Source of the DNA: Candidatus Saccharimonadota bacterium
Lineage (GTDB): Bacteria; Patescibacteriota; Saccharimonadia; Saccharimonadales; Saccharimonadaceae
NCBI GenBank assembly: GCA_009783305.1
Contig: WRHJ01000002.1
Coordinates: 23,097-87,096 of the forward strand
Reading direction: 5' to 3'
DNA length: 64,000 bases
Below, piece by piece: positions 1 to 64,000 of the stretch; position 1 is the stretch's first letter; each line of letters begins with the position of its first letter. The translations under genes were made by a program, and so were the position numbers. The notes under the pieces are model-generated. The model saw only the letters and a program-made list of their open reading frames with translations, was not told the origin of the DNA and ran no database searches.

Positions 1-2
1 AT

Positions 3-278
3 AAGTTCGTTACGGAAGGCAGGAAAGATTTGGATGACGCTGTTGAGAGCTTGGCGCCGACAGACGAAGAAATTAATAATTTTAAGAATAACGTAGATGC
101 TAGATACGCTATATATAGTGATGATGACCACATTATACCTCTTGAAATACTAAAAAAGCATGCCGACAATATTGGCGCAGAACACTTATTGATATCCGGT
201 ATCGGTCATATGGGCAAAAAGAGTAATTTGCAGACTTTACCACAAGTATTAGAGATTATTGGGCGAACTAGTGCTTAA
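3..278 (+). CDS. RBBP9/YdeN-like alpha/beta hydrolase, C-terminal fragment (5' end outside window)
   Basis: Frame is open to the window edge (KFVTEGRKDLDD...); C-terminal YAIYSDDDHIIPLE...GIGHMG resembles the serine-hydrolase Asp/His region. Confidence 0.6.
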   Translation, partial: KFVTEGRKDLDDAVESLAPTDEEINNFKNNVDARYAIYSDDDHIIPLEILKKHADNIGAEHLLISGIGHMGKKSNLQTLPQVLEIIGRTSA

Positions 279-510
279 AGTAGTATAATTCAATCGTTAA
301 TCGGTGGAATATTTGTTTGTCGAATTATTACTAGACTTGTAGATTGTTATAACTTGAGAAACCGTGTTTCGTCTGAGTAGATTCGAATTTTTGAATATTT
401 TGAGTTATTTAACAGCGGTAGGAGATTGGTTATAACTTGTACGCTGCCTTGTATCCCTCGTGGGCTCTAGTGATATCTGAAGTAGTGTCTTGAAAGCCAC
501 CTCTGCTTTA

Positions 511-539
511 TTGACTTTTTTAAGTATGTGTGCTATAAT
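511..539 (+). promoter_or_regulatory. Sigma70-like promoter TTGACT-N17-TATAAT with TGTGC before the -10
   Basis: TTGACT 511-516, 17-nt spacer, TATAAT 534-539; same -10 context as the promoter at 18699. Confidence 0.75.
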
Positions 540-545
540 AAGAAT

Positions 546-775
546 GTGAGCTGGTAACAGTTTACAGATTAGAGTGAGGTGTACGTATGGCGGTTTTAAG
601 ACCCATATATGGGTCTTCTTGTTTCTAAACAAGAAGATTCCACTCCTTATCTACGAACTTTTACATGATGACTTACAGAGGTGTTTCCGCCCTACACGCT
701 TATATATCAGATGTAGGCGACTAGGGCGAAAACACGAGTTCTCGCCTATAATTGAACTATGAGGAGGAAACAGAT
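546..775 (+). promoter_or_regulatory. Long structured 5' leader (candidate cis-regulatory RNA) upstream of CDS 776
   Basis: Overlapping hairpins 598-617 (AAGACCCATATATGGGTCTT) and 614-637 (TCTTCTTGTTT/AAACAAGAAGA); long-range stem 681-693/723-735 just upstream of SD GAGGAGG. Confidence 0.45.
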
Positions 776-1129
776 GTGATAAAACCGCAAGAGCTTACAC
801 GAGCGCCGAACCAGATTTATGTCCCTATTCCGTACAAAAACCCTAAACTTAACTGGGAAGGCCATATCAACGGGATTAAGCGCTGGGCAGAAAAGTTCGG
901 CATCAAGCTGGGAGAAGATTACGGATTCGGAATCGAAATCTCAGAAATACCCGAAAGCATCGAATGGCACACCGAGGACGAAACCGGAGGCTTCTTGATT
1001 GACTCAAAGCTCGGTGCCGTTAAAGGACGAGTCGGCGTGGTCAATAGGACTGGAACGGCCGAAAACGGCACAGTGTCTTGCAAAATAACACCTGGGATAC
1101 CGGTATCTACATCACTGAATTACGAATAA
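776..1129 (+). CDS. Hypothetical protein, GTG start after GAGGAGG
   Basis: ORF with strong SD (GAGGAGGaaacagatGTG); ORF track start (752, TTG) is upstream. Confidence 0.6.
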   Translation: MIKPQELTRAPNQIYVPIPYKNPKLNWEGHINGIKRWAEKFGIKLGEDYGFGIEISEIPESIEWHTEDETGGFLIDSKLGAVKGRVGVVNRTGTAENGTVSCKITPGIPVSTSLNYE

Positions 1130-1142
1130 GGGAGGGGAAATA

Positions 1143-1487
1143 ATGGACGGATTTATGAAGCAGCAAGTTACAGACTTCACTGGTCTGGTGGATCGCGAGA
1201 TGACGGCGATAAAGCAAGCGGCGGACAGGATCGTTGATGCGACAAAGTTTTGCGATGAACTCGACAGCAAGGAAGGACTAAGCTTTGCGGAAAAATATGT
1301 GCAACTGTATCTGAATAAGATCTTTGATTTCATGGACGAGATTAAGGAAATGTCAGAGCAGGCGCCTTTGGCCGCGAAAGCCCTCTTCATGGTTATAAAC
1401 CATTCGATGTCGGCTGTTCCTGCGCCCGCCACAGAAGCCGAAGCAGCCGAGCTGTTAACCCACATCATGCTTAGCAGCGCCGAATGA
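1143..1487 (+). CDS. Hypothetical small helical protein
   Basis: ORF 14 nt after the previous gene with SD AGGGAGGGG; followed by terminator. Confidence 0.6.
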   Translation: MDGFMKQQVTDFTGLVDREMTAIKQAADRIVDATKFCDELDSKEGLSFAEKYVQLYLNKIFDFMDEIKEMSEQAPLAAKALFMVINHSMSAVPAPATEAEAAELLTHIMLSSAE

Positions 1488-1510
1488 ACTATTAAGTAAG
1501 TCATTACGAA

Positions 1511-1546
1511 CAAACCGTCAGGCGCAGAGCGCCGGGCGGTTTTTCT
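1511..1546 (+). terminator. Rho-independent terminator
   Basis: AAACCGTCAGGCGCagaGCGCCgggCGGTTTTTCT. Confidence 0.7.
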
Positions 1547-1664
1547 ATAGATTTATTATGTTTGTTATTATTAGAGCTGGAACAGTTTTCTTCCTTAAAG
1601 ATGGTTATAACTTGAGAAATTCTGTTCCGCCAGAGCATAAGCGTAATAGCAAAAGGAGATTAGT

Positions 1665-2126
1665 ATGTCCGCTAGCGAGTGGTACAAAGGCAAAGATGGC
1701 AAGGCTGAACATCTGGTTTATCTGAATAGCAAAGCAAAAGAGCTAGAGAAACTTTTGGCTGGTGAAAAAACTATGATTATGCGCGGTGCTGCGGGCAAAA
1801 AGTCACCACTTGGTGGCAGAGCAAAAGTAAATGACACTGTCTATTTTGTGGAAACTGGCGGCGATATGACTGTCACATGCATGGGTGTCATTTCTAAAAT
1901 TGTCGAGAGCGAGAAAATGACTCCTGAAGAATCCATCGGATTCGTGAAGAAGTTTGAGAAAGAATTAAACTTGTCCAAAGAACAATACGACAGATGGGCA
2001 GGCAAAAAATATCTAGCCGTGTATGAGATATCAGATATTAAGCCAATCGAACCGTTTACTTATCGACGCGACAAGAATATGGATGACTGGATTATTACTG
2101 ACGATATTAACAAGATAAAGGTATAA
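1665..2126 (+). CDS. Hypothetical protein, possibly PUA-like (EVE/ASCH-type) domain
   Basis: SD AAAGGAG; sequence pattern VNDTVYFVETGGD...KYLAVYEISDIKPIEPF suggests a PUA-like fold. Confidence 0.5.
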   Translation: MSASEWYKGKDGKAEHLVYLNSKAKELEKLLAGEKTMIMRGAAGKKSPLGGRAKVNDTVYFVETGGDMTVTCMGVISKIVESEKMTPEESIGFVKKFEKELNLSKEQYDRWAGKKYLAVYEISDIKPIEPFTYRRDKNMDDWIITDDINKIKV

Positions 2127-2257
2127 TTAGGTAGGAAGATTGTTTGCGTCGGAATAACTTGGTTTATACTCCGTTAAAACCTGCGAAATTGAGTCCCGCC
2201 AGTAAAACGAGGGACGCCGCAGGCGCATCCCGAGTCTTCCGCCAGAGTAGGCTAAAC

Positions 2258-2302
2258 AAACCCCCGACAATCTGTAGTAATACAGTACGTCGGGGGTTTT
2301 GC
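2258..2302. terminator. Bidirectional intrinsic terminator
   Basis: AAACCCCCGACaatctgtagtaatacagtacGTCGGGGGTTTT. Confidence 0.7.
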
Positions 2303-2319
2303 TATTCACGCTGCAATGT

Positions 2320-2877
2320 TTAGTTATTCGTCCTACAGGTCGGCGAAACTCCAAGGACATCGTAAATCTCGCTTTTGCTCATACCGGTTTCAAGCTGTTC
2401 GTAGACATAGTCGCTGACTGTCTTATTGAACGAAGCTATGCTCACAGCATAGCCGCTATCGTCAAAGCCAATCGTAATGCCATTGTGATAATCGCAGTTT
2501 TCTGCAACGCCGAACAAATCATCCAAAGCATCTCCCACACCCTTCGCCAATAAAACATAGCTGATAAAGAAAATCGCAATCCCTGCAACGGATAGAATCG
2601 TACCAACCAACGCCATAGCCTTTCCGCCCATCTTGTTCGCAAAACCCATAATTGTGGCAATTAAGCCCAAGATTAAACCAACAATTGCGATTATCAGCGA
2701 GAAAATATTAAGGAAGGGTATCCACGCTCCGCACACCGCTACAATACCAAGCACTAATGCTGCGACCGCCAAACCTTTGCCTCCGCCCGCCGGCGCAGCA
2801 GCCATTGGCTGACTTACATTTGGAACCGGAGCCTGTGGCGCTGCCGCCTGTTGTGGTTGACTACTATTATTTTCCAT
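2320..2877 (-). CDS. DUF4190-like membrane protein with SmpA/OmlA-like C-terminal motif
   Basis: Pro/Ala-rich N-term, 2-3 TM segments, C-term YEQLETGMSKSEIYDVLG. Confidence 0.55.
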   Translation of the reverse strand: MENNSSQPQQAAAPQAPVPNVSQPMAAAPAGGGKGLAVAALVLGIVAVCGAWIPFLNIFSLIIAIVGLILGLIATIMGFANKMGGKAMALVGTILSVAGIAIFFISYVLLAKGVGDALDDLFGVAENCDYHNGITIGFDDSGYAVSIASFNKTVSDYVYEQLETGMSKSEIYDVLGVSPTCRTNN

Positions 2878-2926
2878 ACAAATTCACCTTTCTTTTAATA
2901 ACCACATTATAACATAATCATTATGA

Positions 2927-5341
2927 CTATTTTTTTACTCTTCTTCGGATCATCAACCACGTCGCCATACCCACACTGGCGCCGACAATCAGTATGATAT
3001 GCAAATTCTGTCCCATAACCCTTGCCCCTTCATACCAAAAGAAACCCGTATCTGGCGCTGTTGGTGGCGTAACTGGAGGCGTATATTTGACGATTGTAGA
3101 CGTAGAACAATTTATACAGTTTCCTTCAATGGCCCCATTAAGCCCAGCTGGAGACACTATGTTGTTCATCACCCCGTTTGCGCCCACAAGATCCGACGGG
3201 ATAAGCACTCGCACCATATAGGTAATATAAACAGTTTGATCGACTGCGAGTGACCCGCTCCAATTTAAAGTCTTGCCTTTGACTAATGGATTATTGGCAG
3301 GAGTACCGTCCGGCTCGCCCCTATAAGAAGGTGCGTCATAAGAAGCGTAGTTGTCTGCGCCAATCACGGCATCATCGAGCACGTCCGAAAGATCATCCTC
3401 TATGTATATCGGATACCATCTCGTATAAGGAGAAGTTCCGGTATTAGTTATAGCTACAGTGTACACGACCCAGTCATTTGGCGTAGTTCCGTCTGGAGTT
3501 ATCTCGGTTATCGGAGTCTTGCCCCAGTTTGTGACAGTCTTATCTATCGTATACTCCGGATCGCCAACGAGAGTCTGCGTCGAGCAGTCTCCTGAACAAC
3601 TTCCATCCGTACCAGTTACGGTCAGGTAGTTATTCAATTGCAAGTTGCCTTCACCAGTCACCGTAACAGAATATGTCACAATCTTCGTGCCTCCAGCCAG
3701 GAGATCGCCGCTCCAGTTCAAAATCATCCCAGATAGCCCACACGTTTCCGACCCATCTGCAATATCAGTTGCACAATCTCCGTTATAAAACGCGTCATCA
3801 AGGACGTCTGACATATCGTCAATAAAGGTTGCTAAAGTAGTAGAACTAGTATAATCTTCTTCGCCGGTATTCTGGAGCGTAATTTCATATGTGACGACAT
3901 CGCCCGGACGGACGTGGCGCGGATTGTCTGAAGTCGCCGTTTTGCTCACGATGTATCCATCAGGCGCAGTACAGTTCCGTACCGTGGGAGGGGTATTATT
4001 ATCTGGGTCTGGATCTGCCTCATTGCCAGTCACGGTAGCCATGTTATCAACGCAGAGACCAAACGTTGTTGGAGTTGACACTGTAATATTAAACGATTGC
4101 GAGTCCAAAGCTGCTAATGTACCCGAAACACAAATAACTGTCCGACCAGTAGGATCGTCCGGCGAAATGTAACAGTCAGCATCCATAGATATTACTGTCG
4201 TATTAGCATCAATTACATCTGTAATATAAAAGCCGCTGCTTGCAACGCCGAAAGCGTCATTATTCGTCACAGTAAGCGTGTAAGAAATATTCGCACCCGC
4301 CACATACTGCGTCGGATCACCACCAGTATCATTTCCCGTGTCAGCAGTTTTTTCTAAACTCAAATCAATCGGCTCTCCAGCGTACGACGCGCCATCATTT
4401 GTACTGCTTGATGGTCCAAATAGCATAGCGCCCTCAGCAAATACTGGCGCAGCAGAAGCGGGATCCGTGATAACGATTTGGTGGATGTGTCCTGTTTGGT
4501 TGTTAGAAATACCAAGATTGCCGTTCCCATAGAGCCACTGAGCTCCAAAACTTGCACCATTCCATTGGATACTTGAAAGCCCGCCTAGACTAAACCAATC
4601 TAACACCCCATACCTAGCGCTGCCCGGAGTTACGTCAATACGATAAATCCCATTAGGAAAAGCTGCCGTGTTCCCACCGCCACCGTAGACTGCCCATATA
4701 TAGCTATCACCAGAAACAGGATCTTCCATACAGACCATATCGGCAACATTTGGAAGCGTATTCGTCCCTCCATATCCAGCAGTAAGATTCAGCGGCACCG
4801 CAGTTGGAGTTACGGCCGCAACATTAATAGAAAAAATCCTCGTCGTATTCTGTGAAGGGGCTATCCATAAAGTATTTGGCGGATTACAGGTCCCAATCGT
4901 CCCGGCGTTATAAGTCTGCGAACCTGACAATGCCGGCAAATTAGCTATTGACCCTCCAGGCCCAAGTCCCGTAGTTGCACCGGTCGAGTCTATCTGAATT
5001 AGGCGATTTGTTCCAGTATTGATAGCATAAAGGAACATGTCCGTAGGGTTGAAACCCATGGCATTATAGGTAATTGTTTGTACTGGGCCTATGGTAGCAA
5101 AGTTCGCGGTATTTGTGCCTGGAACTTGGACGGCCCCATAAAGTCTGGTTGGGCTGCCCTGAGAGACGAAAATCATACTTGGTCCATAAGGAAATGGCAC
5201 AGGTGCGGCATAAGCTGGACGCTCTTGTTTAACCATAAAGCCGACAAAAAGAAACACAAAAGACACCACCAGTAATCCCGCCGCGATAGATGCTAGATTT
5301 TTGCCTCCACTTCGCTTTATTTTATTGATACCCGTTGCCAT
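2927..5341 (-). CDS. Large secreted surface protein with DUF11-type repeats and C-terminal APDTG + TM + RRRVKK tail
   Basis: N-term signal/TM, repeated VTYxITLxNTG blocks, C-term PPTAPDTGFF...IILIVGASVGMATWLMIRRRVKK. Confidence 0.8.
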   Translation of the reverse strand: MATGINKIKRSGGKNLASIAAGLLVVSFVFLFVGFMVKQERPAYAAPVPFPYGPSMIFVSQGSPTRLYGAVQVPGTNTANFATIGPVQTITYNAMGFNPTDMFLYAINTGTNRLIQIDSTGATTGLGPGGSIANLPALSGSQTYNAGTIGTCNPPNTLWIAPSQNTTRIFSINVAAVTPTAVPLNLTAGYGGTNTLPNVADMVCMEDPVSGDSYIWAVYGGGGNTAAFPNGIYRIDVTPGSARYGVLDWFSLGGLSSIQWNGASFGAQWLYGNGNLGISNNQTGHIHQIVITDPASAAPVFAEGAMLFGPSSSTNDGASYAGEPIDLSLEKTADTGNDTGGDPTQYVAGANISYTLTVTNNDAFGVASSGFYITDVIDANTTVISMDADCYISPDDPTGRTVICVSGTLAALDSQSFNITVSTPTTFGLCVDNMATVTGNEADPDPDNNTPPTVRNCTAPDGYIVSKTATSDNPRHVRPGDVVTYEITLQNTGEEDYTSSTTLATFIDDMSDVLDDAFYNGDCATDIADGSETCGLSGMILNWSGDLLAGGTKIVTYSVTVTGEGNLQLNNYLTVTGTDGSCSGDCSTQTLVGDPEYTIDKTVTNWGKTPITEITPDGTTPNDWVVYTVAITNTGTSPYTRWYPIYIEDDLSDVLDDAVIGADNYASYDAPSYRGEPDGTPANNPLVKGKTLNWSGSLAVDQTVYITYMVRVLIPSDLVGANGVMNNIVSPAGLNGAIEGNCINCSTSTIVKYTPPVTPPTAPDTGFFWYEGARVMGQNLHIILIVGASVGMATWLMIRRRVKK

Positions 5342-5601
5342 ACAAGGTTCCTTCCGCCATTAAAGCTTGTGATTATTCGCACTCATTATAGCACAAACAA
5401 ATACAGTGATAATGTATGTAGTATAATCCAGCTCGGCCTGTGCTTCCGCTAACCCCTGCCTAGTTAAGTAAGTTTCGTTTTTCATTTTTGTGACTCCCTT
5501 CTTACTTTTTACTTTGCAATTTCAGTGTGAGCTGTCAAGCAACTTGAAAGTCAACTACTTTTTCCTACAGAGGCCGCCAACAAAAATAAGTCCTAAAACT
5601 T

Positions 5602-5664
5602 GGAAACGATCCACAAAAAGAAGTCATTAAACTAGTTTAATGACTTCTTAAAAGGATCGTTTCC
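5602..5664. repeat. Nested long inverted repeat 3' of tRNA-Arg; inner part acts as a terminator on the minus strand
   Basis: GGAAACGATCC (5602-5612)/GGATCGTTTCC (5654-5664) enclosing AAGAAGTCATTAAACTAGTTTAATGACTTCTT (5618-5649). Confidence 0.8.
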
Positions 5665-5668
5665 GACG

Positions 5669-5745
5669 TGGTATGCCCGATACGATTCGAACGTACGACC
5701 TTCAGCTCCGCAAGCTGACGCTCTATCCAACTGAGCTACGGGCAC
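5669..5745 (-). tRNA. tRNA-Arg, anticodon GCG, CCA encoded
   Basis: Cloverleaf GTGCCCG-TA-GCTC...TCAGC-TTGCGGA-GCTGA...GTACG-TTCGAAT-CGTAT-CGGGCAT-A-CCA. Confidence 0.92.
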
Positions 5746-5873
5746 ATGTGTGGATAACAAACCGTCGCTTTCACACGACGTCTTTTATCCACCTCGAAAA
5801 TTAAACGAGCATTGTGAAAATCACAACACCTCGCATTATAGCACACCTCGCGCCCCCGTGGTATAATCAAATT

Positions 5874-6608
5874 ATGGAAAAAGCCACTAAAAAATCGAGT
5901 TTAAAACCAAAACTCCAAAAGGCCAAGGTGAAGGTGGCCAACACTATCCATGGCAAACCTGCCAAGGATCTCAAAATCATCGCCGTTGCCGGTCACACCG
6001 GTAGTGAAACGGTCGCCCATTTTATCCACGAAATCCTCAGCGCCCACAAGGTACCAGCCGCCCTTATCACCAGCCCCGCCGACAGCCCCATCTCCACCCT
6101 CATGCTCTATCGATATCTCTCAAAATGCCTCAAAAGCGGCGCCACCCACGTCATCATCGAAGCCCCCGCCGCCTCCATCAAAAAACAAGTCTTCTATAAG
6201 CTGCCTATCCACATGGCCGTCCTCACCAACACTGTCTCTCCCGACATCATCGGCACTGACATCGCCGATCTCGTCGCCCAAAAATCCACTCTTTTCCAGG
6301 ATTCGCCTCATTTCATCGTCCTCAACCGCGATGACCCTCAATATGACCACTTCTCAACTTTCGCCGCCAAAACCGCCACCACCACCTACGGCCAACACCG
6401 TGAAGCCAAAACCCGCATCAATCGCTCAAAACTCTACAAAAAGGGCACCGAAGCCAGTCTCGCCCACGATTCTGCCACCTTTGATGTCGCTACCTTCGCC
6501 ATCGGCGAAGAAGCTGTCGCCCTCATGGCCGCTGCCGCTGCCGCTGCCAACCTCCTCGGTGTCCCAGATGATATCATCGTCGAAGGCATCGCCTCCTACG
6601 AACCGTAA
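5874..6608 (+). CDS. Mur-ligase-like protein, degenerate P-loop and missing C-terminal domain
   Basis: Central-domain similarity to MurE (ATHVIIEAPAAS, HMAVLTNTVSPD, FIVLNRDDP) but GHTGSET instead of GTNGKTT. Confidence 0.6.
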   Translation: MEKATKKSSLKPKLQKAKVKVANTIHGKPAKDLKIIAVAGHTGSETVAHFIHEILSAHKVPAALITSPADSPISTLMLYRYLSKCLKSGATHVIIEAPAASIKKQVFYKLPIHMAVLTNTVSPDIIGTDIADLVAQKSTLFQDSPHFIVLNRDDPQYDHFSTFAAKTATTTYGQHREAKTRINRSKLYKKGTEASLAHDSATFDVATFAIGEEAVALMAAAAAAANLLGVPDDIIVEGIASYEP

Positions 6609-6625
6609 CGTGCTATACTTTATAA

Positions 6626-7474
6626 ATGATTAATCAAAAGCTACTTGTCTCCGGCACCGATTACTTCAACAACACCGCCCACATCAACCCCTACTACACC
6701 AACGACGTCATTGATCAAGCCAAAGCCGCCCAGGAGCACGCCCTCCTCGTCAGTTGTTTCAAGCAGGCCGGCATCGAAGTCATCGAAGTTCCGCCACCCA
6801 CCGACTGTCAGGACGGCGTTTATACAGCTAACTGGGCCATCGTTCACAACGGCACCGCTATCCTTAGTAATCTCCCTAGCGTTCGCAAGCCCGAACAGCC
6901 CTACGCCAAACAGGTCTTAGAAAATCTTGGCCTAGCCTGCATCGATCCCACCGCACCTCACCTCTTCTCCGGTCAAGGCGACTCTCTTATCTGTGGCAAC
7001 CGCCTTTTCGCTGGCTCCGGCTACCGCTCCACCCCCGAAGCCCAAAAAATCGTTGCTGATGCCTTCGGCCTCGAACTAATTCAACTGCACGCTCTCCCCA
7101 AACTCAACGACACCGGCAGTCCCTTCTGGAACGCCGCCACCAACAATTATGACTCCTTCTTTTACGACCTCGATCTAGCCCTCGCTGTCATTGACGAAAA
7201 CACCATCGCCTACTGCCCAGAAGCTTTCGACGATCCATCTCGGCGTAAACTTGCCGACCTAGATATCGACAAAATCCTCGTCGACAGGGAAGAAGCCGTC
7301 ACCGGATTTGCCTGTAACCTCGTCAGCACCGGCCAAACCGTCATTATGTCCGCCCACGCCCCCAAACTCCAAGCCGAGCTCCAAAAGCGCGGCCTAGCCA
7401 CCCTCACCCCAGAAATCACCGAACTCAAAAAAGGCGGCGGTTACATCCGCTGCGTCTCCCTCATTCTATCCTAG
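6626..7474 (+). CDS. Amidinotransferase/dimethylarginine dimethylaminohydrolase (DDAH)-like
   Basis: Guanidino-modifying enzyme pattern: N-term TDYFNN..., FSGQGDSLI, NLVSTGQTVIMS. Confidence 0.7.
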   Translation: MINQKLLVSGTDYFNNTAHINPYYTNDVIDQAKAAQEHALLVSCFKQAGIEVIEVPPPTDCQDGVYTANWAIVHNGTAILSNLPSVRKPEQPYAKQVLENLGLACIDPTAPHLFSGQGDSLICGNRLFAGSGYRSTPEAQKIVADAFGLELIQLHALPKLNDTGSPFWNAATNNYDSFFYDLDLALAVIDENTIAYCPEAFDDPSRRKLADLDIDKILVDREEAVTGFACNLVSTGQTVIMSAHAPKLQAELQKRGLATLTPEITELKKGGGYIRCVSLILS

Positions 7475-7496
7475 CTACTGATAATTCTAAGAAGGG

Positions 7497-7525
7497 TTGA
7501 CAAAACGCACAAAGTTTGCTATAAT
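7497..7525 (+). promoter_or_regulatory. Promoter TTGACA-N17-TATAAT
   Basis: TTGACA 7497-7502, TATAAT 7520-7525. Confidence 0.8.
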
Positions 7526-7575
7526 GAAAAGATACGTACCTTAATTTTACTGTTAAAAACAGAGGAGGTTTACCC

Positions 7576-7908
7576 ATGGCCAATACTGCAAACCATACCA
7601 AGAATCCCAATGCTAATGTTCCTGCCTGCACCGACGGTATGTCTGCCCAAGAAGTATTCGGTGCCACCGCGCTCGCCCGACAACTTGCCGAAGACGAAGC
7701 GGCGCGCATGGTGCGCGGCCAGCTCGCTACCGAATCTCTGCTATACTTCGTCGGCGAAATTATGGCCGATCTGACAGAAAATGGCACCATATCCACCGAT
7801 TTCGACTTCGACGGCCACATCAAATCCGTCAGGGTGAGTACGCCCACTATCAATCTCTACTACAATCCCATCCTCCCCAAATCGTCCAACACCAACAATA
7901 AACAGTAA
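7576..7908 (+). CDS. Hypothetical protein
   Basis: SD AGAGGAGG upstream of ATG; terminator at 7918-7950. Confidence 0.7.
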   Translation: MANTANHTKNPNANVPACTDGMSAQEVFGATALARQLAEDEAARMVRGQLATESLLYFVGEIMADLTENGTISTDFDFDGHIKSVRVSTPTINLYYNPILPKSSNTNNKQ

Positions 7909-7917
7909 AACCCCGCA

Positions 7918-7950
7918 AAAATGCCGAACTACAAGTTCGGCATTTTTCAT
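7918..7950 (+). terminator. Intrinsic terminator
   Basis: AAAATGCCGAACtacaaGTTCGGCATTTTTCATTT. Confidence 0.8.
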
Positions 7951-7952
7951 TT

Positions 7953-9203
7953 CTATTTTTTACCCAAAACCTTCTTCAACGCTTTCCGAATTTCCGTTTC
8001 CTCATAATATTCATGCTCCCCATCCGCCCGCTCAATCGATTTTTCATTACCCTTACCCAAAAACAACACTGTATCACCCCTCCGCGCCATCTGACAGGCC
8101 ATCAAAATCGCACTTGGCCTATCCAGTTCCAAAAACAAATCTATATCATCCTTCTTGCCGCTCTTTCGCGCTCCCGCCGCAATCTGCTCCAATATCTTCA
8201 TCCCTGGCGTATCTCTGTCATCTTCTTCCGTTAAAATCACTATATCCGCATATTTGCCCGCAATTTCACCCATCGGCTCACGCTTGCTTGGGTCGCGCCG
8301 CCCTCCAGCCGAACCAAACAACACAAACAACCGCCCCTTCGCTGCTTTTTTCATATCCGGCAACAACTTCTCAAACGCGTCCGGCGTATGCGCAAAATCC
8401 ATAATCGCCGTAAAGTTCTGTCCCTCGTCAATTTTCACCATCCGCCCCTCCACGCTGTCCAACGCTTTTATCCCGCGTTCAATTTCTGCCTTGCTCAACC
8501 CTAGCTTTTGCCCCACGCACACCGCCGCCAAAGAATTATAAACATTAAATTTACCCGCAATCTGTGTCTCTATATTCATATCACCACATGCATATTTCAC
8601 CCCATCCTGTTTCAGCTCTATCTTTTTAGCCCTCACGCCCCCATTTTTTATACCATAGGAAACATATTCGCTCACATCACTTTCAAAATACTTTGCGCTT
8701 TTATCATCCGCGTTTATCACCCCAAACCCAGCTTTCTTGAACAATTTCCGCTTCGCATCCCGATATCGCTCAAATGTCCGATGATAATCCAAATGCTCGT
8801 GCGTCACATTAGTCATCACCGCAATCTCGATCGGCACTCCCACCGTTCTAAATTGCGTCAAAGCATGCGACGTCATCTCCAGCACCAAAAACTCTGCGCC
8901 CATATCTACAATCTTTTGGATTCTCTTATTCAGCAGGGAGCTAGGCACCGTTGTCATATGTTCAACTTGGTTCTGCAGCTTCTCCACCCCCCACGCCACC
9001 GTACTCATCAACCCAGTCTTCCGTCCTGATTCATTTAACATCTTCCAGATCATAAAACTGGTCGTTGTCTTGCCATTTGTCCCCGTCACTCCAATTACAC
9101 GCAATTTTCGTCCCGGAAATCCCCGCCTCACCCCCGCTCCCACCGACCTCATCCAATGGTATGGAAGCACCAAACTATCATAAAACGGAATTTTCTCCTT
9201 CAT
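7953..9203 (-). CDS. murE: UDP-N-acetylmuramyl-tripeptide synthetase (MurE family)
   Basis: GVTGTNGKTTTSFMI, EMTSHALTQFR, TNVTHEHLDYHRTFERYRDAK, DFAHTPDAFEKLL, FGSAGGRRDPSKR. Confidence 0.88.
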   Translation of the reverse strand: MKEKIPFYDSLVLPYHWMRSVGAGVRRGFPGRKLRVIGVTGTNGKTTTSFMIWKMLNESGRKTGLMSTVAWGVEKLQNQVEHMTTVPSSLLNKRIQKIVDMGAEFLVLEMTSHALTQFRTVGVPIEIAVMTNVTHEHLDYHRTFERYRDAKRKLFKKAGFGVINADDKSAKYFESDVSEYVSYGIKNGGVRAKKIELKQDGVKYACGDMNIETQIAGKFNVYNSLAAVCVGQKLGLSKAEIERGIKALDSVEGRMVKIDEGQNFTAIMDFAHTPDAFEKLLPDMKKAAKGRLFVLFGSAGGRRDPSKREPMGEIAGKYADIVILTEEDDRDTPGMKILEQIAAGARKSGKKDDIDLFLELDRPSAILMACQMARRGDTVLFLGKGNEKSIERADGEHEYYEETEIRKALKKVLGKK

Positions 9204-9258
9204 GCCCCCATTATACGCGAAATCTTAAAACTCTCCTACTTGGCCGCAAAAATATTTT

Positions 9259-9301
9259 CTAGCACTCGACCCTTGACAGTGCCAATTACATCGATTACAA
9301 T
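9259..9301 (+). promoter_or_regulatory. CIRCE-like operator overlapping groESL promoter
   Basis: CTAGCACTC-N9-CAGTGCCAA (9259-9285); TTGACA 9273-9278, N17, TACAAT 9296-9301. Confidence 0.8.
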
Positions 9302-9331
9302 GACTTCAAATTAGCAATTTAAGGAGGAACC

Positions 9332-9586
9332 ATGTCTATTAAGCCCCTAGCTGACCGCGTCGTTGCCATTAAAGAAGCCGCACTCGAGAAAACCGCCTCT
9401 GGGCTCTATCTCGGAGAAGCTAAAGAAAAACCTAGTTATGCCACCGTGCAGTCCGTCGGCCCAGATGTTAAAGCTGTCAAAAAAAGCGATAAAATCATCT
9501 TCCGTGAATATTCCGCTACGGAAGTTAAAATCGATCAAACCGACTATCTCATTATTAAAGAAGAAGATATCTTAGCAACACTTTAA
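9332..9586 (+). CDS. groES: Co-chaperonin GroES
   Basis: MSIKPLADRVVAIKEAALEKTASGLYLG...; adjacent to groEL. Confidence 0.95.
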   Translation: MSIKPLADRVVAIKEAALEKTASGLYLGEAKEKPSYATVQSVGPDVKAVKKSDKIIFREYSATEVKIDQTDYLIIKEEDILATL

Positions 9587-9597
9587 AGGAGTATCCC

Positions 9598-11226
9598 ATG
9601 TCAAAAAAAGTATTTTACGATGAGCAGGCACGAGAAAAAGTCCTCGGCGGCGCCAAGGCTCTCTGCGATGCCGTCAAAGTCACTTTCGGGCCCAAAGGTC
9701 GCAATGTAGTTATCGAAAAAAGTTACGGCGCACCTACCATTACCCACGACGGCGTTACCGTTGCCGAAGCCGTTGACCTCGGCAACGACGATGAGTCCAC
9801 ATTGGGCTATCAAGTCGGCGCCAAACTGATCAAAACTGCTGCCCAAAAACTTAATAAGGTCGCTGGCGATGGCACCACCACCGTCACCGTCCTCACCTAC
9901 CACATTATCGCCGAGGCCAACAAGCTAATCGCCGCCGGGCACAATCCCATGCAACTCCGCAAGGGCATTGAAACCGCCGGTGCTGAAATTATCAAAGGTA
10001 TCAATAAAACTGCCGAAAAAATCGGCGGTAACTCTGAGAAAGTTGCCGAAGTTGCTACCATCTCCGCCGGTGATTCTGCCATTGGCAAACTCATCGCCGA
10101 CGTCATCGCCAAAATCGGCAAAGACGGCGTTGTCACCGTCGAAGCTGGTCAAGGCCTCGAAATGGAATCCGAAGTCGTCGAAGGCTTCAGCTATGATAAA
10201 GGTTTCTCCAGTGCCTTCTTTGTCACTGATGCTCAGCGTCAAGAAGCCATCTTTGACAAGCCTGCTATCCTCATCACCGACAAAAAAATCGGTGCCGCCG
10301 CCGACCTCCTGCCATTTCTCGAAAAAATGGCTGCCGACGGCCAAAAAGATCTCGTCATTATTGCCGAAGAAGTCGAAGGCGAAGCTCTCTCTGTTCTCGT
10401 CCTCAATAAATTGAAAGGTGTGTTCAATACCCTAGTCCTCAAAGCTCCAGCCTTCGGTGATCGCCGCAAGGAAATCATGGAAGACATTGCTATTCTAACT
10501 GACGCAACTGTCGTCACCTCTGACAAAGGCCTCAATCTCGAAGATGCCGGTCTCGAAGTTCTCGGTCATGCCCACAAAGTCATTGCCACAAAAGACGAGA
10601 CTACTATCATCAAAGGTGATGGTAAGCCATCAGAAGTCAAAACTCGCATCGCCCAAATCAAATCTCAGGCTCAAATTTCCACCTCCGCTTATGAAACCGA
10701 GCAGCTCGAAAAACGCGCTGCTGCACTACTAGGCAAAGTCGCCGTCATCAAAGTTGGGGGCGCCACCGAAACCGAAATCGACGAGAAAAAATTCCGCGTC
10801 GACGACGCCGTCGCCGCCACCAAAGCTGCCCTCGATGAAGGCATCGTACCCGGCGGTGGCGTTACTCTCGTCAATCTTGCTACAAAGCTCAAAGACGACA
10901 ACGCTGGCAGCACTATCATTAAGAACGCCCTCAAAACGCCTTTCGTCCAAATTGTCGAGAATGCTGGACTCAATTCCCAAGCCCTGCTCGATAAAGTCCA
11001 AGACGCCAAGGACGGCTACGGCGTCAACGTCATGCAGCCAGAGCAGGGAATTATTGATCTCAAAAAGGCCGGCATCATTGATCCCGCTCGCGTTACTCGC
11101 GAGGCTGTCCAAAACGCTGTCTCCATTGCCGCTACCGCTATCACCATGGGCGCACTTATCGTCGAACTGCCCGAAAAAGAAACTCCCAACCCCGGCATTG
11201 GCGCCGGCATGGGCGGCATGTATTAG
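9598..11226 (+). CDS. groEL: Chaperonin GroEL
   Basis: Full-length GroEL ([41 protein letters not shown]-term). Confidence 0.98.
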
Positions 11227-11235
11227 CCCACAACA

Positions 11236-11272
11236 AAAAATGACCCCTGAACCGGGGTCATTTTTTTTATAA
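11236..11272 (+). terminator. Intrinsic terminator of groESL
   Basis: AAAATGACCCCtgaaccGGGGTCATTTTTTTT. Confidence 0.85.
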
Positions 11273-11277
11273 ACAAA

Positions 11278-11751
11278 CTATTGATTAGCCGCACCAATCC
11301 CTAGGCTATCTATTGTTTCGACTATAAACAACAACGCTTCAGCCTTGTCTTTTTCGACCGCAATCTGTATCGCCGCTTCATATGCCGGCTCAATCGCTGC
11401 CTTATCATGCGTTGCCGCAATAATCTCCCGATAAATCTTAAACCTTGCTTCTGGCGACATATCAACCTTATCCACTAGCGGACGCAAATCTGTCAAAGCC
11501 TTCGTCTTCACCACGCCAAGATCAGGATCTCCATAAGCCGCCTTTGGTTGCTGGGCAATACCGCTTTCCACTGGAGCCGCTGGCTCCTCAACCGCTTCTT
11601 CCGCCGGCTCTGCACTATTCGCTGCCACTTTATCAGCCACCGCCGAAACCGCATCCAACTCCGTCCCAGCCCCAGTAGCGCTAGTTATATTGTTTATGGC
11701 CTTCTGCAATTCATTGTCGTCGGCTTTGGTTGTCGTCGGTTCCATACCCAC
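11278..11751 (-). CDS. Hypothetical protein
   Basis: ORF with SD AGAGAGGTGGG; acidic/Ala-rich N-term, helical C-term. Confidence 0.65.
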   Translation of the reverse strand: MGMEPTTTKADDNELQKAINNITSATGAGTELDAVSAVADKVAANSAEPAEEAVEEPAAPVESGIAQQPKAAYGDPDLGVVKTKALTDLRPLVDKVDMSPEARFKIYREIIAATHDKAAIEPAYEAAIQIAVEKDKAEALLFIVETIDSLGIGAANQ

Positions 11752-11794
11752 CTCTCTTAATACTTCTATTTTTCGTTATTGTATCACGCTTATG

Positions 11795-12277
11795 TTAAAT
11801 ACGCAAAAATCTCACTATTTTATCCAAGAAATCCATCTTCACCTCTTCCATCGGCAACCTCTCGCCGAATATATCCACAATCTGTTCGCCCTGAGCTTCA
11901 GGGAAATAAACCGTTACGCGCGGCGAAAAACGTTTCCTAGGTATCAAAACAATCGAAAATCTTTTATCGTCCCTCATCACGCCAAAAGCCTTAAATTGCC
12001 CAAAATCATACAACTTATTCCCCTCCGATAACCCCTTGTTACTCAAAGAATAATGCAGCATCCTCGGCGGTCGTGAAGAATAAACAATTATGGCTATCAC
12101 ACTCACAACAATCAAGGCCAAAAACGTCCATTGCTGTAACCAAACCGCCAACGCCGAAAAACTCAAGCCGACTATTACCAACCCAATATACCATCCAGTA
12201 TTTTTATCCCGCACAACATATTCCTGCGCTTCCCAATTGACAATCGCTCCAGTATCCTTTTCCTTGTCCTTTACCAT
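11795..12277 (-). CDS. Hypothetical two-TM membrane protein
   Basis: Two hydrophobic segments followed by a soluble PH-like beta-rich tail; ATG 6 nt downstream of TACAAT. Confidence 0.65.
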   Translation of the reverse strand: MVKDKEKDTGAIVNWEAQEYVVRDKNTGWYIGLVIVGLSFSALAVWLQQWTFLALIVVSVIAIIVYSSRPPRMLHYSLSNKGLSEGNKLYDFGQFKAFGVMRDDKRFSIVLIPRKRFSPRVTVYFPEAQGEQIVDIFGERLPMEEVKMDFLDKIVRFLRI

Positions 12278-12297
12278 AACCACATTGTAACATGATA

Positions 12298-12440
12298 AGT
12301 AAAAACTTAGGAAGTCTTTCTGAAGAAGCTGTGGAAGAGATGGCCGCTGACCATCTACTTCCAGCCGAACGCCGCGACTGCGCCCTGTGAAGACAGGCGC
12401 GCACGCAGAGTGTCTTCTGAAGAAAGACTCCTAAGGTTTT
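12298..12440. ncRNA. Candidate structured RNA (or MITE-like element), strand unresolved
   Basis: Outer ~27-nt imperfect stem, two internal hairpins (TGGAAGAGATGG/CCATCTACTTCCA; GCGCCCTGT-GAAG-ACAGGCGC), T-runs on both sides. Confidence 0.45.
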
Positions 12441-12467
12441 AGAAATTCATGATAAAATGTATCTGTC

Positions 12468-12560
12468 GGAGGGTTACCCAAGTGGCTGAAGGGGACGGTT
12501 TGCTAAATCGTTAGGCTGGGGAAACCTGGCGCGAGAGTTCGAATCTCTCACCCTCCGCCA
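12468..12560 (+). tRNA. tRNA-Ser, anticodon GCT, CCA encoded
   Basis: GGAGGGT...TTGCTAA loop, long variable arm, ACCCTCC-GCCA. Confidence 0.95.
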
Positions 12561-13828
12561 TTTTTGTTGTAATCTGGCAGATCCGTTGCCCAATCGCCGG
12601 GGCTAGTGTCAGAATATATGATAGAATCCTGCCCCATCTGCGCTTTTGTCCGCAACAAGCTCTCGGCAGGGTTTTTCTTTGCTATGGCCACTTGTTTCTG
12701 TATACCTAGCTTATCTAACTGCGCAGCGTAATATTTGCGCATCCGCTCTGCCATCTTAGGACTCAATTTTTCCATTACATTAGCAAACATATTCACGATC
12801 GTAAGAGATGCAGCCCCAGTGCCTCCTTCTGTATTCAGCCCTGCCAGAGTATTGACTGTTTCTTTAGGTAGGCGTGTCCAGAGATAACCAGTCTGCTTGC
12901 CGTATCCGTCAGCCCGCTCGACAATTTCGGTAGAATTAGAGAATACCAACTCCACGTGTGGTATCTTCGCGGTATATTCTTTCTCCTCAGACGGACCCAG
13001 TGATTTCTCCGCCAAATTATAACTAATTATAGGCGCGATCCCGCCATTTAAAATCATCGAATTATCAGGGAATACATCGTGCGCAGACCGCAAGATACTT
13101 GGAGAAAGCGTAGCAAATATAGCAGAATCCGCTACTTCGTGTTTATCCAACAAAGATTTGATATTTTCCAAATATTGGTTATGGGTTCCCGATGACGGGC
13201 CTAGTTCTTTGAGTTCCAAAACCATCCGATGATTTTCATTGTCTTTTTTGTACTTCGCAAACATCTGAAGACCATCTTCAAGCGAAAGCCGACGACTATA
13301 CTGCTCCACCTGTTCGCTGTTTAAATTATGTATAGGCTTAGAGAAAAAGAACCGTGCACCAGCTCGCGGTGAGTGTGAAATCCAAGGCTTGCCATCCTTG
13401 TCAAAACGTATGTCAAGCTCCGGGATACTCGTGCCGCTCTGCAGCTCACGTTCCAGTGCGTCTCTCGTATTAATCTTTTTATGATTGACTATGGAGTATT
13501 CAATTTGATTCTTCAGCGACTTATCAACATCTCCCAAAATGTTTTCCATCTGCTTGAAGAGCGATTCGACCTGCAAATCAATATGGGCTTCGTCTTCTGA
13601 GCTATCTGTCGTTTCACTTGACACGCCGATCGCATCAGACTCCCCGCCCGCGTCATTTTGTGGCTCCGTACCATCCAGCTCCGCCAGCAACATAGCCATT
13701 TTCCCAAACTTCCTATACATCCTAGCCCGCTCCTCCAGCCGCTCCTTGTGCTGTCGGCTTCCATCTCCTGCCAAATCCTCCCACCCAGTGTCACCCAAAT
13801 TCTCGCCCGCATTAACTTCAAAATTCAT
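12548..13828 (-). CDS. Glycerophosphodiester phosphodiesterase-like (TIM-barrel) domain protein
   Basis: PELDIRFDKDGKPWISHSPRAG, MVLELKELGP motifs; stop codon lies inside tRNA-Ser on the opposite strand. Confidence 0.6.
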   Translation of the reverse strand: MNFEVNAGENLGDTGWEDLAGDGSRQHKERLEERARMYRKFGKMAMLLAELDGTEPQNDAGGESDAIGVSSETTDSSEDEAHIDLQVESLFKQMENILGDVDKSLKNQIEYSIVNHKKINTRDALERELQSGTSIPELDIRFDKDGKPWISHSPRAGARFFFSKPIHNLNSEQVEQYSRRLSLEDGLQMFAKYKKDNENHRMVLELKELGPSSGTHNQYLENIKSLLDKHEVADSAIFATLSPSILRSAHDVFPDNSMILNGGIAPIISYNLAEKSLGPSEEKEYTAKIPHVELVFSNSTEIVERADGYGKQTGYLWTRLPKETVNTLAGLNTEGGTGAASLTIVNMFANVMEKLSPKMAERMRKYYAAQLDKLGIQKQVAIAKKNPAESLLRTKAQMGQDSIIYSDTSPGDWATDLPDYNKNGGG

Positions 13829-13895
13829 ATTTCAATTATACATAAATTTCATGCTATACTATTCACAGCTATTTAACTGCGAGAATATATCATTT

Positions 13896-14288
13896 ATGAA
13901 AAAAATTTTTAGTAAAATCGGACAGGTTATCACCGGAGCTAGCGCCGTTGCCACCCTTTGGGCTGGCCGCGTCATGGCCGCTGGCAACCCAGCGCAAGAA
14001 GGCGCTGAAACCGCCAAACCCGACGGCGTGCCCACAGAACTAATTGGACCCGACGGGGTTTTCACCGAAATCACCAACACTATCCTTTTCGTCGTTGGCA
14101 TCATCAGCATCGTCATGCTCATCTGGGGCGGTCTCCGCTATATTCTATCCGGAGGCGACAGTAAAAAAGTCACTGATGCTAAAAATACCATCCTTTACGC
14201 CATCATCGGCCTCATTGTGGCCCTCCTTGCCTATGCCATAGTCAACTTCGTCATCAATGCCATCGGCGGCGACACCGCCTCCAACTAA
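13896..14288 (+). CDS. VirB2/TrbC-like T4SS pilin-type protein
   Basis: Signal peptide, two TM segments, WGGLRYILSGGDSKKVTDAKNTILYAIIGLIVALLAYAIVNFV. Confidence 0.8.
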   Translation: MKKIFSKIGQVITGASAVATLWAGRVMAAGNPAQEGAETAKPDGVPTELIGPDGVFTEITNTILFVVGIISIVMLIWGGLRYILSGGDSKKVTDAKNTILYAIIGLIVALLAYAIVNFVINAIGGDTASN

Positions 14289-14965
14289 TCGCCAGATTTT
14301 GCCAATACTATCACCGACACATTTTTCGCCCCGCCTTTTTTCAATGCCATACACACCGCCTCCAGGCTTGCTCCAGTCGTGCAGACATCGTCCAACACCA
14401 AATAATTCCACCGTTCATCAACTTCTCCCACCAACATATACGCCGATTTAGCCTGCTCGCGCCTGCACTTCGCGCTCGCACCCACCTGCACCGTATTGGT
14501 AACCCTTCGCACCAATTTTGTACATTTCCACTTTCGAAGCTTAGCTAGTTTTTTAGCTATCAGCCACGTATGATCCAATCCTCGTTCCCGCACGTGTCGA
14601 GCTATCGTCGGCACCGGCACTACCGCCGTATTTTCAGGCAAATAGGGCAGTACCGCATCCATCATTTCTGCTATCGGCCAAGCCAGTGCCCTAATCGACT
14701 GATACTTTAGCCCGTCCACCAACTTACCTAAATTCTCACTCCGCCTCCCCACCACCCATGAATGCTCATATGGCAAATCGCAGGCCAAACAAGCATTTTC
14801 TATGACCGCACCACATCTTAAACACCTATTCGCATTGCCACTACTATTGTAAAATTTACAACACTCACACAGTATTCCCCCCAATTTTCCACATAACAGA
14901 CAGTAATGCGGGCAAAATAACTCACATATTGCCCTCACTGTTGTATTTTTTACACTAAAAATCAT
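14285..14965 (-). CDS. comFC: ComF family phosphoribosyltransferase
   Basis: CPHYCLLCG...C..CRCG zinc motif and LVLDDVCTTGASLEA PRPP motif. Confidence 0.85.
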   Translation of the reverse strand: MIFSVKNTTVRAICELFCPHYCLLCGKLGGILCECCKFYNSSGNANRCLRCGAVIENACLACDLPYEHSWVVGRRSENLGKLVDGLKYQSIRALAWPIAEMMDAVLPYLPENTAVVPVPTIARHVRERGLDHTWLIAKKLAKLRKWKCTKLVRRVTNTVQVGASAKCRREQAKSAYMLVGEVDERWNYLVLDDVCTTGASLEAVCMALKKGGAKNVSVIVLAKSGD

Positions 14966-15039
14966 GGAATCCCTTGATTTTAGGTGAAGCGCTCCATATA
15001 ATAAAGCATAATAGAGTAAGTGGAGGAAGATCAAAAGCT

Positions 15040-15543
15040 ATGGCTCGTAACAAGAACGAAGACATGCTGATGGAAGATGAACTAGCAGCCGCATTTCTCG
15101 ACGACAATGCCGAGGATGTTGCTCTTGTAGAGACAGAGGAAATCATGTCCGCTGTCGACTCCAATATGGAACCATCAGAGCAGGGGGATGATGGGTGGGA
15201 TACAGAAACCGAAGATATCCCAGGGCAACTTGCCGTCGATGTCTACGAAACCGCCGAAAAATTAATTGTCAAAGCTCGCACTGCTGGTATTTCCCGCAGC
15301 GACCTAGATGTTTCTATTTCGGATAACATCCTGACTATTTCAGGCACCCTCAACGGTGGCGAAGATGATAAGGCTACCAACTGGCACATCCAAGAATGCT
15401 ACTGGGGAGAATTCAGTCGCACAATTGCTTTGCCAGTCCAAATCAAAGAAGACGGCGTCGAAGCCGTGCTCAAAGATGGTGTTCTGACCATCTCCTTCGA
15501 GAAAGAAAAAGTCACTGATCGTAAGAAAATAACTGTTAACTAA
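15040..15543 (+). CDS. Hsp20/alpha-crystallin family small heat shock protein
   Basis: LAVDVYETAEKLIVKARTAGISRSDLDVSISDNILTISG...DGVLTISFEKEK. Confidence 0.88.
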   Translation: MARNKNEDMLMEDELAAAFLDDNAEDVALVETEEIMSAVDSNMEPSEQGDDGWDTETEDIPGQLAVDVYETAEKLIVKARTAGISRSDLDVSISDNILTISGTLNGGEDDKATNWHIQECYWGEFSRTIALPVQIKEDGVEAVLKDGVLTISFEKEKVTDRKKITVN

Positions 15544-15589
15544 CCGCCTCGACCCGTTTCAAGTCCACCTTGTCGACGACAAGAAACGA

Positions 15590-15618
15590 AATACCCCTCT
15601 CTCGGAGGGGTATTTCTT
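15590..15618. terminator. Bidirectional terminator
   Basis: AAATACCCCTCtctcgGAGGGGTATTT. Confidence 0.8.
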
Positions 15619-15633
15619 ATATCTTATTTAAGT

Positions 15634-16158
15634 TTAGAATATGCTGCTCAACACAAAGTTCACAATCGCAAAGGCCAAGATCGCTACCACTAAACCAATA
15701 ATACCGTACATAATTGTATCTTTGGCTTTTTTCACCTTGCCAGAATCACCTTGAGAAGTAGAGTATTGAATACCGCCAAGAATTACCATGACCACAGCAA
15801 TAATACCAACTACGAAAATCACCGTGTTGATAATAGTCTGGATAATCGAGTTCAGGTTAGCAGTCTCGCAACCATCCGGGTTTGATGCCAATGACGCCGC
15901 CTTAGTACAATCTGCCGATGTTTTACCCCACATATCATATGACGTAGCACTGATTTTTATCTTCGACGCGCCACATTTCCTAGGAAAACGAGCATCTGGC
16001 GGAGTCTCGCCGTCAGAGCTATTGCCAATATAAACGCCCGCATAATCACCGGTCTGGGCACCTGTAACACAGGCCGCCGCAAACGCTGGCATCGCGACAA
16101 ATACTGCCATCCCTAACGCCAACACCCCTCCTCTTACAATATTCTTTATCTTACTCAT
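15634..16158 (-). CDS. VirB2/TrbC-like pilin paralog
   Basis: GGIQYSTSQGDSGKVKKAKDTIMYGIIGLVVAILAFAIVNFVL. Confidence 0.8.
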   Translation of the reverse strand: MSKIKNIVRGGVLALGMAVFVAMPAFAAACVTGAQTGDYAGVYIGNSSDGETPPDARFPRKCGASKIKISATSYDMWGKTSADCTKAASLASNPDGCETANLNSIIQTIINTVIFVVGIIAVVMVILGGIQYSTSQGDSGKVKKAKDTIMYGIIGLVVAILAFAIVNFVLSSIF

Positions 16159-16199
16159 CTTTTAGTTTCTCCGTTCTTATTATTACTTTTTAATCTTTC

Positions 16200-16607
16200 C
16201 TAAAACACACTGCTTAACACAAAATTCACAATCGTGAAAGCCAACAGTGCTACAATTAAACCAATAATACCGTACATAATAGTATCTTTTGCCTTCTTCA
16301 CCTTGCCAGAATCACCCTGAGAGGTCGAGTACTGAATTCCACCCAGAATAATCATGACCACAGCAATAATACCGACTACGAAAATCACCGTGTTGATAAT
16401 AGCTTGAATCACATTCATTAAATCCACGCTGCCACCATCTGGATCAACTGCATCCGCACCCGCCGCCGCACATCCTGCCGACGATGAAGCCGTCGAGCCA
16501 TCCGGGCACGTCACATCAGCCCAAGCTGGCAGAGCCACACCCGCCACGCCGACTACCATCAACACAGTCCCCATCACAATTTTTAATTTATTACTTAGTT
16601 TGGTCAT
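16200..16607 (-). CDS. VirB2/TrbC-like pilin paralog
   Basis: Same GGIQYSTSQGDSGKVKKAKDTIMYGIIGL core. Confidence 0.8.
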   Translation of the reverse strand: MTKLSNKLKIVMGTVLMVVGVAGVALPAWADVTCPDGSTASSSAGCAAAGADAVDPDGGSVDLMNVIQAIINTVIFVVGIIAVVMIILGGIQYSTSQGDSGKVKKAKDTIMYGIIGLIVALLAFTIVNFVLSSVF

Positions 16608-16661
16608 TATATTATCTCCGTTTTTCTTAATTCCTATCATACCATGATGCTTACAGTTGCG

Positions 16662-16976
16662 CTACCGCATTATCGCGTCCAACGCAAAACTTACAATCGC
16701 AAAGGCCAAGATCGCTACCACCAAACCGATGATACCGTACATAATCGTGTCCTTTGCCTTCTTTACCTTGCCCGAGTCTCCCTGCGACATAGCGTAGTTG
16801 ACGCCTCCCACAATAATCATAATCGCTGCAATAATACCAACTAGAAAAATCACAGTTATCACAATTGGCGCTATCACATCTTCCACGGATGACACGCCCC
16901 CACCTCCAGTCGCATCATTTATGCTATCTTCCACCGAACCGGATACATCTCCCAATATCATCAATATTTTACTCAT
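16662..16976 (-). CDS. VirB2/TrbC-like pilin paralog (no obvious signal peptide)
   Basis: GGVNYAMSQGDSGKVKKAKDTIMYGIIGL core. Confidence 0.78.
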   Translation of the reverse strand: MSKILMILGDVSGSVEDSINDATGGGGVSSVEDVIAPIVITVIFLVGIIAAIMIIVGGVNYAMSQGDSGKVKKAKDTIMYGIIGLVVAILAFAIVSFALDAIMR

Positions 16977-17377
16977 TGAATTCCTCCCAAAACAAACGCC
17001 GTAATCGCAAATGCCAACAAAGTCACAATCAGCCCGATTATCGCGTACATAATTGTGTCCTTTGCCTTCTTCACCTTGCCAGGATCACCTTGAGAAATTG
17101 AATACCTCACACCACCAAATATAATCACCCCTGCCGCAATAATCCCCGCAATCGAAAACACCGCCATCACCGCACCCGGAACCTTATCAAATACTGTTTG
17201 CCCACCGCCACCTCCACATCCAGCCGCTATATATGCATCAGCATCAGCAATTGGGTCCAATTGACTGCAAATCGGATCTTCCCACGCCATTACCGATACG
17301 GGCCACAGCACCGAAATCCCCATCACCAAAACCAATAACATCATCAGAACTTTTTTCATCTCGCTGGCACCTCCCAT
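16973..17377 (-). CDS. VirB2/TrbC-like pilin paralog
   Basis: GGVRYSISQGDPGKVKKAKDTIMYAIIGL core; overlaps neighbour. Confidence 0.78.
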   Translation of the reverse strand: MGGASEMKKVLMMLLVLVMGISVLWPVSVMAWEDPICSQLDPIADADAYIAAGCGGGGGQTVFDKVPGAVMAVFSIAGIIAAGVIIFGGVRYSISQGDPGKVKKAKDTIMYAIIGLIVTLLAFAITAFVLGGIQ

Positions 17378-17799
17378 TTCTCACCACTATCGCCATCATC
17401 TGCATCATCTGCATCCTCACTAGTACCGCCCGATCCTCCGCCGCCAGTAGGCGACCTCGTATCATCAAACGCTCCTGTCACAAACATCACGATCGCCGCT
17501 GCCGCTGTCGCAATAATCAAACCAATTATTGTATACGTAATCGTTTGCTGCGCCTTCTTCGTCCTCTCCGGCTCGCCCTCACTCGTCATATACTGAATTC
17601 CCGCCACGACAATTATTATCGCCGCCACCACGCCAATCGCAAAATACGCCCAACCTAACACTGCCGACACTATGCCTGCGCCCGTCATATCGCACGGGTC
17701 AATCATAATTCCAGAACCCGGAGGATCCTCATATGGCGCGCACGGCAAATTAGGACTACTAATCCCAGCCGCCATCGCCTTCAAAATCATACCTATCAT
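17356..17799 (-). CDS. VirB2/TrbC-like pilin paralog with Gly/Asp-rich tail
   Basis: AGIQYMTSEGEPERTKKAQQTITYTIIGL; C-term GGGGSGGTSEDADDADDGDSGEK. Confidence 0.72.
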   Translation of the reverse strand: MIGMILKAMAAGISSPNLPCAPYEDPPGSGIMIDPCDMTGAGIVSAVLGWAYFAIGVVAAIIIVVAGIQYMTSEGEPERTKKAQQTITYTIIGLIIATAAAAIVMFVTGAFDDTRSPTGGGGSGGTSEDADDADDGDSGEKWEVPAR

Positions 17800-18245
17800 A
17801 TTCCCATCGCCTCCGTTATCACGCCGACAATCGTGCTAACTATTAACGACGCCAAAATACATATAATCAGCCCAACCACCGCCGATATCACCGTCCGCTT
17901 ACCCTTCGCAATCCGTCCCGGATCACCTCTCGCCAACACATATAAGTATCCGCCATACACAATGAATCCAAGCGCCAAATATCCTACCAAATTAAACAGT
18001 ATATTTAGTATATTCAAGACTATTGCCCACACAAACCCAGCCACCTCTCCATCCCCTTGTGGCGTCTTTATCACGCACTTGTCACCCTGAGCTTTTACCA
18101 AATTGTAATACCATGGCCGAAACGTCAAAAATGACGTTTGGCAATCATCATCCGTCAATGCCGATGCCGGCGTTGGCGACAGTAGCCCAACCCCCAAACC
18201 AACCGTTATGACAACCATTATTATCATTAGTAGATGTTTTATCAT
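17796..18245 (-). CDS. VirB2/TrbC-like pilin paralog
   Basis: GGYLYVLARGDPGRIAKGKRTVISAVVGL; start overlaps upstream stop (ATGA). Confidence 0.72.
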   Translation of the reverse strand: MIKHLLMIIMVVITVGLGVGLLSPTPASALTDDDCQTSFLTFRPWYYNLVKAQGDKCVIKTPQGDGEVAGFVWAIVLNILNILFNLVGYLALGFIVYGGYLYVLARGDPGRIAKGKRTVISAVVGLIICILASLIVSTIVGVITEAMGI

Positions 18246-18643
18246 GCCTGTATTGTAAACCCTGGTATCAACCAATTCAAGATTAGCCATATCAAAGCCC
18301 AAACAATCAAGCCAATCACTATATTAAATATTCGACTCTTTGCCTTTACGATCTGCTCCTCTTTATCACGTGCCGTCATCCACTGAATACCACTTATCAC
18401 TATACCAACCAAGGCTAAAATACCTATACCCATAGTCATAATGTTCAATATCAATTCCAATATCCTCCAGACTCCGTTCTCACCGCACCAGTCCGATGGC
18501 AAAATCCCCACACACTCATCCGCCGCAGAAACTGGCGAAGTCAACACAACAGATACGACAGCAGCCATAACCACTACGCAACCCAAAAACCTCAGCCATC
18601 TATTCTTTGTCTGAGACTTAAGATTCTGCTTAAAATCACTCAT
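18242..18643 (-). CDS. VirB2/TrbC-like pilin paralog
   Basis: SGIQWMTARDKEEQIVKAKSRIFNIVIGL core. Confidence 0.72.
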   Translation of the reverse strand: MSDFKQNLKSQTKNRWLRFLGCVVVMAAVVSVVLTSPVSAADECVGILPSDWCGENGVWRILELILNIMTMGIGILALVGIVISGIQWMTARDKEEQIVKAKSRIFNIVIGLIVWALIWLILNWLIPGFTIQA

Positions 18644-18698
18644 ATCTATCCAAATTATAACACAACTAAAAAGCCCAACAAAAACACTATAAAATCTC

Positions 18699-18727
18699 TT
18701 GACTAAAGTGCTTATGTGTGCTATAAT
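18699..18727 (+). promoter_or_regulatory. Promoter TTGACT-N17-TATAAT
   Basis: TTGACT 18699-18704, TGTGC-TATAAT 18722-18727, ATG at 18738. Confidence 0.8.
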
Positions 18728-18737
18728 TAGCCAAGCC

Positions 18738-21700
18738 ATGAAAAAGAGGCTTATTTATTTTCTGTGCTCCATATTTGCCGTGCTCGGCCTCCTTTTTGCT
18801 ACACAAGATGTCTTTGCTGACCCCCCCACAACTAACCCAGATACCTCAGTTATCATTCCGGTTGACCCAGGCGATCCTAATGATGACATCACTGACGACC
18901 CCGAAACCGACGAGGAAGTCACCACTGACGCCACCTGCTATGACCAAGTCGGCGGCATTGGCTGGCTCATCTGTCCGGTCACCGGCACTCTAGCCAAAGC
19001 CATTGACTCGGTCTACGGGATTATTGAAAGTCTTCTCAAAGTCAATCCCATCTCTACCGATCAAGACTCTCCCATCTATCTAGTCTGGGAGTACATCCGC
19101 AACATCACAAACGTTATCTTCATTATCTTCCTCCTGGTAGTCATTTACTCTCAAGTGACTGGTTTTGGCATCACCAACTATGGCATCAAGAAAGTCTTGC
19201 CGCGCATCATTATCGCCGCCATCCTCGTCAATCTCAGCTACATCATCTGCGCCTTAGCCGTCGACGTTAGCAATATCCTCGGTAGCGGACTTGGCGCCGT
19301 CTTTACCAATATCTACGAAATTGCCACCGCCGGCGAAACTGTCAGTTATTCCGTCGGTGAAATTGCCGGCACCATACTTGGCACTGTCGCCGTTGGCGCT
19401 GGCGCCACTATAGCTGGTCTCGCCATCGTCGGCGGAATAGGCGCCGCCCTCTGGATGCTTGTCCCTGTCATCTTCGCCGGCATCGTCGCCGTCATCACTG
19501 CACTCATCGTCTTGGCTGCCCGCCAAGCTCTTATCATTATCCTCATCATGATTGCCCCTCTTGCCTTCGTTGCCTACCTTCTCCCCAACACCGAAAAATG
19601 GTTCAAAAAATGGAAAGATATCCTCCTGCAAATGCTCATTTTCTACCCCATGTTCGCCGTTCTATTTTCCGCCTCTCAGCTTGCCAGCTGGGTCATCATC
19701 AGTAGTGCCACCAACGTTTTCGGCATTATTCTCGGCGTCGCCGTTCAAGTCCTCCCCCTTTTCTTCACCTTCTCGCTCATGAAGATGAGCAATACCATCC
19801 TCGGCAACATCAGCACCGGCATCCAAAAATTCACCTCTCCTGCTCAAAAGGGAATTGGTACCTGGGCAGACTCGCGCCGTTCCACCTCAAAGGCCAGGCA
19901 TATTGCCGCCAATCGCACTCCATCTGCTCGTCTCAGCAATTACTTAGCCTACCGCAAAACCCTCCGCGAAACTGATACTAGTGATGCGGAAAAGATCATA
20001 GAAGGTCGCGCCACCATCCGTGCTCAACGCAAAATTTCCGGTGGCTTCGATGCCAACGACCCAACTAAGGTTCTCCGCGCCAACCGCTACACTCGCCGTG
20101 CCAAGACTGCCAGCACCACCTCTAGCCTTGCCGACACTGCTAAAAGCGATACTTCTAACCTTCTTGGTGCTTACGGCTCTTCCTACGGAGGCGCTCACAC
20201 TGCAAATCTCGCCAACTCTCGCCGCCTGCCACTTCGCGCTTTCGATAAGCATCTATCAAACGTCGACCAACGCCTCGCCGACGCCGGCGCCGAAGCCTAC
20301 CTGCATGCCAACCGTACCGCCTTCACTGCCGAAAGCAACGAAGAGGCCGACTGGAGTTACCTATTCAAAACTTACGCTGATGCCGCCAATGGCGGATATG
20401 GCACTTATAATTACAGGCGCTGGCTCAATGCTTCCGCCGGCGAACTTGGTCCTGCCGGCATCAGTAGCGTACTCGGCCAAATCATCGCCAAAGCCGACGC
20501 TGCCGAGCAACGCCGCCGCAAATACGACCGCATCCTGCTTAACAAATATGGCCACGACAAACGCACTTTCCGCAACATGGTCGTCGGTTATTATGTCGAT
20601 GATGATGGTTTCGCCACCGATAAAGACGGTGAGCATGTCATGTTCTATGATCCGATCTTACGCAAAAATCGCAAGGAGCTCGTTCCTGGCGAGCTACTCC
20701 TCAAGGACCCCTCAAAACTCGTCCGCTACGACGTCATCGACGAAGATGGCAAACCTTACTACGACTGGAAAGATCAAAAAGGCAATTTCCTCATGCGCGT
20801 CTACCGCGAAGACGTCCCTTACATGAAAGAAGCCTTTAGTAGTGACGATATCCCCATCAACGATCCTATCAACAGTCTCTACGCCATTCTTGCCGGCATT
20901 TATCCCGACGACCCAGCAAACGAAGGCATTGGGCTCGCTAACTTCAGCACTACGCTCGGCCGTGCTCTTCAAGCTGCCAACTACAAGGAAAAGACCGCTG
21001 GTATGGGCGCTCAAGCTATCGCCAGTATTTCAAGGCGCCAAATCAAGAACCACGCCCAACTCGGCATCGAATTTCTCGACAACATAAAGAAAACCGGTAA
21101 AGCCAGTAACTTTAATACTCAAGATGCTATTCACATCAAACAATTTGCCGCCTACCTTGACCCGGACAACTGGCCGATTCTCTTCCCGGAAGAGGGCATC
21201 ATGAGCTATGTCAATGTTAACGGCGAACCTCTCGAGGGCTTGGATGAGGACGGCAATAAAGTCAAAGCCAACATCGCTACCTACGAAGAAAAGATGCGAC
21301 AAGTCAAATCAAAATATCTTTTCCCGGTCGTCAAAAAATTCGCCACCTTCCTTGCTCGTGTCACATCTAATACAGTCGACAATCAAAAGCCTGGCGCCGG
21401 CGACGAGCTGGCTAAATTAAAGGATCTCCTCGATGAACATTGGAGCGGCGCAGAAGCTGTTAGGGAAGGGTTCACCGATGCCTACGCCCAAGATTCCAAC
21501 TTTATAGAAACCTCACGCGCCGTCCGCCAACGCCTCCAAACTCTTCCGGACATAATTCCCACCCATGAATCTGACATTCGTCTCATCATAGACGAGCTCT
21601 TCAATGCAGGTAACGATATCGATTCCATCGCTTCCACTATCCGCTACCACTTCGGAGATCACCCGCGCCTTGGTGCAGCTCTCGAAGAATTCGATCAATT

Positions 21701-21782
21701 CATGCAAGATAACCCCTACATCGAAGAAGAGCAGCTCCTCGAAGCCGTCCTGGACATCATCCAGCCATACCTCAGCGACTAG
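18738..21782 (+). CDS. VirB6/TrbL-like polytopic T4SS membrane protein with ~500-aa soluble C-terminal domain
   Basis: Signal peptide, multiple TM segments, ARQALIIILIMIAPLAFVAYLLPNTEKWFKKW motif. Confidence 0.8.
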   Translation: MKKRLIYFLCSIFAVLGLLFATQDVFADPPTTNPDTSVIIPVDPGDPNDDITDDPETDEEVTTDATCYDQVGGIGWLICPVTGTLAKAIDSVYGIIESLLKVNPISTDQDSPIYLVWEYIRNITNVIFIIFLLVVIYSQVTGFGITNYGIKKVLPRIIIAAILVNLSYIICALAVDVSNILGSGLGAVFTNIYEIATAGETVSYSVGEIAGTILGTVAVGAGATIAGLAIVGGIGAALWMLVPVIFAGIVAVITALIVLAARQALIIILIMIAPLAFVAYLLPNTEKWFKKWKDILLQMLIFYPMFAVLFSASQLASWVIISSATNVFGIILGVAVQVLPLFFTFSLMKMSNTILGNISTGIQKFTSPAQKGIGTWADSRRSTSKARHIAANRTPSARLSNYLAYRKTLRETDTSDAEKIIEGRATIRAQRKISGGFDANDPTKVLRANRYTRRAKTASTTSSLADTAKSDTSNLLGAYGSSYGGAHTANLANSRRLPLRAFDKHLSNVDQRLADAGAEAYLHANRTAFTAESNEEADWSYLFKTYADAANGGYGTYNYRRWLNASAGELGPAGISSVLGQIIAKADAAEQRRRKYDRILLNKYGHDKRTFRNMVVGYYVDDDGFATDKDGEHVMFYDPILRKNRKELVPGELLLKDPSKLVRYDVIDEDGKPYYDWKDQKGNFLMRVYREDVPYMKEAFSSDDIPINDPINSLYAILAGIYPDDPANEGIGLANFSTTLGRALQAANYKEKTAGMGAQAIASISRRQIKNHAQLGIEFLDNIKKTGKASNFNTQDAIHIKQFAAYLDPDNWPILFPEEGIMSYVNVNGEPLEGLDEDGNKVKANIATYEEKMRQVKSKYLFPVVKKFATFLARVTSNTVDNQKPGAGDELAKLKDLLDEHWSGAEAVREGFTDAYAQDSNFIETSRAVRQRLQTLPDIIPTHESDIRLIIDELFNAGNDIDSIASTIRYHFGDHPRLGAALEEFDQFMQDNPYIEEEQLLEAVLDIIQPYLSD

Positions 21783-21794
21783 CAAGCTCCAGTA

Positions 21795-21823
21795 TTGTTT
21801 TTCGTGCCAAAACGTGATATAAT
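21795..21823 (+). promoter_or_regulatory. Promoter TTGTTT-N17-TATAAT
   Basis: TTGTTT 21795-21800, TATAAT 21818-21823. Confidence 0.6.
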
Positions 21824-21859
21824 ATACATATCCTCATAGGCATCTTACCATGAAAGAAG

Positions 21860-22390
21860 GTGAAAGCATTGTTGATCACGCCCACGATCACATTAGTCCT
21901 CATCGCCCTGGTCTCCATAGCAATCGTCTATATCGCAGCAGACCAAGTAACTAAATACTGCAAAAATCGGGAACGTCCCATCATGGCCGATTCAACCACA
22001 GATTTCGTCGTCCCCCTCTGCTGTTTAGCCCACATCGTCGCCTGCGCTTTCTTGGCATTTTGGACTTCCTACGGGCTGGTTTTCATCATTATCGTAATGG
22101 TCGTCTCAGTACTAGCCATTGCTATAGTAGCCCAACTCAAACAGCAGGACAAAGCAAAGGCTGCAAGTAAAGCTCGGACAGAACAAGAGAGGCACCAAAA
22201 ACAATGGGATCTAGACCATTGCAAGCACCTCAACGTCAAAAACTGTGTCTGTTTATCCTGCGGGAGCAGAGTACATCGTCCTAGAATATACCTCGGCAAA
22301 AGTGGATCATATCGCGAATGGAAGTGCCAAACCTGCGGGACAACCGGACGAGACAAAGAAGATGACGACAATTTCCTCCCCCTCAGATAG
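21860..22390 (+). CDS. Membrane protein with C-terminal zinc-ribbon-like domain
   Basis: Two to three TM segments then CVCLSCGSRVH...WKCQTCGTTG. Confidence 0.6.
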   Translation: MKALLITPTITLVLIALVSIAIVYIAADQVTKYCKNRERPIMADSTTDFVVPLCCLAHIVACAFLAFWTSYGLVFIIIVMVVSVLAIAIVAQLKQQDKAKAASKARTEQERHQKQWDLDHCKHLNVKNCVCLSCGSRVHRPRIYLGKSGSYREWKCQTCGTTGRDKEDDDNFLPLR

Positions 22391-22409
22391 CTACGCGTCT
22401 ATCTCAAGC

Positions 22410-22441
22410 CCTCCATACAGGAGGGTTTTTCTTTTTACGAG
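22410..22441 (+). terminator. Intrinsic terminator
   Basis: CCCTCCatacaGGAGGGTTTTTCTTTTT. Confidence 0.85.
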
Positions 22442-22456
22442 TCTTCATCAAAATGA

Positions 22457-22521
22457 TTGACCTTTTACGCTAAATATGATAGAATAATAAAAGGAGGTCC
22501 TCTTGCAATCGCAAGGGGACC
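22457..22521 (+). promoter_or_regulatory. Promoter TTGACC-N17-TAGAAT followed by a 5'-terminal hairpin
   Basis: Hairpin GGTCC-T-CTTGC-AATC-GCAAG-G-GGACC at 22496-22521. Confidence 0.65.
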
Positions 22522-22561
22522 ATCTTGCTATTTAAAATTCTTGTGAAAAGGAGCACCAACC

Positions 22562-24064
22562 ATGAAACAGTTTAGTGACGCCGCAAACTCTAAAAAATTA
22601 CTCGATCAAATCATCGAGGAGCTCAGAGAAGAAACTGCCTGGTCACGCCTCTATCAAACTTGTATTGACGCCGCCAGCGCTGGACCAAATTCCCAAGCGT
22701 ATCAAAACTTCTTCGGCCCTATCGTCGACGAATTCGGAACAGCCAGCATCAGCAGCGTCATTGGCAAGATCATTGCCAGACTTGATGTCGCCGAGCAACA
22801 TCAAAGACAATGTGCCCGGATCCTGCTTGACCGCTACGGCCACGACAAACGCGCTTTCCGCAACATGATCGTCGGCTACTGCGTCGACGATGATGGCTTT
22901 GCCACTGATGAGTCCGGCGAATGTATCACATTCTACGATCCGGTCCTGCAACGGCATCGCAGAGAACTCGTTCCTGGCGAACTACTTCTTAAGGACCCCT
23001 CAAAACTCGTCCGCTACGATGTCATCGATGAAGACGGCAACCCCTACTATGACTGGAGGGATCCAAAAGGGAACTTCCTCATGCGCGTCTGCAAAAATTA
23101 TGCTGCCCTCATCAAGGAAGCGCTCAGTACCGATGATATCGCCCTCAATGATCCGATCAACAATCTCTACGCCATCTTAGCGGGCATGTACCCTGAAGCA
23201 CACGATGGCATTGGTCTCGCCAATTTTAGCTACACCATCGCCCATGCCCTACAAACTGCCAACTATCGAGAAAAAATTGCCGGTATGGGCACCCAAGCTA
23301 TCGCTTCTATCTCCAAGCGTCAAATCAAGAACCACGCCCAACTCAGCATCGAACTTCTCGACAACATAAAGAAGACCGGCAAAGTCGGCAACTTCAATAC
23401 TCAAGACGCCTTCCACATCTACCAACTCAATACCTTACTCGACCCAAAGAACTGGCCCATCCTTTTCCCGGAAGAGGGCATCATGAGCTATGTCAACTTC
23501 AACGGCGAACCTCTGGCTGGCTTGGACGAGGACGGCAATAAAATCAAAGCCGACGTTGCTACCTACGAAGAAAAAATGCGGCAAGTCAAAACAAAATACC
23601 TCTTCCCTGTAGTCAAAAAAATCGCCGTATTCTTAGCCAACTACACCGAGACGGTTGCCGACAACCAAAAACCCGGCACAGCCGACCAGTTAGCTCGGAC
23701 TAAACAGTTGCTCGACGACCACTGGAGTGGCGCCGCAGCCATCAGGGAAGGGCGCATCGACGCTTATGCTCAAAACTCCAGCTTCCTCGAAACTTCCCGT
23801 GCCGTCCGCCAACGCCTCGAGATGTTGCCCAACGTCATTACCACTTGCGAACATGATATCCGTCTCATCGTAGACGAACTTTTCGGCGTCAGCAATGACA
23901 TCGACGATATCGTCACAACCCTGAGGTACCACTTCGGCAGCCACCTTCAACTCGGTAAAGCTATTGAGGAATTAGACGACTTCATCCGTGACAACCCATA
24001 TGTCGAAGAGGATGCACTCCTCGAAACGGTCCTTGAATTACTCCGAATCTACCTCGATGACTAA
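22562..24064 (+). CDS. Soluble stand-alone paralog of the VirB6-like C-terminal domain
   Basis: Near-collinear identity blocks with 18738-21782 product (ELVPGELLLKDPSKLVRYDVIDEDG; ILFPEEGIMSYVN.NGEPL.GLDEDGNK; TYEEKMRQVK.KYLFPVVKK); no TM segments. Confidence 0.85.
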   Translation: MKQFSDAANSKKLLDQIIEELREETAWSRLYQTCIDAASAGPNSQAYQNFFGPIVDEFGTASISSVIGKIIARLDVAEQHQRQCARILLDRYGHDKRAFRNMIVGYCVDDDGFATDESGECITFYDPVLQRHRRELVPGELLLKDPSKLVRYDVIDEDGNPYYDWRDPKGNFLMRVCKNYAALIKEALSTDDIALNDPINNLYAILAGMYPEAHDGIGLANFSYTIAHALQTANYREKIAGMGTQAIASISKRQIKNHAQLSIELLDNIKKTGKVGNFNTQDAFHIYQLNTLLDPKNWPILFPEEGIMSYVNFNGEPLAGLDEDGNKIKADVATYEEKMRQVKTKYLFPVVKKIAVFLANYTETVADNQKPGTADQLARTKQLLDDHWSGAAAIREGRIDAYAQNSSFLETSRAVRQRLEMLPNVITTCEHDIRLIVDELFGVSNDIDDIVTTLRYHFGSHLQLGKAIEELDDFIRDNPYVEEDALLETVLELLRIYLDD

Positions 24065-24141
24065 CTCACGAGAGTCAACCACAAAACCCGCCACCCGGCG
24101 GGTTTTTCCTTTGCAAAACAATAATGCTATAATTAATACAT

Positions 24142-25044
24142 ATGGCTCAGTACAAGGTCCCCCAAGACGTTGAGGCCGACGATAAACTTCTCGGTCCATT
24201 TACTTTTCGTCAATTTATTTACCTCATTATTGCCACCGGCATGATTGCCCTCGCTTGGGCGCTTTTCCAAGTTTTCCCGCTCCTAGTCATCATCCCTGTA
24301 CCCATCATCCTTTTTTTCGGAGCTCTCGCCTTGCCGCTCAAAAAAGACCAGCCCATGGAAACTTATCTAGCCGCTCTTGTTTCTTTTTATCTCAAGCCCC
24401 GCAAACGTTTCTGGGAACCCGGCCAATCCGAATCCACCATTCGCATTACCGCACCCAAGAAAGTTGAGGCCAGCCGCGTCAAAGACATCAGCCAAGCCGA
24501 AGCTAGCCATCGTCTTTCCTTCCTCGCCGAAATCGTCGACACCGAAGGTCACGCTATCAAGGGCCCCGCTTCTAGCCCTATCCGGGAAGAAGTTTTCGCC
24601 GAAGCCAACAACACCGCCGACATGTTTGAGCTTTCCAATTTCGACACCCACAGCCTCAATCAAATCATCAAAAATGACACTGCTGAGCGACACCAGGCTG
24701 CCGTGCAACAAATGAAGGCTGCCATCGAAAACGCTTCATCCCTCCACAATTCGGACGCCACTATCCAAAAATTCAGTGAACCCGTACCTCCACCCGTTTC
24801 CGCGCCTAACACCAACAGCGCCATCGTCCAACCGCTGGCTCCAGCGCCACCACCCGAAAGCGTCATTGTCCAACCCGAACCACAACCCAAATCCCAACCA
24901 GCTCCAGCTCCGACACCAGCCCAGCCTCATCCTGCTCTTGTCAATCTCGCCAACGACAAAGACCTCTCCATCCAAACTATCGCCCAAGAAGCCAACCGTC
25001 TCCAACAAAAGCACGACGACGAAGTCGTCATCTCGCTCCGTTAA
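24142..25044 (+). CDS. PrgI-family T4SS membrane protein with long Pro-rich tail
   Basis: MAQYKVPQDVEADDKLLGPFTFRQFIYLI... typical PrgI N-term. Confidence 0.85.
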   Translation: MAQYKVPQDVEADDKLLGPFTFRQFIYLIIATGMIALAWALFQVFPLLVIIPVPIILFFGALALPLKKDQPMETYLAALVSFYLKPRKRFWEPGQSESTIRITAPKKVEASRVKDISQAEASHRLSFLAEIVDTEGHAIKGPASSPIREEVFAEANNTADMFELSNFDTHSLNQIIKNDTAERHQAAVQQMKAAIENASSLHNSDATIQKFSEPVPPPVSAPNTNSAIVQPLAPAPPPESVIVQPEPQPKSQPAPAPTPAQPHPALVNLANDKDLSIQTIAQEANRLQQKHDDEVVISLR

Positions 25045-25091
25045 TCCTCGCCTATCATTTTTCATCCCACTTGTGCTAAAATAATAATATT

Positions 25092-25895
25092 ATGAACCCG
25101 CAGCAACCTGTTCAGACAGCGCCCGGCGCACCAGCGCCTGCTACAGCTCCCATCGCCTCCGCCCCCGCCGCCGAACCCACCTCCGCAAACGTAGAAGCTC
25201 CTAGTAGTACGCAAGCCACCTTGCTCATTTCCGAAATCCGCGACTCCATGGTCATCATGAAAGACGGCTCTTTTCGCGCCGTCGTTGCTTGCAAATCCAT
25301 CAACTTCGACCTCATGTCCGAAACCGAACGCGAAGGCGTTGAGTACTCTTACCAAAACTTCCTTAACTCGCTCAACTTTACTACGCAGATCCTGATCCGT
25401 TCTCAACGTGTTGACATCGGTCCTTACATCGAACGGCTTACCGAAATCCGCCGCAACAACGACAATATGTTGCTCGGCGTTCTCATGGACGACTATATCA
25501 ACTTTATCGACGTCCTTTCCCAAGAAGCCAACATTATGGATAAGTCATTTTTCGTTATCGTTCCATACTATTCTTCCCCTGATGCTGAAAAAATCGTCCA
25601 ACAAACTAAAAATCTCTTTAAATCCTTCAGTAAAAATAAAGGCCCCATCATCACTAAGATTGATCGCGCTACTTATGACAAAGCTAACTCCGAAATGAAT
25701 ACGCGCATCGAAGCTGTCATCGCCGGACTATTCCAGATTGGTATCCAGTCCGTCCGCCTCAACACCAAAGAACTCGGGCAGCTCTACTATAACTTCAACA
25801 ACCCAGACACCGCCGTACGCGAGCCGCTCGGTGATTTCCGCCAAGTCACCGGACTCTATATCAAAAAAGGTGAAAAGGAGGCCACCAATGGCTAA
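25092..25895 (+). CDS. VirB4 N-terminal-like (TraC/CagE_TrbE-N-like) protein
   Basis: ISEIRDSMVIMKDGSFRAVVACKSINFDLMSETERE...; located directly upstream of the ATPase. Confidence 0.7.
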   Translation: MNPQQPVQTAPGAPAPATAPIASAPAAEPTSANVEAPSSTQATLLISEIRDSMVIMKDGSFRAVVACKSINFDLMSETEREGVEYSYQNFLNSLNFTTQILIRSQRVDIGPYIERLTEIRRNNDNMLLGVLMDDYINFIDVLSQEANIMDKSFFVIVPYYSSPDAEKIVQQTKNLFKSFSKNKGPIITKIDRATYDKANSEMNTRIEAVIAGLFQIGIQSVRLNTKELGQLYYNFNNPDTAVREPLGDFRQVTGLYIKKGEKEATNG

Positions 25896-27699
25896 ACTTA
25901 CCGCCGCCGAAATCGCCACCCAGGCCCAACTCCAAGAAGATGAGCAAATCCAAAAAGCCTTCGAGACCGGCATCACCACGCTCCGCGACCTCATCAGCCC
26001 ATCCAGCATCGAAATTCACAGTTCCTATTTCCGCCTCGGTACCAAGTATGGCCGCACCTTGTATGTCTACGGCTATCCTCGCTCTCTCTATACTGGATGG
26101 CTCAGTTCCATCATTAACATTGACGAAGTCATCGACATCTCCATGTACGTTTATCCAGTCGACACCGGAGTCGTCATGAAAAACCTCAGCAAAAAAGTCA
26201 CCCAGCTCGAAGCCAATATGTCTATCAACTCCGAAAAGGGCAAGATTCGCGATCCCGAACTCGAAGCCGCCATCAACGACGCCGAAGAGCTGCGCGATCA
26301 ACTTCAGCTCGGCGCCGAAAAGTTTTTCCGTTTCGGCCTATACATCACCATCTACGCCGATTCGCTCGACGAACTTCAGTTTGTCCAACACAAAATCGAA
26401 AATATTTTCGGCCAACAAATGATCTTCAGCAAAGTCGCCAGCAGTCAGCAAGAGCAGGGCATGAATTCTACCATGCCGCAATGTACCGACCAGCTTCAAA
26501 TTCGCCGCAATATGAATACCGGTGCCATCTCCACCAGCTTCCCCTTTACGTCTGCCGATCTTACCCAAGAAAAAGGTATTCTTTACGGCATCAATATGCA
26601 CAATAACGGTCTCGTTATCTTCGACCGCTTCAGTCTTGAAAACGCCAACATGGTCGTCTTCGCCAAATCCGGCGCCGGCAAATCTTTCACTGTCAAACTC
26701 GAAGCTCTCCGCTCCATGATGGTCGGTTCCGAAATTATCATCATTGACCCTGAAAACGAATACCAAAAACTCGCCGACGCCGTTGGCGGCAGCTATATTC
26801 GTCTCTCACTCAACTCCGACGTCCGCATTAATCCCTTCGATCTACCCAGAGTCATCGATACCGAAGACGCCAACGACGCTCTCCGCGCCAACCTTGTCAC
26901 TCTTCACGGTCTCTTCCGTCTCATGCTCGGCGGTACCCAACTCGGTCCCGGCGGCGTTCCTATTGCTGGACTCGGCCCCAATGAAGAAGCCGATCTCGAT
27001 CAGGCTCTCATCGACACTTACGCTCGCGCCGGCATCACCTCCGACCCCCTCACTCACAATTCCACGCCACCCACCATCATCAATCTATATGACACACTGC
27101 TCCACATGGGCGGCTCCGGACCCCAGCTCGCCCAGCGTCTCCGCAAGTACACCTCCGGCACTTTTGCCGGCATCTTCTCTCAGCAAAGCAATATCGATAT
27201 CAATAATCAGATGGTCGTCTTCAACATCCGCGACCTCGAAGATGAACTCCGCCCCGTTGCTATGTATATCGTTCTATCTCACGTTTGGAACACCGTCCGC
27301 GCCCAACAGAAAAAACGCCTGCTCATCGTTGACGAGGCCTGGCAGCTCATGAAATATGAGGACTCTGCCAACTTCCTCTTCTCCCTCGCCAAACGCGCTC
27401 GCAAATACTATCTTGGCCTCACCACTATTACCCAAGATGTCGAAGATTTCATGGGCAGCAAAATGGGCCGTGCCATCGTCGCCAACTCCAGCATCCAACT
27501 CCTCCTCAAACAATCTGCCTCCGCCGTCGACGTCTTATCTGATGTTTTCAAGCTCACCGACGAAGAGCGCAAGCGTCTCGCCAATTTCCCAGTCGGCCAA
27601 GGCCTCTTCTTCGCCGGCCAAAATCACGTCCATATTCAAATCATTGCCAGCGAAACTGAAGAATCTCTCGTCACCACCAATCCTCAAGACAAAAGATAG
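25888..27699 (+). CDS. virB4: VirB4-family T4SS ATPase
   Basis: VVFAKSGAGKSFTVKLEALR Walker A, RLLIVDEAWQLM Walker B; start overlaps previous CDS by 8 nt. Confidence 0.9.
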   Translation: MAKLTAAEIATQAQLQEDEQIQKAFETGITTLRDLISPSSIEIHSSYFRLGTKYGRTLYVYGYPRSLYTGWLSSIINIDEVIDISMYVYPVDTGVVMKNLSKKVTQLEANMSINSEKGKIRDPELEAAINDAEELRDQLQLGAEKFFRFGLYITIYADSLDELQFVQHKIENIFGQQMIFSKVASSQQEQGMNSTMPQCTDQLQIRRNMNTGAISTSFPFTSADLTQEKGILYGINMHNNGLVIFDRFSLENANMVVFAKSGAGKSFTVKLEALRSMMVGSEIIIIDPENEYQKLADAVGGSYIRLSLNSDVRINPFDLPRVIDTEDANDALRANLVTLHGLFRLMLGGTQLGPGGVPIAGLGPNEEADLDQALIDTYARAGITSDPLTHNSTPPTIINLYDTLLHMGGSGPQLAQRLRKYTSGTFAGIFSQQSNIDINNQMVVFNIRDLEDELRPVAMYIVLSHVWNTVRAQQKKRLLIVDEAWQLMKYEDSANFLFSLAKRARKYYLGLTTITQDVEDFMGSKMGRAIVANSSIQLLLKQSASAVDVLSDVFKLTDEERKRLANFPVGQGLFFAGQNHVHIQIIASETEESLVTTNPQDKR

Positions 27700-27736
27700 A
27701 CTTTTCCACCAGCAAATTATATAATATATACATATT

Positions 27737-30490
27737 ATGGCCTCCACACCAGATGATTCACGCATGGCAAAACACGATCCATACCGAGATATGGAGCATC
27801 ACCAAACACGACCTAGCGACATTAAACACGGCGACGCCCAAGACACACTCAAACAAGCTGAATCATCTGCCTCTTCCGTCTCCAAACGCTCCGTAGATTC
27901 CCGTTCCGCCGAAGATGTCACGCAGAACAGCCCCTTCAAAAACAACGTCAAGGGTCGACCTAATTCATCTACTAAAAAATCTAAAAAAGGCTTCTTCAAA
28001 GGCAAAGGACCTCTCACTTTTATCCTCTTCCTTATATTTGGCGGTGGCGCTCTCTTTTTCTCCGGCCAATCTATCCTCGGCCCCCACATTTCTAATCTTT
28101 ACACCCAAGCTACCGACGTTCAATTCACCAGCTACAGCCTCCGCAATCAACGCCTCTTCAGCTTCATGCTCGACGGCGGCTCCCAAATCCGTGTTACGCC
28201 TTTCTCTCAAAAATTTACCGTATTCACTCCCTACATGAAAGGGCGTCTCGCCAATAATGGTATTGAAGTCGGGCATCTCGACGCCGACGGCAATTTCCTA
28301 TCCGGCGACGCTTTCGCTGGCAAATCGCGCGCCCTACTTTTTAACAATGAGGTTATTCCTGCGGCCGATTTTACAACCAGATACGCCCAAGATGCCAATT
28401 TCCGTGAGGCTTATTACAAAGCCAAACGCGGCCGCGTCGCCGGCTTTTTCGACGACGCCTCCGATTGGGTCTATCGCAAGCTCGGCCTCACTCGCAATAT
28501 TTTTGATGAATTTAAAACATCCGGCGACTCTACCGCCGACACTGACAATTTTAAGGATACTCTCGGTTCCCATCTCAATGGCACCGACACCGACATCAAT
28601 ACTGTCGGGCATGTCACTGATGACAATGGTACTCCCAACGATCCCTCCGATGACGTCACGCGCCCCGTTAAAAATGGTGACGACATCAATGTCAACAAGA
28701 TTGACGGTGAAACTCCTGAAATCAAAGCCCGCACCCTTGCCCTCAGTCTCGTCAATAAAGTCAGCAATGCCGGTAGTATGTTTTGTACTGCCATGCGCGT
28801 CGCCAATCTTGCCAACATTGCCGCTTTTGCCGCCTCTACCGCCAATTCCATTAACTACTTCATGGGGCTAACTGAAAATATCAGCAAAATGATGGCTGGC
28901 GAAGGCGATGCTTCCGCCATCAACGACGTCCTCAACTTCTTTACTACCTCGACCACCAGCGATGTCTCTAAAACTGACGCTTCTGGCAACACCGAGACCG
29001 TCCAAGTCACTGGTAGCCCCCTGCAAAGCAACGGTGCCCGCATTATTCTGGGCGGCGTTGTCCCCACCAAATATGAAACCGGCGCTTATTCCTTAGAGTC
29101 CATTACCTCCGGCGCCAAACGTACCGTCCTAGTCAACGGTGGCACCACAGTTGCTTGTGCCGGCGTCCGCGCTGCCTCTGCCGTCATTTCTCTCGTCGCC
29201 ACCGGCATCCCCGGCGGCGCTATCGCTCGAGTTGTCATCGGCATGATTGCCCAAACCATCGGCGGTATCGCCATCACTGGTATCATGGCTGCCATTGTCT
29301 CTGCCATCGTCCCCACTCTCGCGCGTATTCTCTTCACTAATGTCCTCGATGCTTACACTGGTATACCCGCCGGCGAACTTTATACTCAGGGAGCCGCTGC
29401 TGCCAACGCCCGCGTTGCACAAAACTCCAGCGCTTATACTCCAGGGTCTTCCGCCGCTATCGAGGCCAACGCCCGCGCTACCTCCATCGTCCTAGCCCAA
29501 GAAGCTGAAATTGACCGTAAAAACCGCAGTCCCTTCGACATCACCAGCAACAACACCTTCCTCGGCCATATTGTTGCCGGTTTCTGGCCACTCCTTACCA
29601 GTTCGTCTCCCACCGCACCCATCTCCACCCTTAGCAAACTCACGTCAAATGCTATTAGTAGTCTTCTCCCCGCTACCTTCGCAGCTGGTGCCGCCAATCC
29701 CACCTACACCACCATCTACGGTGATTGTCCAACCCTCGATGAAATTGGCGTCAAAGGCGACATTTACTGCAATGCCATCTTTACCTCCGACCTATCTACT
29801 ATCGATACTAAACCCGACGATGCCATCTATGAAAATCTTATTTCTCAAAACCTCAAATCCGACGGCTCCACCATCAAAGATGGCTCCGAGCTCGCCAAAT
29901 TCATCACTTTCTGTGCTAATCGCGAATCACCTTTCGGCATCACCGATGCCAACATCCTGAACGCCCTGCAGACTACCGGTGGTATTATTCTTAATAATAT
30001 CCCCATCCTCAACAACGTCATCGATCTCGTCAACGCCTCCGAAGATATCGCCAATATGGATTGGGCTACTGGCAAAAACTGCGTCAACACTAAAGAAAAT
30101 CCCCGTTGGGAAAATGAATTCAAATATTATCAACGCTACGTCGAAGATGCTCGCATCCTCGATCAGATGGGCGCTTTCGAAGACAGCGAAAATCCCGTTC
30201 TCGCTTTTCAAGAGAGATACTTCGAACAACACCCCCTCGATAATTCTCCCCAGGGCTACCTCGCCCGCATCACCGGTATGACCAAAGACGACGTTGCCTT
30301 CTTGCTTGAATTCATCGACTATTCCAATTTCCTCGCCGAATACGACCCCACTGGCCTTTACCCCGTCCTCGCCACTGTTAAAGAGGACGTCAAATTATCC
30401 TTTACTTCCAATCTCCTGTCAACAGAGCAGGGGGTTACTCTGGGGCATGTTATTTACGCTGATGTTCGCAACAGGAGTTACGCAGCATGA
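27737..30490 (+). CDS. Large T4SS-associated membrane protein (VirB6-like/CPR-specific)
   Basis: One N-term TM plus central hydrophobic cluster; embedded in the T4SS operon. Confidence 0.6.
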   Translation: MASTPDDSRMAKHDPYRDMEHHQTRPSDIKHGDAQDTLKQAESSASSVSKRSVDSRSAEDVTQNSPFKNNVKGRPNSSTKKSKKGFFKGKGPLTFILFLIFGGGALFFSGQSILGPHISNLYTQATDVQFTSYSLRNQRLFSFMLDGGSQIRVTPFSQKFTVFTPYMKGRLANNGIEVGHLDADGNFLSGDAFAGKSRALLFNNEVIPAADFTTRYAQDANFREAYYKAKRGRVAGFFDDASDWVYRKLGLTRNIFDEFKTSGDSTADTDNFKDTLGSHLNGTDTDINTVGHVTDDNGTPNDPSDDVTRPVKNGDDINVNKIDGETPEIKARTLALSLVNKVSNAGSMFCTAMRVANLANIAAFAASTANSINYFMGLTENISKMMAGEGDASAINDVLNFFTTSTTSDVSKTDASGNTETVQVTGSPLQSNGARIILGGVVPTKYETGAYSLESITSGAKRTVLVNGGTTVACAGVRAASAVISLVATGIPGGAIARVVIGMIAQTIGGIAITGIMAAIVSAIVPTLARILFTNVLDAYTGIPAGELYTQGAAAANARVAQNSSAYTPGSSAAIEANARATSIVLAQEAEIDRKNRSPFDITSNNTFLGHIVAGFWPLLTSSSPTAPISTLSKLTSNAISSLLPATFAAGAANPTYTTIYGDCPTLDEIGVKGDIYCNAIFTSDLSTIDTKPDDAIYENLISQNLKSDGSTIKDGSELAKFITFCANRESPFGITDANILNALQTTGGIILNNIPILNNVIDLVNASEDIANMDWATGKNCVNTKENPRWENEFKYYQRYVEDARILDQMGAFEDSENPVLAFQERYFEQHPLDNSPQGYLARITGMTKDDVAFLLEFIDYSNFLAEYDPTGLYPVLATVKEDVKLSFTSNLLSTEQGVTLGHVIYADVRNRSYAA

Positions 30491-32328
30491 AAACTCAGAT
30501 TCCATTTTTAAAGACCGTATCGAAACCCAAGAAAACCCTGCCCAAAGCAGGTTTTCCTGGCGTGGAAATGGGTCGTAAAAAATGGAATCTGAGTTTTCTA
30601 GCAGCCGCAGTCGTGTTGCTATGTTCCATTATCATGCCGTCAGTCTATGCCCTCGACGATTCCACCCTGGACATGTTCGATCAAAACGGCATCTATTACT
30701 ACAATCCCAGTGGCAATAACGGCTGCGTCTCCATTTCCACCACTCTAAGAGGCAAAGATATTATCGAAAAAACCTGGAATTTCTTTATTGACCAAGGTTT
30801 CAATGACGCTCAAGTCTCCGGTATCCTCGGCAACGCCAAGGCCGAATCCGGCTTCAGCCCCACTCGCTCTCTCAAGGGCACTTATTGGGGCATCTTCCAA
30901 TGGGGTGGCGGACGACAAGCCGCTCTATTCGAAAAACTCCGTGCCGCCGGTCTCGGCGCCTACCTCGACAGTGCCTACTGGCCAGCCGGTGCTGACAAAA
31001 ACATCCCTGCTGCAGACCTCGACGCTATCCTCCAAATCTCGCTCGAACATGCCATGTCCGAACCAGACTACGATTGGCAAAATGAACTCAAAAAGGCCCA
31101 CACGCCAGCCGAAGCCGCCGAAATCTTCCTCGTCCTCTTTGAACGCGCCATCGCCTCTCCCAAACACCCCGGTTCCGAAATCCTTTATTATGCGCCCTTC
31201 GCCGGTCTTGAATACCAAGGCGCTGCTGGTCGCCGCGACAACGCTGCGGCCTTCTTTAAGCAATACTCCGGCAACGGCATCAGCAACTTCAGCAACCCTA
31301 CCGCCACCGACGGCGCCAATGTCACCATTATCGGCGACTCCATCGCTGCCGGCGCTACCACTGCACTCCTCGTCAAATTCCCAGAGCTAGCAACCCACAA
31401 CATCAGCGTTGCCGTCAGTCGCACTTGGGCCGAAGGTATTGAAATTGCTAAAGCCATCCCCCTCCAAGACATTGTCGTTTTTGCACTCGGCACCAACACG
31501 CCAAATCTCGCACAAGCGGACATCGACTCTGCCATGTCCGCTATCGGCAACGGCCGTCGAGTCGTCTTTGTCACTAATTACGGCCCCGCCGGCTATACCT
31601 CCAACAACGCTCTCTTCCGCCAAGCTACCGTCAATTACCGCAATGTCATTATCGCCGATTGGGCTACGACCGTCTCCAAAGCTCCGCAAACTTACCTGCA
31701 AAATGACCAAGTCCATCCCAATTCAGCTGGCAACAATCTCTTTGCTGAAACCATTTTCAAGGCCATCAATAGCAACACCAACGCCAATGGCTGCAGCGTC
31801 ACTGGCGAATTCATCGCCCTCGTCCGAGCCTACGCCTGGCCCGACTTCCATCCCCCTCAATTTGTCGATCGTATGCCAGCCTACGCCAATGCTGTCACTA
31901 TTTCCATTAGTGAGGGCCGTTATGTCGGCGGCTCTGTTGCTGGTGTACCCGGCATTGACTGCGGCGGTTTTGTCACCGTTCTAGTTCAAAACAGCGGCCT
32001 CGCCCCAGAATATAACGGATACAATAGTAACACTGGTCCTCAAGAAAAATGGGTCGTTGATAATGGTTGGCTCCTGGTCAACGGCAGCCCCACCACCCCA
32101 GTCGACACTAGTCTTCTGCAACCCGGCGACGTCGCCTTTTCCGGCGGTACTGGCTACCAAAATAACGGTCACACCTTCATTTACGTCGGAGAAATCCCCG
32201 GCTTCAATAGCGTCATTGCCTCTGCATCCTATAGCACAACTGGCGAAAGCGGCCGTGCGCCCATGGCAGGCAGGGAAGACCTAATCGGCAGCGCCGGCTC
32301 ACCCGTACGCTGGTATCGGAAAAATTAA
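30487..32328 (+). CDS. Secreted multi-domain murein-active protein: phage-tail-lysozyme-like + SGNH hydrolase + CHAP/NlpC-P60-like
   Basis: ILGNAKAESGFSP...WGIFQWGGGRQ; VTIIGDSIAAG...HPNSAGN; GIDCGGFVTVLVQNSG...LLQPGDVAFSGG...GHTFIYVG. Confidence 0.75.
   Translation: MKTQIPFLKTVSKPKKTLPKAGFPGVEMGRKKWNLSFLAAAVVLLCSIIMPSVYALDDSTLDMFDQNGIYYYNPSGNNGCVSISTTLRGKDIIEKTWNFFIDQGFNDAQVSGILGNAKAESGFSPTRSLKGTYWGIFQWGGGRQAALFEKLRAAGLGAYLDSAYWPAGADKNIPAADLDAILQISLEHAMSEPDYDWQNELKKAHTPAEAAEIFLVLFERAIASPKHPGSEILYYAPFAGLEYQGAAGRRDNAAAFFKQYSGNGISNFSNPTATDGANVTIIGDSIAAGATTALLVKFPELATHNISVAVSRTWAEGIEIAKAIPLQDIVVFALGTNTPNLAQADIDSAMSAIGNGRRVVFVTNYGPAGYTSNNALFRQATVNYRNVIIADWATTVSKAPQTYLQNDQVHPNSAGNNLFAETIFKAINSNTNANGCSVTGEFIALVRAYAWPDFHPPQFVDRMPAYANAVTISISEGRYVGGSVAGVPGIDCGGFVTVLVQNSGLAPEYNGYNSNTGPQEKWVVDNGWLLVNGSPTTPVDTSLLQPGDVAFSGGTGYQNNGHTFIYVGEIPGFNSVIASASYSTTGESGRAPMAGREDLIGSAGSPVRWYRKN
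30490..30597. repeat. Perfect 20-bp inverted repeat with internal hairpin at the 5' end of CDS 30487
   Basis: AAAACTCAGATTCCATTTTT (30490-30509) / AAAAATGGAATCTGAGTTTT (30578-30597); inner GAAAACCCTGC/GCAGGTTTTC 30531-30556. Confidence 0.9.
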
Positions 32329-32330
32329 TC

Positions 32331-33236
32331 ATGAAACGCCTTACCGCCAACCAACGCATCAAGTTAGCAGTTGCCGCTTTCCTTGGTTTAGTCGTCCTCG
32401 CCATCATCTTCACTGCCGTCATTTATGTCTCTCGCATCGGCAAGGTAGCTGTTATCACCAAATATGCACCCTACAATGCCTCTGTCTACCTCAACGGTTC
32501 TGAAATTAACAACAACGCTACCAATTTTTTAACCCCAGGCACCTATGAACTCACCGTTAACCTTGAACACTTCGTCACCAACACTGAAACTATCACCATT
32601 ACGGAAGATACCGAATATATCCTCGGGTCCCTCATCTTCGCCGACGAAGAGGGACAAGTCATCACCGCGGAGCGCAAAAAAGACTTCCTGGAAGTAGAGG
32701 GTATTTTTGGTAAACTGCTCACCAACGCTGGGAATAAAATCCGACAAGAATACCCTATTTTAGATTTTCTACCCATCAATAATGCCTTTTATTCCATCAG
32801 CTTCGCCTACAAGGACGACGGTTCCCCCAAAATCACCGTCCAGGCCCAACCAACCATGGTTGATGTCGCCGTCCGTAAAATGCTCTCCTTCCCAGACATC
32901 ACTCTAACCGACTACGACATCACCTTCACCACACCCAACCCTTTTACCTCGCCCGCCCCCAACAATATCTCCGACCCTTTTACCTTCATCCGAGCCAGCT
33001 TCCCTAATATCATCAATCATTATCAATTCGGGCCCGGTCGCAATGCCGGCGAGTATTACTTGACCACTATCTACACTTACAACTTCACCTCCGATGATTC
33101 CTACGCCCATTTCAAAGTTATTCTCCGAAAAACCGGCGACTCTTGGACCTTTGCCGCCACACCCCAACTGCTTTTCACCACCAAAAATGCCCCCTCCATA
33201 CCCGTCGAAATCTTGGATTACGCCAACCGCCTCTAA
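32331..33236 (+). CDS. Membrane-anchored hypothetical protein with PEGA-like domain
   Basis: N-term TM, APYNASVYLNGSEINNNATNFLTPGTYELTVNLEHF. Confidence 0.6.
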   Translation: MKRLTANQRIKLAVAAFLGLVVLAIIFTAVIYVSRIGKVAVITKYAPYNASVYLNGSEINNNATNFLTPGTYELTVNLEHFVTNTETITITEDTEYILGSLIFADEEGQVITAERKKDFLEVEGIFGKLLTNAGNKIRQEYPILDFLPINNAFYSISFAYKDDGSPKITVQAQPTMVDVAVRKMLSFPDITLTDYDITFTTPNPFTSPAPNNISDPFTFIRASFPNIINHYQFGPGRNAGEYYLTTIYTYNFTSDDSYAHFKVILRKTGDSWTFAATPQLLFTTKNAPSIPVEILDYANRL

Positions 33237-34249
33237 AGTTTTATCCCTACTCCCATCTCCTTCGGCACGCTCGTCCCCGAAATAATCACCTGATAGCTCT
33301 TAAAGTTATTTATCAAATGCTTCTGTCGTCTCTCATCCAACTCCGAAAAAATATCATCCAGTAGTACCAACGGGTCTTTATTGGTTTCTTCTCGGATAAT
33401 CTTCGCTTCAATAAACTTTAGTGCCAGAATCATACTCCTGACCTCGCCTCGCGACGCCGACCCGTCTGCCTTCTCATCATTAAACCAAAACACATAATCG
33501 TCCAGGTGCGCCCCAAACGTTGTATGCCCCACATAACGATCCCTCTCAAATGTCCGGTTCAATTCCGCCAGATACTTACTCTCATTGCGCTCTTTAAAAA
33601 CAAACTTTATCCCTATCGCATCCTCATTCCTAGCTATATCTCTATAAACATCCGTCAACCGCTGATTAATTTTTTCTACAAATTCATCCCGCCAGACACT
33701 TAGCGCCGCGCCATATTTCGCCAACATTACACCCCAAGAGAATACATCGTCTCGCGTCACTGATTCATTTTTCAATACATCATTACGCTGTTTTAACGCC
33801 TTATTGTACTTTCCTAGAGCTAAACCATACTCTTCATTTAATTGCGCTAAAAGTTTATCAAAATAATCTCTTCTTCTGGATGGCGCCGATCCTACCAAAT
33901 ATAAATCATCTGGCTCAAACAGTATCACTGGATATTTACTTTTTTTTGGCAATCTCCGCGTCTTTTTCCCGTCTACCTCAAACTCCCTCGCCCCGTTCCA
34001 CCTTACTACTACACTACTCCCATCACCCTTCACTAACTCCACCCTATAATATTCTTCACCCCGCCGCACCATTTCCGTATCCACCCCCTTAAAAGACCTC
34101 CCCCGTAGCGCCAAATAAACCGCCTCCAATATCGAGGTCTTTCCGCTGCCGTTTTCGCCAATTATCAACGTCGTCGGCTTATTGCAGTCCAGCAAGAACT
34201 CCTCATGGCTCCGGAAATTCTTTAACCTAACTGTTTTTACAATATTCAT
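33233..34249 (-). CDS. recF: DNA replication/repair protein RecF
   Basis: LIIGENGSGKTSILEAVYLALRGRSFKG; LVLLDDIFSELDERRQ; adjacent to dnaN. Confidence 0.93.
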   Translation of the reverse strand: MNIVKTVRLKNFRSHEEFLLDCNKPTTLIIGENGSGKTSILEAVYLALRGRSFKGVDTEMVRRGEEYYRVELVKGDGSSVVVRWNGAREFEVDGKKTRRLPKKSKYPVILFEPDDLYLVGSAPSRRRDYFDKLLAQLNEEYGLALGKYNKALKQRNDVLKNESVTRDDVFSWGVMLAKYGAALSVWRDEFVEKINQRLTDVYRDIARNEDAIGIKFVFKERNESKYLAELNRTFERDRYVGHTTFGAHLDDYVFWFNDEKADGSASRGEVRSMILALKFIEAKIIREETNKDPLVLLDDIFSELDERRQKHLINNFKSYQVIISGTSVPKEMGVGIKL

Positions 34250-35356
34250 CTAGCTCTTTAGTGGCATAATTATGTGAGTATAATCTTTATTCTTTGCATT
34301 TCTTATTACTACTGGAGACAACTTGCCGGAAAAACCAAAACTTAAATTTTCTTCGCTAATTGCATTTAATGCATCCATCAAAAACCGTGAATTTAACACC
34401 ACCTTACCGTCTTCACTCACTACTGCTTCGATGTACGAAGTATTCTCGCCCAATTCCGACGCCACCGCGCTGATCAAGAATTGCTTATCAATCTTCTTCG
34501 TCTCGCACACCACTGAACCCCCAGACTCGCGCGCAAACAAAGCCGCCATCTTTGTCATCCGCATAAATTCTTCCTTACTTAGATCCACCACTACATCTGT
34601 CTTCTTCGGTATCAGCTGACGATAATCCGGAAAATTTCCATCAATTATCCTGGACGTAATTTCGATTTCGCCCAACCTAAACCGTACCTGCGTATCATCG
34701 AACAATATCTCAATTTCCTCCACATCATCCGTGATTGACCGCAACACTTCCTGCAGGGAAGTGGTTGGCACAATCGTGAACACTTCGCTCACGACCTTCT
34801 CAATAAATCTTCTCTCTGCCAGCCTATAGCCATCTGTCGACGCAATATATAGCGCCCCTTCATATGTATTAAAATATACACCCGTTAACGCTGGTCGCGT
34901 CGTATCGTTACTGCTTGCTACCACTACCTCAGTAATCGCACCCTTAAAATCCTCCACTCCCACCTTGAACATTACAGCCTTTTTCTCATCAATTTGTGGT
35001 AATTCTGGAAAATCATCTGCTATAATCCCATTCATAACTGATCTATACTGGCCAGCTTTTACCGTCAGTTTATTATCTTTTGTCACAATCTCCACATCCA
35101 CCCCTTTCGGCAAGTTCGATACAAATTCCGCCAAAAGTTTTGCCGGCACCGTAATTGTTCCTTCCTTTTGCACCTTCGCACTCAAATAATCTACCGTCGC
35201 CAGTTCTAAATTGGTTGCAGTCAATACTAATTTATTATTTTCAGCTCGTATTAATATATTACTTAAAACTGGCAAAGCCGCTCTTGTACTGGCCGCTACT
35301 CTACTTACAATATTCAGAGCTTTTGCCAACCTTTCTTGTAGTACTCTTACTTCCAC
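34250..35356 (-). CDS. dnaN: DNA polymerase III beta subunit
   Basis: Full-length sliding clamp, C-term PVVIRNAKNKDYTHIIMPLKS. Confidence 0.95.
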   Translation of the reverse strand: MEVRVLQERLAKALNIVSRVAASTRAALPVLSNILIRAENNKLVLTATNLELATVDYLSAKVQKEGTITVPAKLLAEFVSNLPKGVDVEIVTKDNKLTVKAGQYRSVMNGIIADDFPELPQIDEKKAVMFKVGVEDFKGAITEVVVASSNDTTRPALTGVYFNTYEGALYIASTDGYRLAERRFIEKVVSEVFTIVPTTSLQEVLRSITDDVEEIEILFDDTQVRFRLGEIEITSRIIDGNFPDYRQLIPKKTDVVVDLSKEEFMRMTKMAALFARESGGSVVCETKKIDKQFLISAVASELGENTSYIEAVVSEDGKVVLNSRFLMDALNAISEENLSFGFSGKLSPVVIRNAKNKDYTHIIMPLKS

Positions 35357-35617
35357 ATTCCTCCTTTATTTATATCCTTTTTAAAATCAATAGTAGTAAT
35401 AGTTGTCTGTGCAAAATATGGAAAACTTCCACACCCACAGATAAAATTGAGTAAATTTTTTGTGTAAAACCTTCCACTTTTTTCCCACAAAATAATTTTT
35501 GTATACCAATTTTCCACTGCCCCGCACCACATTTGAATAATTTTTTTAACAACTACCCAAACTATCCCCAACTTTTTCCCACACATATTCACGGCCTTTT
35601 CCGCCACTTTTCCGCAA
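35357..35617. promoter_or_regulatory. dnaA-dnaN intergenic region with TTTTCC(C)AC-rich DnaA-box-like motifs
   Basis: Several TTTTCCAC/TTTTCCCACA-like motifs in an AT-rich 261-bp spacer. Confidence 0.45.
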
Positions 35618-36964
35618 CTACGCATACAATTTCTCCCGCAAAGCAGCCAACTGTTGTCGCAGATGGAAATCCATCTTCATATCAGTCTTAATCTTTTTTA
35701 TACCATGCATAATTGTCGTATGGTCCTTATCAAACTCCCGGCCAATTCTCACCGTGCTCAACCCCAATTCTTCATTCATTAGATACATTGCTATTTGTCT
35801 TGGCGTTTTTATCTGCGCCATCCTACTTGTGCTCAATAAATCTTTTGACGTCAAATCATAGAACTTGGCCACTCGATCTATTACTTGCTTCGGCGACATT
35901 GCCTTCGTCTTGCGGTATTGCTCATTATCTAAATAGCCATCATTAATTATCTCGCTCGGGCTCACACCTCGCATTTCCGCAAACGCCATCAATCGTTGCA
36001 GTTGACCTTCCAATTCACGAATATTAGTCTTTACATTTTCCGCCAAATATTCAATCGCTGACTCCTCAATCTCCGCTCCCATCAATTCTGCTTTCGATTT
36101 CAATATTGCACACCTCACTTCAAAATCTGGCATTTGAATATCAATCGGCACCCCGCCCATCAACCGCGACGACAGCCTCGCATCCACATCCGCAATCTGC
36201 ATGGGCAACCGATCACTACTAACAATAATTTGCTTGTTTTTTTGATGTAGCTCATTAAAGGTATGGAAAAACTCAATCTGGCTTTTTTCCTTGCCGGTAA
36301 TAAATTGAAAATCATCAATAATCAAAACATCTACTTTGCGGTATTTATCTGTAAACCCACTCAGATTTTTCCGCATCGTCTCTACGAACTCATGGTAAAA
36401 CTGCTCAATCGTGGTATATAGTACTCGCATATTCGGATTTCTCGCCACAATTTCATTTCCAATCGCTTGAACCAAATGAGTCTTTCCCACTCCCGGACCG
36501 CCATATATAAAATATGGGTTATAGCGCACGCCCGGTTTCTCCACCACCGCATGTGCCGCGCTCACTGCCAAATTATTATTGTCTCCCACCACATAATTAT
36601 CAAACCGATATTTCGCATTTAACCCAGTCTCATTATTCGCTACCGACCTCTCTAACTTCGGCCTCACTGTCATCGTTTCAGTACTAGGCAACACCTCGAC
36701 GCCACGCCGGATCGTCCTCCTCTCGCCCGCACCAACAATAAATTCCAAGCTCTTATAACTCATGCCGGCACCGCTCAGTGATTTCTTAATCACATCATTA
36801 TACTTCCGCTCCATCTGCGTCTTGATGAACACGCTCGGCACCCCAATCACAACTTGGCCATCCTTCATCGAAATCAGGCGCGACGTCGAAAAATAAGTAC
36901 CATAAGCCATTTCCGACACGCTTCGTCGAACCTCGTCTAGCACTCCCTGCCACTCGCTCTGCAT
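35618..36964 (-). CDS. dnaA: Chromosomal replication initiator DnaA
   Basis: NPYFIYGGPGVGKTHLVQAIGNEI; DVLIIDDFQFITGKEKSQ; GREFDKDHTTIMHGIKKI. Confidence 0.97.
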   Translation of the reverse strand: MQSEWQGVLDEVRRSVSEMAYGTYFSTSRLISMKDGQVVIGVPSVFIKTQMERKYNDVIKKSLSGAGMSYKSLEFIVGAGERRTIRRGVEVLPSTETMTVRPKLERSVANNETGLNAKYRFDNYVVGDNNNLAVSAAHAVVEKPGVRYNPYFIYGGPGVGKTHLVQAIGNEIVARNPNMRVLYTTIEQFYHEFVETMRKNLSGFTDKYRKVDVLIIDDFQFITGKEKSQIEFFHTFNELHQKNKQIIVSSDRLPMQIADVDARLSSRLMGGVPIDIQMPDFEVRCAILKSKAELMGAEIEESAIEYLAENVKTNIRELEGQLQRLMAFAEMRGVSPSEIINDGYLDNEQYRKTKAMSPKQVIDRVAKFYDLTSKDLLSTSRMAQIKTPRQIAMYLMNEELGLSTVRIGREFDKDHTTIMHGIKKIKTDMKMDFHLRQQLAALREKLYA

Positions 36965-36999
36965 GAGCTCATTCCTCCTTGTGACCTTTGTTATTAACA

Positions 37000-37184
37000 A
37001 TTATACCGATTTTTCCACAGTATAATAGGCGCTTTTCTTATTTTCTAATAGTTGATTTCCATAACAGATACGATTTTTCCACCAGAACCTGGCCAATAGG
37101 GTATCACTATGTGGAAAAACAGTTGAAAAAAGTGGAAAAATGCTTTAGTATTATACTAAGTTAGTAATAAATTCAAGGACCTAT
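37000..37184. promoter_or_regulatory. dnaA-rpmH intergenic region with TTTTCCACA/TGTGGAAAA boxes
   Basis: TTTTCCACA 37011-37019, TGTGGAAAA 37110-37118, further TTTTCCAC-like motifs. Confidence 0.55.
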
Positions 37185-37322
37185 ATGCCCAAAAGAACCT
37201 ATCAGCCCCACAAGCGCCAACATAAAAAAGAACATGGCTTTATGAAGCGCAACAGCAATAGCGCCGGTAAAAAAGTGCTATCTCGCCGCCGCATCAAAGG
37301 CCGCGCTCGACTCGCCGCTTAG
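37185..37322 (+). CDS. rpmH: Ribosomal protein L34 (too short for the ORF track)
   Basis: [45 protein letters not shown]. Confidence 0.96.
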
Positions 37323-37392
37323 CAGGGAAGTACGATTTTAAGCCGTCCGGCAAACCACCTGACGGTTGCTTTGTGTTAAGATGATATAAACT

Positions 37393-37728
37393 ATGCTTGC
37401 AAAAAAATATCGATTTCATTCTCGCGGCGGCGTCCGTTACACCTATAAACACGGCACCGTTGTTCGCCAACCCAAAATATCACTCACTTTTAACCACAAC
37501 TCCCGCGGCAAACAACGTTTTGCAGTCGTTGTCAGCAAAAAAGTCCTCAAATCTGCCGTAGCTCGCAACCGTATCCGCCGCCGCGTCTATGAAGCCATCC
37601 GCGAACAACTCCCCAGCCTCAAAAGTCCTAATGATCATATTTTCACCATCTATTCCAAAGACATTAAGGACATCAGCTTTTCAGAGCTGCAAGCCATCAT
37701 CTCGGACTTATTGAATCAATCAAATTAA
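37393..37728 (+). CDS. rnpA: Ribonuclease P protein component
   Basis: RFAVVVSKKVLKSAVARNRIRRRVYEAIRE; between rpmH and yidC. Confidence 0.92.
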   Translation: MLAKKYRFHSRGGVRYTYKHGTVVRQPKISLTFNHNSRGKQRFAVVVSKKVLKSAVARNRIRRRVYEAIREQLPSLKSPNDHIFTIYSKDIKDISFSELQAIISDLLNQSN

Positions 37729-37747
37729 GGTGTTACAATATTAGAAT

Positions 37748-38755
37748 ATGTTTGATTTTCTAGACATGATTATTGTGCGCCCAATCGTCAACCTTCTTTT
37801 CGTTATCTTCAACTTTGTCGGCGATTTCGGTCTCGCCATTATCATCTTCACCATCATCGTCAAACTTGCCATGTGGCCGCTGATCAAAAAACAACTTTAC
37901 CAGACCCGTATCATGCGTTCGATCCAACCAGAGCTTGCCGAGATTAAGAAAAATTGCAAAGGCAACCGCCAACTTGAATCGCTTCAGATGATGGATCTCT
38001 ATAAGCGCAAAAACATTAAACCCTTCCGCTCTATGCTTACCCTCTTTATCCAACTCCCCATCTTTATCGCTCTCTTTACTGCCATCAACGTCATGGTTCG
38101 ACCCACCGGTGTCGACACGCTCTCCGTCGAGAAATCCGCCTATTCCTTCGTCCGACCCCTGGATCGCGTCAATACCCTCGTTGATCAACAAAATGAATAC
38201 TTTGCAGCTAGGGAAGTTGATCCCGAAACTACCGAATACCAATTCGAACCCAAATTATTCGGCCTCGTCGACCTTTCCGCCCGTGCCGGCTTCGCCGACA
38301 TCAGCTCCATCACCATCATGGTGTTTGCCCTAGCCGCCGCCGCTACCCAATACGTCATGGCTCGCCAACAGACACCATCCAAGAAGAAAACCGAGAAACG
38401 CAGCTTCAAACAAATCATGAAAGAGGCCGCCGAGGGCAAGCAGGCTGACCAGACCGAACTTAACTCCGTTGTCTCTGGCCAAATGACTAAATTTATGCCC
38501 ATCATGATGCTATTCATCATGATTAACCTGCCCGGCGCCATAGTCTTCTATTATCTCCTTAGCAACAGCGTCACCGTCATCCAGCAAAAGTTTATCCTCA
38601 ATCGCGGCCTTACCGAGATGGAGGTTGCTGCCGACAAGAAGATTCTTAAAGAATTACGCACCGCCGAAGAAGCGGAAATTGTTGCCACTAAAGATAAAAA
38701 AACCAAAGAAAATATCACGCGCATTAAAGCATCAAATAAACGGAGAAAGCGTTAA
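37748..38755 (+). CDS. yidC: Membrane protein insertase YidC/OxaA
   Basis: VGDFGLAIIIFTIIVKLAMWPLIKKQ; PIMMLFIMINLPGAIVFYYLLSN. Confidence 0.93.
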   Translation: MFDFLDMIIVRPIVNLLFVIFNFVGDFGLAIIIFTIIVKLAMWPLIKKQLYQTRIMRSIQPELAEIKKNCKGNRQLESLQMMDLYKRKNIKPFRSMLTLFIQLPIFIALFTAINVMVRPTGVDTLSVEKSAYSFVRPLDRVNTLVDQQNEYFAAREVDPETTEYQFEPKLFGLVDLSARAGFADISSITIMVFALAAAATQYVMARQQTPSKKKTEKRSFKQIMKEAAEGKQADQTELNSVVSGQMTKFMPIMMLFIMINLPGAIVFYYLLSNSVTVIQQKFILNRGLTEMEVAADKKILKELRTAEEAEIVATKDKKTKENITRIKASNKRRKR

Positions 38756-38798
38756 TGCGTACACTAAATAATATTTCACGTATTTTAGCGGGGGAATT

Positions 38799-39254
38799 AT
38801 GAATCAAGATGAAAGTATTCGCTTTGCCACCAAATATCTAGAAGATCTCCTGTCCTTTTTCGGCATCAATGTAGCTGTTTATTCCACTATCGAAGATGAC
38901 GTCATCCAACTTTCCGTTCCCTCTACCAGCCTAAATTCATTATTGATTGGCAAAAATGCCGATAATCTTCGCGCGCTGCAGCATATTGTCATGACCACCC
39001 TCATTTCTCGAGGAGCTGAAGTTACTCGCGTCAATGTCGACGTTGCCGATTACAAACGTCAACGCGCCGATAAAATCAGCGACCAAGCCGAAAATTGGAT
39101 TCGACAGGTCCGTGAAACCGGACAAACCAAAACCTTAGACCTCAACGCTGCCGACCGCAGGGTAGTGCACAAACTAGCCCAAGATTATTCAGACATTGAG
39201 ACTCATAGCGAAGGCGAAGGCCGCGATCGCCGCCTCTTTATTTCTAAGAAATAG
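38799..39254 (+). CDS. jag: Jag/KhpB-like KH-R3H RNA-binding protein
   Basis: SLLIGKNADNLRALQHIV (KH) and R3H-like C-term HKLAQDYSDIETHSEGEGRDRRLFI. Confidence 0.9.
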   Translation: MNQDESIRFATKYLEDLLSFFGINVAVYSTIEDDVIQLSVPSTSLNSLLIGKNADNLRALQHIVMTTLISRGAEVTRVNVDVADYKRQRADKISDQAENWIRQVRETGQTKTLDLNAADRRVVHKLAQDYSDIETHSEGEGRDRRLFISKK

Positions 39255-39360
39255 AGCAGGGAACAACCAACCAAAATCACAGCCCGGCTCTACGGAATAA
39301 ATCCATTATAGCACAAGCAGTTCAAAAAGTCAAGCTCTACTCAGAACTGTGGAAAACTTC

Positions 39361-41070
39361 CTAGTCCTCAGCCGCGTAGCCATTGCCAATCACGACTATA
39401 AAATCAGCTTTATAATTTGTCAAGGAATCTGGAATTTTGGTTGAAATTACAACATTACTATAAAATTTCTTTAGCGCCTTCGCCGTTCCAGCCATGCTCT
39501 TATTCAACTGATAAATCTTCACGCCTTCCACCTCGCCCAACGTACTCGGTGCATTTGCATTTTGTATTACATTATAACCTTTGTTTTTCAACTTAGTCCC
39601 CTCGCTCGCTGCTATCCCCGAGGCACTAGTCGCGTTCATTACAACAATTCTGGCATTTTCAGACATTACCGGATCCGAGCTCAACTTACGTGCCACATAC
39701 TCATGAATCTCCGAATATTTCCCCACTCCAGCGGCTGGATAAACGTAAGAATACCAATTCCCATTACTAGCCTCCAGGGAACCAGTCGTCAACAACCTAG
39801 ATCCATCGTCGGTGTCTTGCAGGGATACCGTCTTCATCCCTCCCATATCAATCTTCCCCATAATTCTAAATAACGTTTTCAATTCTATGTCCTTAAAATC
39901 CGACCTCAGATTATCACCTATCGCGCCCTTTATGCTCATCATTGCCATAAAATCGGTTGCAAAATTAGTCTTCTTTGCCTTCATGATTGTGGCCTGAATA
40001 ATTTTTTGTTGAAATTGTTCCCTGCCGAAATTACTTCCACTCCCATAACCGCCATATGCATTTCGCGCTCTCGCTACTCCCAACGCATGTTCCCCATCCA
40101 AATGTGCTACCACTCCGTTTTTATAATCTATTAACCACCTCTGTTTTCTTGCATCCCAATAATCCCGTAAACCCCTTTTGTCTAGAGTCTCAATTGCCAC
40201 CTCGTCGCCCGTCCAGTTGGTCCCTTGGTAAACAAATGCTACATCAATCCCATCCAAAGCGTCTACAATCTGCACTAACGCCTGCCAGTTGACATGAACA
40301 AAATATTGGATTCCAATACCCAGTACTTCTTCAGCCTGCTTTGCTAATTCCCTTGCCGCCAAGCGCTCATATTCGGCTCTGCTCTCTTCCGTATTTTTAC
40401 TTTTTAAATAAGTACACCAATAGACCTCGTTTATCTTAGAAGTTGCCGTGCACGTCCTAGCCTTTAGATCCCTTGGCAAACTCATAGTCCGAATATCTCC
40501 CGAATCTTGGTCCAAAGATGCCACCATGATTGTGTCGGTCAACTGAGAGCCAGGATGATTAGAGTCATCCATCGAATAGCCTTCAGTGCCAAAAATCAAA
40601 ATATTAGTTCGTCCCGAAATTGCATCAACCTCCAGTGGTGTTTCCGGGTCCGCAAAGATTGTGTTCCACAAACTGCCCCCCGTCGTTCTTGATATTAAAT
40701 CATTACCCTGAATATACAACCAAACCACAGCCGCAATCGCCAGCACTAACAAACCGCCAAATGTCCATAAAGCTACCTTAAGAATCCTTTTGCCCAGCGG
40801 CTTCTTAGGTTTGTCCTTCTTCACTTTTTTCTGTTTCTTAGATTTCTTCTCATCTTTTTCTATATGCTCGCTCACTAAGTTTGTCGGATCATCATCTTTT
40901 ACGCTGCTCAAAAAATCCCTAATAGCTTCATCATGTTTACCATCAATCTTTTTTTCAACATCTTTTATTTCCACCCGTCGCCCCACCGGCATCGTTTTGG
41001 GCATTGGCTTAGCAGTCCTCTTTCGCGCACTGCTCCGTCTCGTCAGCCCATCAATTGACTTATTTTGCAT
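39361..41070 (-). CDS. LytR-CpsA-Psr (LCP) family protein with LytR C-terminal domain
   Basis: RTNILIFGTEG...DTIMVASLDQDSGDIRTMSLPRDLKA; C-term RIVVMNATSASGIA. Confidence 0.88.
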   Translation of the reverse strand: MQNKSIDGLTRRSSARKRTAKPMPKTMPVGRRVEIKDVEKKIDGKHDEAIRDFLSSVKDDDPTNLVSEHIEKDEKKSKKQKKVKKDKPKKPLGKRILKVALWTFGGLLVLAIAAVVWLYIQGNDLISRTTGGSLWNTIFADPETPLEVDAISGRTNILIFGTEGYSMDDSNHPGSQLTDTIMVASLDQDSGDIRTMSLPRDLKARTCTATSKINEVYWCTYLKSKNTEESRAEYERLAARELAKQAEEVLGIGIQYFVHVNWQALVQIVDALDGIDVAFVYQGTNWTGDEVAIETLDKRGLRDYWDARKQRWLIDYKNGVVAHLDGEHALGVARARNAYGGYGSGSNFGREQFQQKIIQATIMKAKKTNFATDFMAMMSIKGAIGDNLRSDFKDIELKTLFRIMGKIDMGGMKTVSLQDTDDGSRLLTTGSLEASNGNWYSYVYPAAGVGKYSEIHEYVARKLSSDPVMSENARIVVMNATSASGIAASEGTKLKNKGYNVIQNANAPSTLGEVEGVKIYQLNKSMAGTAKALKKFYSNVVISTKIPDSLTNYKADFIVVIGNGYAAED

Positions 41071-41102
41071 CCATCTATTCTACCATAAATGAGCCTAAAT
41101 TC

Positions 41103-41441
41103 CTAGAGCTCTATACCCAAAATTTTTGCCGCCTCAACCAATGTCGCTATCTTTGGATTATCTGGGTTGGCCTCCGTGAGAGAGACGATTTTTTCCTGAA
41201 ACAAACCAACAGTTTCCTCATAAGTCCGAGGCTTAATTACCTCAAGCGAACGTGCCGATTTTGGCACTTTTCTCAAAAACCCCGCCACCACGCAATTCTC
41301 AATATGTTCTGCCACCGCCGATACCGACTTCAGGTGCATAGCGTGCATAATTTCCCGATAAGATGGGCAATACCCATTTTTCTCCGTAAATTCCCCAATA
41401 AATTCTAGCAGCGCAGTCTGTTTTTTGGTCGGCGTGTTCAT
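41103..41441 (-). CDS. LexA-type winged-helix DNA-binding domain protein lacking the S24 peptidase domain
   Basis: QTALLEFIGEFTEKNGYCPSYREIMHAMHLKSVSAVAEHI resembles LexA N-term; only 112 aa. Confidence 0.75.
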   Translation of the reverse strand: MNTPTKKQTALLEFIGEFTEKNGYCPSYREIMHAMHLKSVSAVAEHIENCVVAGFLRKVPKSARSLEVIKPRTYEETVGLFQEKIVSLTEANPDNPKIATLVEAAKILGIEL

Positions 41442-42529
41442 AGCTTCATTTTAACAAAATTAGCAAATTCTTTTCTGAAATTACCATCCGAAAAACGCTT
41501 TGCCGATTTTGCAACTTCCCCTCTATCAAACTTGCTCTTATTAAATTTCTTAATCGCGCCTATCAGCGACGCCACCGTTTGCTTTTTAAATAACACGCCA
41601 TTTTTCCCATCATCAATATAATCAACCGCACCCCCTTCCCCAAAGGCAATCACTGGCGTCCCCGCCGCCAATGCCTCAATCGGCGCAATCCCAAAAGGTT
41701 CTAGGCTAGGGAAGATATATCCCTTTGATTTTCCAAGTATCTTCTTAATATCTGCTGCGCCCATCGTCGGCAAAAACTTAATTTCCGGCTGTCCGCTAGC
41801 CAATTTCTGCAATCTTTTATGTTCTGAACCGCCGCCTACTAAAGTTAAGGGTTCACTCAAATTCGCACACGCCTTCACCGCCAGGTCCAGCCGCTTCCAC
41901 GGCACTTGTCGACTAGTTGCCACAAAACCCCATCGTTCCGATTTTTTGCCACTGCCAAAACCCGCCACATTTACTGGTGGGAAAATTACCGTCGATTCGC
42001 GGCCATAATACTTTTTAATTTCCGCTTTTGTATAACTTGAAGCCGTCACAATAAAATCCGGCCGTTGTGCAAATTCAAAATCAATTTTGCGCAACCTGCC
42101 AACTAACAATTTCAGTCCAAGCCTAGCTAGCGGATCCAAAAAACCAAATCCCGGATTCCGCAAATAATCATCATATTTTTGCCAATAATACTGCGTTGGA
42201 GCATGCAAGTAGCAAATATGCACCGCATCCCCTCGCTTTTTCACGCCCTTTGCTTCTGCCCCAGACGAGGAAATAATCAAATCATATCCCGACAAATCCA
42301 GCCGGTTGAAATAGGCATTGCGCAAAAAGGGAATAAATTTGCGTAGTCCCGTCGGGAATATATTTAGCCGCCCCGTCCGCACGTCGGCATCAATAAACCA
42401 ATCAATTTTTTTCGGACGATAAACTGATGTAAAAATTGGCGCTTCAGGGTATAAGTTATGAAATTCTTTTAATACTTGTTCTGCCCCGCCAATACCATCC
42501 AGCCAATCGCAAACTAGCGCGACTTTCAT
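41438..42529 (-). CDS. Glycosyltransferase family 4
   Basis: DWLDGIGGAEQVLKEFHNLYP; PSLEPFGIAPIEALAAGTPVIAF. Confidence 0.88.
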   Translation of the reverse strand: MKVALVCDWLDGIGGAEQVLKEFHNLYPEAPIFTSVYRPKKIDWFIDADVRTGRLNIFPTGLRKFIPFLRNAYFNRLDLSGYDLIISSSGAEAKGVKKRGDAVHICYLHAPTQYYWQKYDDYLRNPGFGFLDPLARLGLKLLVGRLRKIDFEFAQRPDFIVTASSYTKAEIKKYYGRESTVIFPPVNVAGFGSGKKSERWGFVATSRQVPWKRLDLAVKACANLSEPLTLVGGGSEHKRLQKLASGQPEIKFLPTMGAADIKKILGKSKGYIFPSLEPFGIAPIEALAAGTPVIAFGEGGAVDYIDDGKNGVLFKKQTVASLIGAIKKFNKSKFDRGEVAKSAKRFSDGNFRKEFANFVKMKL

Positions 42530-43941
42530 TTTGCGCCCCGGCATGTCACCACCATCCAAGCCGTCTGCAGCATGATCTGCAAGTCAAGCAAAAACGACCA
42601 ATTCTGTACATAATACACATCCAAGTTACGGCGTTCCTCAAATGATATGTCGCGCCTGCCTGACACCTGCGCCAAACCCGTCAGCCCAGACTTTACAGAC
42701 AAAATTAAGTTTTTATTTGGATATTTATTCAACTCTCCCGGCACCAATGCGCGCGGCCCAACCAAGCTGATAGTACCTTTCAGCACACTGTATACCTGCG
42801 GCAGTTCATCCAGCGATGTCGCCCGCAAAAACTTCCCAAACTTAGTCACCCGCGGATCATTTTTCAATTGGTCACCGTTTGCACGATATTTCTTGCCCAG
42901 CTCTGGTTTTCCCATTTTCGCAAACGCCTCTTCCGGACTTATATTACAATATTCTGATTTCATCGAACGCAGCTTATAAACATAAATCTTTTTTCCATAT
43001 ATCGACAAACGTTTTTGTTTGAAAAACACTTTGTCCTTCGGGCTGCTCAATTTGCTAATCATCATCAAAACCAATAAAACCGGCGAACTAACAATTGCCA
43101 GAATCCCGCCAAACACAATGTCGCTCACCCGCTTCACCAGCCGCCCATAACCCATCAATGGCGTCGTCTTAATTTGAATCGTCGGCAAAGTACCTAAGAA
43201 TTCAATTTCATTATTCCCCGACAATATAAACTCCTGATCCGGCACAAACATATACCGCAAATGATTATCCACCGACATCTGGTAATTCTTCTGCAAATTC
43301 ACGTCGTCAGTTTGTACTATGATATCCGCCTTCGTCTCCGCAATCGCCGACGCCACAGAACCATATTTAAATTTTCGTAACTTTTCTGGTATCGTCCCCG
43401 CATTTGCCACAATTGCCACGATTTTATAATTTGACTTGCGATTCTCCACAAACTCTCGAATCAATGACCGCGTTGCCGGACTATCACCCACAATAATTGC
43501 TCTTAGCGCCCCCTTCCCTCGCCGCAGCAATGCTCCCCTTACTCCTTTAATAATCCAGCGGTTCATCAGCAACAGCACAAAACTAAATAGCAGGGCATAA
43601 ATCGGCACTAACTTTGCCGGGAACATATCATAATCCGTGAAATACGCGAAACTAATCATGATCGTCATACTTACAATTGACGCCAATAACAACCTTCCCA
43701 ACTCTTTTACGCGATGTTTATATACCTTCCCATCATACAGATCAAAAAAGAAAAACACCGCCAGCCAAATTGGTATCATCACCACGATTGACATGATAAA
43801 CGACATCGAAGAAATTGGTACAAACGGTCGATCCGTCAATGTCACGCGCAGAATATAGGCAAAAGTAAAAGATGCCAGCAATGCCAAAATATCGCCGAGC
43901 GCCAAACAAACATGAAAAACAAAATTCGGATTCCGCTTCAT
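42526..43941 (-). CDS. Polyprenyl-phosphate sugar-1-phosphate transferase (WbaP/PglC-type)
   Basis: KRVSDIVFGGILAIVSSP; FKQKRLSIYGKKIYVYKLRSM; ATSLDELPQVYSVLKGTISLVGPRALVPGE. Confidence 0.92.
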   Translation of the reverse strand: MKRNPNFVFHVCLALGDILALLASFTFAYILRVTLTDRPFVPISSMSFIMSIVVMIPIWLAVFFFFDLYDGKVYKHRVKELGRLLLASIVSMTIMISFAYFTDYDMFPAKLVPIYALLFSFVLLLMNRWIIKGVRGALLRRGKGALRAIIVGDSPATRSLIREFVENRKSNYKIVAIVANAGTIPEKLRKFKYGSVASAIAETKADIIVQTDDVNLQKNYQMSVDNHLRYMFVPDQEFILSGNNEIEFLGTLPTIQIKTTPLMGYGRLVKRVSDIVFGGILAIVSSPVLLVLMMISKLSSPKDKVFFKQKRLSIYGKKIYVYKLRSMKSEYCNISPEEAFAKMGKPELGKKYRANGDQLKNDPRVTKFGKFLRATSLDELPQVYSVLKGTISLVGPRALVPGELNKYPNKNLILSVKSGLTGLAQVSGRRDISFEERRNLDVYYVQNWSFLLDLQIMLQTAWMVVTCRGAK

Positions 43942-43961
43942 ATCCTATATCATAACATATT

Positions 43962-44390
43962 TTATCGAAAAATGTATCTGTAGCCCAAATAATTCGTGAT
44001 CGTTCCAGCGCAAATCCCAACTACCTTAGCCAACAAACTAATCACGTCATCGGTTCCAAAAATGGTCACAATTATCCAAATAATTCCCGACTGCACCACC
44101 CAAGCCGAAAATAGCGATATGATCACAAACCTAGGCGCCGTTTCCCGTTTGCTTTTTTTTGATTGCCATACAAACTTATAGTTTAGCCCAAAGCTTATTG
44201 TCAACACTATCACCGTCGAAATCATATTGGCCACTACTGCAAAAAATCCCAAGACGCTTACCAGCAGTCCATAAATTGTAAAATCCAGTACCGTATTCAC
44301 CCCGCCCACCATCATAAATCTCACCTTGTCTCTATGTCTTACATACAAAGGATGTTCTACGATTCGTTGCTTAGGACTTCTTTTTTCCAT
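43962..44390 (-). CDS. GtrA-family membrane protein
   Basis: VRFMMVGGVNTVLDFTIYGLLV, four TM segments. Confidence 0.85.
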   Translation of the reverse strand: MEKRSPKQRIVEHPLYVRHRDKVRFMMVGGVNTVLDFTIYGLLVSVLGFFAVVANMISTVIVLTISFGLNYKFVWQSKKSKRETAPRFVIISLFSAWVVQSGIIWIIVTIFGTDDVISLLAKVVGICAGTITNYLGYRYIFR

Positions 44391-45333
44391 CCAAATTCCT
44401 TGACTGCTTTTTGTCGACAATAAACAGCGGTCTGCCTTGAGTTTCCGCATGAATATGCGAGATATACAGCGCCGTAATTGCCTGAGAAATCAGCAGCAAC
44501 CCTACCAAGAACGTAATAAAAATCGCCAACATCGTCGGACCCGTCCACCGCAGCCCCATTGGATCTCCCATAATAAACTGCTGGATAATTACAAATAGTC
44601 CCAATATGCCCGAAAGAAATGTGATAATCGCCCCAAACCAACCAAAAATCACCAACGGTGTGCTGCTCATGCTCACAAAACTATCAATCGCCAGACCGAA
44701 CAATTTCCGGAAATTATAACTTGGCTTTCCCGCCAATCGATTGCCATAAACATAGTTTATATATTCCCTGCGATAACCCATCCAATCAATCAGCCCTCTT
44801 GTGATCCGCCCATGTTCCGTCAACTTATTATATTCATCCACTACTACCCTATCCAGCAGACGAAAATCTGTACTGCCCGGCACTGTATCCTTTGTGCCCA
44901 ACAGCCTCAATATCCAATAGAATAATTTCGAACCAATTTTTGCCACCAGTCCATGTTTTTCAAACTTTCCCCTCACGCCAGTCACCACTTCCGCGCCGCC
45001 ATGCCATTTTTTAATAAAATCCCAAATCAAACTTGGTGGCTGCTGCCCATCAGCATCCATCGTGATTACCGCATCTCCAGTGGCCTCGCGCAACCCTGCC
45101 GTCAACGCCATTTCTTTTCCAAAATTACGCGACAGGCTCAGTACTTTCACGGACTTCTGATGTGCCGCCAATTCCTGTAAAATCTCCAGAGTCTTATCTT
45201 CGCTGCCATCGTTCACGAAAACTATTTCGTAATCAATATTTATTTTCTTCACCTCCGGCAGAAACAGCTCATTATAGAATTTCAGTAACCCCTTTTCCTC
45301 ATTGTAAACCGGCACCACAAAAGATATCTTCAT
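44371..45333 (-). CDS. Glycosyltransferase family 2 (GtrB/DPM1-like)
   Basis: MKISFVVPVYNEEKGLLKFYNEL; VITMDADGQQPPSL; two C-terminal TM. Confidence 0.92.
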   Translation of the reverse strand: MKISFVVPVYNEEKGLLKFYNELFLPEVKKINIDYEIVFVNDGSEDKTLEILQELAAHQKSVKVLSLSRNFGKEMALTAGLREATGDAVITMDADGQQPPSLIWDFIKKWHGGAEVVTGVRGKFEKHGLVAKIGSKLFYWILRLLGTKDTVPGSTDFRLLDRVVVDEYNKLTEHGRITRGLIDWMGYRREYINYVYGNRLAGKPSYNFRKLFGLAIDSFVSMSSTPLVIFGWFGAIITFLSGILGLFVIIQQFIMGDPMGLRWTGPTMLAIFITFLVGLLLISQAITALYISHIHAETQGRPLFIVDKKQSRNLDGKKKS

Positions 45334-45356
45334 ACTTCTATTATATAATAGAAGTA
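45333..45356. promoter_or_regulatory. Perfect 24-bp palindromic divergent promoter
   Basis: TACTTCTATTATATAATAGAAGTA; TATAAT on + at 45344-45349 and on - at 45345-45340. Confidence 0.8.
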
Positions 45357-45358
45357 CC

Positions 45359-46795
45359 ATGAAGCAAAAAATCATCCGTTTCCTGAAGTTAGAAAAAATC
45401 TCTGTCGATTTTCGCACTTTCATTTTCTTGCTCATGCCCCTGATGATTTTCTTCAGCTTCTATCCCATGCTTAATTTTGGTCAGAGCCATGGTCTCAATT
45501 TTGAAATTTCGCTCATTGAAATTTACCTAGTATTTTTCGCCCTCATCAACCTCGGACCAATTTGGCGCAATCGTCGCAATCTCATCAAAAACAAAGCCGT
45601 CCGGCTCATCTTTACTTTTTGCTTACTAAGCACCATCTCGCTTTTTTGGGCCCCCAACCTCATCAAAGGGGTGCTCATATCTGGCATTATCTGGCTATTA
45701 TTCGTCTGCTTCCTTGCTTTTTTGTCGTACAAAAATCTTCCCAAAATTATCCCAGCACTTTTAAAAATTCTCATCATCAGTGCTTGCCTCATGGCCATTT
45801 TCGGACTTTTCCAAATGTTTGCCGAAATTATTGGTTTGCCACAAAGCGTCTCATTGCTTTGCGACGGTTGTCTTGCCAACCAATTTGGTTTTGCTCGTGT
45901 TACCGGATTCACCATCGAACCGCAATTCTTTGGTAGCCTTCTGCTCATACCAATTCTCCTATTGCTTCAAAAATTTATTAACCATAAAAACCACCATGCT
46001 CTCAATATCTGTCTCGTGCTTTTACTCGTTGCAGTTTTTCTCACCATGTCGCGCGGCGCCATCTATGCTCTCGCCACCGGCGTCATCGCCCTCATTATTA
46101 TCAATTGGCAAAACTTCAAAAAGGGCCTCATTGCCTTACTCATAATTATCGGATCCTTCGTCTTAACATTGTCCATCCAAGGTATATCTGCGCAACTCAA
46201 CCCCAGAATCAATGACAATTTTTACGCTGCCGTTTCGCGCACCATCCATCAATTATCACTTGGTATTATCGACATTAGATCATCCGACCATGCCTCTTCC
46301 TCCGAAACACCATCGTCCGACGCACCTATTCAAGGTGGCTACGTCGAAGATTCCACCGATACCCGGAATTTCCTGTCCAGACTTGCGCTCGAAATTTGGC
46401 CTAAAACTCCAACTAACATCATCTTAGGTACCGGCATTGGCAGTACCGGCTTCATCCTGCATCATTATTTTCCCGACCAAATCGGCGACACCGAAATCGC
46501 TCAAAACCAATACGTCGAAACCTTGCTCGAAAATGGCCTCATTGGCTTAATACTTTTTGTCATACTAATCATTCTCCTATTCCGAATATCGCACAAATAC
46601 AAATTCCTCTGGGCTATTTTTGTAGCCTTTCTCATCCAATGGTATTTCTTTTCCGGCTATCCCAACGCCCTGCACGTCTACTTATTCTGCCTCATCTGTA
46701 GCACCGTGGTCCTCTCATTGACTTCTAAGCCAGCTTATGCTAAACTAACAACGGAGAAACCCTATGAAAAACAAAAAGCGCCTAAAGAGAAATAA
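45359..46795 (+). CDS. O-antigen ligase/polymerase-like membrane protein
   Basis: Multiple TM, Wzy/WaaL-like loop, GTGIGSTGF...QNQYVETLLENGLIGLI. Confidence 0.82.
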   Translation: MKQKIIRFLKLEKISVDFRTFIFLLMPLMIFFSFYPMLNFGQSHGLNFEISLIEIYLVFFALINLGPIWRNRRNLIKNKAVRLIFTFCLLSTISLFWAPNLIKGVLISGIIWLLFVCFLAFLSYKNLPKIIPALLKILIISACLMAIFGLFQMFAEIIGLPQSVSLLCDGCLANQFGFARVTGFTIEPQFFGSLLLIPILLLLQKFINHKNHHALNICLVLLLVAVFLTMSRGAIYALATGVIALIIINWQNFKKGLIALLIIIGSFVLTLSIQGISAQLNPRINDNFYAAVSRTIHQLSLGIIDIRSSDHASSSETPSSDAPIQGGYVEDSTDTRNFLSRLALEIWPKTPTNIILGTGIGSTGFILHHYFPDQIGDTEIAQNQYVETLLENGLIGLILFVILIILLFRISHKYKFLWAIFVAFLIQWYFFSGYPNALHVYLFCLICSTVVLSLTSKPAYAKLTTEKPYEKQKAPKEK

Positions 46796-47297
46796 GCTCC
46801 CTATCGTCATGCTAGTTTTGTTGGCTCTGATCGCAGCCGCCGTGGTCTTCTATTTTTTAATGCTCGTCACTAAATCGACCGAAAATTCATCTTCTGAAAT
46901 TGATTCTAGTATTAATTATAATCCCCCCACCCAAGATGAAATTAGCGCCGGTGAAAACATTAAAAAAGATAACGAGGACAAAAACGCTCAAACCATTGCC
47001 GACTACTCAATCTTTATTGTCGACGCTTCGCAATATGGTCAAAGCATAGAAGTCAAAGCCTACGTCGAAAGCCTTATTAGGGATGGCGGTACCTGCACCT
47101 TTACTTTTTCAAAAGGCCCTACCGTCGTCATCAAAACTTCCAGAGGATTTGCCGATGCTACGCACACCAATTGCGAAACCCTTACAGTACCAATTTCCGA
47201 ATTTCCGGCCTCCGGCATCTGGTCCTTGCTCATTACATACTCCCTTGGAGGCATCACGGCTAACTCTTCCAACTACGACGTAGAGGTTACGAAATGA
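46764..47297 (+). CDS. Membrane-anchored hypothetical protein
   Basis: N-term TM then beta-rich extracytoplasmic domain; overlaps flanking genes. Confidence 0.6.
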   Translation: MKNKKRLKRNKLPIVMLVLLALIAAAVVFYFLMLVTKSTENSSSEIDSSINYNPPTQDEISAGENIKKDNEDKNAQTIADYSIFIVDASQYGQSIEVKAYVESLIRDGGTCTFTFSKGPTVVIKTSRGFADATHTNCETLTVPISEFPASGIWSLLITYSLGGITANSSNYDVEVTK

Positions 47298-48970
47298 CGA
47301 GAACTAAAGTCCCTCTCATCCTGCTATCTTTGACAATTCTCTGCGTTACCTTCACCTTCTTCATCCAAAACAACAATGGCGCCGCAGCTGCCGACATGTC
47401 AAAATTCAATCCGGGTCGCATTATCGACGACGCAGTTTTTTACAACAAAGACACCATGACCGTCGAACAGATTCAGGCTTTTCTCAACAATAAAGTCCCA
47501 ATTTGTAACACCTACACCCACCCGACCAAACCAGAAGAAGCCGCCCCTTGCCTCAAAGATTATCGTGAGACTACGAACACTAAATCTGCTGACGCTTTTT
47601 GCAATGGCTATGGAGCCATCAATCAGTCGGCCGCCGAAATAATCTATGGTGTGGCACAAAGCTGTGGCATCAACCCTCAGGTTCTCATCGTAAAGCTCCA
47701 AAAAGAGCAAGGATTAGTCACCGACACTTGGCCGCGCGATTCATGGCTAGCCCGCCAAAACGGCGGAAATCCTCCATATCCTCAAGTTAATTTTCAATAT
47801 CGTTCCGCCATGGGCTACGGTTGCCCTGACACTGCCCTCTGCGACTCGGTATATTATGGATTTTTCAACCAAATTTATTACGCCGCTCGTCAATTCAAGC
47901 GCTACCGAGCTGATCCAACTGGGTTTAATTATGTTGCCGGGCGCAACAACAATATCCCCTGGCATCCCAGTACTGGTGTTTGCGGTTACTCTACAGTATT
48001 TATAGAGAACCAAGCCACCGCCGGACTATACAATTACACCCCATATCGCCCCAACGCTGCCGCACTTGCTTCCAGCTATGGAAGCGGCGACGCTTGTTCC
48101 TCATATGGTAATCGCAACTTCTTCTCTTATTTCACAGACTGGTTTGGTAGTACAGTTGGCATGTCCGTCCCAGACGAACTGCAAGAACGCTATGAATTAT
48201 TGAGTGGAGCCATTGGCAAAGCAATTGGCGTGTACCACAGAGAATCCGATGGTCGCGTCTGGCAGACTTTTGAGAACGGCACCATTATTTATCACCCCAA
48301 CACCGGAGCGTGGGAGATCTTAAACGGCACTGTCCACAATAGATGGGCCGCGCTAGGCGGTAGTTTAGGTAAACTTGGCAAACCCAAAAGTGGCACTAAC
48401 TCCGAATCCGATGGTCGCGTCTGGCAGACTTTTGAGAACGGCACCATTATTTATCACCCCAACACCGGAGCGTGGGAAGTGATGGACGGGGCAATTCATA
48501 CTAAATGGGGGTCCATTGGTGGCAGCTTTGGCGTAATCGGAAAACCGACCAATGAATTTCAAGAAAAAGATATATGGAGTTGGCAAGATTTTGAAAAGGG
48601 TGGAATCATAGCCAAAGGCGACAAAGCCATTAGTATGCAAAGCCCCGAACTCTATAGCGGCTGGAAGGTTGCCATAAATGATTCGGTTGATATTGGTTTT
48701 CCGATCACCATGCAGCACTATGAGCCAGACGGTCGCATCTGGCAGACTTTCGAACACGGCACCATAATATACCATCCCGACACTAAAGCTTGGGTCGTGG
48801 CGCACGGTCCCCTCCATGACTACTGGGCCAAAAATGGCGGTAGTCTTGGCAAAATTGGCAGGCCTATCGCTAACCAATCGGAATCAGATGATGTTATTTC
48901 ACAAAAATTCCAGAACGGCACCATCTTCTACGACGGCTCAACCAAACAAGTTTATTGCGCCCCTAGCTGA
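47294..48970 (+). CDS. Secreted LGFP-repeat protein
   Basis: Signal peptide; repeats DGRVWQTFENGTIIYHPNTGAW...GGSLGKLGKP. Confidence 0.82.
   Translation: MTRTKVPLILLSLTILCVTFTFFIQNNNGAAAADMSKFNPGRIIDDAVFYNKDTMTVEQIQAFLNNKVPICNTYTHPTKPEEAAPCLKDYRETTNTKSADAFCNGYGAINQSAAEIIYGVAQSCGINPQVLIVKLQKEQGLVTDTWPRDSWLARQNGGNPPYPQVNFQYRSAMGYGCPDTALCDSVYYGFFNQIYYAARQFKRYRADPTGFNYVAGRNNNIPWHPSTGVCGYSTVFIENQATAGLYNYTPYRPNAAALASSYGSGDACSSYGNRNFFSYFTDWFGSTVGMSVPDELQERYELLSGAIGKAIGVYHRESDGRVWQTFENGTIIYHPNTGAWEILNGTVHNRWAALGGSLGKLGKPKSGTNSESDGRVWQTFENGTIIYHPNTGAWEVMDGAIHTKWGSIGGSFGVIGKPTNEFQEKDIWSWQDFEKGGIIAKGDKAISMQSPELYSGWKVAINDSVDIGFPITMQHYEPDGRIWQTFEHGTIIYHPDTKAWVVAHGPLHDYWAKNGGSLGKIGRPIANQSESDDVISQKFQNGTIFYDGSTKQVYCAPS
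48242..48477 (+). repeat. Two identical 74-bp direct repeats (48242-48315, 48404-48477), period 162 bp, in frame
   Basis: GAATCCGATGGTCGCGTCTGGCAGACTTTTGAGAACGGC...GGAGCGTGGGA identical in both copies. Confidence 0.95.
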
Positions 48971-51299
48971 CCTTGCTTTTGTTCACAGACTCATCAATCT
49001 TGTCAATTTCTTTTTGGTAAATATTGTCATCAGCCACATATTTATCAAATAACCCTTGATATTTCTTAATACTAACCTCATCGCCATTAGTTTTCGCCCA
49101 ATCCAAATTCATCACAATATATTTTTGCTTTATCAATTTCATTAAATATTTTTTATTCTTTGGATTCATTTTATCAACCACATTATTCAAGATTGCCTCA
49201 TACTGACCAAGCTGATTATGGATCTTCCGTTTATTATTTAGTACGTCTCTGGATACGCTATTCGGATTAACCAAACAATAAAACAAACTCTGGTCAATGT
49301 AATGTGATTCAAAATTATAAAACATCGGCAAGCACATCTGCCATTGTTGGCCAGCTCGAGAATGGAATAAATTCCTGTCAGCTACCGAATCAAATGCTTC
49401 TGTATTCAGGAATATCCTACCAAAATGGAAGTTCCTCTCTAACATGGAATTCATAAACAAATGTTTTTCATGCGGATCAGGACTGGAGATTGAGAATAGT
49501 GGAAAATCCGTTCGACCAACCGCAGAATCAATTTCCGATTCTGGCACAAAATACCCATCATGCCGCAATATCTTATGATTAGGGTTCTGCTTGAAATATT
49601 TCAAAGCCGCCTCTATAAAATTAGACGCATAAAAATCATCTGAGTCATTCCAGCAGAAATATTCCCCATCTAAATATTTAATTGCCAAATCATACCCTGC
49701 GCCAATCCCTCGATTTTCTTGTTTTAAATAAATAACCTCTACGCCTTTAGCATTCAGCACCGGCACATAGTTCAATAGTATCTGCTCAGTATCATCAGTG
49801 CTACCATCATTCACGATAACTAACTGAATTTTATGATTAGTTTGATTCAATATTGAGTCTAAGTACCTAAAGAAATAATTTTCACTGTTATAACAGGTCG
49901 TGATAATACTCACGACGCCCTTTTGATACTCCCCCGGGCGAACAGGTTTAGCTGCTACGATAGCGCCATCAATCTTGAAGCGCATTGCCTGCTCGGACAG
50001 CTTCATGGGAGATTTCTTTTTTAATTCTTCATAAACTTGTCCTAACTTCTGAACATTTTTTATGTACCTGGGCATAGTCTTCACCAAATGGGCCTTAATT
50101 TTTGCGCAGTTCTTATCCAACCACTTGAATGATTCTGTTATTTCGTCACCCGCCTTTATTGCATGAATATTTTTCACATAATTTTCGTCAGTTCCAAAAA
50201 TATCCTTCGCAATACCGCGCGATTTTACAGAATAGCCCAATACCAACGTTGGGATATTCATCGAATATGCCGCAATCGAACAATGCGTCCGCGCCGCCAC
50301 CATCATATGGCACTGGCTAATGATATCCTTTATTTGCATAGTGTTATATTGCGTCCCAATCAATCGTATTCGCCCGGTAGTATCGCTAAAATGGTTGAAG
50401 ATATTTTTCAGAATAGATAAATCATCGTTAAAATCTTGTACTACATGAGGTATGAGAGCAACATTATAATCGGTATTCTTCATAATATACTCAACTAAAT
50501 TTATTATGTTCCCATAAACCACATCCTCATCATCATTTTTCGAAACCATCGAACTAACATTTATGCCAATAGTTTTAGGACGCAATTTAAGGTCGCTAGA
50601 CTCCTTAGGCAGCGTAAAAGCACTATCCGGAATTAGGTGTAGATTCTTCGTCAAACCAACTTCCTTCAACGCTTCATATGTTATAGTCTCGCGCGCCGTT
50701 ATCAAATCAAACTGACACAGATCGCCCACTATCTCGCCATGGTTCAAATTATCGGGCTCTATGCTGCATCCAATCAGCGCGGTCTTCACGCCTCTCTTAT
50801 GGAATTCTCTATTATATTTTGCCAATTGCGGTATAGGATATCCGCAATAGTTATCTCCACCAATCGACATAGCTATGGATCCGGCCCTATACGATACATT
50901 TAACTCATCCGCCCTCAGTTCCGATTTTTTAAAAAACGCCACCCTATCGAGCAAATGGTATTTTTTATCTTCCTCCGGACGGTATGAATAAACCACTAGG
51001 TCGTCTCGTTTTATCTTACAAATATCCGCGATCGTTCTAACCAACGCTTCGCACCCATGGTTTCCACTTCCGCCATGGTAATACATTATATTGCCGGCTT
51101 CGTATTCTATGTCTCCAAGTTGGCCCTTTAAATTAGCTATATCATCACTGAGTGCCGCACGCTCCTGGCATTCGCGCGCATCTTCTTGTAATGCCACCAC
51201 GGAAGCCACTCGATTCGTAACTTTATTTATGACTGGCCCCACAAAAGGCCGAGCTATTTTTTTCACCACCTTTTTAGCGCCACTTCTTAAATTAGACAT
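48963..51299 (-). CDS. Fusion: polysaccharide pyruvyl transferase-like domain + GT2 glycosyltransferase
   Basis: MYYHGGSGNHGCEALVRTI...AARTHCSIAAYSMNIPTLVLGYSVKSRGIAKDIFG; then VVSIITTCYNSENYFFRYLDSILNQT. Confidence 0.85.
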   Translation of the reverse strand: MSNLRSGAKKVVKKIARPFVGPVINKVTNRVASVVALQEDARECQERAALSDDIANLKGQLGDIEYEAGNIMYYHGGSGNHGCEALVRTIADICKIKRDDLVVYSYRPEEDKKYHLLDRVAFFKKSELRADELNVSYRAGSIAMSIGGDNYCGYPIPQLAKYNREFHKRGVKTALIGCSIEPDNLNHGEIVGDLCQFDLITARETITYEALKEVGLTKNLHLIPDSAFTLPKESSDLKLRPKTIGINVSSMVSKNDDEDVVYGNIINLVEYIMKNTDYNVALIPHVVQDFNDDLSILKNIFNHFSDTTGRIRLIGTQYNTMQIKDIISQCHMMVAARTHCSIAAYSMNIPTLVLGYSVKSRGIAKDIFGTDENYVKNIHAIKAGDEITESFKWLDKNCAKIKAHLVKTMPRYIKNVQKLGQVYEELKKKSPMKLSEQAMRFKIDGAIVAAKPVRPGEYQKGVVSIITTCYNSENYFFRYLDSILNQTNHKIQLVIVNDGSTDDTEQILLNYVPVLNAKGVEVIYLKQENRGIGAGYDLAIKYLDGEYFCWNDSDDFYASNFIEAALKYFKQNPNHKILRHDGYFVPESEIDSAVGRTDFPLFSISSPDPHEKHLFMNSMLERNFHFGRIFLNTEAFDSVADRNLFHSRAGQQWQMCLPMFYNFESHYIDQSLFYCLVNPNSVSRDVLNNKRKIHNQLGQYEAILNNVVDKMNPKNKKYLMKLIKQKYIVMNLDWAKTNGDEVSIKKYQGLFDKYVADDNIYQKEIDKIDESVNKSKVS

Positions 51300-51324
51300 A
51301 CTACTCCCTTATTGTCATACCCCA

Positions 51325-52443
51325 TTATAGAATATCTCGCCACAGACGCATAATTTTCTCTGGGGCAAATTCCTTAGCTTTCACAAACGCTGACTCGCCC
51401 AACATTTTTCTTTTCTTATCATCTTGTAACAATTCAACTATTTTATCTGCCATTTTGGCGCAATCACGACTCTTCACTAAAATACCAGTTTTGCTCAGCA
51501 ATTCTCTCGCCCCCGATGCACTATCAAACGCAACACACGGCAATCCATAACTCATCGCCTCTGCCAACACTAATCCAAACGCTTCAGTATGCGAAGTCAT
51601 AACATACACTGAGCTCTCGTAGTAATACTTTTCAATTTCACTCTGCTTCAGAAAACCAGGCATGATAATTCTTTTTCTCGCCACGCTATCGTTTGCCAGT
51701 TTCTGTATTCTTTGTTTTTCCAAACCATCGCCTACCAAAAACAATTTAGTATCAGGCAGTTGTTTATGCACTAATTCAAAAACTCTAATTAGATCATCGA
51801 AACCTTTTTCCGGCGCAAACCGACCCACCGCCACTAGGTTTTTCTCGCGTAAGCTCACCTTCTTTTTTGGCATTTCAGGTAACGGATTAGGTATCAACAC
51901 GCACTTCACGCCGCCGATTCTCGTTTTATAAAAATCATACAATTCGCGCGTTGCCACCACTAGATAATCAAAACCTTTCACCGAATTTATCAAAGACTTA
52001 ATATATTTTTTGTTCTCTTGATGAAAATTATGATCGGTGGCAATTTTGATTATGCCATCTTGCCGACAGTATTTCCCAACCAACTTAGAATAATAAGACC
52101 GTTCCGTTATGATGATATCCGTATCAAGTTCCCTCAGCACTTTTCTATTTAACAACCACTTGGTGTAGTTTATTTTTATCCGTCTAGGAACTTCCTTCAC
52201 CAACCCGATCGCATCGCATTTTTTGAGCAAATTCTTAGCTGAAATCATTTCCGGAACGTTTGCCACCAGATGCCTCACTTTGACATTTTTTGGATATACA
52301 AAAGCTTCCTTACCCTTCTTACCATAAGTTGCAATTATCTCTACTTCGTAATCCTCCGCAAACATCCCAGACAGTGTCGCCACGAACCTCTCGATCCCGC
52401 CAAATCCAGTGGTCATAGTTACGATAGTTATTTTCTTACGCAT
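51325..52443 (-). CDS. Glycosyltransferase family 4
   Basis: TTGFGGIERFVATLSGMF; VGRFAPEKGFDDLIRVFELV. Confidence 0.9.
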   Translation of the reverse strand: MRKKITIVTMTTGFGGIERFVATLSGMFAEDYEVEIIATYGKKGKEAFVYPKNVKVRHLVANVPEMISAKNLLKKCDAIGLVKEVPRRIKINYTKWLLNRKVLRELDTDIIITERSYYSKLVGKYCRQDGIIKIATDHNFHQENKKYIKSLINSVKGFDYLVVATRELYDFYKTRIGGVKCVLIPNPLPEMPKKKVSLREKNLVAVGRFAPEKGFDDLIRVFELVHKQLPDTKLFLVGDGLEKQRIQKLANDSVARKRIIMPGFLKQSEIEKYYYESSVYVMTSHTEAFGLVLAEAMSYGLPCVAFDSASGARELLSKTGILVKSRDCAKMADKIVELLQDDKKRKMLGESAFVKAKEFAPEKIMRLWRDIL

Positions 52444-53425
52444 CGGACTTCTTTTTTATTCGTTTGGCCACCTTATGTAGCGCATTTTTTACTCCCTCCC
52501 TGCGCATCAATTGAAATATTCCGATCACTTTATTTTTCGAAAATACTCCAGGCTTAGAATAGCTGATAAATATTTCTTGCGGCACATTTTTCGCAACCAA
52601 CTTGCCCATTTCTCCCTCGCAATATCTTAGAGCTTTTTCATAGGGCGTATTTCTCAAATATCTCGACATCTGGCAAAAGAAAGCATATTCACTGCCATTT
52701 AGTTTTATTCGTTCTTTTTTATTCGTAGACTTGATCATTTTCAGCCATAGACTATCACCCTCACTTTTAACCAAAGGGCTTGTGTGCGACGCTTGTTTTG
52801 AGTGGTATCTAGACTTTATTGTTACACCCGGAAAATGCGCAAACTTATATGTTTTAGACATCCTAAACCACAAATCATAATCCTGTACGCATCGTAGTCT
52901 AGCGTCAAAAGTACCATACTTTTCATATGCTCTCTTTGGTATCAGCAACGTGTTCCCGTTTATCAATCCTCTAAACAACGCATACATAGGCTTGTCTTTT
53001 ACTAACCCATGATTGATTGCTACATCCGTCAAAAACTTTGATCGCGCGTCAATCAAACAATAGTCAGAATATAATAGGATATCTTTACTCAACAACTTAT
53101 TTTTCAACAAGAAATTTATTTCCTCTTCCACTTTCCCCGCTTCATAAACATCGTCATGCGACAGCCACGAAAAGAAATCTCCGCTCATATGTCTAATGCC
53201 CATATTCAGCGCCGTCGAAACCCCGCCATTTTTCTTCTTCAAATATTTAATCTTCGCGCCATATGATCTTGCGATCTCGTCAGTTCGATCCGTCGACCCA
53301 TCATTTACCACGACCACTTCAATGTTTTTATAAGTTTGTGCCAGGGCACTATCAATCGCCTCGCGCATATATTTTTCACCGTTATACACCGGTATTACAA
53401 TCGACACTTTGGGGTTTGTCTTCAT
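52436..53425 (-). CDS. Glycosyltransferase family 2
   Basis: KVSIVIPVYNGEKYMREAIDSALAQTYKNIEVVVVNDGSTD. Confidence 0.92.
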   Translation of the reverse strand: MKTNPKVSIVIPVYNGEKYMREAIDSALAQTYKNIEVVVVNDGSTDRTDEIARSYGAKIKYLKKKNGGVSTALNMGIRHMSGDFFSWLSHDDVYEAGKVEEEINFLLKNKLLSKDILLYSDYCLIDARSKFLTDVAINHGLVKDKPMYALFRGLINGNTLLIPKRAYEKYGTFDARLRCVQDYDLWFRMSKTYKFAHFPGVTIKSRYHSKQASHTSPLVKSEGDSLWLKMIKSTNKKERIKLNGSEYAFFCQMSRYLRNTPYEKALRYCEGEMGKLVAKNVPQEIFISYSKPGVFSKNKVIGIFQLMRREGVKNALHKVAKRIKKKSDA

Positions 53426-56412
53426 TTGTTGTCCTTTTCTTTTCCAAACAATTTCAAAATCCTGCTTGGCAACACGGCGCCCATCACCTGCAATGTCAAA
53501 TTCTGACGTCTATTCTTCTTCAAAATATCATACATCGCGATATTGTATCTGCGCAAAATCCCCTGCACATTATCTGAGCTGTAATCAATTTTGTGAGACA
53601 AACTAGCGTTCTTATAATTTGGCGCGTCTGGAAAAATACTCGCAAAATCCTGCTTCGGGAACAACATGCCATGCACTTTCTCCAACTTGCGGATCAACGA
53701 TTTCGCCGCCGCATCAAAAACTATATTTTCGTATTGCTTTTCAATCCTCTTACTGTCTTCGTCCATCAAACTTTCATATAAATCCAAATTCCGACGGTAG
53801 TAATCTTCTATTCTATAATTTTCCAGCACCAATTTTCGTCCCAGCACGCCCCGTCTTCGCCTCTCCGTTTTATCCTTAATCAAAAATTCTATTGCCTTCC
53901 GCAACCCCTCGGAATCGCCCCTGGGAACAACATAGCCGCACTCCGGCGCAAATGTCGTATAAGGCAGGGCAGTACCATCAAAAATAATTACTGGTTTTTC
54001 ACACGACATCGCCTCAATTGCCATAAATCCAAAACTCTCCTCTGTAGACGGCGCCAGAAATATATCGCACAAATTATATAATTCGACCAACGCCTCCTCG
54101 TCACTCACCACGCCAAGATCTATAATCTGGTATTTATTTTTCAAAGTGTCCAACAAACCAGTCTCAGAAACCGTTATGACCGTTACACTTTCTTTTATGT
54201 TCATAGCCAGCAGCGCCTTTTCGATATACTCAGTTCCTTTAAAAACCCGCTGTGCGCGGCAAAACAGCACTACATTATCTTTCGGTATCCCGTATTTTTT
54301 TCGTAACTTCACACCATCATTACGCTTCACGAACTTTCCGCTATCGATGCCAAACGGTATATAGTGCACTTTTCTAAGATCCTTCGTAATCGGTGATCTC
54401 CTAAACAGATCCAACATAAATTCCGAATGCACCACAAAGTCCGCATCTATCGAATTTAATATTTTCATCCGCTGATTATTCAACTGATGGCCATTTTCAT
54501 TTACGAAATCGAATACCTCCAGCATTTTGATTGGCGTCTCATCGCCTCTGCGTTTTTTGCAATCGCGGCAGTCACAATCATCTGTCAGAAAGTACGTATC
54601 ATGCAGATCCAACACCACCTTCTTATCGCGCGGTATCCGCTCCAAAAAAGCATTCGACAAAAACATATTATGGTACATATGAAAATGCAAAACATCCGCC
54701 TTTTTATAGTAAGCGGAATTTTCTAATGCCAAATCCGCAACTGAAAGCATCCCCTTTGTTCCCAAAACTTCTGCCTCCACGCCAGATATGCGATGTGTCA
54801 AATTTGCCACATATTGACTATTAAATAATTCCATCGCATTTTTATCTTTTGTTTCTTTATGATTCACGATCTGCTGCGCAAAAACATCTCCAGAGGTCTT
54901 GTTTATAAAACGCTGGATCTCGTATCCATTAAAAACCGCTCCATATAAATCCACATTATTCAGTTCTAATATATATTTCTTCTTCCGAGTTTCTTTTTTG
55001 AAACTCGCGCGTCCAGCGCGCCGCTCATAAGACCGTACAGAACTCGACAGCACCAAGCGCCCCATCCGTTTCCCGTATCCTACAGTTCTCCTGGGCATAC
55101 CGACAATTCGCTGCCGCCGCAAAAGTTTCCTAAACTCCTTGTTAAATGAATTAGTTTTCTTCATCTCTGCGCTCTCAGCAACCGCGCACTTTCCCTCCAG
55201 GTTCAATGCCCAAAAAAACCGTCTCCGCACATTATCCGGCGCAAACCCTTCTCGCGCCTTCACAATATTTTCAACCATGCACTTGCTTTCGCGATTATAA
55301 TTTTCCAAAATATCCTTTAGCGCCTGCTCGACTTCACTTGGTTCACTAGACGTAATCCTAAACGCACAGTTCTTCTTTTTACAAAATGCATCCACCGAAG
55401 AATAGCTTGGCGCGTGCGCTAAAATCGGCACACTTCCAACCGATAAATACGTCACCAGCTTGGACGGAAACGAAGATTCCGCCACCTTTTTTAAAGCGCT
55501 CACGTCAGAAAAAAAATATGGACAATACAGCAAATCCACTTTAGCCAAACTTTGGTTCAACTTGGCTTGAGGATAATTCCCCATCAAGCGCACCCGCCGC
55601 GCATCATACTTACTGAAATTAAAATCAGTACCCTTATTGCCGTAATGTTGGAAATAAATGTTTTTTCCAGCATACTTCCAATTCAATTTTTTTAATGCAT
55701 CCAACAAAGCCCCGATCCCGTCACTCGCATAGGCTTGCCCCGCCATCGCAATGATAAATTTCTTGCCATCCTTTTTTACCTTTAGCGCACCATCTCGGAT
55801 CTCTTCTAGCATTGTTGTCACTTCTATAAATTTTTTCTCACCAAATTCCTTCTCATAACCCTCCGACATATTGGACGAAGCCGTTATACATCTGCATGCA
55901 CCGCCTATTAATTTTTTATATTTTGCTAACAATTTCTCCGTCCGCTCTTTACTGAATTGGCACACATACGCCCACCACTCCACTGGATCCCAGATTTGCA
56001 AAACATAAGGCACATCAATTGCTCCATGTACTTCCTTCAAAATATCCGCCAACGCTTCGCCCTGCAAAGGACACCATATTTTTGTAATCCCATTTTTCTC
56101 AGCATATTGTATACACTTCTGTGCCGTGCGCTTTACTAATCTCCGATACCTTTTCTCTCCGGCTGTATTAACGAAATTTTCTTTTGGTTTTTCAGTCACG
56201 CAAAAATCCACCGCACTATTTATCTCATCGGTCACCATTGGTGTTAACTCAGTATCTAAAACACAGAAACAATAGACCTGATGCCCGCAATTAACCAAAA
56301 TCTTCACCAACTGATTTAGATGAATTCCGCCCGAATAATTCGTGCACGGCGGCATATCGCAGATCAACAGAATCCGTTCTGGTTTTTGCTTTTCCCTTAC
56401 TTCTTTCCCCAT
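53422..56412 (-). CDS. Bifunctional protein with two GT4-like modules
   Basis: Two GT-B-like halves: RILLICDMPPCTNYSGGIHLNQLV... and VVLFCRAQRVFKGTEYIEKALLAM...PSTEESFGFMAIEAMSCEKPVI. Confidence 0.82.
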   Translation of the reverse strand: MGKEVREKQKPERILLICDMPPCTNYSGGIHLNQLVKILVNCGHQVYCFCVLDTELTPMVTDEINSAVDFCVTEKPKENFVNTAGEKRYRRLVKRTAQKCIQYAEKNGITKIWCPLQGEALADILKEVHGAIDVPYVLQIWDPVEWWAYVCQFSKERTEKLLAKYKKLIGGACRCITASSNMSEGYEKEFGEKKFIEVTTMLEEIRDGALKVKKDGKKFIIAMAGQAYASDGIGALLDALKKLNWKYAGKNIYFQHYGNKGTDFNFSKYDARRVRLMGNYPQAKLNQSLAKVDLLYCPYFFSDVSALKKVAESSFPSKLVTYLSVGSVPILAHAPSYSSVDAFCKKKNCAFRITSSEPSEVEQALKDILENYNRESKCMVENIVKAREGFAPDNVRRRFFWALNLEGKCAVAESAEMKKTNSFNKEFRKLLRRQRIVGMPRRTVGYGKRMGRLVLSSSVRSYERRAGRASFKKETRKKKYILELNNVDLYGAVFNGYEIQRFINKTSGDVFAQQIVNHKETKDKNAMELFNSQYVANLTHRISGVEAEVLGTKGMLSVADLALENSAYYKKADVLHFHMYHNMFLSNAFLERIPRDKKVVLDLHDTYFLTDDCDCRDCKKRRGDETPIKMLEVFDFVNENGHQLNNQRMKILNSIDADFVVHSEFMLDLFRRSPITKDLRKVHYIPFGIDSGKFVKRNDGVKLRKKYGIPKDNVVLFCRAQRVFKGTEYIEKALLAMNIKESVTVITVSETGLLDTLKNKYQIIDLGVVSDEEALVELYNLCDIFLAPSTEESFGFMAIEAMSCEKPVIIFDGTALPYTTFAPECGYVVPRGDSEGLRKAIEFLIKDKTERRRRGVLGRKLVLENYRIEDYYRRNLDLYESLMDEDSKRIEKQYENIVFDAAAKSLIRKLEKVHGMLFPKQDFASIFPDAPNYKNASLSHKIDYSSDNVQGILRRYNIAMYDILKKNRRQNLTLQVMGAVLPSRILKLFGKEKDNK

Positions 56413-57509
56413 ACGCGCTTGTCTACAATTTCAGTATAACTTCTCATAATTTTCAGAACCTTATCCGACACATTCTTGTCCCTATAATCAGCCACCAATA
56501 TTTCACTTCCAACTTCTGTCTCAGTCGCAATCTCAATTGCGCTGACTATCCCGTCACCGCTAATTCCACTTAGCACAATCGTACCTGCATCCAATGCCTC
56601 TGGGCGTTCCTGTGACAATCGCACCGAAACAGCCGGAAAATGCAAAATCGCCGACTCTTCCGAAATCGTACCGCTATCCGAAAGTACACAAAAAGAATTT
56701 TGTTGCAGTTTCACATAATCAAAAAATCCTAATGGCTCTAAGTTCCTAATCAACGGGCTAAACTCAATCTTCTCATCTACAATCCTCTTCATCGTTCGTG
56801 GATGCGTTGAAAATATCACTGGCTTCTTGTATTTTTCTGCCACACGATTCAACGAATCACAAACTATCTTGAAATTATCACCTATGTCTAAATTCTCTTC
56901 ACGATGCAAGCTTACCACGAAATAATCGCCCTTCTCCAGCCCTAATCTCTCTACAACGTCCGATCCATCTATTTTTTCCTTATATCTGCCCAACACCTCC
57001 GTCATCGGCGAACCAGTTACGAACACATCATCTTCCCGCTTGCCCTCATTAATCAAATATCTGCGTGCATTTTCCGAGTAAGCCAAATTCACATCGCTCA
57101 CATGGTCCACCACTCTGCGATTAATTTCTTCCGGCACATTAAAATCAAAACAACGATTTCCCGCCTCCATATGGAAAATCGGAATTTTCAGTCGCTTAGC
57201 AGAATAAGCTGACAAACAACTATTTGTATCACCCAAAATCAACAACGCGTCCGGCTGTTCTTTAGCCATCACGTCATAAGATTTCGCAATAATATTTCCC
57301 ACTGTTTCCCCCAGATCCTTGCCAGGTGCATTTAGATAATAATTCGGCTCCCTCAATTCCAATTCTTTAAAGAAAACCTCATTCAAGTTGTAATCAAAAT
57401 TTTGCCCCGTATGCACCAACACCACCTCAAAAAACTTCTCTAACTTTTTGATTACTTCCGACAACCGAATAATCTCCGGTCTCGTGCCTACGATCACCAT
57501 TACTTTCAT
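56397..57509 (-). CDS. UDP-N-acetylglucosamine 2-epimerase, non-hydrolysing (WecB/FnlC/CapG-like)
   Basis: MKVMVIVGTRPEIIRLSEVIKKLEK; VSLHREENLD; LSDSGTISEESAIL. Confidence 0.92.
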   Translation of the reverse strand: MKVMVIVGTRPEIIRLSEVIKKLEKFFEVVLVHTGQNFDYNLNEVFFKELELREPNYYLNAPGKDLGETVGNIIAKSYDVMAKEQPDALLILGDTNSCLSAYSAKRLKIPIFHMEAGNRCFDFNVPEEINRRVVDHVSDVNLAYSENARRYLINEGKREDDVFVTGSPMTEVLGRYKEKIDGSDVVERLGLEKGDYFVVSLHREENLDIGDNFKIVCDSLNRVAEKYKKPVIFSTHPRTMKRIVDEKIEFSPLIRNLEPLGFFDYVKLQQNSFCVLSDSGTISEESAILHFPAVSVRLSQERPEALDAGTIVLSGISGDGIVSAIEIATETEVGSEILVADYRDKNVSDKVLKIMRSYTEIVDKRVWGKK

Positions 57510-58366
57510 TTTTTTACCACCTTTGTTATTAATTCCGGGTACATCTCTGGATGAGACATGACCCAATCATGCATATCTTTTACCATTTCTTCGTAAGACG
57601 GAATCTGAAAATCAAACTCATCGGAAGATTTTACCAAGCTCTTATCACTTTTTTTATTATCGTCCGGAACAACCTCAATACCAGTATTGAAATATTTGGC
57701 GAACAACCTCAAAAGCTCATACTTGCTAATTTTCTCACCATTAACCGCGTGATGCAGCCCCGTCAAATTAGCCTCCAAACCTTTTTCAATGCATTTTGCA
57801 AACTGCAGAGTTGTCACGCCCGTCCAAATCACCTTCGTGTAACCCCCGACTTCACCAGATTGATTCGTAAACCATTGGAATAAACCAATGCCCTTCGGAT
57901 TTTGATCAGGACCCACAATCGAAGTCCGCAGCGTCAACGTCCGGTCATTATTCACTTCGCCCAGAGCTTTCGACAATCCATAATAAGTTTCCGCATCTGG
58001 AAAATCATCCTTCGTATAATCACCACGCTCACCACTAAACACGCAGTCCGTCGTAATATGAACCAACTTAAAACCATTTTCCTCGGACAATTCATCAAGA
58101 TAATTCGGCAAAAAACTATTTAATAAACTCGCCAGCGCATGGTTGTCTTCCGCCACCTGATTCAAGATCCCGATACAGTTTATCACTACTTCTGGCTTTT
58201 GCTCGCCAATAATCTTCTCGATCCCATAGACATTTTTATACGCATCATAATAATTCACTCCACGCTCATCCGTAGATGTCGTCACTACATCATGCCCGCG
58301 CTCCAAGAAATAAGCCGTGACCATATGCCCTAACATGCCACTAGCGCCGAGGACCAGTATCTTCAC
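57506..58366 (-). CDS. RmlD-like SDR reductase (WbjC/FnlB-like by context)
   Basis: MKILVLGASGMLGHMVTAYF; ITTDCVFSGERGDYTKDDFPDAETYYGLSKALGE. Confidence 0.85.
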   Translation of the reverse strand: MKILVLGASGMLGHMVTAYFLERGHDVVTTSTDERGVNYYDAYKNVYGIEKIIGEQKPEVVINCIGILNQVAEDNHALASLLNSFLPNYLDELSEENGFKLVHITTDCVFSGERGDYTKDDFPDAETYYGLSKALGEVNNDRTLTLRTSIVGPDQNPKGIGLFQWFTNQSGEVGGYTKVIWTGVTTLQFAKCIEKGLEANLTGLHHAVNGEKISKYELLRLFAKYFNTGIEVVPDDNKKSDKSLVKSSDEFDFQIPSYEEMVKDMHDWVMSHPEMYPELITKVVKK

Positions 58367-59394
58367 TATTCCATATCCTCCATACGCTTCAACAATTTAA
58401 TCACTCCCTTTGTGTCCAACTGAGTCGTACTATCAGACGAATATCTCCTAACCTTTGCGGTTCTTGCCGTGACTGGAACATAGAAATCATCTTTGCCATC
58501 GTTACTGTAATTTAGGTCGCGGTCATCTGGTGACACCAAGAAATAGTTGCCTAAATCCTTCGCCCGCGTCATTTCCTCCCGCGTTACCAATACCTCATGG
58601 TCTTTCTCGCCGTGGCGCACGCCTATAATTTTGTAGCTATAATCTACACTGTGATACTCCGAAATCGCTACCGCCAACGTCTCAATCGTTGCCGCCGGAG
58701 CCTTCTGCACAAACAACTCCCCTTGCTTGCCATGTTCAAACGCATATAACACCAAGTCTACCGCGTCACCTAACGTCATCATAAAACGCGTCATATCCGG
58801 TGCCGTAATCGTCACTGGCTTGCCGGCTTTCACTAACTTCGTAAACAACGGAATCACCGAACCCCGCGAACCCATCACATTACCATATCGAGTCAAACAA
58901 ATCACCGTTCCGCCCTCCGGCACGGTCTTGGATTTGGCCACCACCACCTTCTCCATCATCGCCTTGCTCATGCCCATCGCATTGATCGGATATGCTGCTT
59001 TATCTGTCGACAAGCAAATTACTTTCTTCACGCCGTTGCGAATTGCCGAATTCAGTACATTTTCCGTGCCATAAATATTCGTTTTTACCGCTTCCATCGG
59101 GAAGAATTCGCAAGACGGCACCTGCTTCAAAGCTGCCGCATGAAACACGTAATCCACTCCGCTCATCGCATACTCAATCGACGCCTTATCTCTCACGTCG
59201 CCAATAAAAAATCGCAACTTAGCATCGGCATACTTCTTTCGCATGTCATCTTGTTTTTTCTCGTCTCTCGAGAAAATGCGAATCTCTTTTGCCTCGATAT
59301 CATCCCGCAAAAAGCGTTCCAGAACCTTATTGCCAAACGACCCGGTTCCACCCGTAATTAATAGAATCTTATCTTTGAATAATCCCTTTTTCAT
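58366..59394 (-). CDS. UDP-GlcNAc 4,6-dehydratase/5-epimerase (CapD/WbjB/FnlA-like)
   Basis: LLITGGTGSFGNKVLERFL; FHAAALKQVPSCEFFPMEAVKTNIYGTENV; LSTDKAAYPINAMGMSKAMMEK. Confidence 0.92.
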   Translation of the reverse strand: MKKGLFKDKILLITGGTGSFGNKVLERFLRDDIEAKEIRIFSRDEKKQDDMRKKYADAKLRFFIGDVRDKASIEYAMSGVDYVFHAAALKQVPSCEFFPMEAVKTNIYGTENVLNSAIRNGVKKVICLSTDKAAYPINAMGMSKAMMEKVVVAKSKTVPEGGTVICLTRYGNVMGSRGSVIPLFTKLVKAGKPVTITAPDMTRFMMTLGDAVDLVLYAFEHGKQGELFVQKAPAATIETLAVAISEYHSVDYSYKIIGVRHGEKDHEVLVTREEMTRAKDLGNYFLVSPDDRDLNYSNDGKDDFYVPVTARTAKVRRYSSDSTTQLDTKGVIKLLKRMEDME

Positions 59395-59448
59395 ACTCAC
59401 TAGTCTACCACATTATCTGTTATTTTGATAGCAAAAGCGCTATGCCTA

Positions 59449-59512
59449 TTGACAAAATACAAGAAGTTTGATATAATAAAAGGATAGGGTAGTTGTAACT
59501 ATCCGATTTTTT
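59449..59512 (+). promoter_or_regulatory. Promoter TTGACA-N17-TATAAT followed immediately by a terminator-like hairpin and T6
   Basis: TATAAT 59472-59477; GGATAG 59482-59487/CTATCC 59499-59504; TTTTTT 59507-59512. Confidence 0.65.
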
Positions 59513-59526
59513 GGAGGTGGGACGAT

Positions 59527-60333
59527 ATGCACATTAACGTCAAAGAAGCTGTTATCCTCGAGTTTTACGCCCAGCAGTCCGCCCAGCATCCATCACAAAA
59601 GATGACGCTGCGCGTCGGCCACATCAAAGACGTGGTTCGACATGGTATGGACATTGCCGATGCTATCGGTTTGGACAAGCACGGCAAAGCGCTCGTTAAA
59701 CTTATGACTTACCTGCACGATTATTACCAGGTTTTACAAATAGCCGGCAACGCGCCCGATCCGCATCTGCACCACTCCAATCTGGAGGCCATCGAGAAAG
59801 TCCTCTTCGATAATGGGCAGATTGACGAATATGCCGAAGGGCTCAGTGATTTCGACAAAGAAGTCATAAAAACCGCCATCGTGCAGCACGCTAAAATCAC
59901 CGTCGAATTGCCCGCAGATGCCGACCCGCACTTCGTGCTGTTTTGCAACATCTTGCGCGACGCCGACAAATCCGCCATTTATGAGCTCATCAAGGAGCCC
60001 ATCTACGTCCTCAAAAACGATTGGGGTTTCTCCGATGAACAGATTAAAAGCAGCACCAGTAAAGACGGCGCCACAGTCGGCGTCAGCCCGAAAGTGCTAT
60101 CCGACTTCATGAGCGGTCAATGCATCCTCAATACCGATATCCAGACACCGGCCGACTGGTCCATCAGCCAACTCGGCTATCTGTACGACGTCAAGACGGA
60201 TGTTGCTTTCAAAAGCATGTTGCAAAACGCCGCCATCCTCATCAGCTATAAACTGCCGTTTTCCGATGTGATCAACGACATCGTACGCGGTTGCTACTAC
60301 CACGCACTCAACGTGTTGGTAATCAAAAGATAA
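59527..60333 (+). CDS. HD-domain-like (putative phosphohydrolase) protein
   Basis: RVGHIKDVVRHG...MTYLHDYYQVL...HHSN...ILRDADKSAIYEL spacing typical of HD superfamily. Confidence 0.65.
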   Translation: MHINVKEAVILEFYAQQSAQHPSQKMTLRVGHIKDVVRHGMDIADAIGLDKHGKALVKLMTYLHDYYQVLQIAGNAPDPHLHHSNLEAIEKVLFDNGQIDEYAEGLSDFDKEVIKTAIVQHAKITVELPADADPHFVLFCNILRDADKSAIYELIKEPIYVLKNDWGFSDEQIKSSTSKDGATVGVSPKVLSDFMSGQCILNTDIQTPADWSISQLGYLYDVKTDVAFKSMLQNAAILISYKLPFSDVINDIVRGCYYHALNVLVIKR

Positions 60334-60368
60334 GCTTCAAAAAATCCCCTCCGCGAGGGGATTTTTCT

Positions 60369-61109
60369 TCAATTTTTAAACAATTCCAAATATTCTTCCG
60401 CTATTTTTTCCGGCTTGCCAATCCCCGCTATTTCACCACCGTCAATCAACATCGCGCGGGTACAAAAATTCCTCACCGCCGCCATGTTGTGCGTTACCAA
60501 AATTACCGTCTGTGACCCCTTCAAAGATTTGAAATATTGATTGCATTTTTCCTGAAACGCCGCATCCCCTACCGCCAATACCTCATCCAGAATCAAAATA
60601 TCTCCTTTCGCCCGGATCGCAATCGAAAATGCCAACCGCACATACATGCCGGAACTATAATTCTTCAATTTCTGGGCCATAAACGGTTCCAATTCTGCAA
60701 AATCCACGATATCTTCATACATCTCTTCCATTTCTTCATTTGAGAATCCCAACAACGCCCCGCTCAAATAAACGTTTTCTCTCCCCGTCAATTCCGGATT
60801 AAATCCTACCCCCAGCTCAATAAATGACACCAAAGTGCCATTAACTTCCACCGAACCCTTTTCAGGCACATAAATTCCCGCTAACAGTTTTAAAAGCGTT
60901 GATTTCCCGCTGCCATTTCGCCCAATAATCCCCAAAAATTCTCCCTTATAAACCTCAAAACTAATACCCTTCAGTACTTTTTGTTCCGTGTATCCTTTAA
61001 TGCCTTTGAACCGGTTCAAAATCGCCATTTTCAACCCAGCCGCTTTATCTTTCGGCAACAAAAATCGCTTGTGCAGGTCATTAGCTCTCAGTGCAACTTC
61101 CTTACTCAC
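60369..61109 (-). CDS. Polysaccharide ABC exporter ATP-binding protein (Wzt/TagH-like)
   Basis: GIIGRNGSGKSTLLKLLAGIYVPEKGSVEVNG; YSSGMYVRLAFSIAIRAKGDILILDEVLAVGD. Confidence 0.93.
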   Translation of the reverse strand: MSKEVALRANDLHKRFLLPKDKAAGLKMAILNRFKGIKGYTEQKVLKGISFEVYKGEFLGIIGRNGSGKSTLLKLLAGIYVPEKGSVEVNGTLVSFIELGVGFNPELTGRENVYLSGALLGFSNEEMEEMYEDIVDFAELEPFMAQKLKNYSSGMYVRLAFSIAIRAKGDILILDEVLAVGDAAFQEKCNQYFKSLKGSQTVILVTHNMAAVRNFCTRAMLIDGGEIAGIGKPEKIAEEYLELFKN

Positions 61110-61925
61110 CTATACCTCCTCCGCAAAATACTTGGATTTTTTTCGGAAGTACATCGACGCCAGCATCAGTATCGTAACCACCAGAATTATCGGTATCAAT
61201 CGTACGAAACTATTACCCACAAAACTCCACACTGTCACCGCTTCGTGCGTGATCAAACAGTAACGCACGTCCTGGATGATCTGTGCAATCGGATTTAATA
61301 GCAAAATCTTTGCCACTGTCCCCGACATCTCAGCTACCATCGTAATCGGATAAATAATCGGTACCGCATAAAACATTGCCTGCACCAAAACATCCCAAAT
61401 ACTGGAGATATCTCGAAACTTCACATTGATCGCGCCAAACAAAAATGCCAAGCCCAGCGACAGGGCATACATCTCCAGAATCAACAATGGCACCAACAGC
61501 CATGTCCACGTCGGCACCACTCCGTTCAACAAGGCAAAAATTATCACCACGCCTAAGTTGATTGCGAAATTTATCAACGCCGAAACTGTAGACGACACCA
61601 CCAAAATATACTTCGGAAAATTCACCTTTCTCAGCAAATCGCCCCTTATCACAATCGCCTGCATCCCCTGGCTAGTCGATTCTACAAAGAAGTTCCAAAA
61701 CACAATACCAGCCAGTAGATACACCGCAAAATGCGGTATATCCCCGCCGATTCTCAAGAAATTCACAAACACCACGTACAGCACAGCAAACATCATCATC
61801 GGCTTCAACACCGCCCACAAATACCCCAAAGTCGACCCCTGGTAGCGCAGTTTGAAATCCGTCCGTACCAGCTCTTTCAACAAAATCCGATTTTTGCGAT
61901 AAAAAATATTCGGCAGTTTTTTCAT
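61110..61925 (-). CDS. Polysaccharide ABC exporter permease (Wzm/TagG-like)
   Basis: ELVRTDFKLRYQGSTLGYLWAVLKPMMMFAVLYVVF. Confidence 0.93.
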   Translation of the reverse strand: MKKLPNIFYRKNRILLKELVRTDFKLRYQGSTLGYLWAVLKPMMMFAVLYVVFVNFLRIGGDIPHFAVYLLAGIVFWNFFVESTSQGMQAIVIRGDLLRKVNFPKYILVVSSTVSALINFAINLGVVIIFALLNGVVPTWTWLLVPLLILEMYALSLGLAFLFGAINVKFRDISSIWDVLVQAMFYAVPIIYPITMVAEMSGTVAKILLLNPIAQIIQDVRYCLITHEAVTVWSFVGNSFVRLIPIILVVTILMLASMYFRKKSKYFAEEV

Positions 61926-61947
61926 ACGATGCTATGATTATAGCACG

Positions 61948-63042
61948 ATGAAGACCAGAAACCATGCCTTTGATATCTTAAAGATCTTATCTGCATTTGC
62001 CGTCATCATCATCCACGTTTCTGCTATCTTCCTTCGCGAATCAGGCCACGACCTCGAACCCGTCGCCATGGCTCTCAATACCATCGCCCGCTTTGCCGTC
62101 CCAGTCTTTGTCATGATTTCTGGCGCCCTCTTCATAAAAACCAAAGCCGACCTACCCCTCAAAGTTATCCTCAAAAAATACGTTTTGCGGCTAACCCTCA
62201 TATACGTCGGCACCCTCGCCCTCTATTTCATCCTCTACTCAATTTTCCCCATCCGCGAAGGTTGGTTCGGCGGCCTCTCACACGTTGTCGAAAGTACCAA
62301 ATCACTCGCCTACCAGCTTTGGTTCATCCCCATGCTGGCCGGACTCTATATCCTCACTCCGTTCCTGAAACACTTTAAAGAACGCAAACATTTCATGCCA
62401 GTCCTAGTTTTCGTTGTCATAGTTTCGATATTTTTCTTCTGCCAGCAAACCATCAGCCTATTCTTCCAACTCGGCGACTTCAAAATCTTATACCCCGTCC
62501 GTGATCTCATTAGCGTCGCCCAATCCTTCTTGCCGGCCATTTCACTTTGGGTCGGTCTTTACCTCATGGGTTATTACCTCACGGAATATTCGCTCGCCTT
62601 GCGCCATCGCCGCTTTATCTACATCTGTTCGGCTGCCCTGCTCGTCATCAATATCTCACTATCTTTCATTTTCTCTCTCAAAGGCCTCCGCGTCGACACT
62701 GTCGACGTCATCCATGACCCGCTCAACATCGTCTCCATCCTCCTCTCGTTCAGCCTTATCTTACTAGCCATGCACAATCGATATATCCCCAAATTAAGCC
62801 AGCGTGCCAAATCAATCATCGTCACGCTATCCGGCTTCACGCTCGGCGTCTTTCTCATCCACATCTTATTCATGGATCTGCTTTTCCGCCAAACTCTGCC
62901 TTGGTTCCTGGAGCAGCCAACTGGCATCTGGACCATCCTCATCTCCATCGGTCTATTCATCATCTCCCTTTGCGCCACCTTCATTTATTACGCAGTTATC
63001 AACTTGGCCAAAAAAATCCTCAAACCCAATCGTACCACCTAG
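61948..63042 (+). CDS. Acyltransferase family 3 (WecH-like) membrane protein
   Basis: FDILKILSAFAVIIIHVSAIF; multiple TM; FTLGVFLIHILFMDLL. Confidence 0.88.
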   Translation: MKTRNHAFDILKILSAFAVIIIHVSAIFLRESGHDLEPVAMALNTIARFAVPVFVMISGALFIKTKADLPLKVILKKYVLRLTLIYVGTLALYFILYSIFPIREGWFGGLSHVVESTKSLAYQLWFIPMLAGLYILTPFLKHFKERKHFMPVLVFVVIVSIFFFCQQTISLFFQLGDFKILYPVRDLISVAQSFLPAISLWVGLYLMGYYLTEYSLALRHRRFIYICSAALLVINISLSFIFSLKGLRVDTVDVIHDPLNIVSILLSFSLILLAMHNRYIPKLSQRAKSIIVTLSGFTLGVFLIHILFMDLLFRQTLPWFLEQPTGIWTILISIGLFIISLCATFIYYAVINLAKKILKPNRTT

Positions 63043-63070
63043 TTCTTCTCTATTATGCTAAAATTAACTC

Positions 63071-64000
63071 ATGAGCTCACCCTTAGTCAGCATCATCATA
63101 CCCTTCTATAACACTGGCAACCGCGCTCAAAAACTCATCAAAGATGTGCTCGATCAATCTTATAAAAATCTGCAAATCATTTTCGTCAACGACGGCTCTA
63201 CCGATAATACGCTCAACCTCCTAGAAAAATCCGCCGAACAAGACAAAAGAATCACCCTCATCAACCAAAAGAATTCCGGCTCTGCCGCCGGCGCCCGCAA
63301 CTCCGGCCTCCAAAAAGCCACCGGAGAGTTCATCATGTTTGCCGATTCAGACGACGAAATCAGCCAACAATTCGTCAAGAAGATGCTCAATAAGATTCAA
63401 ACTACCAACAGTGATCTCGTCACCTGCGGTTTTAAATACCACCGCCTATCCACCAGTACCACCACTGAGGCCTTCACCAATCCCGTTGCCAAACAACGCC
63501 CCTCCGAAAGCCTGTCCGCCTACGTCATCCGCCTGCTCGGCAACAACGGCCACCTCTATTCCGTCGTCAATAAAATCTTCCGCACCGACCTCATCAAACA
63601 ACACCAACTAAAATTTGATTCCAAACTGAACTTCGGCGAAGACCTACTTTTCGTCCTCACCTATCTCAAGCACGCCAAACAAATATCCTTCCTCTACGAA
63701 CCACTCTACACCTATCACTACGGCACGCAGACTAGTACCGTCAAAAACTCTTCTCTAAAATACGAAAACTGGCAGCAAAATTGGCAGTTCCTCACCAAAT
63801 GGTTCCGACCCCACAGCCCAGCCGAAACCGACTGCCTCAACTGGATCAAATACCGCTGGAGTTACTCTTATTGCCTCGCCGTCTACCGTTCCAGCAAGCC
63901 GCGCAGCCAAAAATACGAACTACTCCGTGCCGCCGTCAAAGACTCTAATCTCCCGCCAGTCGGTAGCCCCAAAAACATCGGGACAGGGAAATATCTCCAG
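63071..64000 (+). CDS. Glycosyltransferase family 2, runs off window end
   Basis: MSSPLVSIIIPFYNTGNRAQKLIKDVLDQSYKNLQIIFVNDGSTDNT...ADSDDEIS; no stop before 64000, absent from ORF track. Confidence 0.9.
   Translation, partial: MSSPLVSIIIPFYNTGNRAQKLIKDVLDQSYKNLQIIFVNDGSTDNTLNLLEKSAEQDKRITLINQKNSGSAAGARNSGLQKATGEFIMFADSDDEISQQFVKKMLNKIQTTNSDLVTCGFKYHRLSTSTTTEAFTNPVAKQRPSESLSAYVIRLLGNNGHLYSVVNKIFRTDLIKQHQLKFDSKLNFGEDLLFVLTYLKHAKQISFLYEPLYTYHYGTQTSTVKNSSLKYENWQQNWQFLTKWFRPHSPAETDCLNWIKYRWSYSYCLAVYRSSKPRSQKYELLRAAVKDSNLPPVGSPKNIGTGKYLQ

Follow-up and report, generated by a model that had tools for sequence, protein, structure and literature searches.

Apparent replacement of the VirB6 tail in a Patescibacteria T4SS locus

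VirB6, encoded in the window (the whole 64,000-nucleotide stretch analyzed here), pairs a membrane core typical of its genus with a tail foreign to it. The new element here, indicated by sequence comparison, is that an unrelated module has taken the place of the inner half of VirB6, a replacement that recurs among relatives. The locus itself is the Patescibacteria T4SS described before (PMC12102498), and it is syntenic across genus mates and the sister genus. We consider it likely that the locus encodes a host-contact T4SS in which VirB6 joins a fixed core to an exchangeable docking or control tail.

Composition and setting of the T4SS locus

The locus, spanning 13896-33236, holds eight T4SS_pilin proteins (PF18895), VirB6, PrgI/VirB3, TrsD and VirB4, a membrane protein, and an exoprotein. 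Every gene named in the first-pass annotation is present where it had been placed, with the VirB6 start taken here as the ATG at 18738, a correction of that reading.

13896..14288, + strand: isolated T4SS_pilin (VirB2-like), adjoining comF; PF18895, 52.8 bits
15634..18646, − strand: seven-gene T4SS_pilin array (15634-16158, 16200-16622, 16662-16976, 16973-17359, 17356-17799, 17796-18287, 18242-18646, all −); PF18895, 35.7-48.5 bits each, with hydrophobic segments
18738..19982, + strand: VirB6 membrane core, genus-type, with a signal peptide and ~7 TM helices (hydropathy, positive-inside pattern)
19983..21782, + strand: VirB6 tail, type B by HMM typing, foreign to the genus, predicted cytoplasmic
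21860..22390, + strand: orphan 176-aa protein with three predicted TM segments (hydropathy) and a Cys-rich, zinc-ribbon-like C-terminus
22406-22428, then 22457-22485, + strand: terminator-like hairpin followed by a promoter-like site, both from a consensus scan only
22562..24064, + strand: tail2, a free-standing copy of the type B tail with no TM segment
24142..25044, + strand: PrgI (VirB3-like) with a variable C-terminus of ~200 aa; PF12666, 49.6 bits
25092..25895, + strand: TrsD-like protein (VirB4 N-terminal domain as its own gene), position kept in relatives
25888..27699, + strand: VirB4 ATPase with Walker A GAGKS and Walker B LLIVDEAW; NF045971, and PF19044 at 98.6 bits
27737..30490, + strand: bitopic or polytopic membrane protein of 917 aa, assigned to no family
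30487..32328, + strand: secreted wall enzyme with Phage_lysozyme2, SGNH (OatA-like), and NlpC/P60 domains
32331..33236, + strand: PEGA-domain protein (PF08308, 29 bits) with one N-terminal hydrophobic segment, closing the block

The block adjoins recF, dnaN, and dnaA at 33233-37000, an ori-proximal chromosomal site common to relatives. Synteny comparison, a check proposed in the first-pass annotation, revealed the same T4SS gene order in genus-mate and sister-genus loci, which rules out chance for the gene set. The profile searches proposed alongside it placed the pilins (PF18895), PrgI (PF12666), and VirB4 (NF045971) above their cut-offs.

The eight pilins score 35.7-52.8 bits against a PF18895 cut-off of 26.6 bits, so that the earlier call of eight VirB2/TrbC-like proteins stands for all eight as T4SS pilins, but none reaches the TrbC/VirB2 (PF04956) cut-off. 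Relatives also carry a pilin at the position of the isolated copy. The PrgI call is secure (cut-off 27 bits), and an extended −10 element ends ~9 nt upstream of the prgI ATG, and 34 of 35 relatives have such an element close to a start. VirB4 scores 384.4 bits against NF045971 (cut-off 325) and is 84-92% identical within the genus; the TrsD-like protein matches NF041427 weakly, at 29.9 bits (E 4.6e-7), under the 200-bit cut-off. The VirB4 described earlier as split indeed occupies two genes but is not broken: this is a normal pair of TrsD-like and VirB4 genes, intact in all complete relatives. A pseudogenised VirB4 was rejected because the two-gene layout is universal in relatives.

The three domains earlier ascribed to the wall-active protein were all matched, with Phage_lysozyme2 at 70 bits, an SGNH/GDSL domain, and a weak NlpC/P60 domain, behind an N-terminal hydrophobic segment. 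The SGNH domain matches PDB 5ug1/5ufy at E 2-3e-8 and bears GDS/GTN/DxxH motifs; the enzyme's catalytic motifs are retained in most relatives. We take the two structures to be the extracellular SGNH domain of OatA, the structure record being titled 'Acyltransferase'. Its domain composition suggests that this lysozyme-SGNH-NlpC/P60 exoprotein is a wall hydrolase with a VirB1-like role. VirB8-like subunits are rarely detected in Patescibacteria, and a profile search found no match to the VirB8 family at the T4SS locus. The 917-aa protein is a candidate only; it is missing from many sister-genus loci, and the AF2 model used to assess a VirB8 fold reached a pLDDT of 37.

Host contact and macromolecule delivery, rather than conjugation, are the most probable roles of the system; for the homologous system, what has been shown is a requirement in epibiotic growth. 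The exported substrate may be protein or DNA. An ICE or other conjugative element was rejected, given no PF03432 relaxase, no linked coupling protein, and the fixed syntenic place. PF03432 and PF13814 were the relaxase classes searched. PF03432 found nothing in the genome (98.5% complete), and its positive control matched in Lactococcus; PF13814 likewise gave no genome match, yet its control was equally silent. The absence of VirD4 noted earlier holds for the window and the T4SS locus, but two T4CP/VirD4-like ATPases (902 and 954 aa) lie on other contigs, unlinked to the T4SS. The first-pass preference for a contact or secretion apparatus over a conjugative element is thus upheld by the missing PF03432 relaxase and the shared ori-proximal site. 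Its suggestion of a host-interaction apparatus of an epibiont gains weight by analogy, as a homologous system in Southlakia is essential for epibiotic growth (PMC10633639). Since a phylum-wide survey of Patescibacteria T4SSs arrives at the same non-conjugative reading (PMC12102498), this interpretation is correct but not new.

VirB6 core and tail among relatives

VirB6 is a single 1015-codon frame comprising a 416-residue membrane core and a ~600-residue tail. The whole protein matches no Pfam or NCBIfam family; topology and position agree with its designation as VirB6-like, and core homologues occur in 147 of 155 class genomes. The positive-inside rule predicts a cytoplasmic location for the tail. 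Resemblance to genus mates ends at residue ~416, beyond which the sister genus alone gives matches (35-50% identity), with no type B match in genus mates; the first-pass annotation had overlooked that the tail is foreign to the genus. HMM typing assigned tail A to 20/20 typed genus mates, leaving the window genome as the sole bearer of B in its genus. Type B occurs mainly in the sister genus, where A and B coexist; in two further genera, one member each bears B or A.

An ordinary Patescibacteria T4SS whose VirB6 tail merely evolves fast, with no module exchange, is a quite improbable account and already largely refuted. Divergence is indeed quick within each type, reaching ~30% identity inside the genus, and single HMM matches of sister-genus A tails are weak. 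Profile-profile comparison nevertheless recognizes the A tails of both genera as related (99.3%, E 8e-21) and A and B as unrelated (Prob 0.7%), despite the A-bearing sister of the window genome. Rapid divergence would have to erase all similarity to A and also converge on the B tail of another genus at 35-50% identity.

A tail of another species fused to virB6 by chimeric assembly or bin contamination is very improbable. The genome is a draft in seven contigs, but the 1015-codon frame is unbroken, the T4SS contig is 195 kb long, and contamination is 0.87%. GC content is alike (0.48-0.54) for core, tail, tail2, and flanks, the genes flanking both sides are genus-type, and the same contig carries, besides two tails that differ in sequence, the remnant of a third.

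The VirB6-core tree places the window genome inside its genus, beside the A-bearing G012 (98/86 and 98/91). On this tree the A and B tails need at least six changes within two genera, which points to the tail as a module exchanged repeatedly downstream of a fixed junction; with all rows included, seven changes of B are forced by well-supported branches. The TrsD+VirB4 tree, a quick tree on which five sister-genus tails matching neither HMM were counted as A, needs eight changes, only three of them forced by starred branches. VirB4 sampling covered Saccharibacteria relatives only.

Both tails could instead be ancestral, an ancient balanced polymorphism sorted and occasionally recombined, from which the window genome retained B; we regard this as unlikely, though the likeliest of the alternatives considered. 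A placement of the window tails as sister to most B tails of the sister genus survived an AU test (p 0.225), which leaves room for old polymorphism with lineage sorting, and the coexistence of A and B in the sister genus, the scattered B or A members of two other genera, and the closest known B tail being only 42% identical all fit it. Against it, A is borne by G012, the sister, and by every other typed genus mate, which would require parallel fixation of A, and in the best tail tree the window tails group with a single sister-genus tail, L106 (82/80). On these comparisons, A lost and B gained is the probable rather than the proven direction of change.

Relatives of the tail were sought more widely. 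The two window tails as queries matched nothing among named genomes; a profile including sister-genus tails found relatives there, all Candidatus Saccharibacteria, in agreement with the lineage called earlier. Viral contigs yielded no relative of the tail. The AF2 model of the tail (pLDDT 72.7) found no PDB match at E <= 0.001 in a fold search. The tail of a second VirB6, encoded elsewhere in the genome, is still of type A (profile-profile, 99.1%, E 7e-19).

The virB6-prgI insertion and additional tail copies

A 2.36-kb insertion (21783-24141), likewise overlooked in the first-pass annotation, separates virB6 from prgI and was seen in no relative, genus mates included. It contains the 176-aa orphan, for which 295 family genomes yielded no convincing homologue, and tail2, with the hairpin and promoter-like site (22406..22485) between them. 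Tail2 and the VirB6 tail share 67.5% identity, and the substitution rates (dN 0.244, dS 1.398) indicate that both copies are coding. No tail2 homologue was found in genus mates, and a third copy, a remnant, lies elsewhere on the same contig. A search of the genome's proteins for a domain shared with the tail's last ~96 residues returned only the three known copies.

Several sister-genus loci have small unrelated genes inserted at the same virB6-prgI junction, one pair in tandem. TraG, a VirB6-like protein, is the exclusion determinant for Eex in SXT/R391. The tail could by that precedent be a self-recognition or exclusion determinant, with the small genes beside virB6 as exclusion or immunity partners, and the recurrent insertions at one junction fit such pairing. 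We consider this improbable, as the inserted genes match no family, immunity families included, the 176-aa gene is an orphan, and most loci of either tail type have no inserted gene.

Proposed mechanism and comparison with known systems

In the preferred reading of a fixed core with an exchangeable tail, TrsD and VirB4 would power assembly and export, with PrgI and VirB6 as the channel through the membrane. The pilin array would give rise to a pilus or contact structure at the surface, and peptidoglycan would be opened by the lysozyme-SGNH-NlpC/P60 enzyme. VirB6 would have two halves that can be separated: the conserved membrane core, and the exchangeable tail of ~600 residues with its predicted cytoplasmic location. 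The lineage may have lost tail A and gained the unrelated B at a junction just past the last TM helix, the 2.36-kb insertion with its free-standing B tail arriving together with it. The likely route would be DNA uptake followed by recombination between homologous stretches of the conserved core; natural transformability is known from a relative. On the cytoplasmic side, the tail probably serves as a cartridge for docking or control, setting what the channel exports or when. A more specific version can be offered only tentatively: a swappable specificity cartridge docking substrates or a receptor, swapped between co-resident genera by transformation, with tail2 as an adaptor in trans. The channel's coupling protein would then be encoded elsewhere, and free-standing tail2 could change delivery to the bacterial host.

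Few machines have been proven essential to Patescibacteria epibiotic life; the T4SS is among them, and it lacks a linked coupling protein. Because the tail appears to be exchanged whole between genera as the rest of the machine stays, it would be the part under selection for change, making it a concrete candidate for a docking or control surface of the T4SS. Its exchange offers an entry into the question, posed by a 2025 review (PMC12857230), of the role of extended VirB6 domains.

Published Patescibacteria T4SSs, including SEML1_0006-0019 of Southlakia epibionticum, share with this locus VirB4 with a TrsD or TrsD-like neighbour, PrgI, a VirB6 or VirB6-like protein, a multi-pilin VirB2 array, a downstream lysozyme/peptidase, proximity to dnaA, and no linked relaxase or coupling protein; VirB6 tail exchange, a free-standing tail copy, and second VirB6 genes are not described there (PMC12102498, PMC10633639). 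The MPF_FATA conjugation systems of monoderms (pGO1 trs, pCF10 prg, CTn2) have homologous VirB4 and PrgI, and TrsD is a separate gene in pGO1, as the TrsD-like protein is here; unlike them, this locus lacks a relaxase and a coupling protein but has VirB2-like pilins and a fixed chromosomal ori-proximal site. The SGNH domain of OatA (PDB 5ufy/5ug1) is matched by the middle domain of the wall enzyme (E 2e-8) with GDS/GTN/DxxH kept, but here it sits between lysozyme and NlpC/P60 domains in a secretion locus. The extended VirB6 proteins of Anaplasma phagocytophilum similarly have a large hydrophilic extension and several paralogs per genome (PMC7648143), whereas the extension in the window appears to have been replaced by an unrelated sequence at a fixed junction, with a copy present as a separate gene.

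A known Patescibacteria T4SS

The gene block at 13896-33236 is a Patescibacteria T4SS, an already known kind of system that was described phylum-wide in 2025 (PMC12102498) and that Tn-seq showed Southlakia epibionticum to require when it grows as an epibiont (PMC10633639). The published system combines TrsD beside VirB4, PrgI, VirB6, pilin arrays of 2-11 genes, lysozyme/peptidase genes 3' of virB4, a dnaA neighbourhood and no linked relaxase (PMC12102498). The window has a TrsD-like gene beside virB4, PrgI, a VirB6 assigned by topology and position, a pilin array, a downstream wall enzyme and nearby dnaA, arranged as follows:

13896-14288 (+), T4SS_pilin, single copy
15634-18646 (-), T4SS_pilin array, seven genes
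ATG 18738 to 21782 (+), virB6
between virB6 and tail2, orphan membrane protein of 176 aa, C-terminus Cys-rich
22562-24064, tail2, a free-standing type B VirB6 tail, no TM segments
24142-25044 (+), prgI
25092-25895 (+), TrsD-like gene
25888-27699 (+), virB4
27737-30490 (+), 917-aa membrane protein
30487-32328 (+), three-domain wall enzyme
32331-33236 (+), PEGA-domain protein

All eight small pilin-like proteins score above the T4SS_pilin cut-off; between the lone first pilin gene and the array lie two other genes, comF-like and hsp20, and recF, dnaN and dnaA lie downstream of the PEGA-domain gene. The pilins, VirB6, PrgI, VirB4, membrane protein and wall enzyme are present as the first-pass annotation described them, in an order repeated in genus-mate and sister-genus loci, which excludes chance grouping. 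Its "split VirB4" is really a TrsD-VirB4 pair, intact in all complete relatives. PrgI, TrsD, VirB4, the membrane protein and the wall enzyme find their best matches in genus mates. The 917-aa protein is missing from many sister-genus loci and is therefore not a core component.

The noted lack of a coupling protein holds for the window and fails genome-wide, two T4CP-like ATPases lying on other contigs, the same pattern as in the phylum survey (PMC12102498). The noted lack of a relaxase extends to the whole genome for PF03432; PF13814 gave no match genome-wide, nor in control genomes, so its absence here carries no information. Three T2SSE ATPases are encoded elsewhere, none near the locus.

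Nearly all genus mates retain the catalytic motifs of the wall enzyme's domains (lysozyme E, SGNH GDS/GTN/DxxH, NlpC Cys and His). The middle domain of the enzyme matches PDB 5ug1/5ufy. In three near-identical genus-mate loci (L052, L053, L054) the middle and C-terminal parts are divergent, with the lysozyme motif kept and the SGNH and NlpC motifs lost. Before prgI (24125-24142) and virB6 (18719-18738), an extended -10 (TGNTATAAT) ends ~9-10 nt from the ATG without a ribosome-binding site, which suggests leaderless mRNAs; the element recurs near the prgI start in 34/35 relatives. Beside the locus, 12548-13828 (-) encodes a protein of 426 aa that weakly resembles GDPD and had no counterpart in the genus-mate loci retrieved for comparison.

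Exchange of unrelated VirB6 tails

What is new in this otherwise known T4SS is a VirB6 tail that can be swapped and that also exists as a free copy. Scanned in pieces against genus-mate and sister-genus proteins, VirB6 residues 1-416 (the membrane core) match both genera, the later half of the core being closest to G012, the nearest genus mate (63%). The remaining ~600 residues, from ~417 onwards, match none of 19 genus-mate VirB6 proteins and are 35-50% identical to the sister genus; the first-pass annotation had not mentioned this tail foreign to its genus. Every named relative of the tail belongs to Candidatus Saccharibacteria, and most come from ruminant gut. A signal peptide, seven helices, Lys/Arg in expected-inside loops and a basic tail start predict a cytoplasmic location. 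The structure model (pLDDT 72.7) is mostly helical and a fold search returned no solved relative, so function is not readable from the fold.

HMMs for the core and the two tail families assign type A to 20/20 typed genus mates and type B to the window genome; the sister genus comprises 19 B, 13 A and 5 neither. Profile comparison finds genus type A unrelated to the window's type B family (Prob 0.7%), and sister-genus type A related to genus type A (99.3%, E 8e-21). In the VirB6-core tree, the closest partner of the window genome is A-bearing G012 (98/86), inside the genus (98/91). Explaining the A/B labels takes 6 changes in the two genera, and well-supported branches force B to change 7 times across all rows. 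A separate TrsD-VirB4 tree, built by a quick method and treating tails that fit neither HMM as A, requires 8 changes, of which starred branches force 3. Together, the trees are good evidence that unrelated tails were exchanged several times behind the same VirB6 junction.

The simplest reading is that the window genome, nested among A-bearing genus mates, gained B on its own branch. A possible alternative is that B was retained from an old polymorphism: an AU test does not reject a tree in which most B tails of the sister genus form the sister group of the window tails (p 0.225), and identity to the closest B tail known is no more than 42%.

The virB6-prgI insertion and tail2

The virB6-prgI gap spans 2,360 bp in the window versus usually 20-150 bp in relatives. 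A search of 295 genomes of the family gave no convincing homologue of the 176-aa orphan, and consensus matches place a terminator-like and then a promoter-like site between its gene and tail2. tail2 is 67.5% identical to the VirB6 tail, and dN of 0.244 against dS of 1.398 indicates that both copies are kept as proteins. A 96-aa ORF adjoining lepA (G000:C2:119920-120207 (-), L070:9918-10208), ~73 kb further along the contig, matches the final stretch of a type B tail (41%) and is a third copy, a candidate remnant or mobile tail end. Exactly at the insertion point, three sister-genus loci (L109, L118, L120) encode other small soluble proteins of 130-227 aa, in one case as a tandem pair, with no Pfam family recognised.

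The analysis shows the gene content and synteny of the locus, the lack of relationship between the tail types, their repeated exchange, and coding constraint on both tail copies. We infer that the T4SS may contact a bacterial host and deliver to it, with the VirB6 tail possibly docking or controlling substrates and tail2 acting in trans. Recombination within the VirB6 core would swap tails; the natural transformability of Southlakia epibionticum (PMC10633639) offers a route for such exchange.

Further VirB6 and pilin genes

Another contig of the window genome (G000:C4, locus L178:8510-16272 (-)) encodes a second VirB6 of 1273 aa, which has a long extracytoplasmic N-domain and a type A tail; no VirB4 accompanies it. 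Its neighbours encode a 307-aa bitopic protein, a DUF11 surface protein with an LPETG and TM end (LPXTG-type) and a Pro-rich protein. This order is conserved in both genera, following murB-folD likewise in G017 (L179) and G126 (L180), and marks a candidate adhesin/T4SS accessory locus. Most genomes of the class carry at least one VirB6 and many carry several, with up to eight matches. Some genera show tandem VirB6 expansions (L182 in G137, L183 in G099). Two more T4SS_pilin domains occur in the window genome, at G000:C1:124837-125046 and G000:C6:13075-13278, within 382- and 359-codon frames.

Follow-up and report, generated by a model that had tools for sequence, protein, structure and literature searches.

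What does a bacterium gain from encoding the C-terminal domain (CTD) of a VirB6-like protein twice, once fused to its membrane half and once as a free-standing gene, and is the free-standing ('solo') copy a working gene at all? The locus that raises this question lies in a stretch of 64,000 nucleotides, called the window here; it is part of a Saccharibacteria-like chromosome (788-kb genome, contig 2) of a tiny parasitic bacterium. The two copies are encoded as follows:

18738..21782 (+), extended VirB6-like protein of 1014 aa (P0002) with a signal peptide, a polytopic membrane half, a basic linker and a soluble CTD (membrane half ~50-57% identical to the VirB6 of the genus; AF2 model)
20331..21779 (+), the duplicated CTD within VirB6, residues 532-1014 (sequence comparison)
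22562..24064 (+), solo VirB6 CTD paralog of 500 aa (P0001; 67% identity over 483 aa to VirB6 532-1014; no TM; dN 0.22, dS 1.34)

A previous reading of this DNA (the sequence-only reading) had described the solo product as a soluble paralog of the VirB6-like CTD, without a membrane part and collinear with the last ~500 residues in long identical blocks, and the comparison bears out each of these points. In a BLASTP alignment, residues 20-500 of the solo protein match residues 532-1014 of the VirB6-like protein with 326 of 483 positions identical (689 bits), collinearly and with two gap positions; the block ELVPGELLLKDPSKLVRYDVIDEDG is common to both. The solo ORF starts with ATG, and its product contains no hydrophobic segment (maximum 19-residue Kyte-Doolittle value 1.18, versus 2.94 in VirB6). 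It lacks the polytopic membrane part that characterises an extended VirB6, which its neighbour at 18738-21782 possesses, whilst it does have a large hydrophilic C-terminal domain homologous to VirB6, as both the pairwise match and the family alignment indicate. Judged by these comparisons, the solo protein, having no membrane part, does not count as a VirB6 but is a stand-alone extended-VirB6 domain.

In an AlphaFold2 model of the full VirB6, the CTD core (residues ~570-900) is predicted with confidence, and a flexible, low-confidence linker (residues ~474-511) lies between it and the membrane half. The homologous segment starts just past this linker, with residue 532 at the margin of the folded CTD, so the boundary of the duplication is close to that of the domain. 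A model of the domain built with 21 sequences is mostly helical with a small β-hairpin region (pLDDT 80.8, pTM 0.69), and a fold search with it against PDB and BFVD returned nothing significant. The stretch following the last TM segment of VirB6 is basic (12 K/R versus 3 D/E); together with the absence of a hydrophobic N-terminus in the solo protein, this leads us to infer that the VirB6 CTD is cytoplasmic and that the solo gene, which by homology and by its lack of TM segments is a soluble copy of the CTD, encodes a presumably cytosolic protein.

Reading from virB6 to virB4, the solo gene is embedded in the following order, with a ribosome site (AAGGAG) between the second hairpin and the solo ORF, which itself precedes the terminator:

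21860..22390 (+), orphan ORF of 176 aa between virB6 and its neighbour, the solo gene, with N-terminal membrane segments and a CxxC-CxxC tail
22406..22428 (+), terminator-like hairpin 5′ of the solo gene (hairpin scan)
22457..22485 (+), promoter-like site, TTGACC-17-TAGAAT with TG (10/12, extended -10; promoter scan)
22496..22521 (+), strong hairpin in the solo gene's predicted 5′ leader (RNA z -3.3; 2/200 shuffles as stable)
24083..24106 (+), terminator 3′ of the solo gene, AAAACCCGCC ACCC GGCGGGTTTT (CCCGCC-N4-GGCGGG-T5; read directly in the sequence, not listed by the scan)
24142..25044 (+), PrgI/VirB3-like protein, the next T4SS gene (PF12666, E 6e-13)
25738..27699 (+), VirB4 ATPase, a candidate partner of the domain (NF045971, E 1.2e-114)

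The sequence-only reading had credited the solo gene with its own promoter, a terminator-bounded unit and a 5′ hairpin. The 5′ hairpin, the terminator-like hairpin before the gene and the terminator after it are present, and a promoter at 22457-22485 is plausible; promoter-like sites in the region are, however, as numerous as expected from shuffled sequence, so that the weight rests on the hairpins and the layout alone. On this footing, the solo gene apparently forms its own transcription unit between virB6 and prgI. The 176-aa ORF has no similarity to VirB6, and convincing relatives of it were absent from the 151 genomes searched. The adjacent PrgI/VirB3 and VirB4 genes are as expected of an MPF-FATA-like Patescibacteria T4SS locus, as is a VirB2-like pilin array of seven tandem, similar short ORFs at 15634-18739 (-), divergent from virB6 (PF18895, E 7e-9, for one ORF, the only one of the seven that was scanned). 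VirB4 is split into two ORFs, an N-terminal TrsD-like part (25092-25895) and the ATPase (25738-27699). Further along, 30487-32328 encodes a VirB1-like protein with Phage_lysozyme2, SGNH/GDSL-like and NlpC/P60-like regions, the last two below Pfam cut-offs.

The distribution of the domain was followed in the window's own genus (g1; 45 genomes including the window's) and in a sister Saccharibacteria genus (g2; 174 genomes), using one genome per species, mostly fragmented assemblies, the named ones being largely MAGs. Within g1 the domain occurs in the window's genome only and is absent from the other 44, whereas the VirB6 membrane half is present in 44 of the 45, mostly at ~50% identity. In g2 it is the ordinary C-terminal half of VirB6 in 46 genomes (open frames of ~900-1270 aa), and a 47th, G350, matches through a short solo ORF only. 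Across the order, 24 of 392 genomes match, nearly all of them g2, and the domain fades quickly outside the two genera. Named records that share this CTD type belong to Candidatus Saccharibacteria, and ruminant gut is the source of many. Credible relatives were absent from Pfam, NCBIfam, PHROG, PADLOC and PDB, and a plasmid collection gave no match; the best match of the PDB sequence search, an ATP synthase b-type chain (E 0.05), is not credible, and a weak resemblance to DUF3659 (best E 3e-4, 5/21 members) is not claimed. The statement of the sequence-only reading that the domain matches no family is accurate for the curated libraries and PDB and fails beyond them: by similarity the domain emerges as a family as soon as genomes of the sister genus are included in the search, and relatives there and in other genomes rule out a kind of gene exclusive to the window's genome. 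As to whether the pair is conserved, a question raised at the same time, the fused form recurs widely in g2, but within g1 a solo of this type is confined to this species; so patchy a distribution rules out that the solo protein is a core part.

The VirB6 of most other g1 genomes has a CTD of a different type, and common ancestry of the two types is unsupported (probability 0.1% in a profile-profile comparison). In a tree of membrane halves, the window's VirB6 falls within g1 (100/100), and midpoint rooting places it as sister to all other g1, with G025 next. Identity to the VirB6 of G025, a near relative, is 63% as far as residue ~415 and then collapses to unrelated sequence; as G025 carries the other CTD type, a CTD replacement occurred near residue 415. 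Two placements of this replacement fit the tree, one in the lineage leading to the window and one in the ancestor of all remaining g1. That the VirB6 CTDs of sister genera are of unrelated types, at times accompanied by a solo, suggests rapid diversification of the cytoplasmic side of the T4SS. The gap between virB6 and prgI holds no gene in G025; amongst the nine g2 loci read, it is empty in seven and contains unrelated small ORFs in G329 and G301 (L059:4895-5518 and L062:6571-7161). This gap may be a site for accessory genes.

New here are solo relatives of VirB6 CTDs in eight other genomes, seven of g2 (G317, G296, G326, G300, G350, G373 and G393) and G013 of g1, which cover both CTD types and several chromosomal sites. 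Those of g2 were sought with the domain profile as short open frames without a membrane half. Compared with VirB6 CTDs by BLASTP, the solo of G326 matches at 32% over 300 aa (E 9e-38) and that of G317 at 31% over 197 aa (E 2e-31); the remaining g2 solos are weaker (G350 E 5e-14, G296 E 3e-12, G300 E 2e-10, G373 E 4e-10, G393 E 6e-8), and the 309-aa solo of G013 matches the other, g1-type CTD (E 6e-11). Matches for G350, G373, G393 and G013 cover part of the domain only, and the G317 solo comprises a 327-aa and a 211-aa ORF that overlap in different frames, perhaps a single broken gene. The solos of G326, G300, G350 and G373 share one conserved chromosomal place, between what we take, from recognising the sequences, to be rnhB-like and ychF-like genes; near ychF in the window's genome, the neighbouring ORFs give no credible domain-profile match. 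The G317 solo lies between genes which we likewise recognise as presumably rlmH-like and rplJ/rplL-like, near dnaX and dnaB, and the surroundings of the G013 solo appear similar (presumably rlmH-rplJ-dnaX). Solos of two unrelated CTD types (L055:7496-8993 and L135:3861-4790) are in this way found in similar neighbourhoods in different genera. A third piece of the domain is present in the window's genome itself, as a stand-alone ORF of 96 aa (L004:7918-8208 (-)) whose match is confined to the C-terminal ~96 residues of the domain (41% identity with residues 403-498); it is flanked by lepA-like and uppP-like genes.

In a CTD tree (five solo, 23 fused), well-supported branches force at least four changes of the solo label, and hence at least four separate solo origins; the solos fall near the VirB6 of their own lineage, with long branches leaving the exact placement unsure. 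Such repeated origins argue for a selected role of the soluble CTD. The recurrence speaks for a soluble form with a function but does not discriminate between the decoy, regulator, chaperone and effector that the sequence-only reading had entertained, and the tail of VirB6 probably has a task that is not tied to the membrane. Several of the solos in other genomes, being partial and very divergent, may have other roles.

One competing account is that the solo gene is a decaying duplicate of virB6. The sequence-only reading had itself held that a frameshifted second VirB6 with TM remnants would be just this; instead, the 500-aa frame is intact, neither the 176-aa ORF nor the DNA immediately 5′ of the solo gene shows a VirB6 membrane remnant, and the paralog claim stands. 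Nor is evolution neutral: the two copies share 71% DNA identity, and their dN and dS (NG86) correspond to an omega of ~0.17 (by ML, dS is saturated); that the frame is still fully open after so much silent change argues against decay. The solo protein also keeps all 33 columns that are invariant across 21 family members. It has nonetheless changed faster than the fused copy, with ~40 private changes versus ~20 in Tajima-type comparisons with most outgroups, a branch length of 0.46 versus 0.065 in the CTD tree, and 13 versus 6 of 61 conserved g2 columns lost (five common to both). The acceleration and the lost columns are what speaks for decay; the intact frame, the dN/dS and the repeated independent origin of solos elsewhere led us to reject it, and we regard this largely refuted account as highly improbable. 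The speed of change argues rather for a changed or relaxed role. It would also suit a solo protein that had drifted to an unrelated cytosolic job (neofunctionalisation) and lost contact with the T4SS, as would the siting of other solos away from T4SS genes, for example at the presumed rnhB-ychF place. The window's solo gene is, however, still within the T4SS gene order and its product 67% identical across the whole domain, and we consider such a drift unlikely.

There are two further accounts. As a sequence store, the solo gene would be a spare CTD cassette that recombines into virB6, which would explain both the exchange of CTDs between lineages, seen in the break with G025, and the mild clustering of silent identity between the copies (p 0.03-0.07). 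That clustering is weak, though, and codon bias or constraint could produce it; the signal for gene conversion between the copies is weak; the solo gene is constrained as a coding sequence and comes with a start, a leader and a stop of its own; and the undecided direction of CTD change in the tree lends the idea no help, so that we give it little chance. Alternatively, the solo protein might be translocated by the T4SS, as effector or decoy, with the domain as docking module: docking at the base of the machine would be a plausible recruitment signal. Against this, it shows no toxin or enzyme fold, has no match in PDB, BFVD, Pfam or PADLOC and carries no extra cargo domain, and a role as substrate appears improbable.

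The reading we favour, and hold tentatively, is that the solo protein binds the same cytoplasmic partner as the tethered CTD (VirB4/PrgI, or the VirB6 CTD itself) and modulates the T4SS. Duplication of the folded CTD, without the membrane half or the flexible linker, gave rise to the solo gene between virB6 and prgI, and with it to a soluble, probably cytosolic product. Unanchored, and with the family-invariant residues retained, this product would most likely dock where the tethered CTD docks, putatively the VirB4/PrgI base or a CTD oligomer. An accessory subunit, or a competing one, it would there adjust how the T4SS assembles or how active it is. A broader version is more doubtful: Saccharibacteria would time and again have evolved solo CTDs that modulate their essential T4SS in trans, with a fresh origin for each CTD type, and CTD and solo would then together constitute a fast-changing cytoplasmic control module.

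CDI/Rhs polymorphic toxins, whose C-terminal regions differ between relatives, have orphan CT cassettes, spare C-terminal modules that follow the full-length gene. The window shows a similar arrangement, the C-terminal region of its VirB6 differing from that of relatives and a spare C-terminal module lying downstream. It differs in that the solo protein is without a toxin domain (no Pfam, PADLOC or fold match) and that the solo gene has its own start and leader and is under constraint; no immunity gene was recognised, and the ORF next to the solo gene is the 176-aa orphan.

The T4SS of Patescibacteria is described as a monoderm-type machine (MPF-FATA kind) with a variable pilin array (PMC12102498) and as essential for epibiotic growth of the cultured Southlakia epibionticum (PMC10633639). 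The window resembles these systems in its VirB2-like pilin array, VirB6, PrgI/VirB3, VirB4 and VirB1-like hydrolase; the keyword passages from both papers hold no mention of a free-standing VirB6 CTD. Since a cultured Saccharibacterium needs this machine to live as an epibiont (PMC10633639), a natural modulator of it would be informative. For the extended VirB6 subfamily, the contribution of the extra domains is not known (T4SS review, PMC12857230). The window's fused copy resembles these proteins, with several TM helices and a large C-proximal hydrophilic domain; the locus differs from them in that the hydrophilic domain is here also encoded alone, soluble, by a separate gene. Such a naturally soluble copy of the CTD offers a direct handle on the role of the extra domain, through purification, structure determination and a search for partners without the membrane half.
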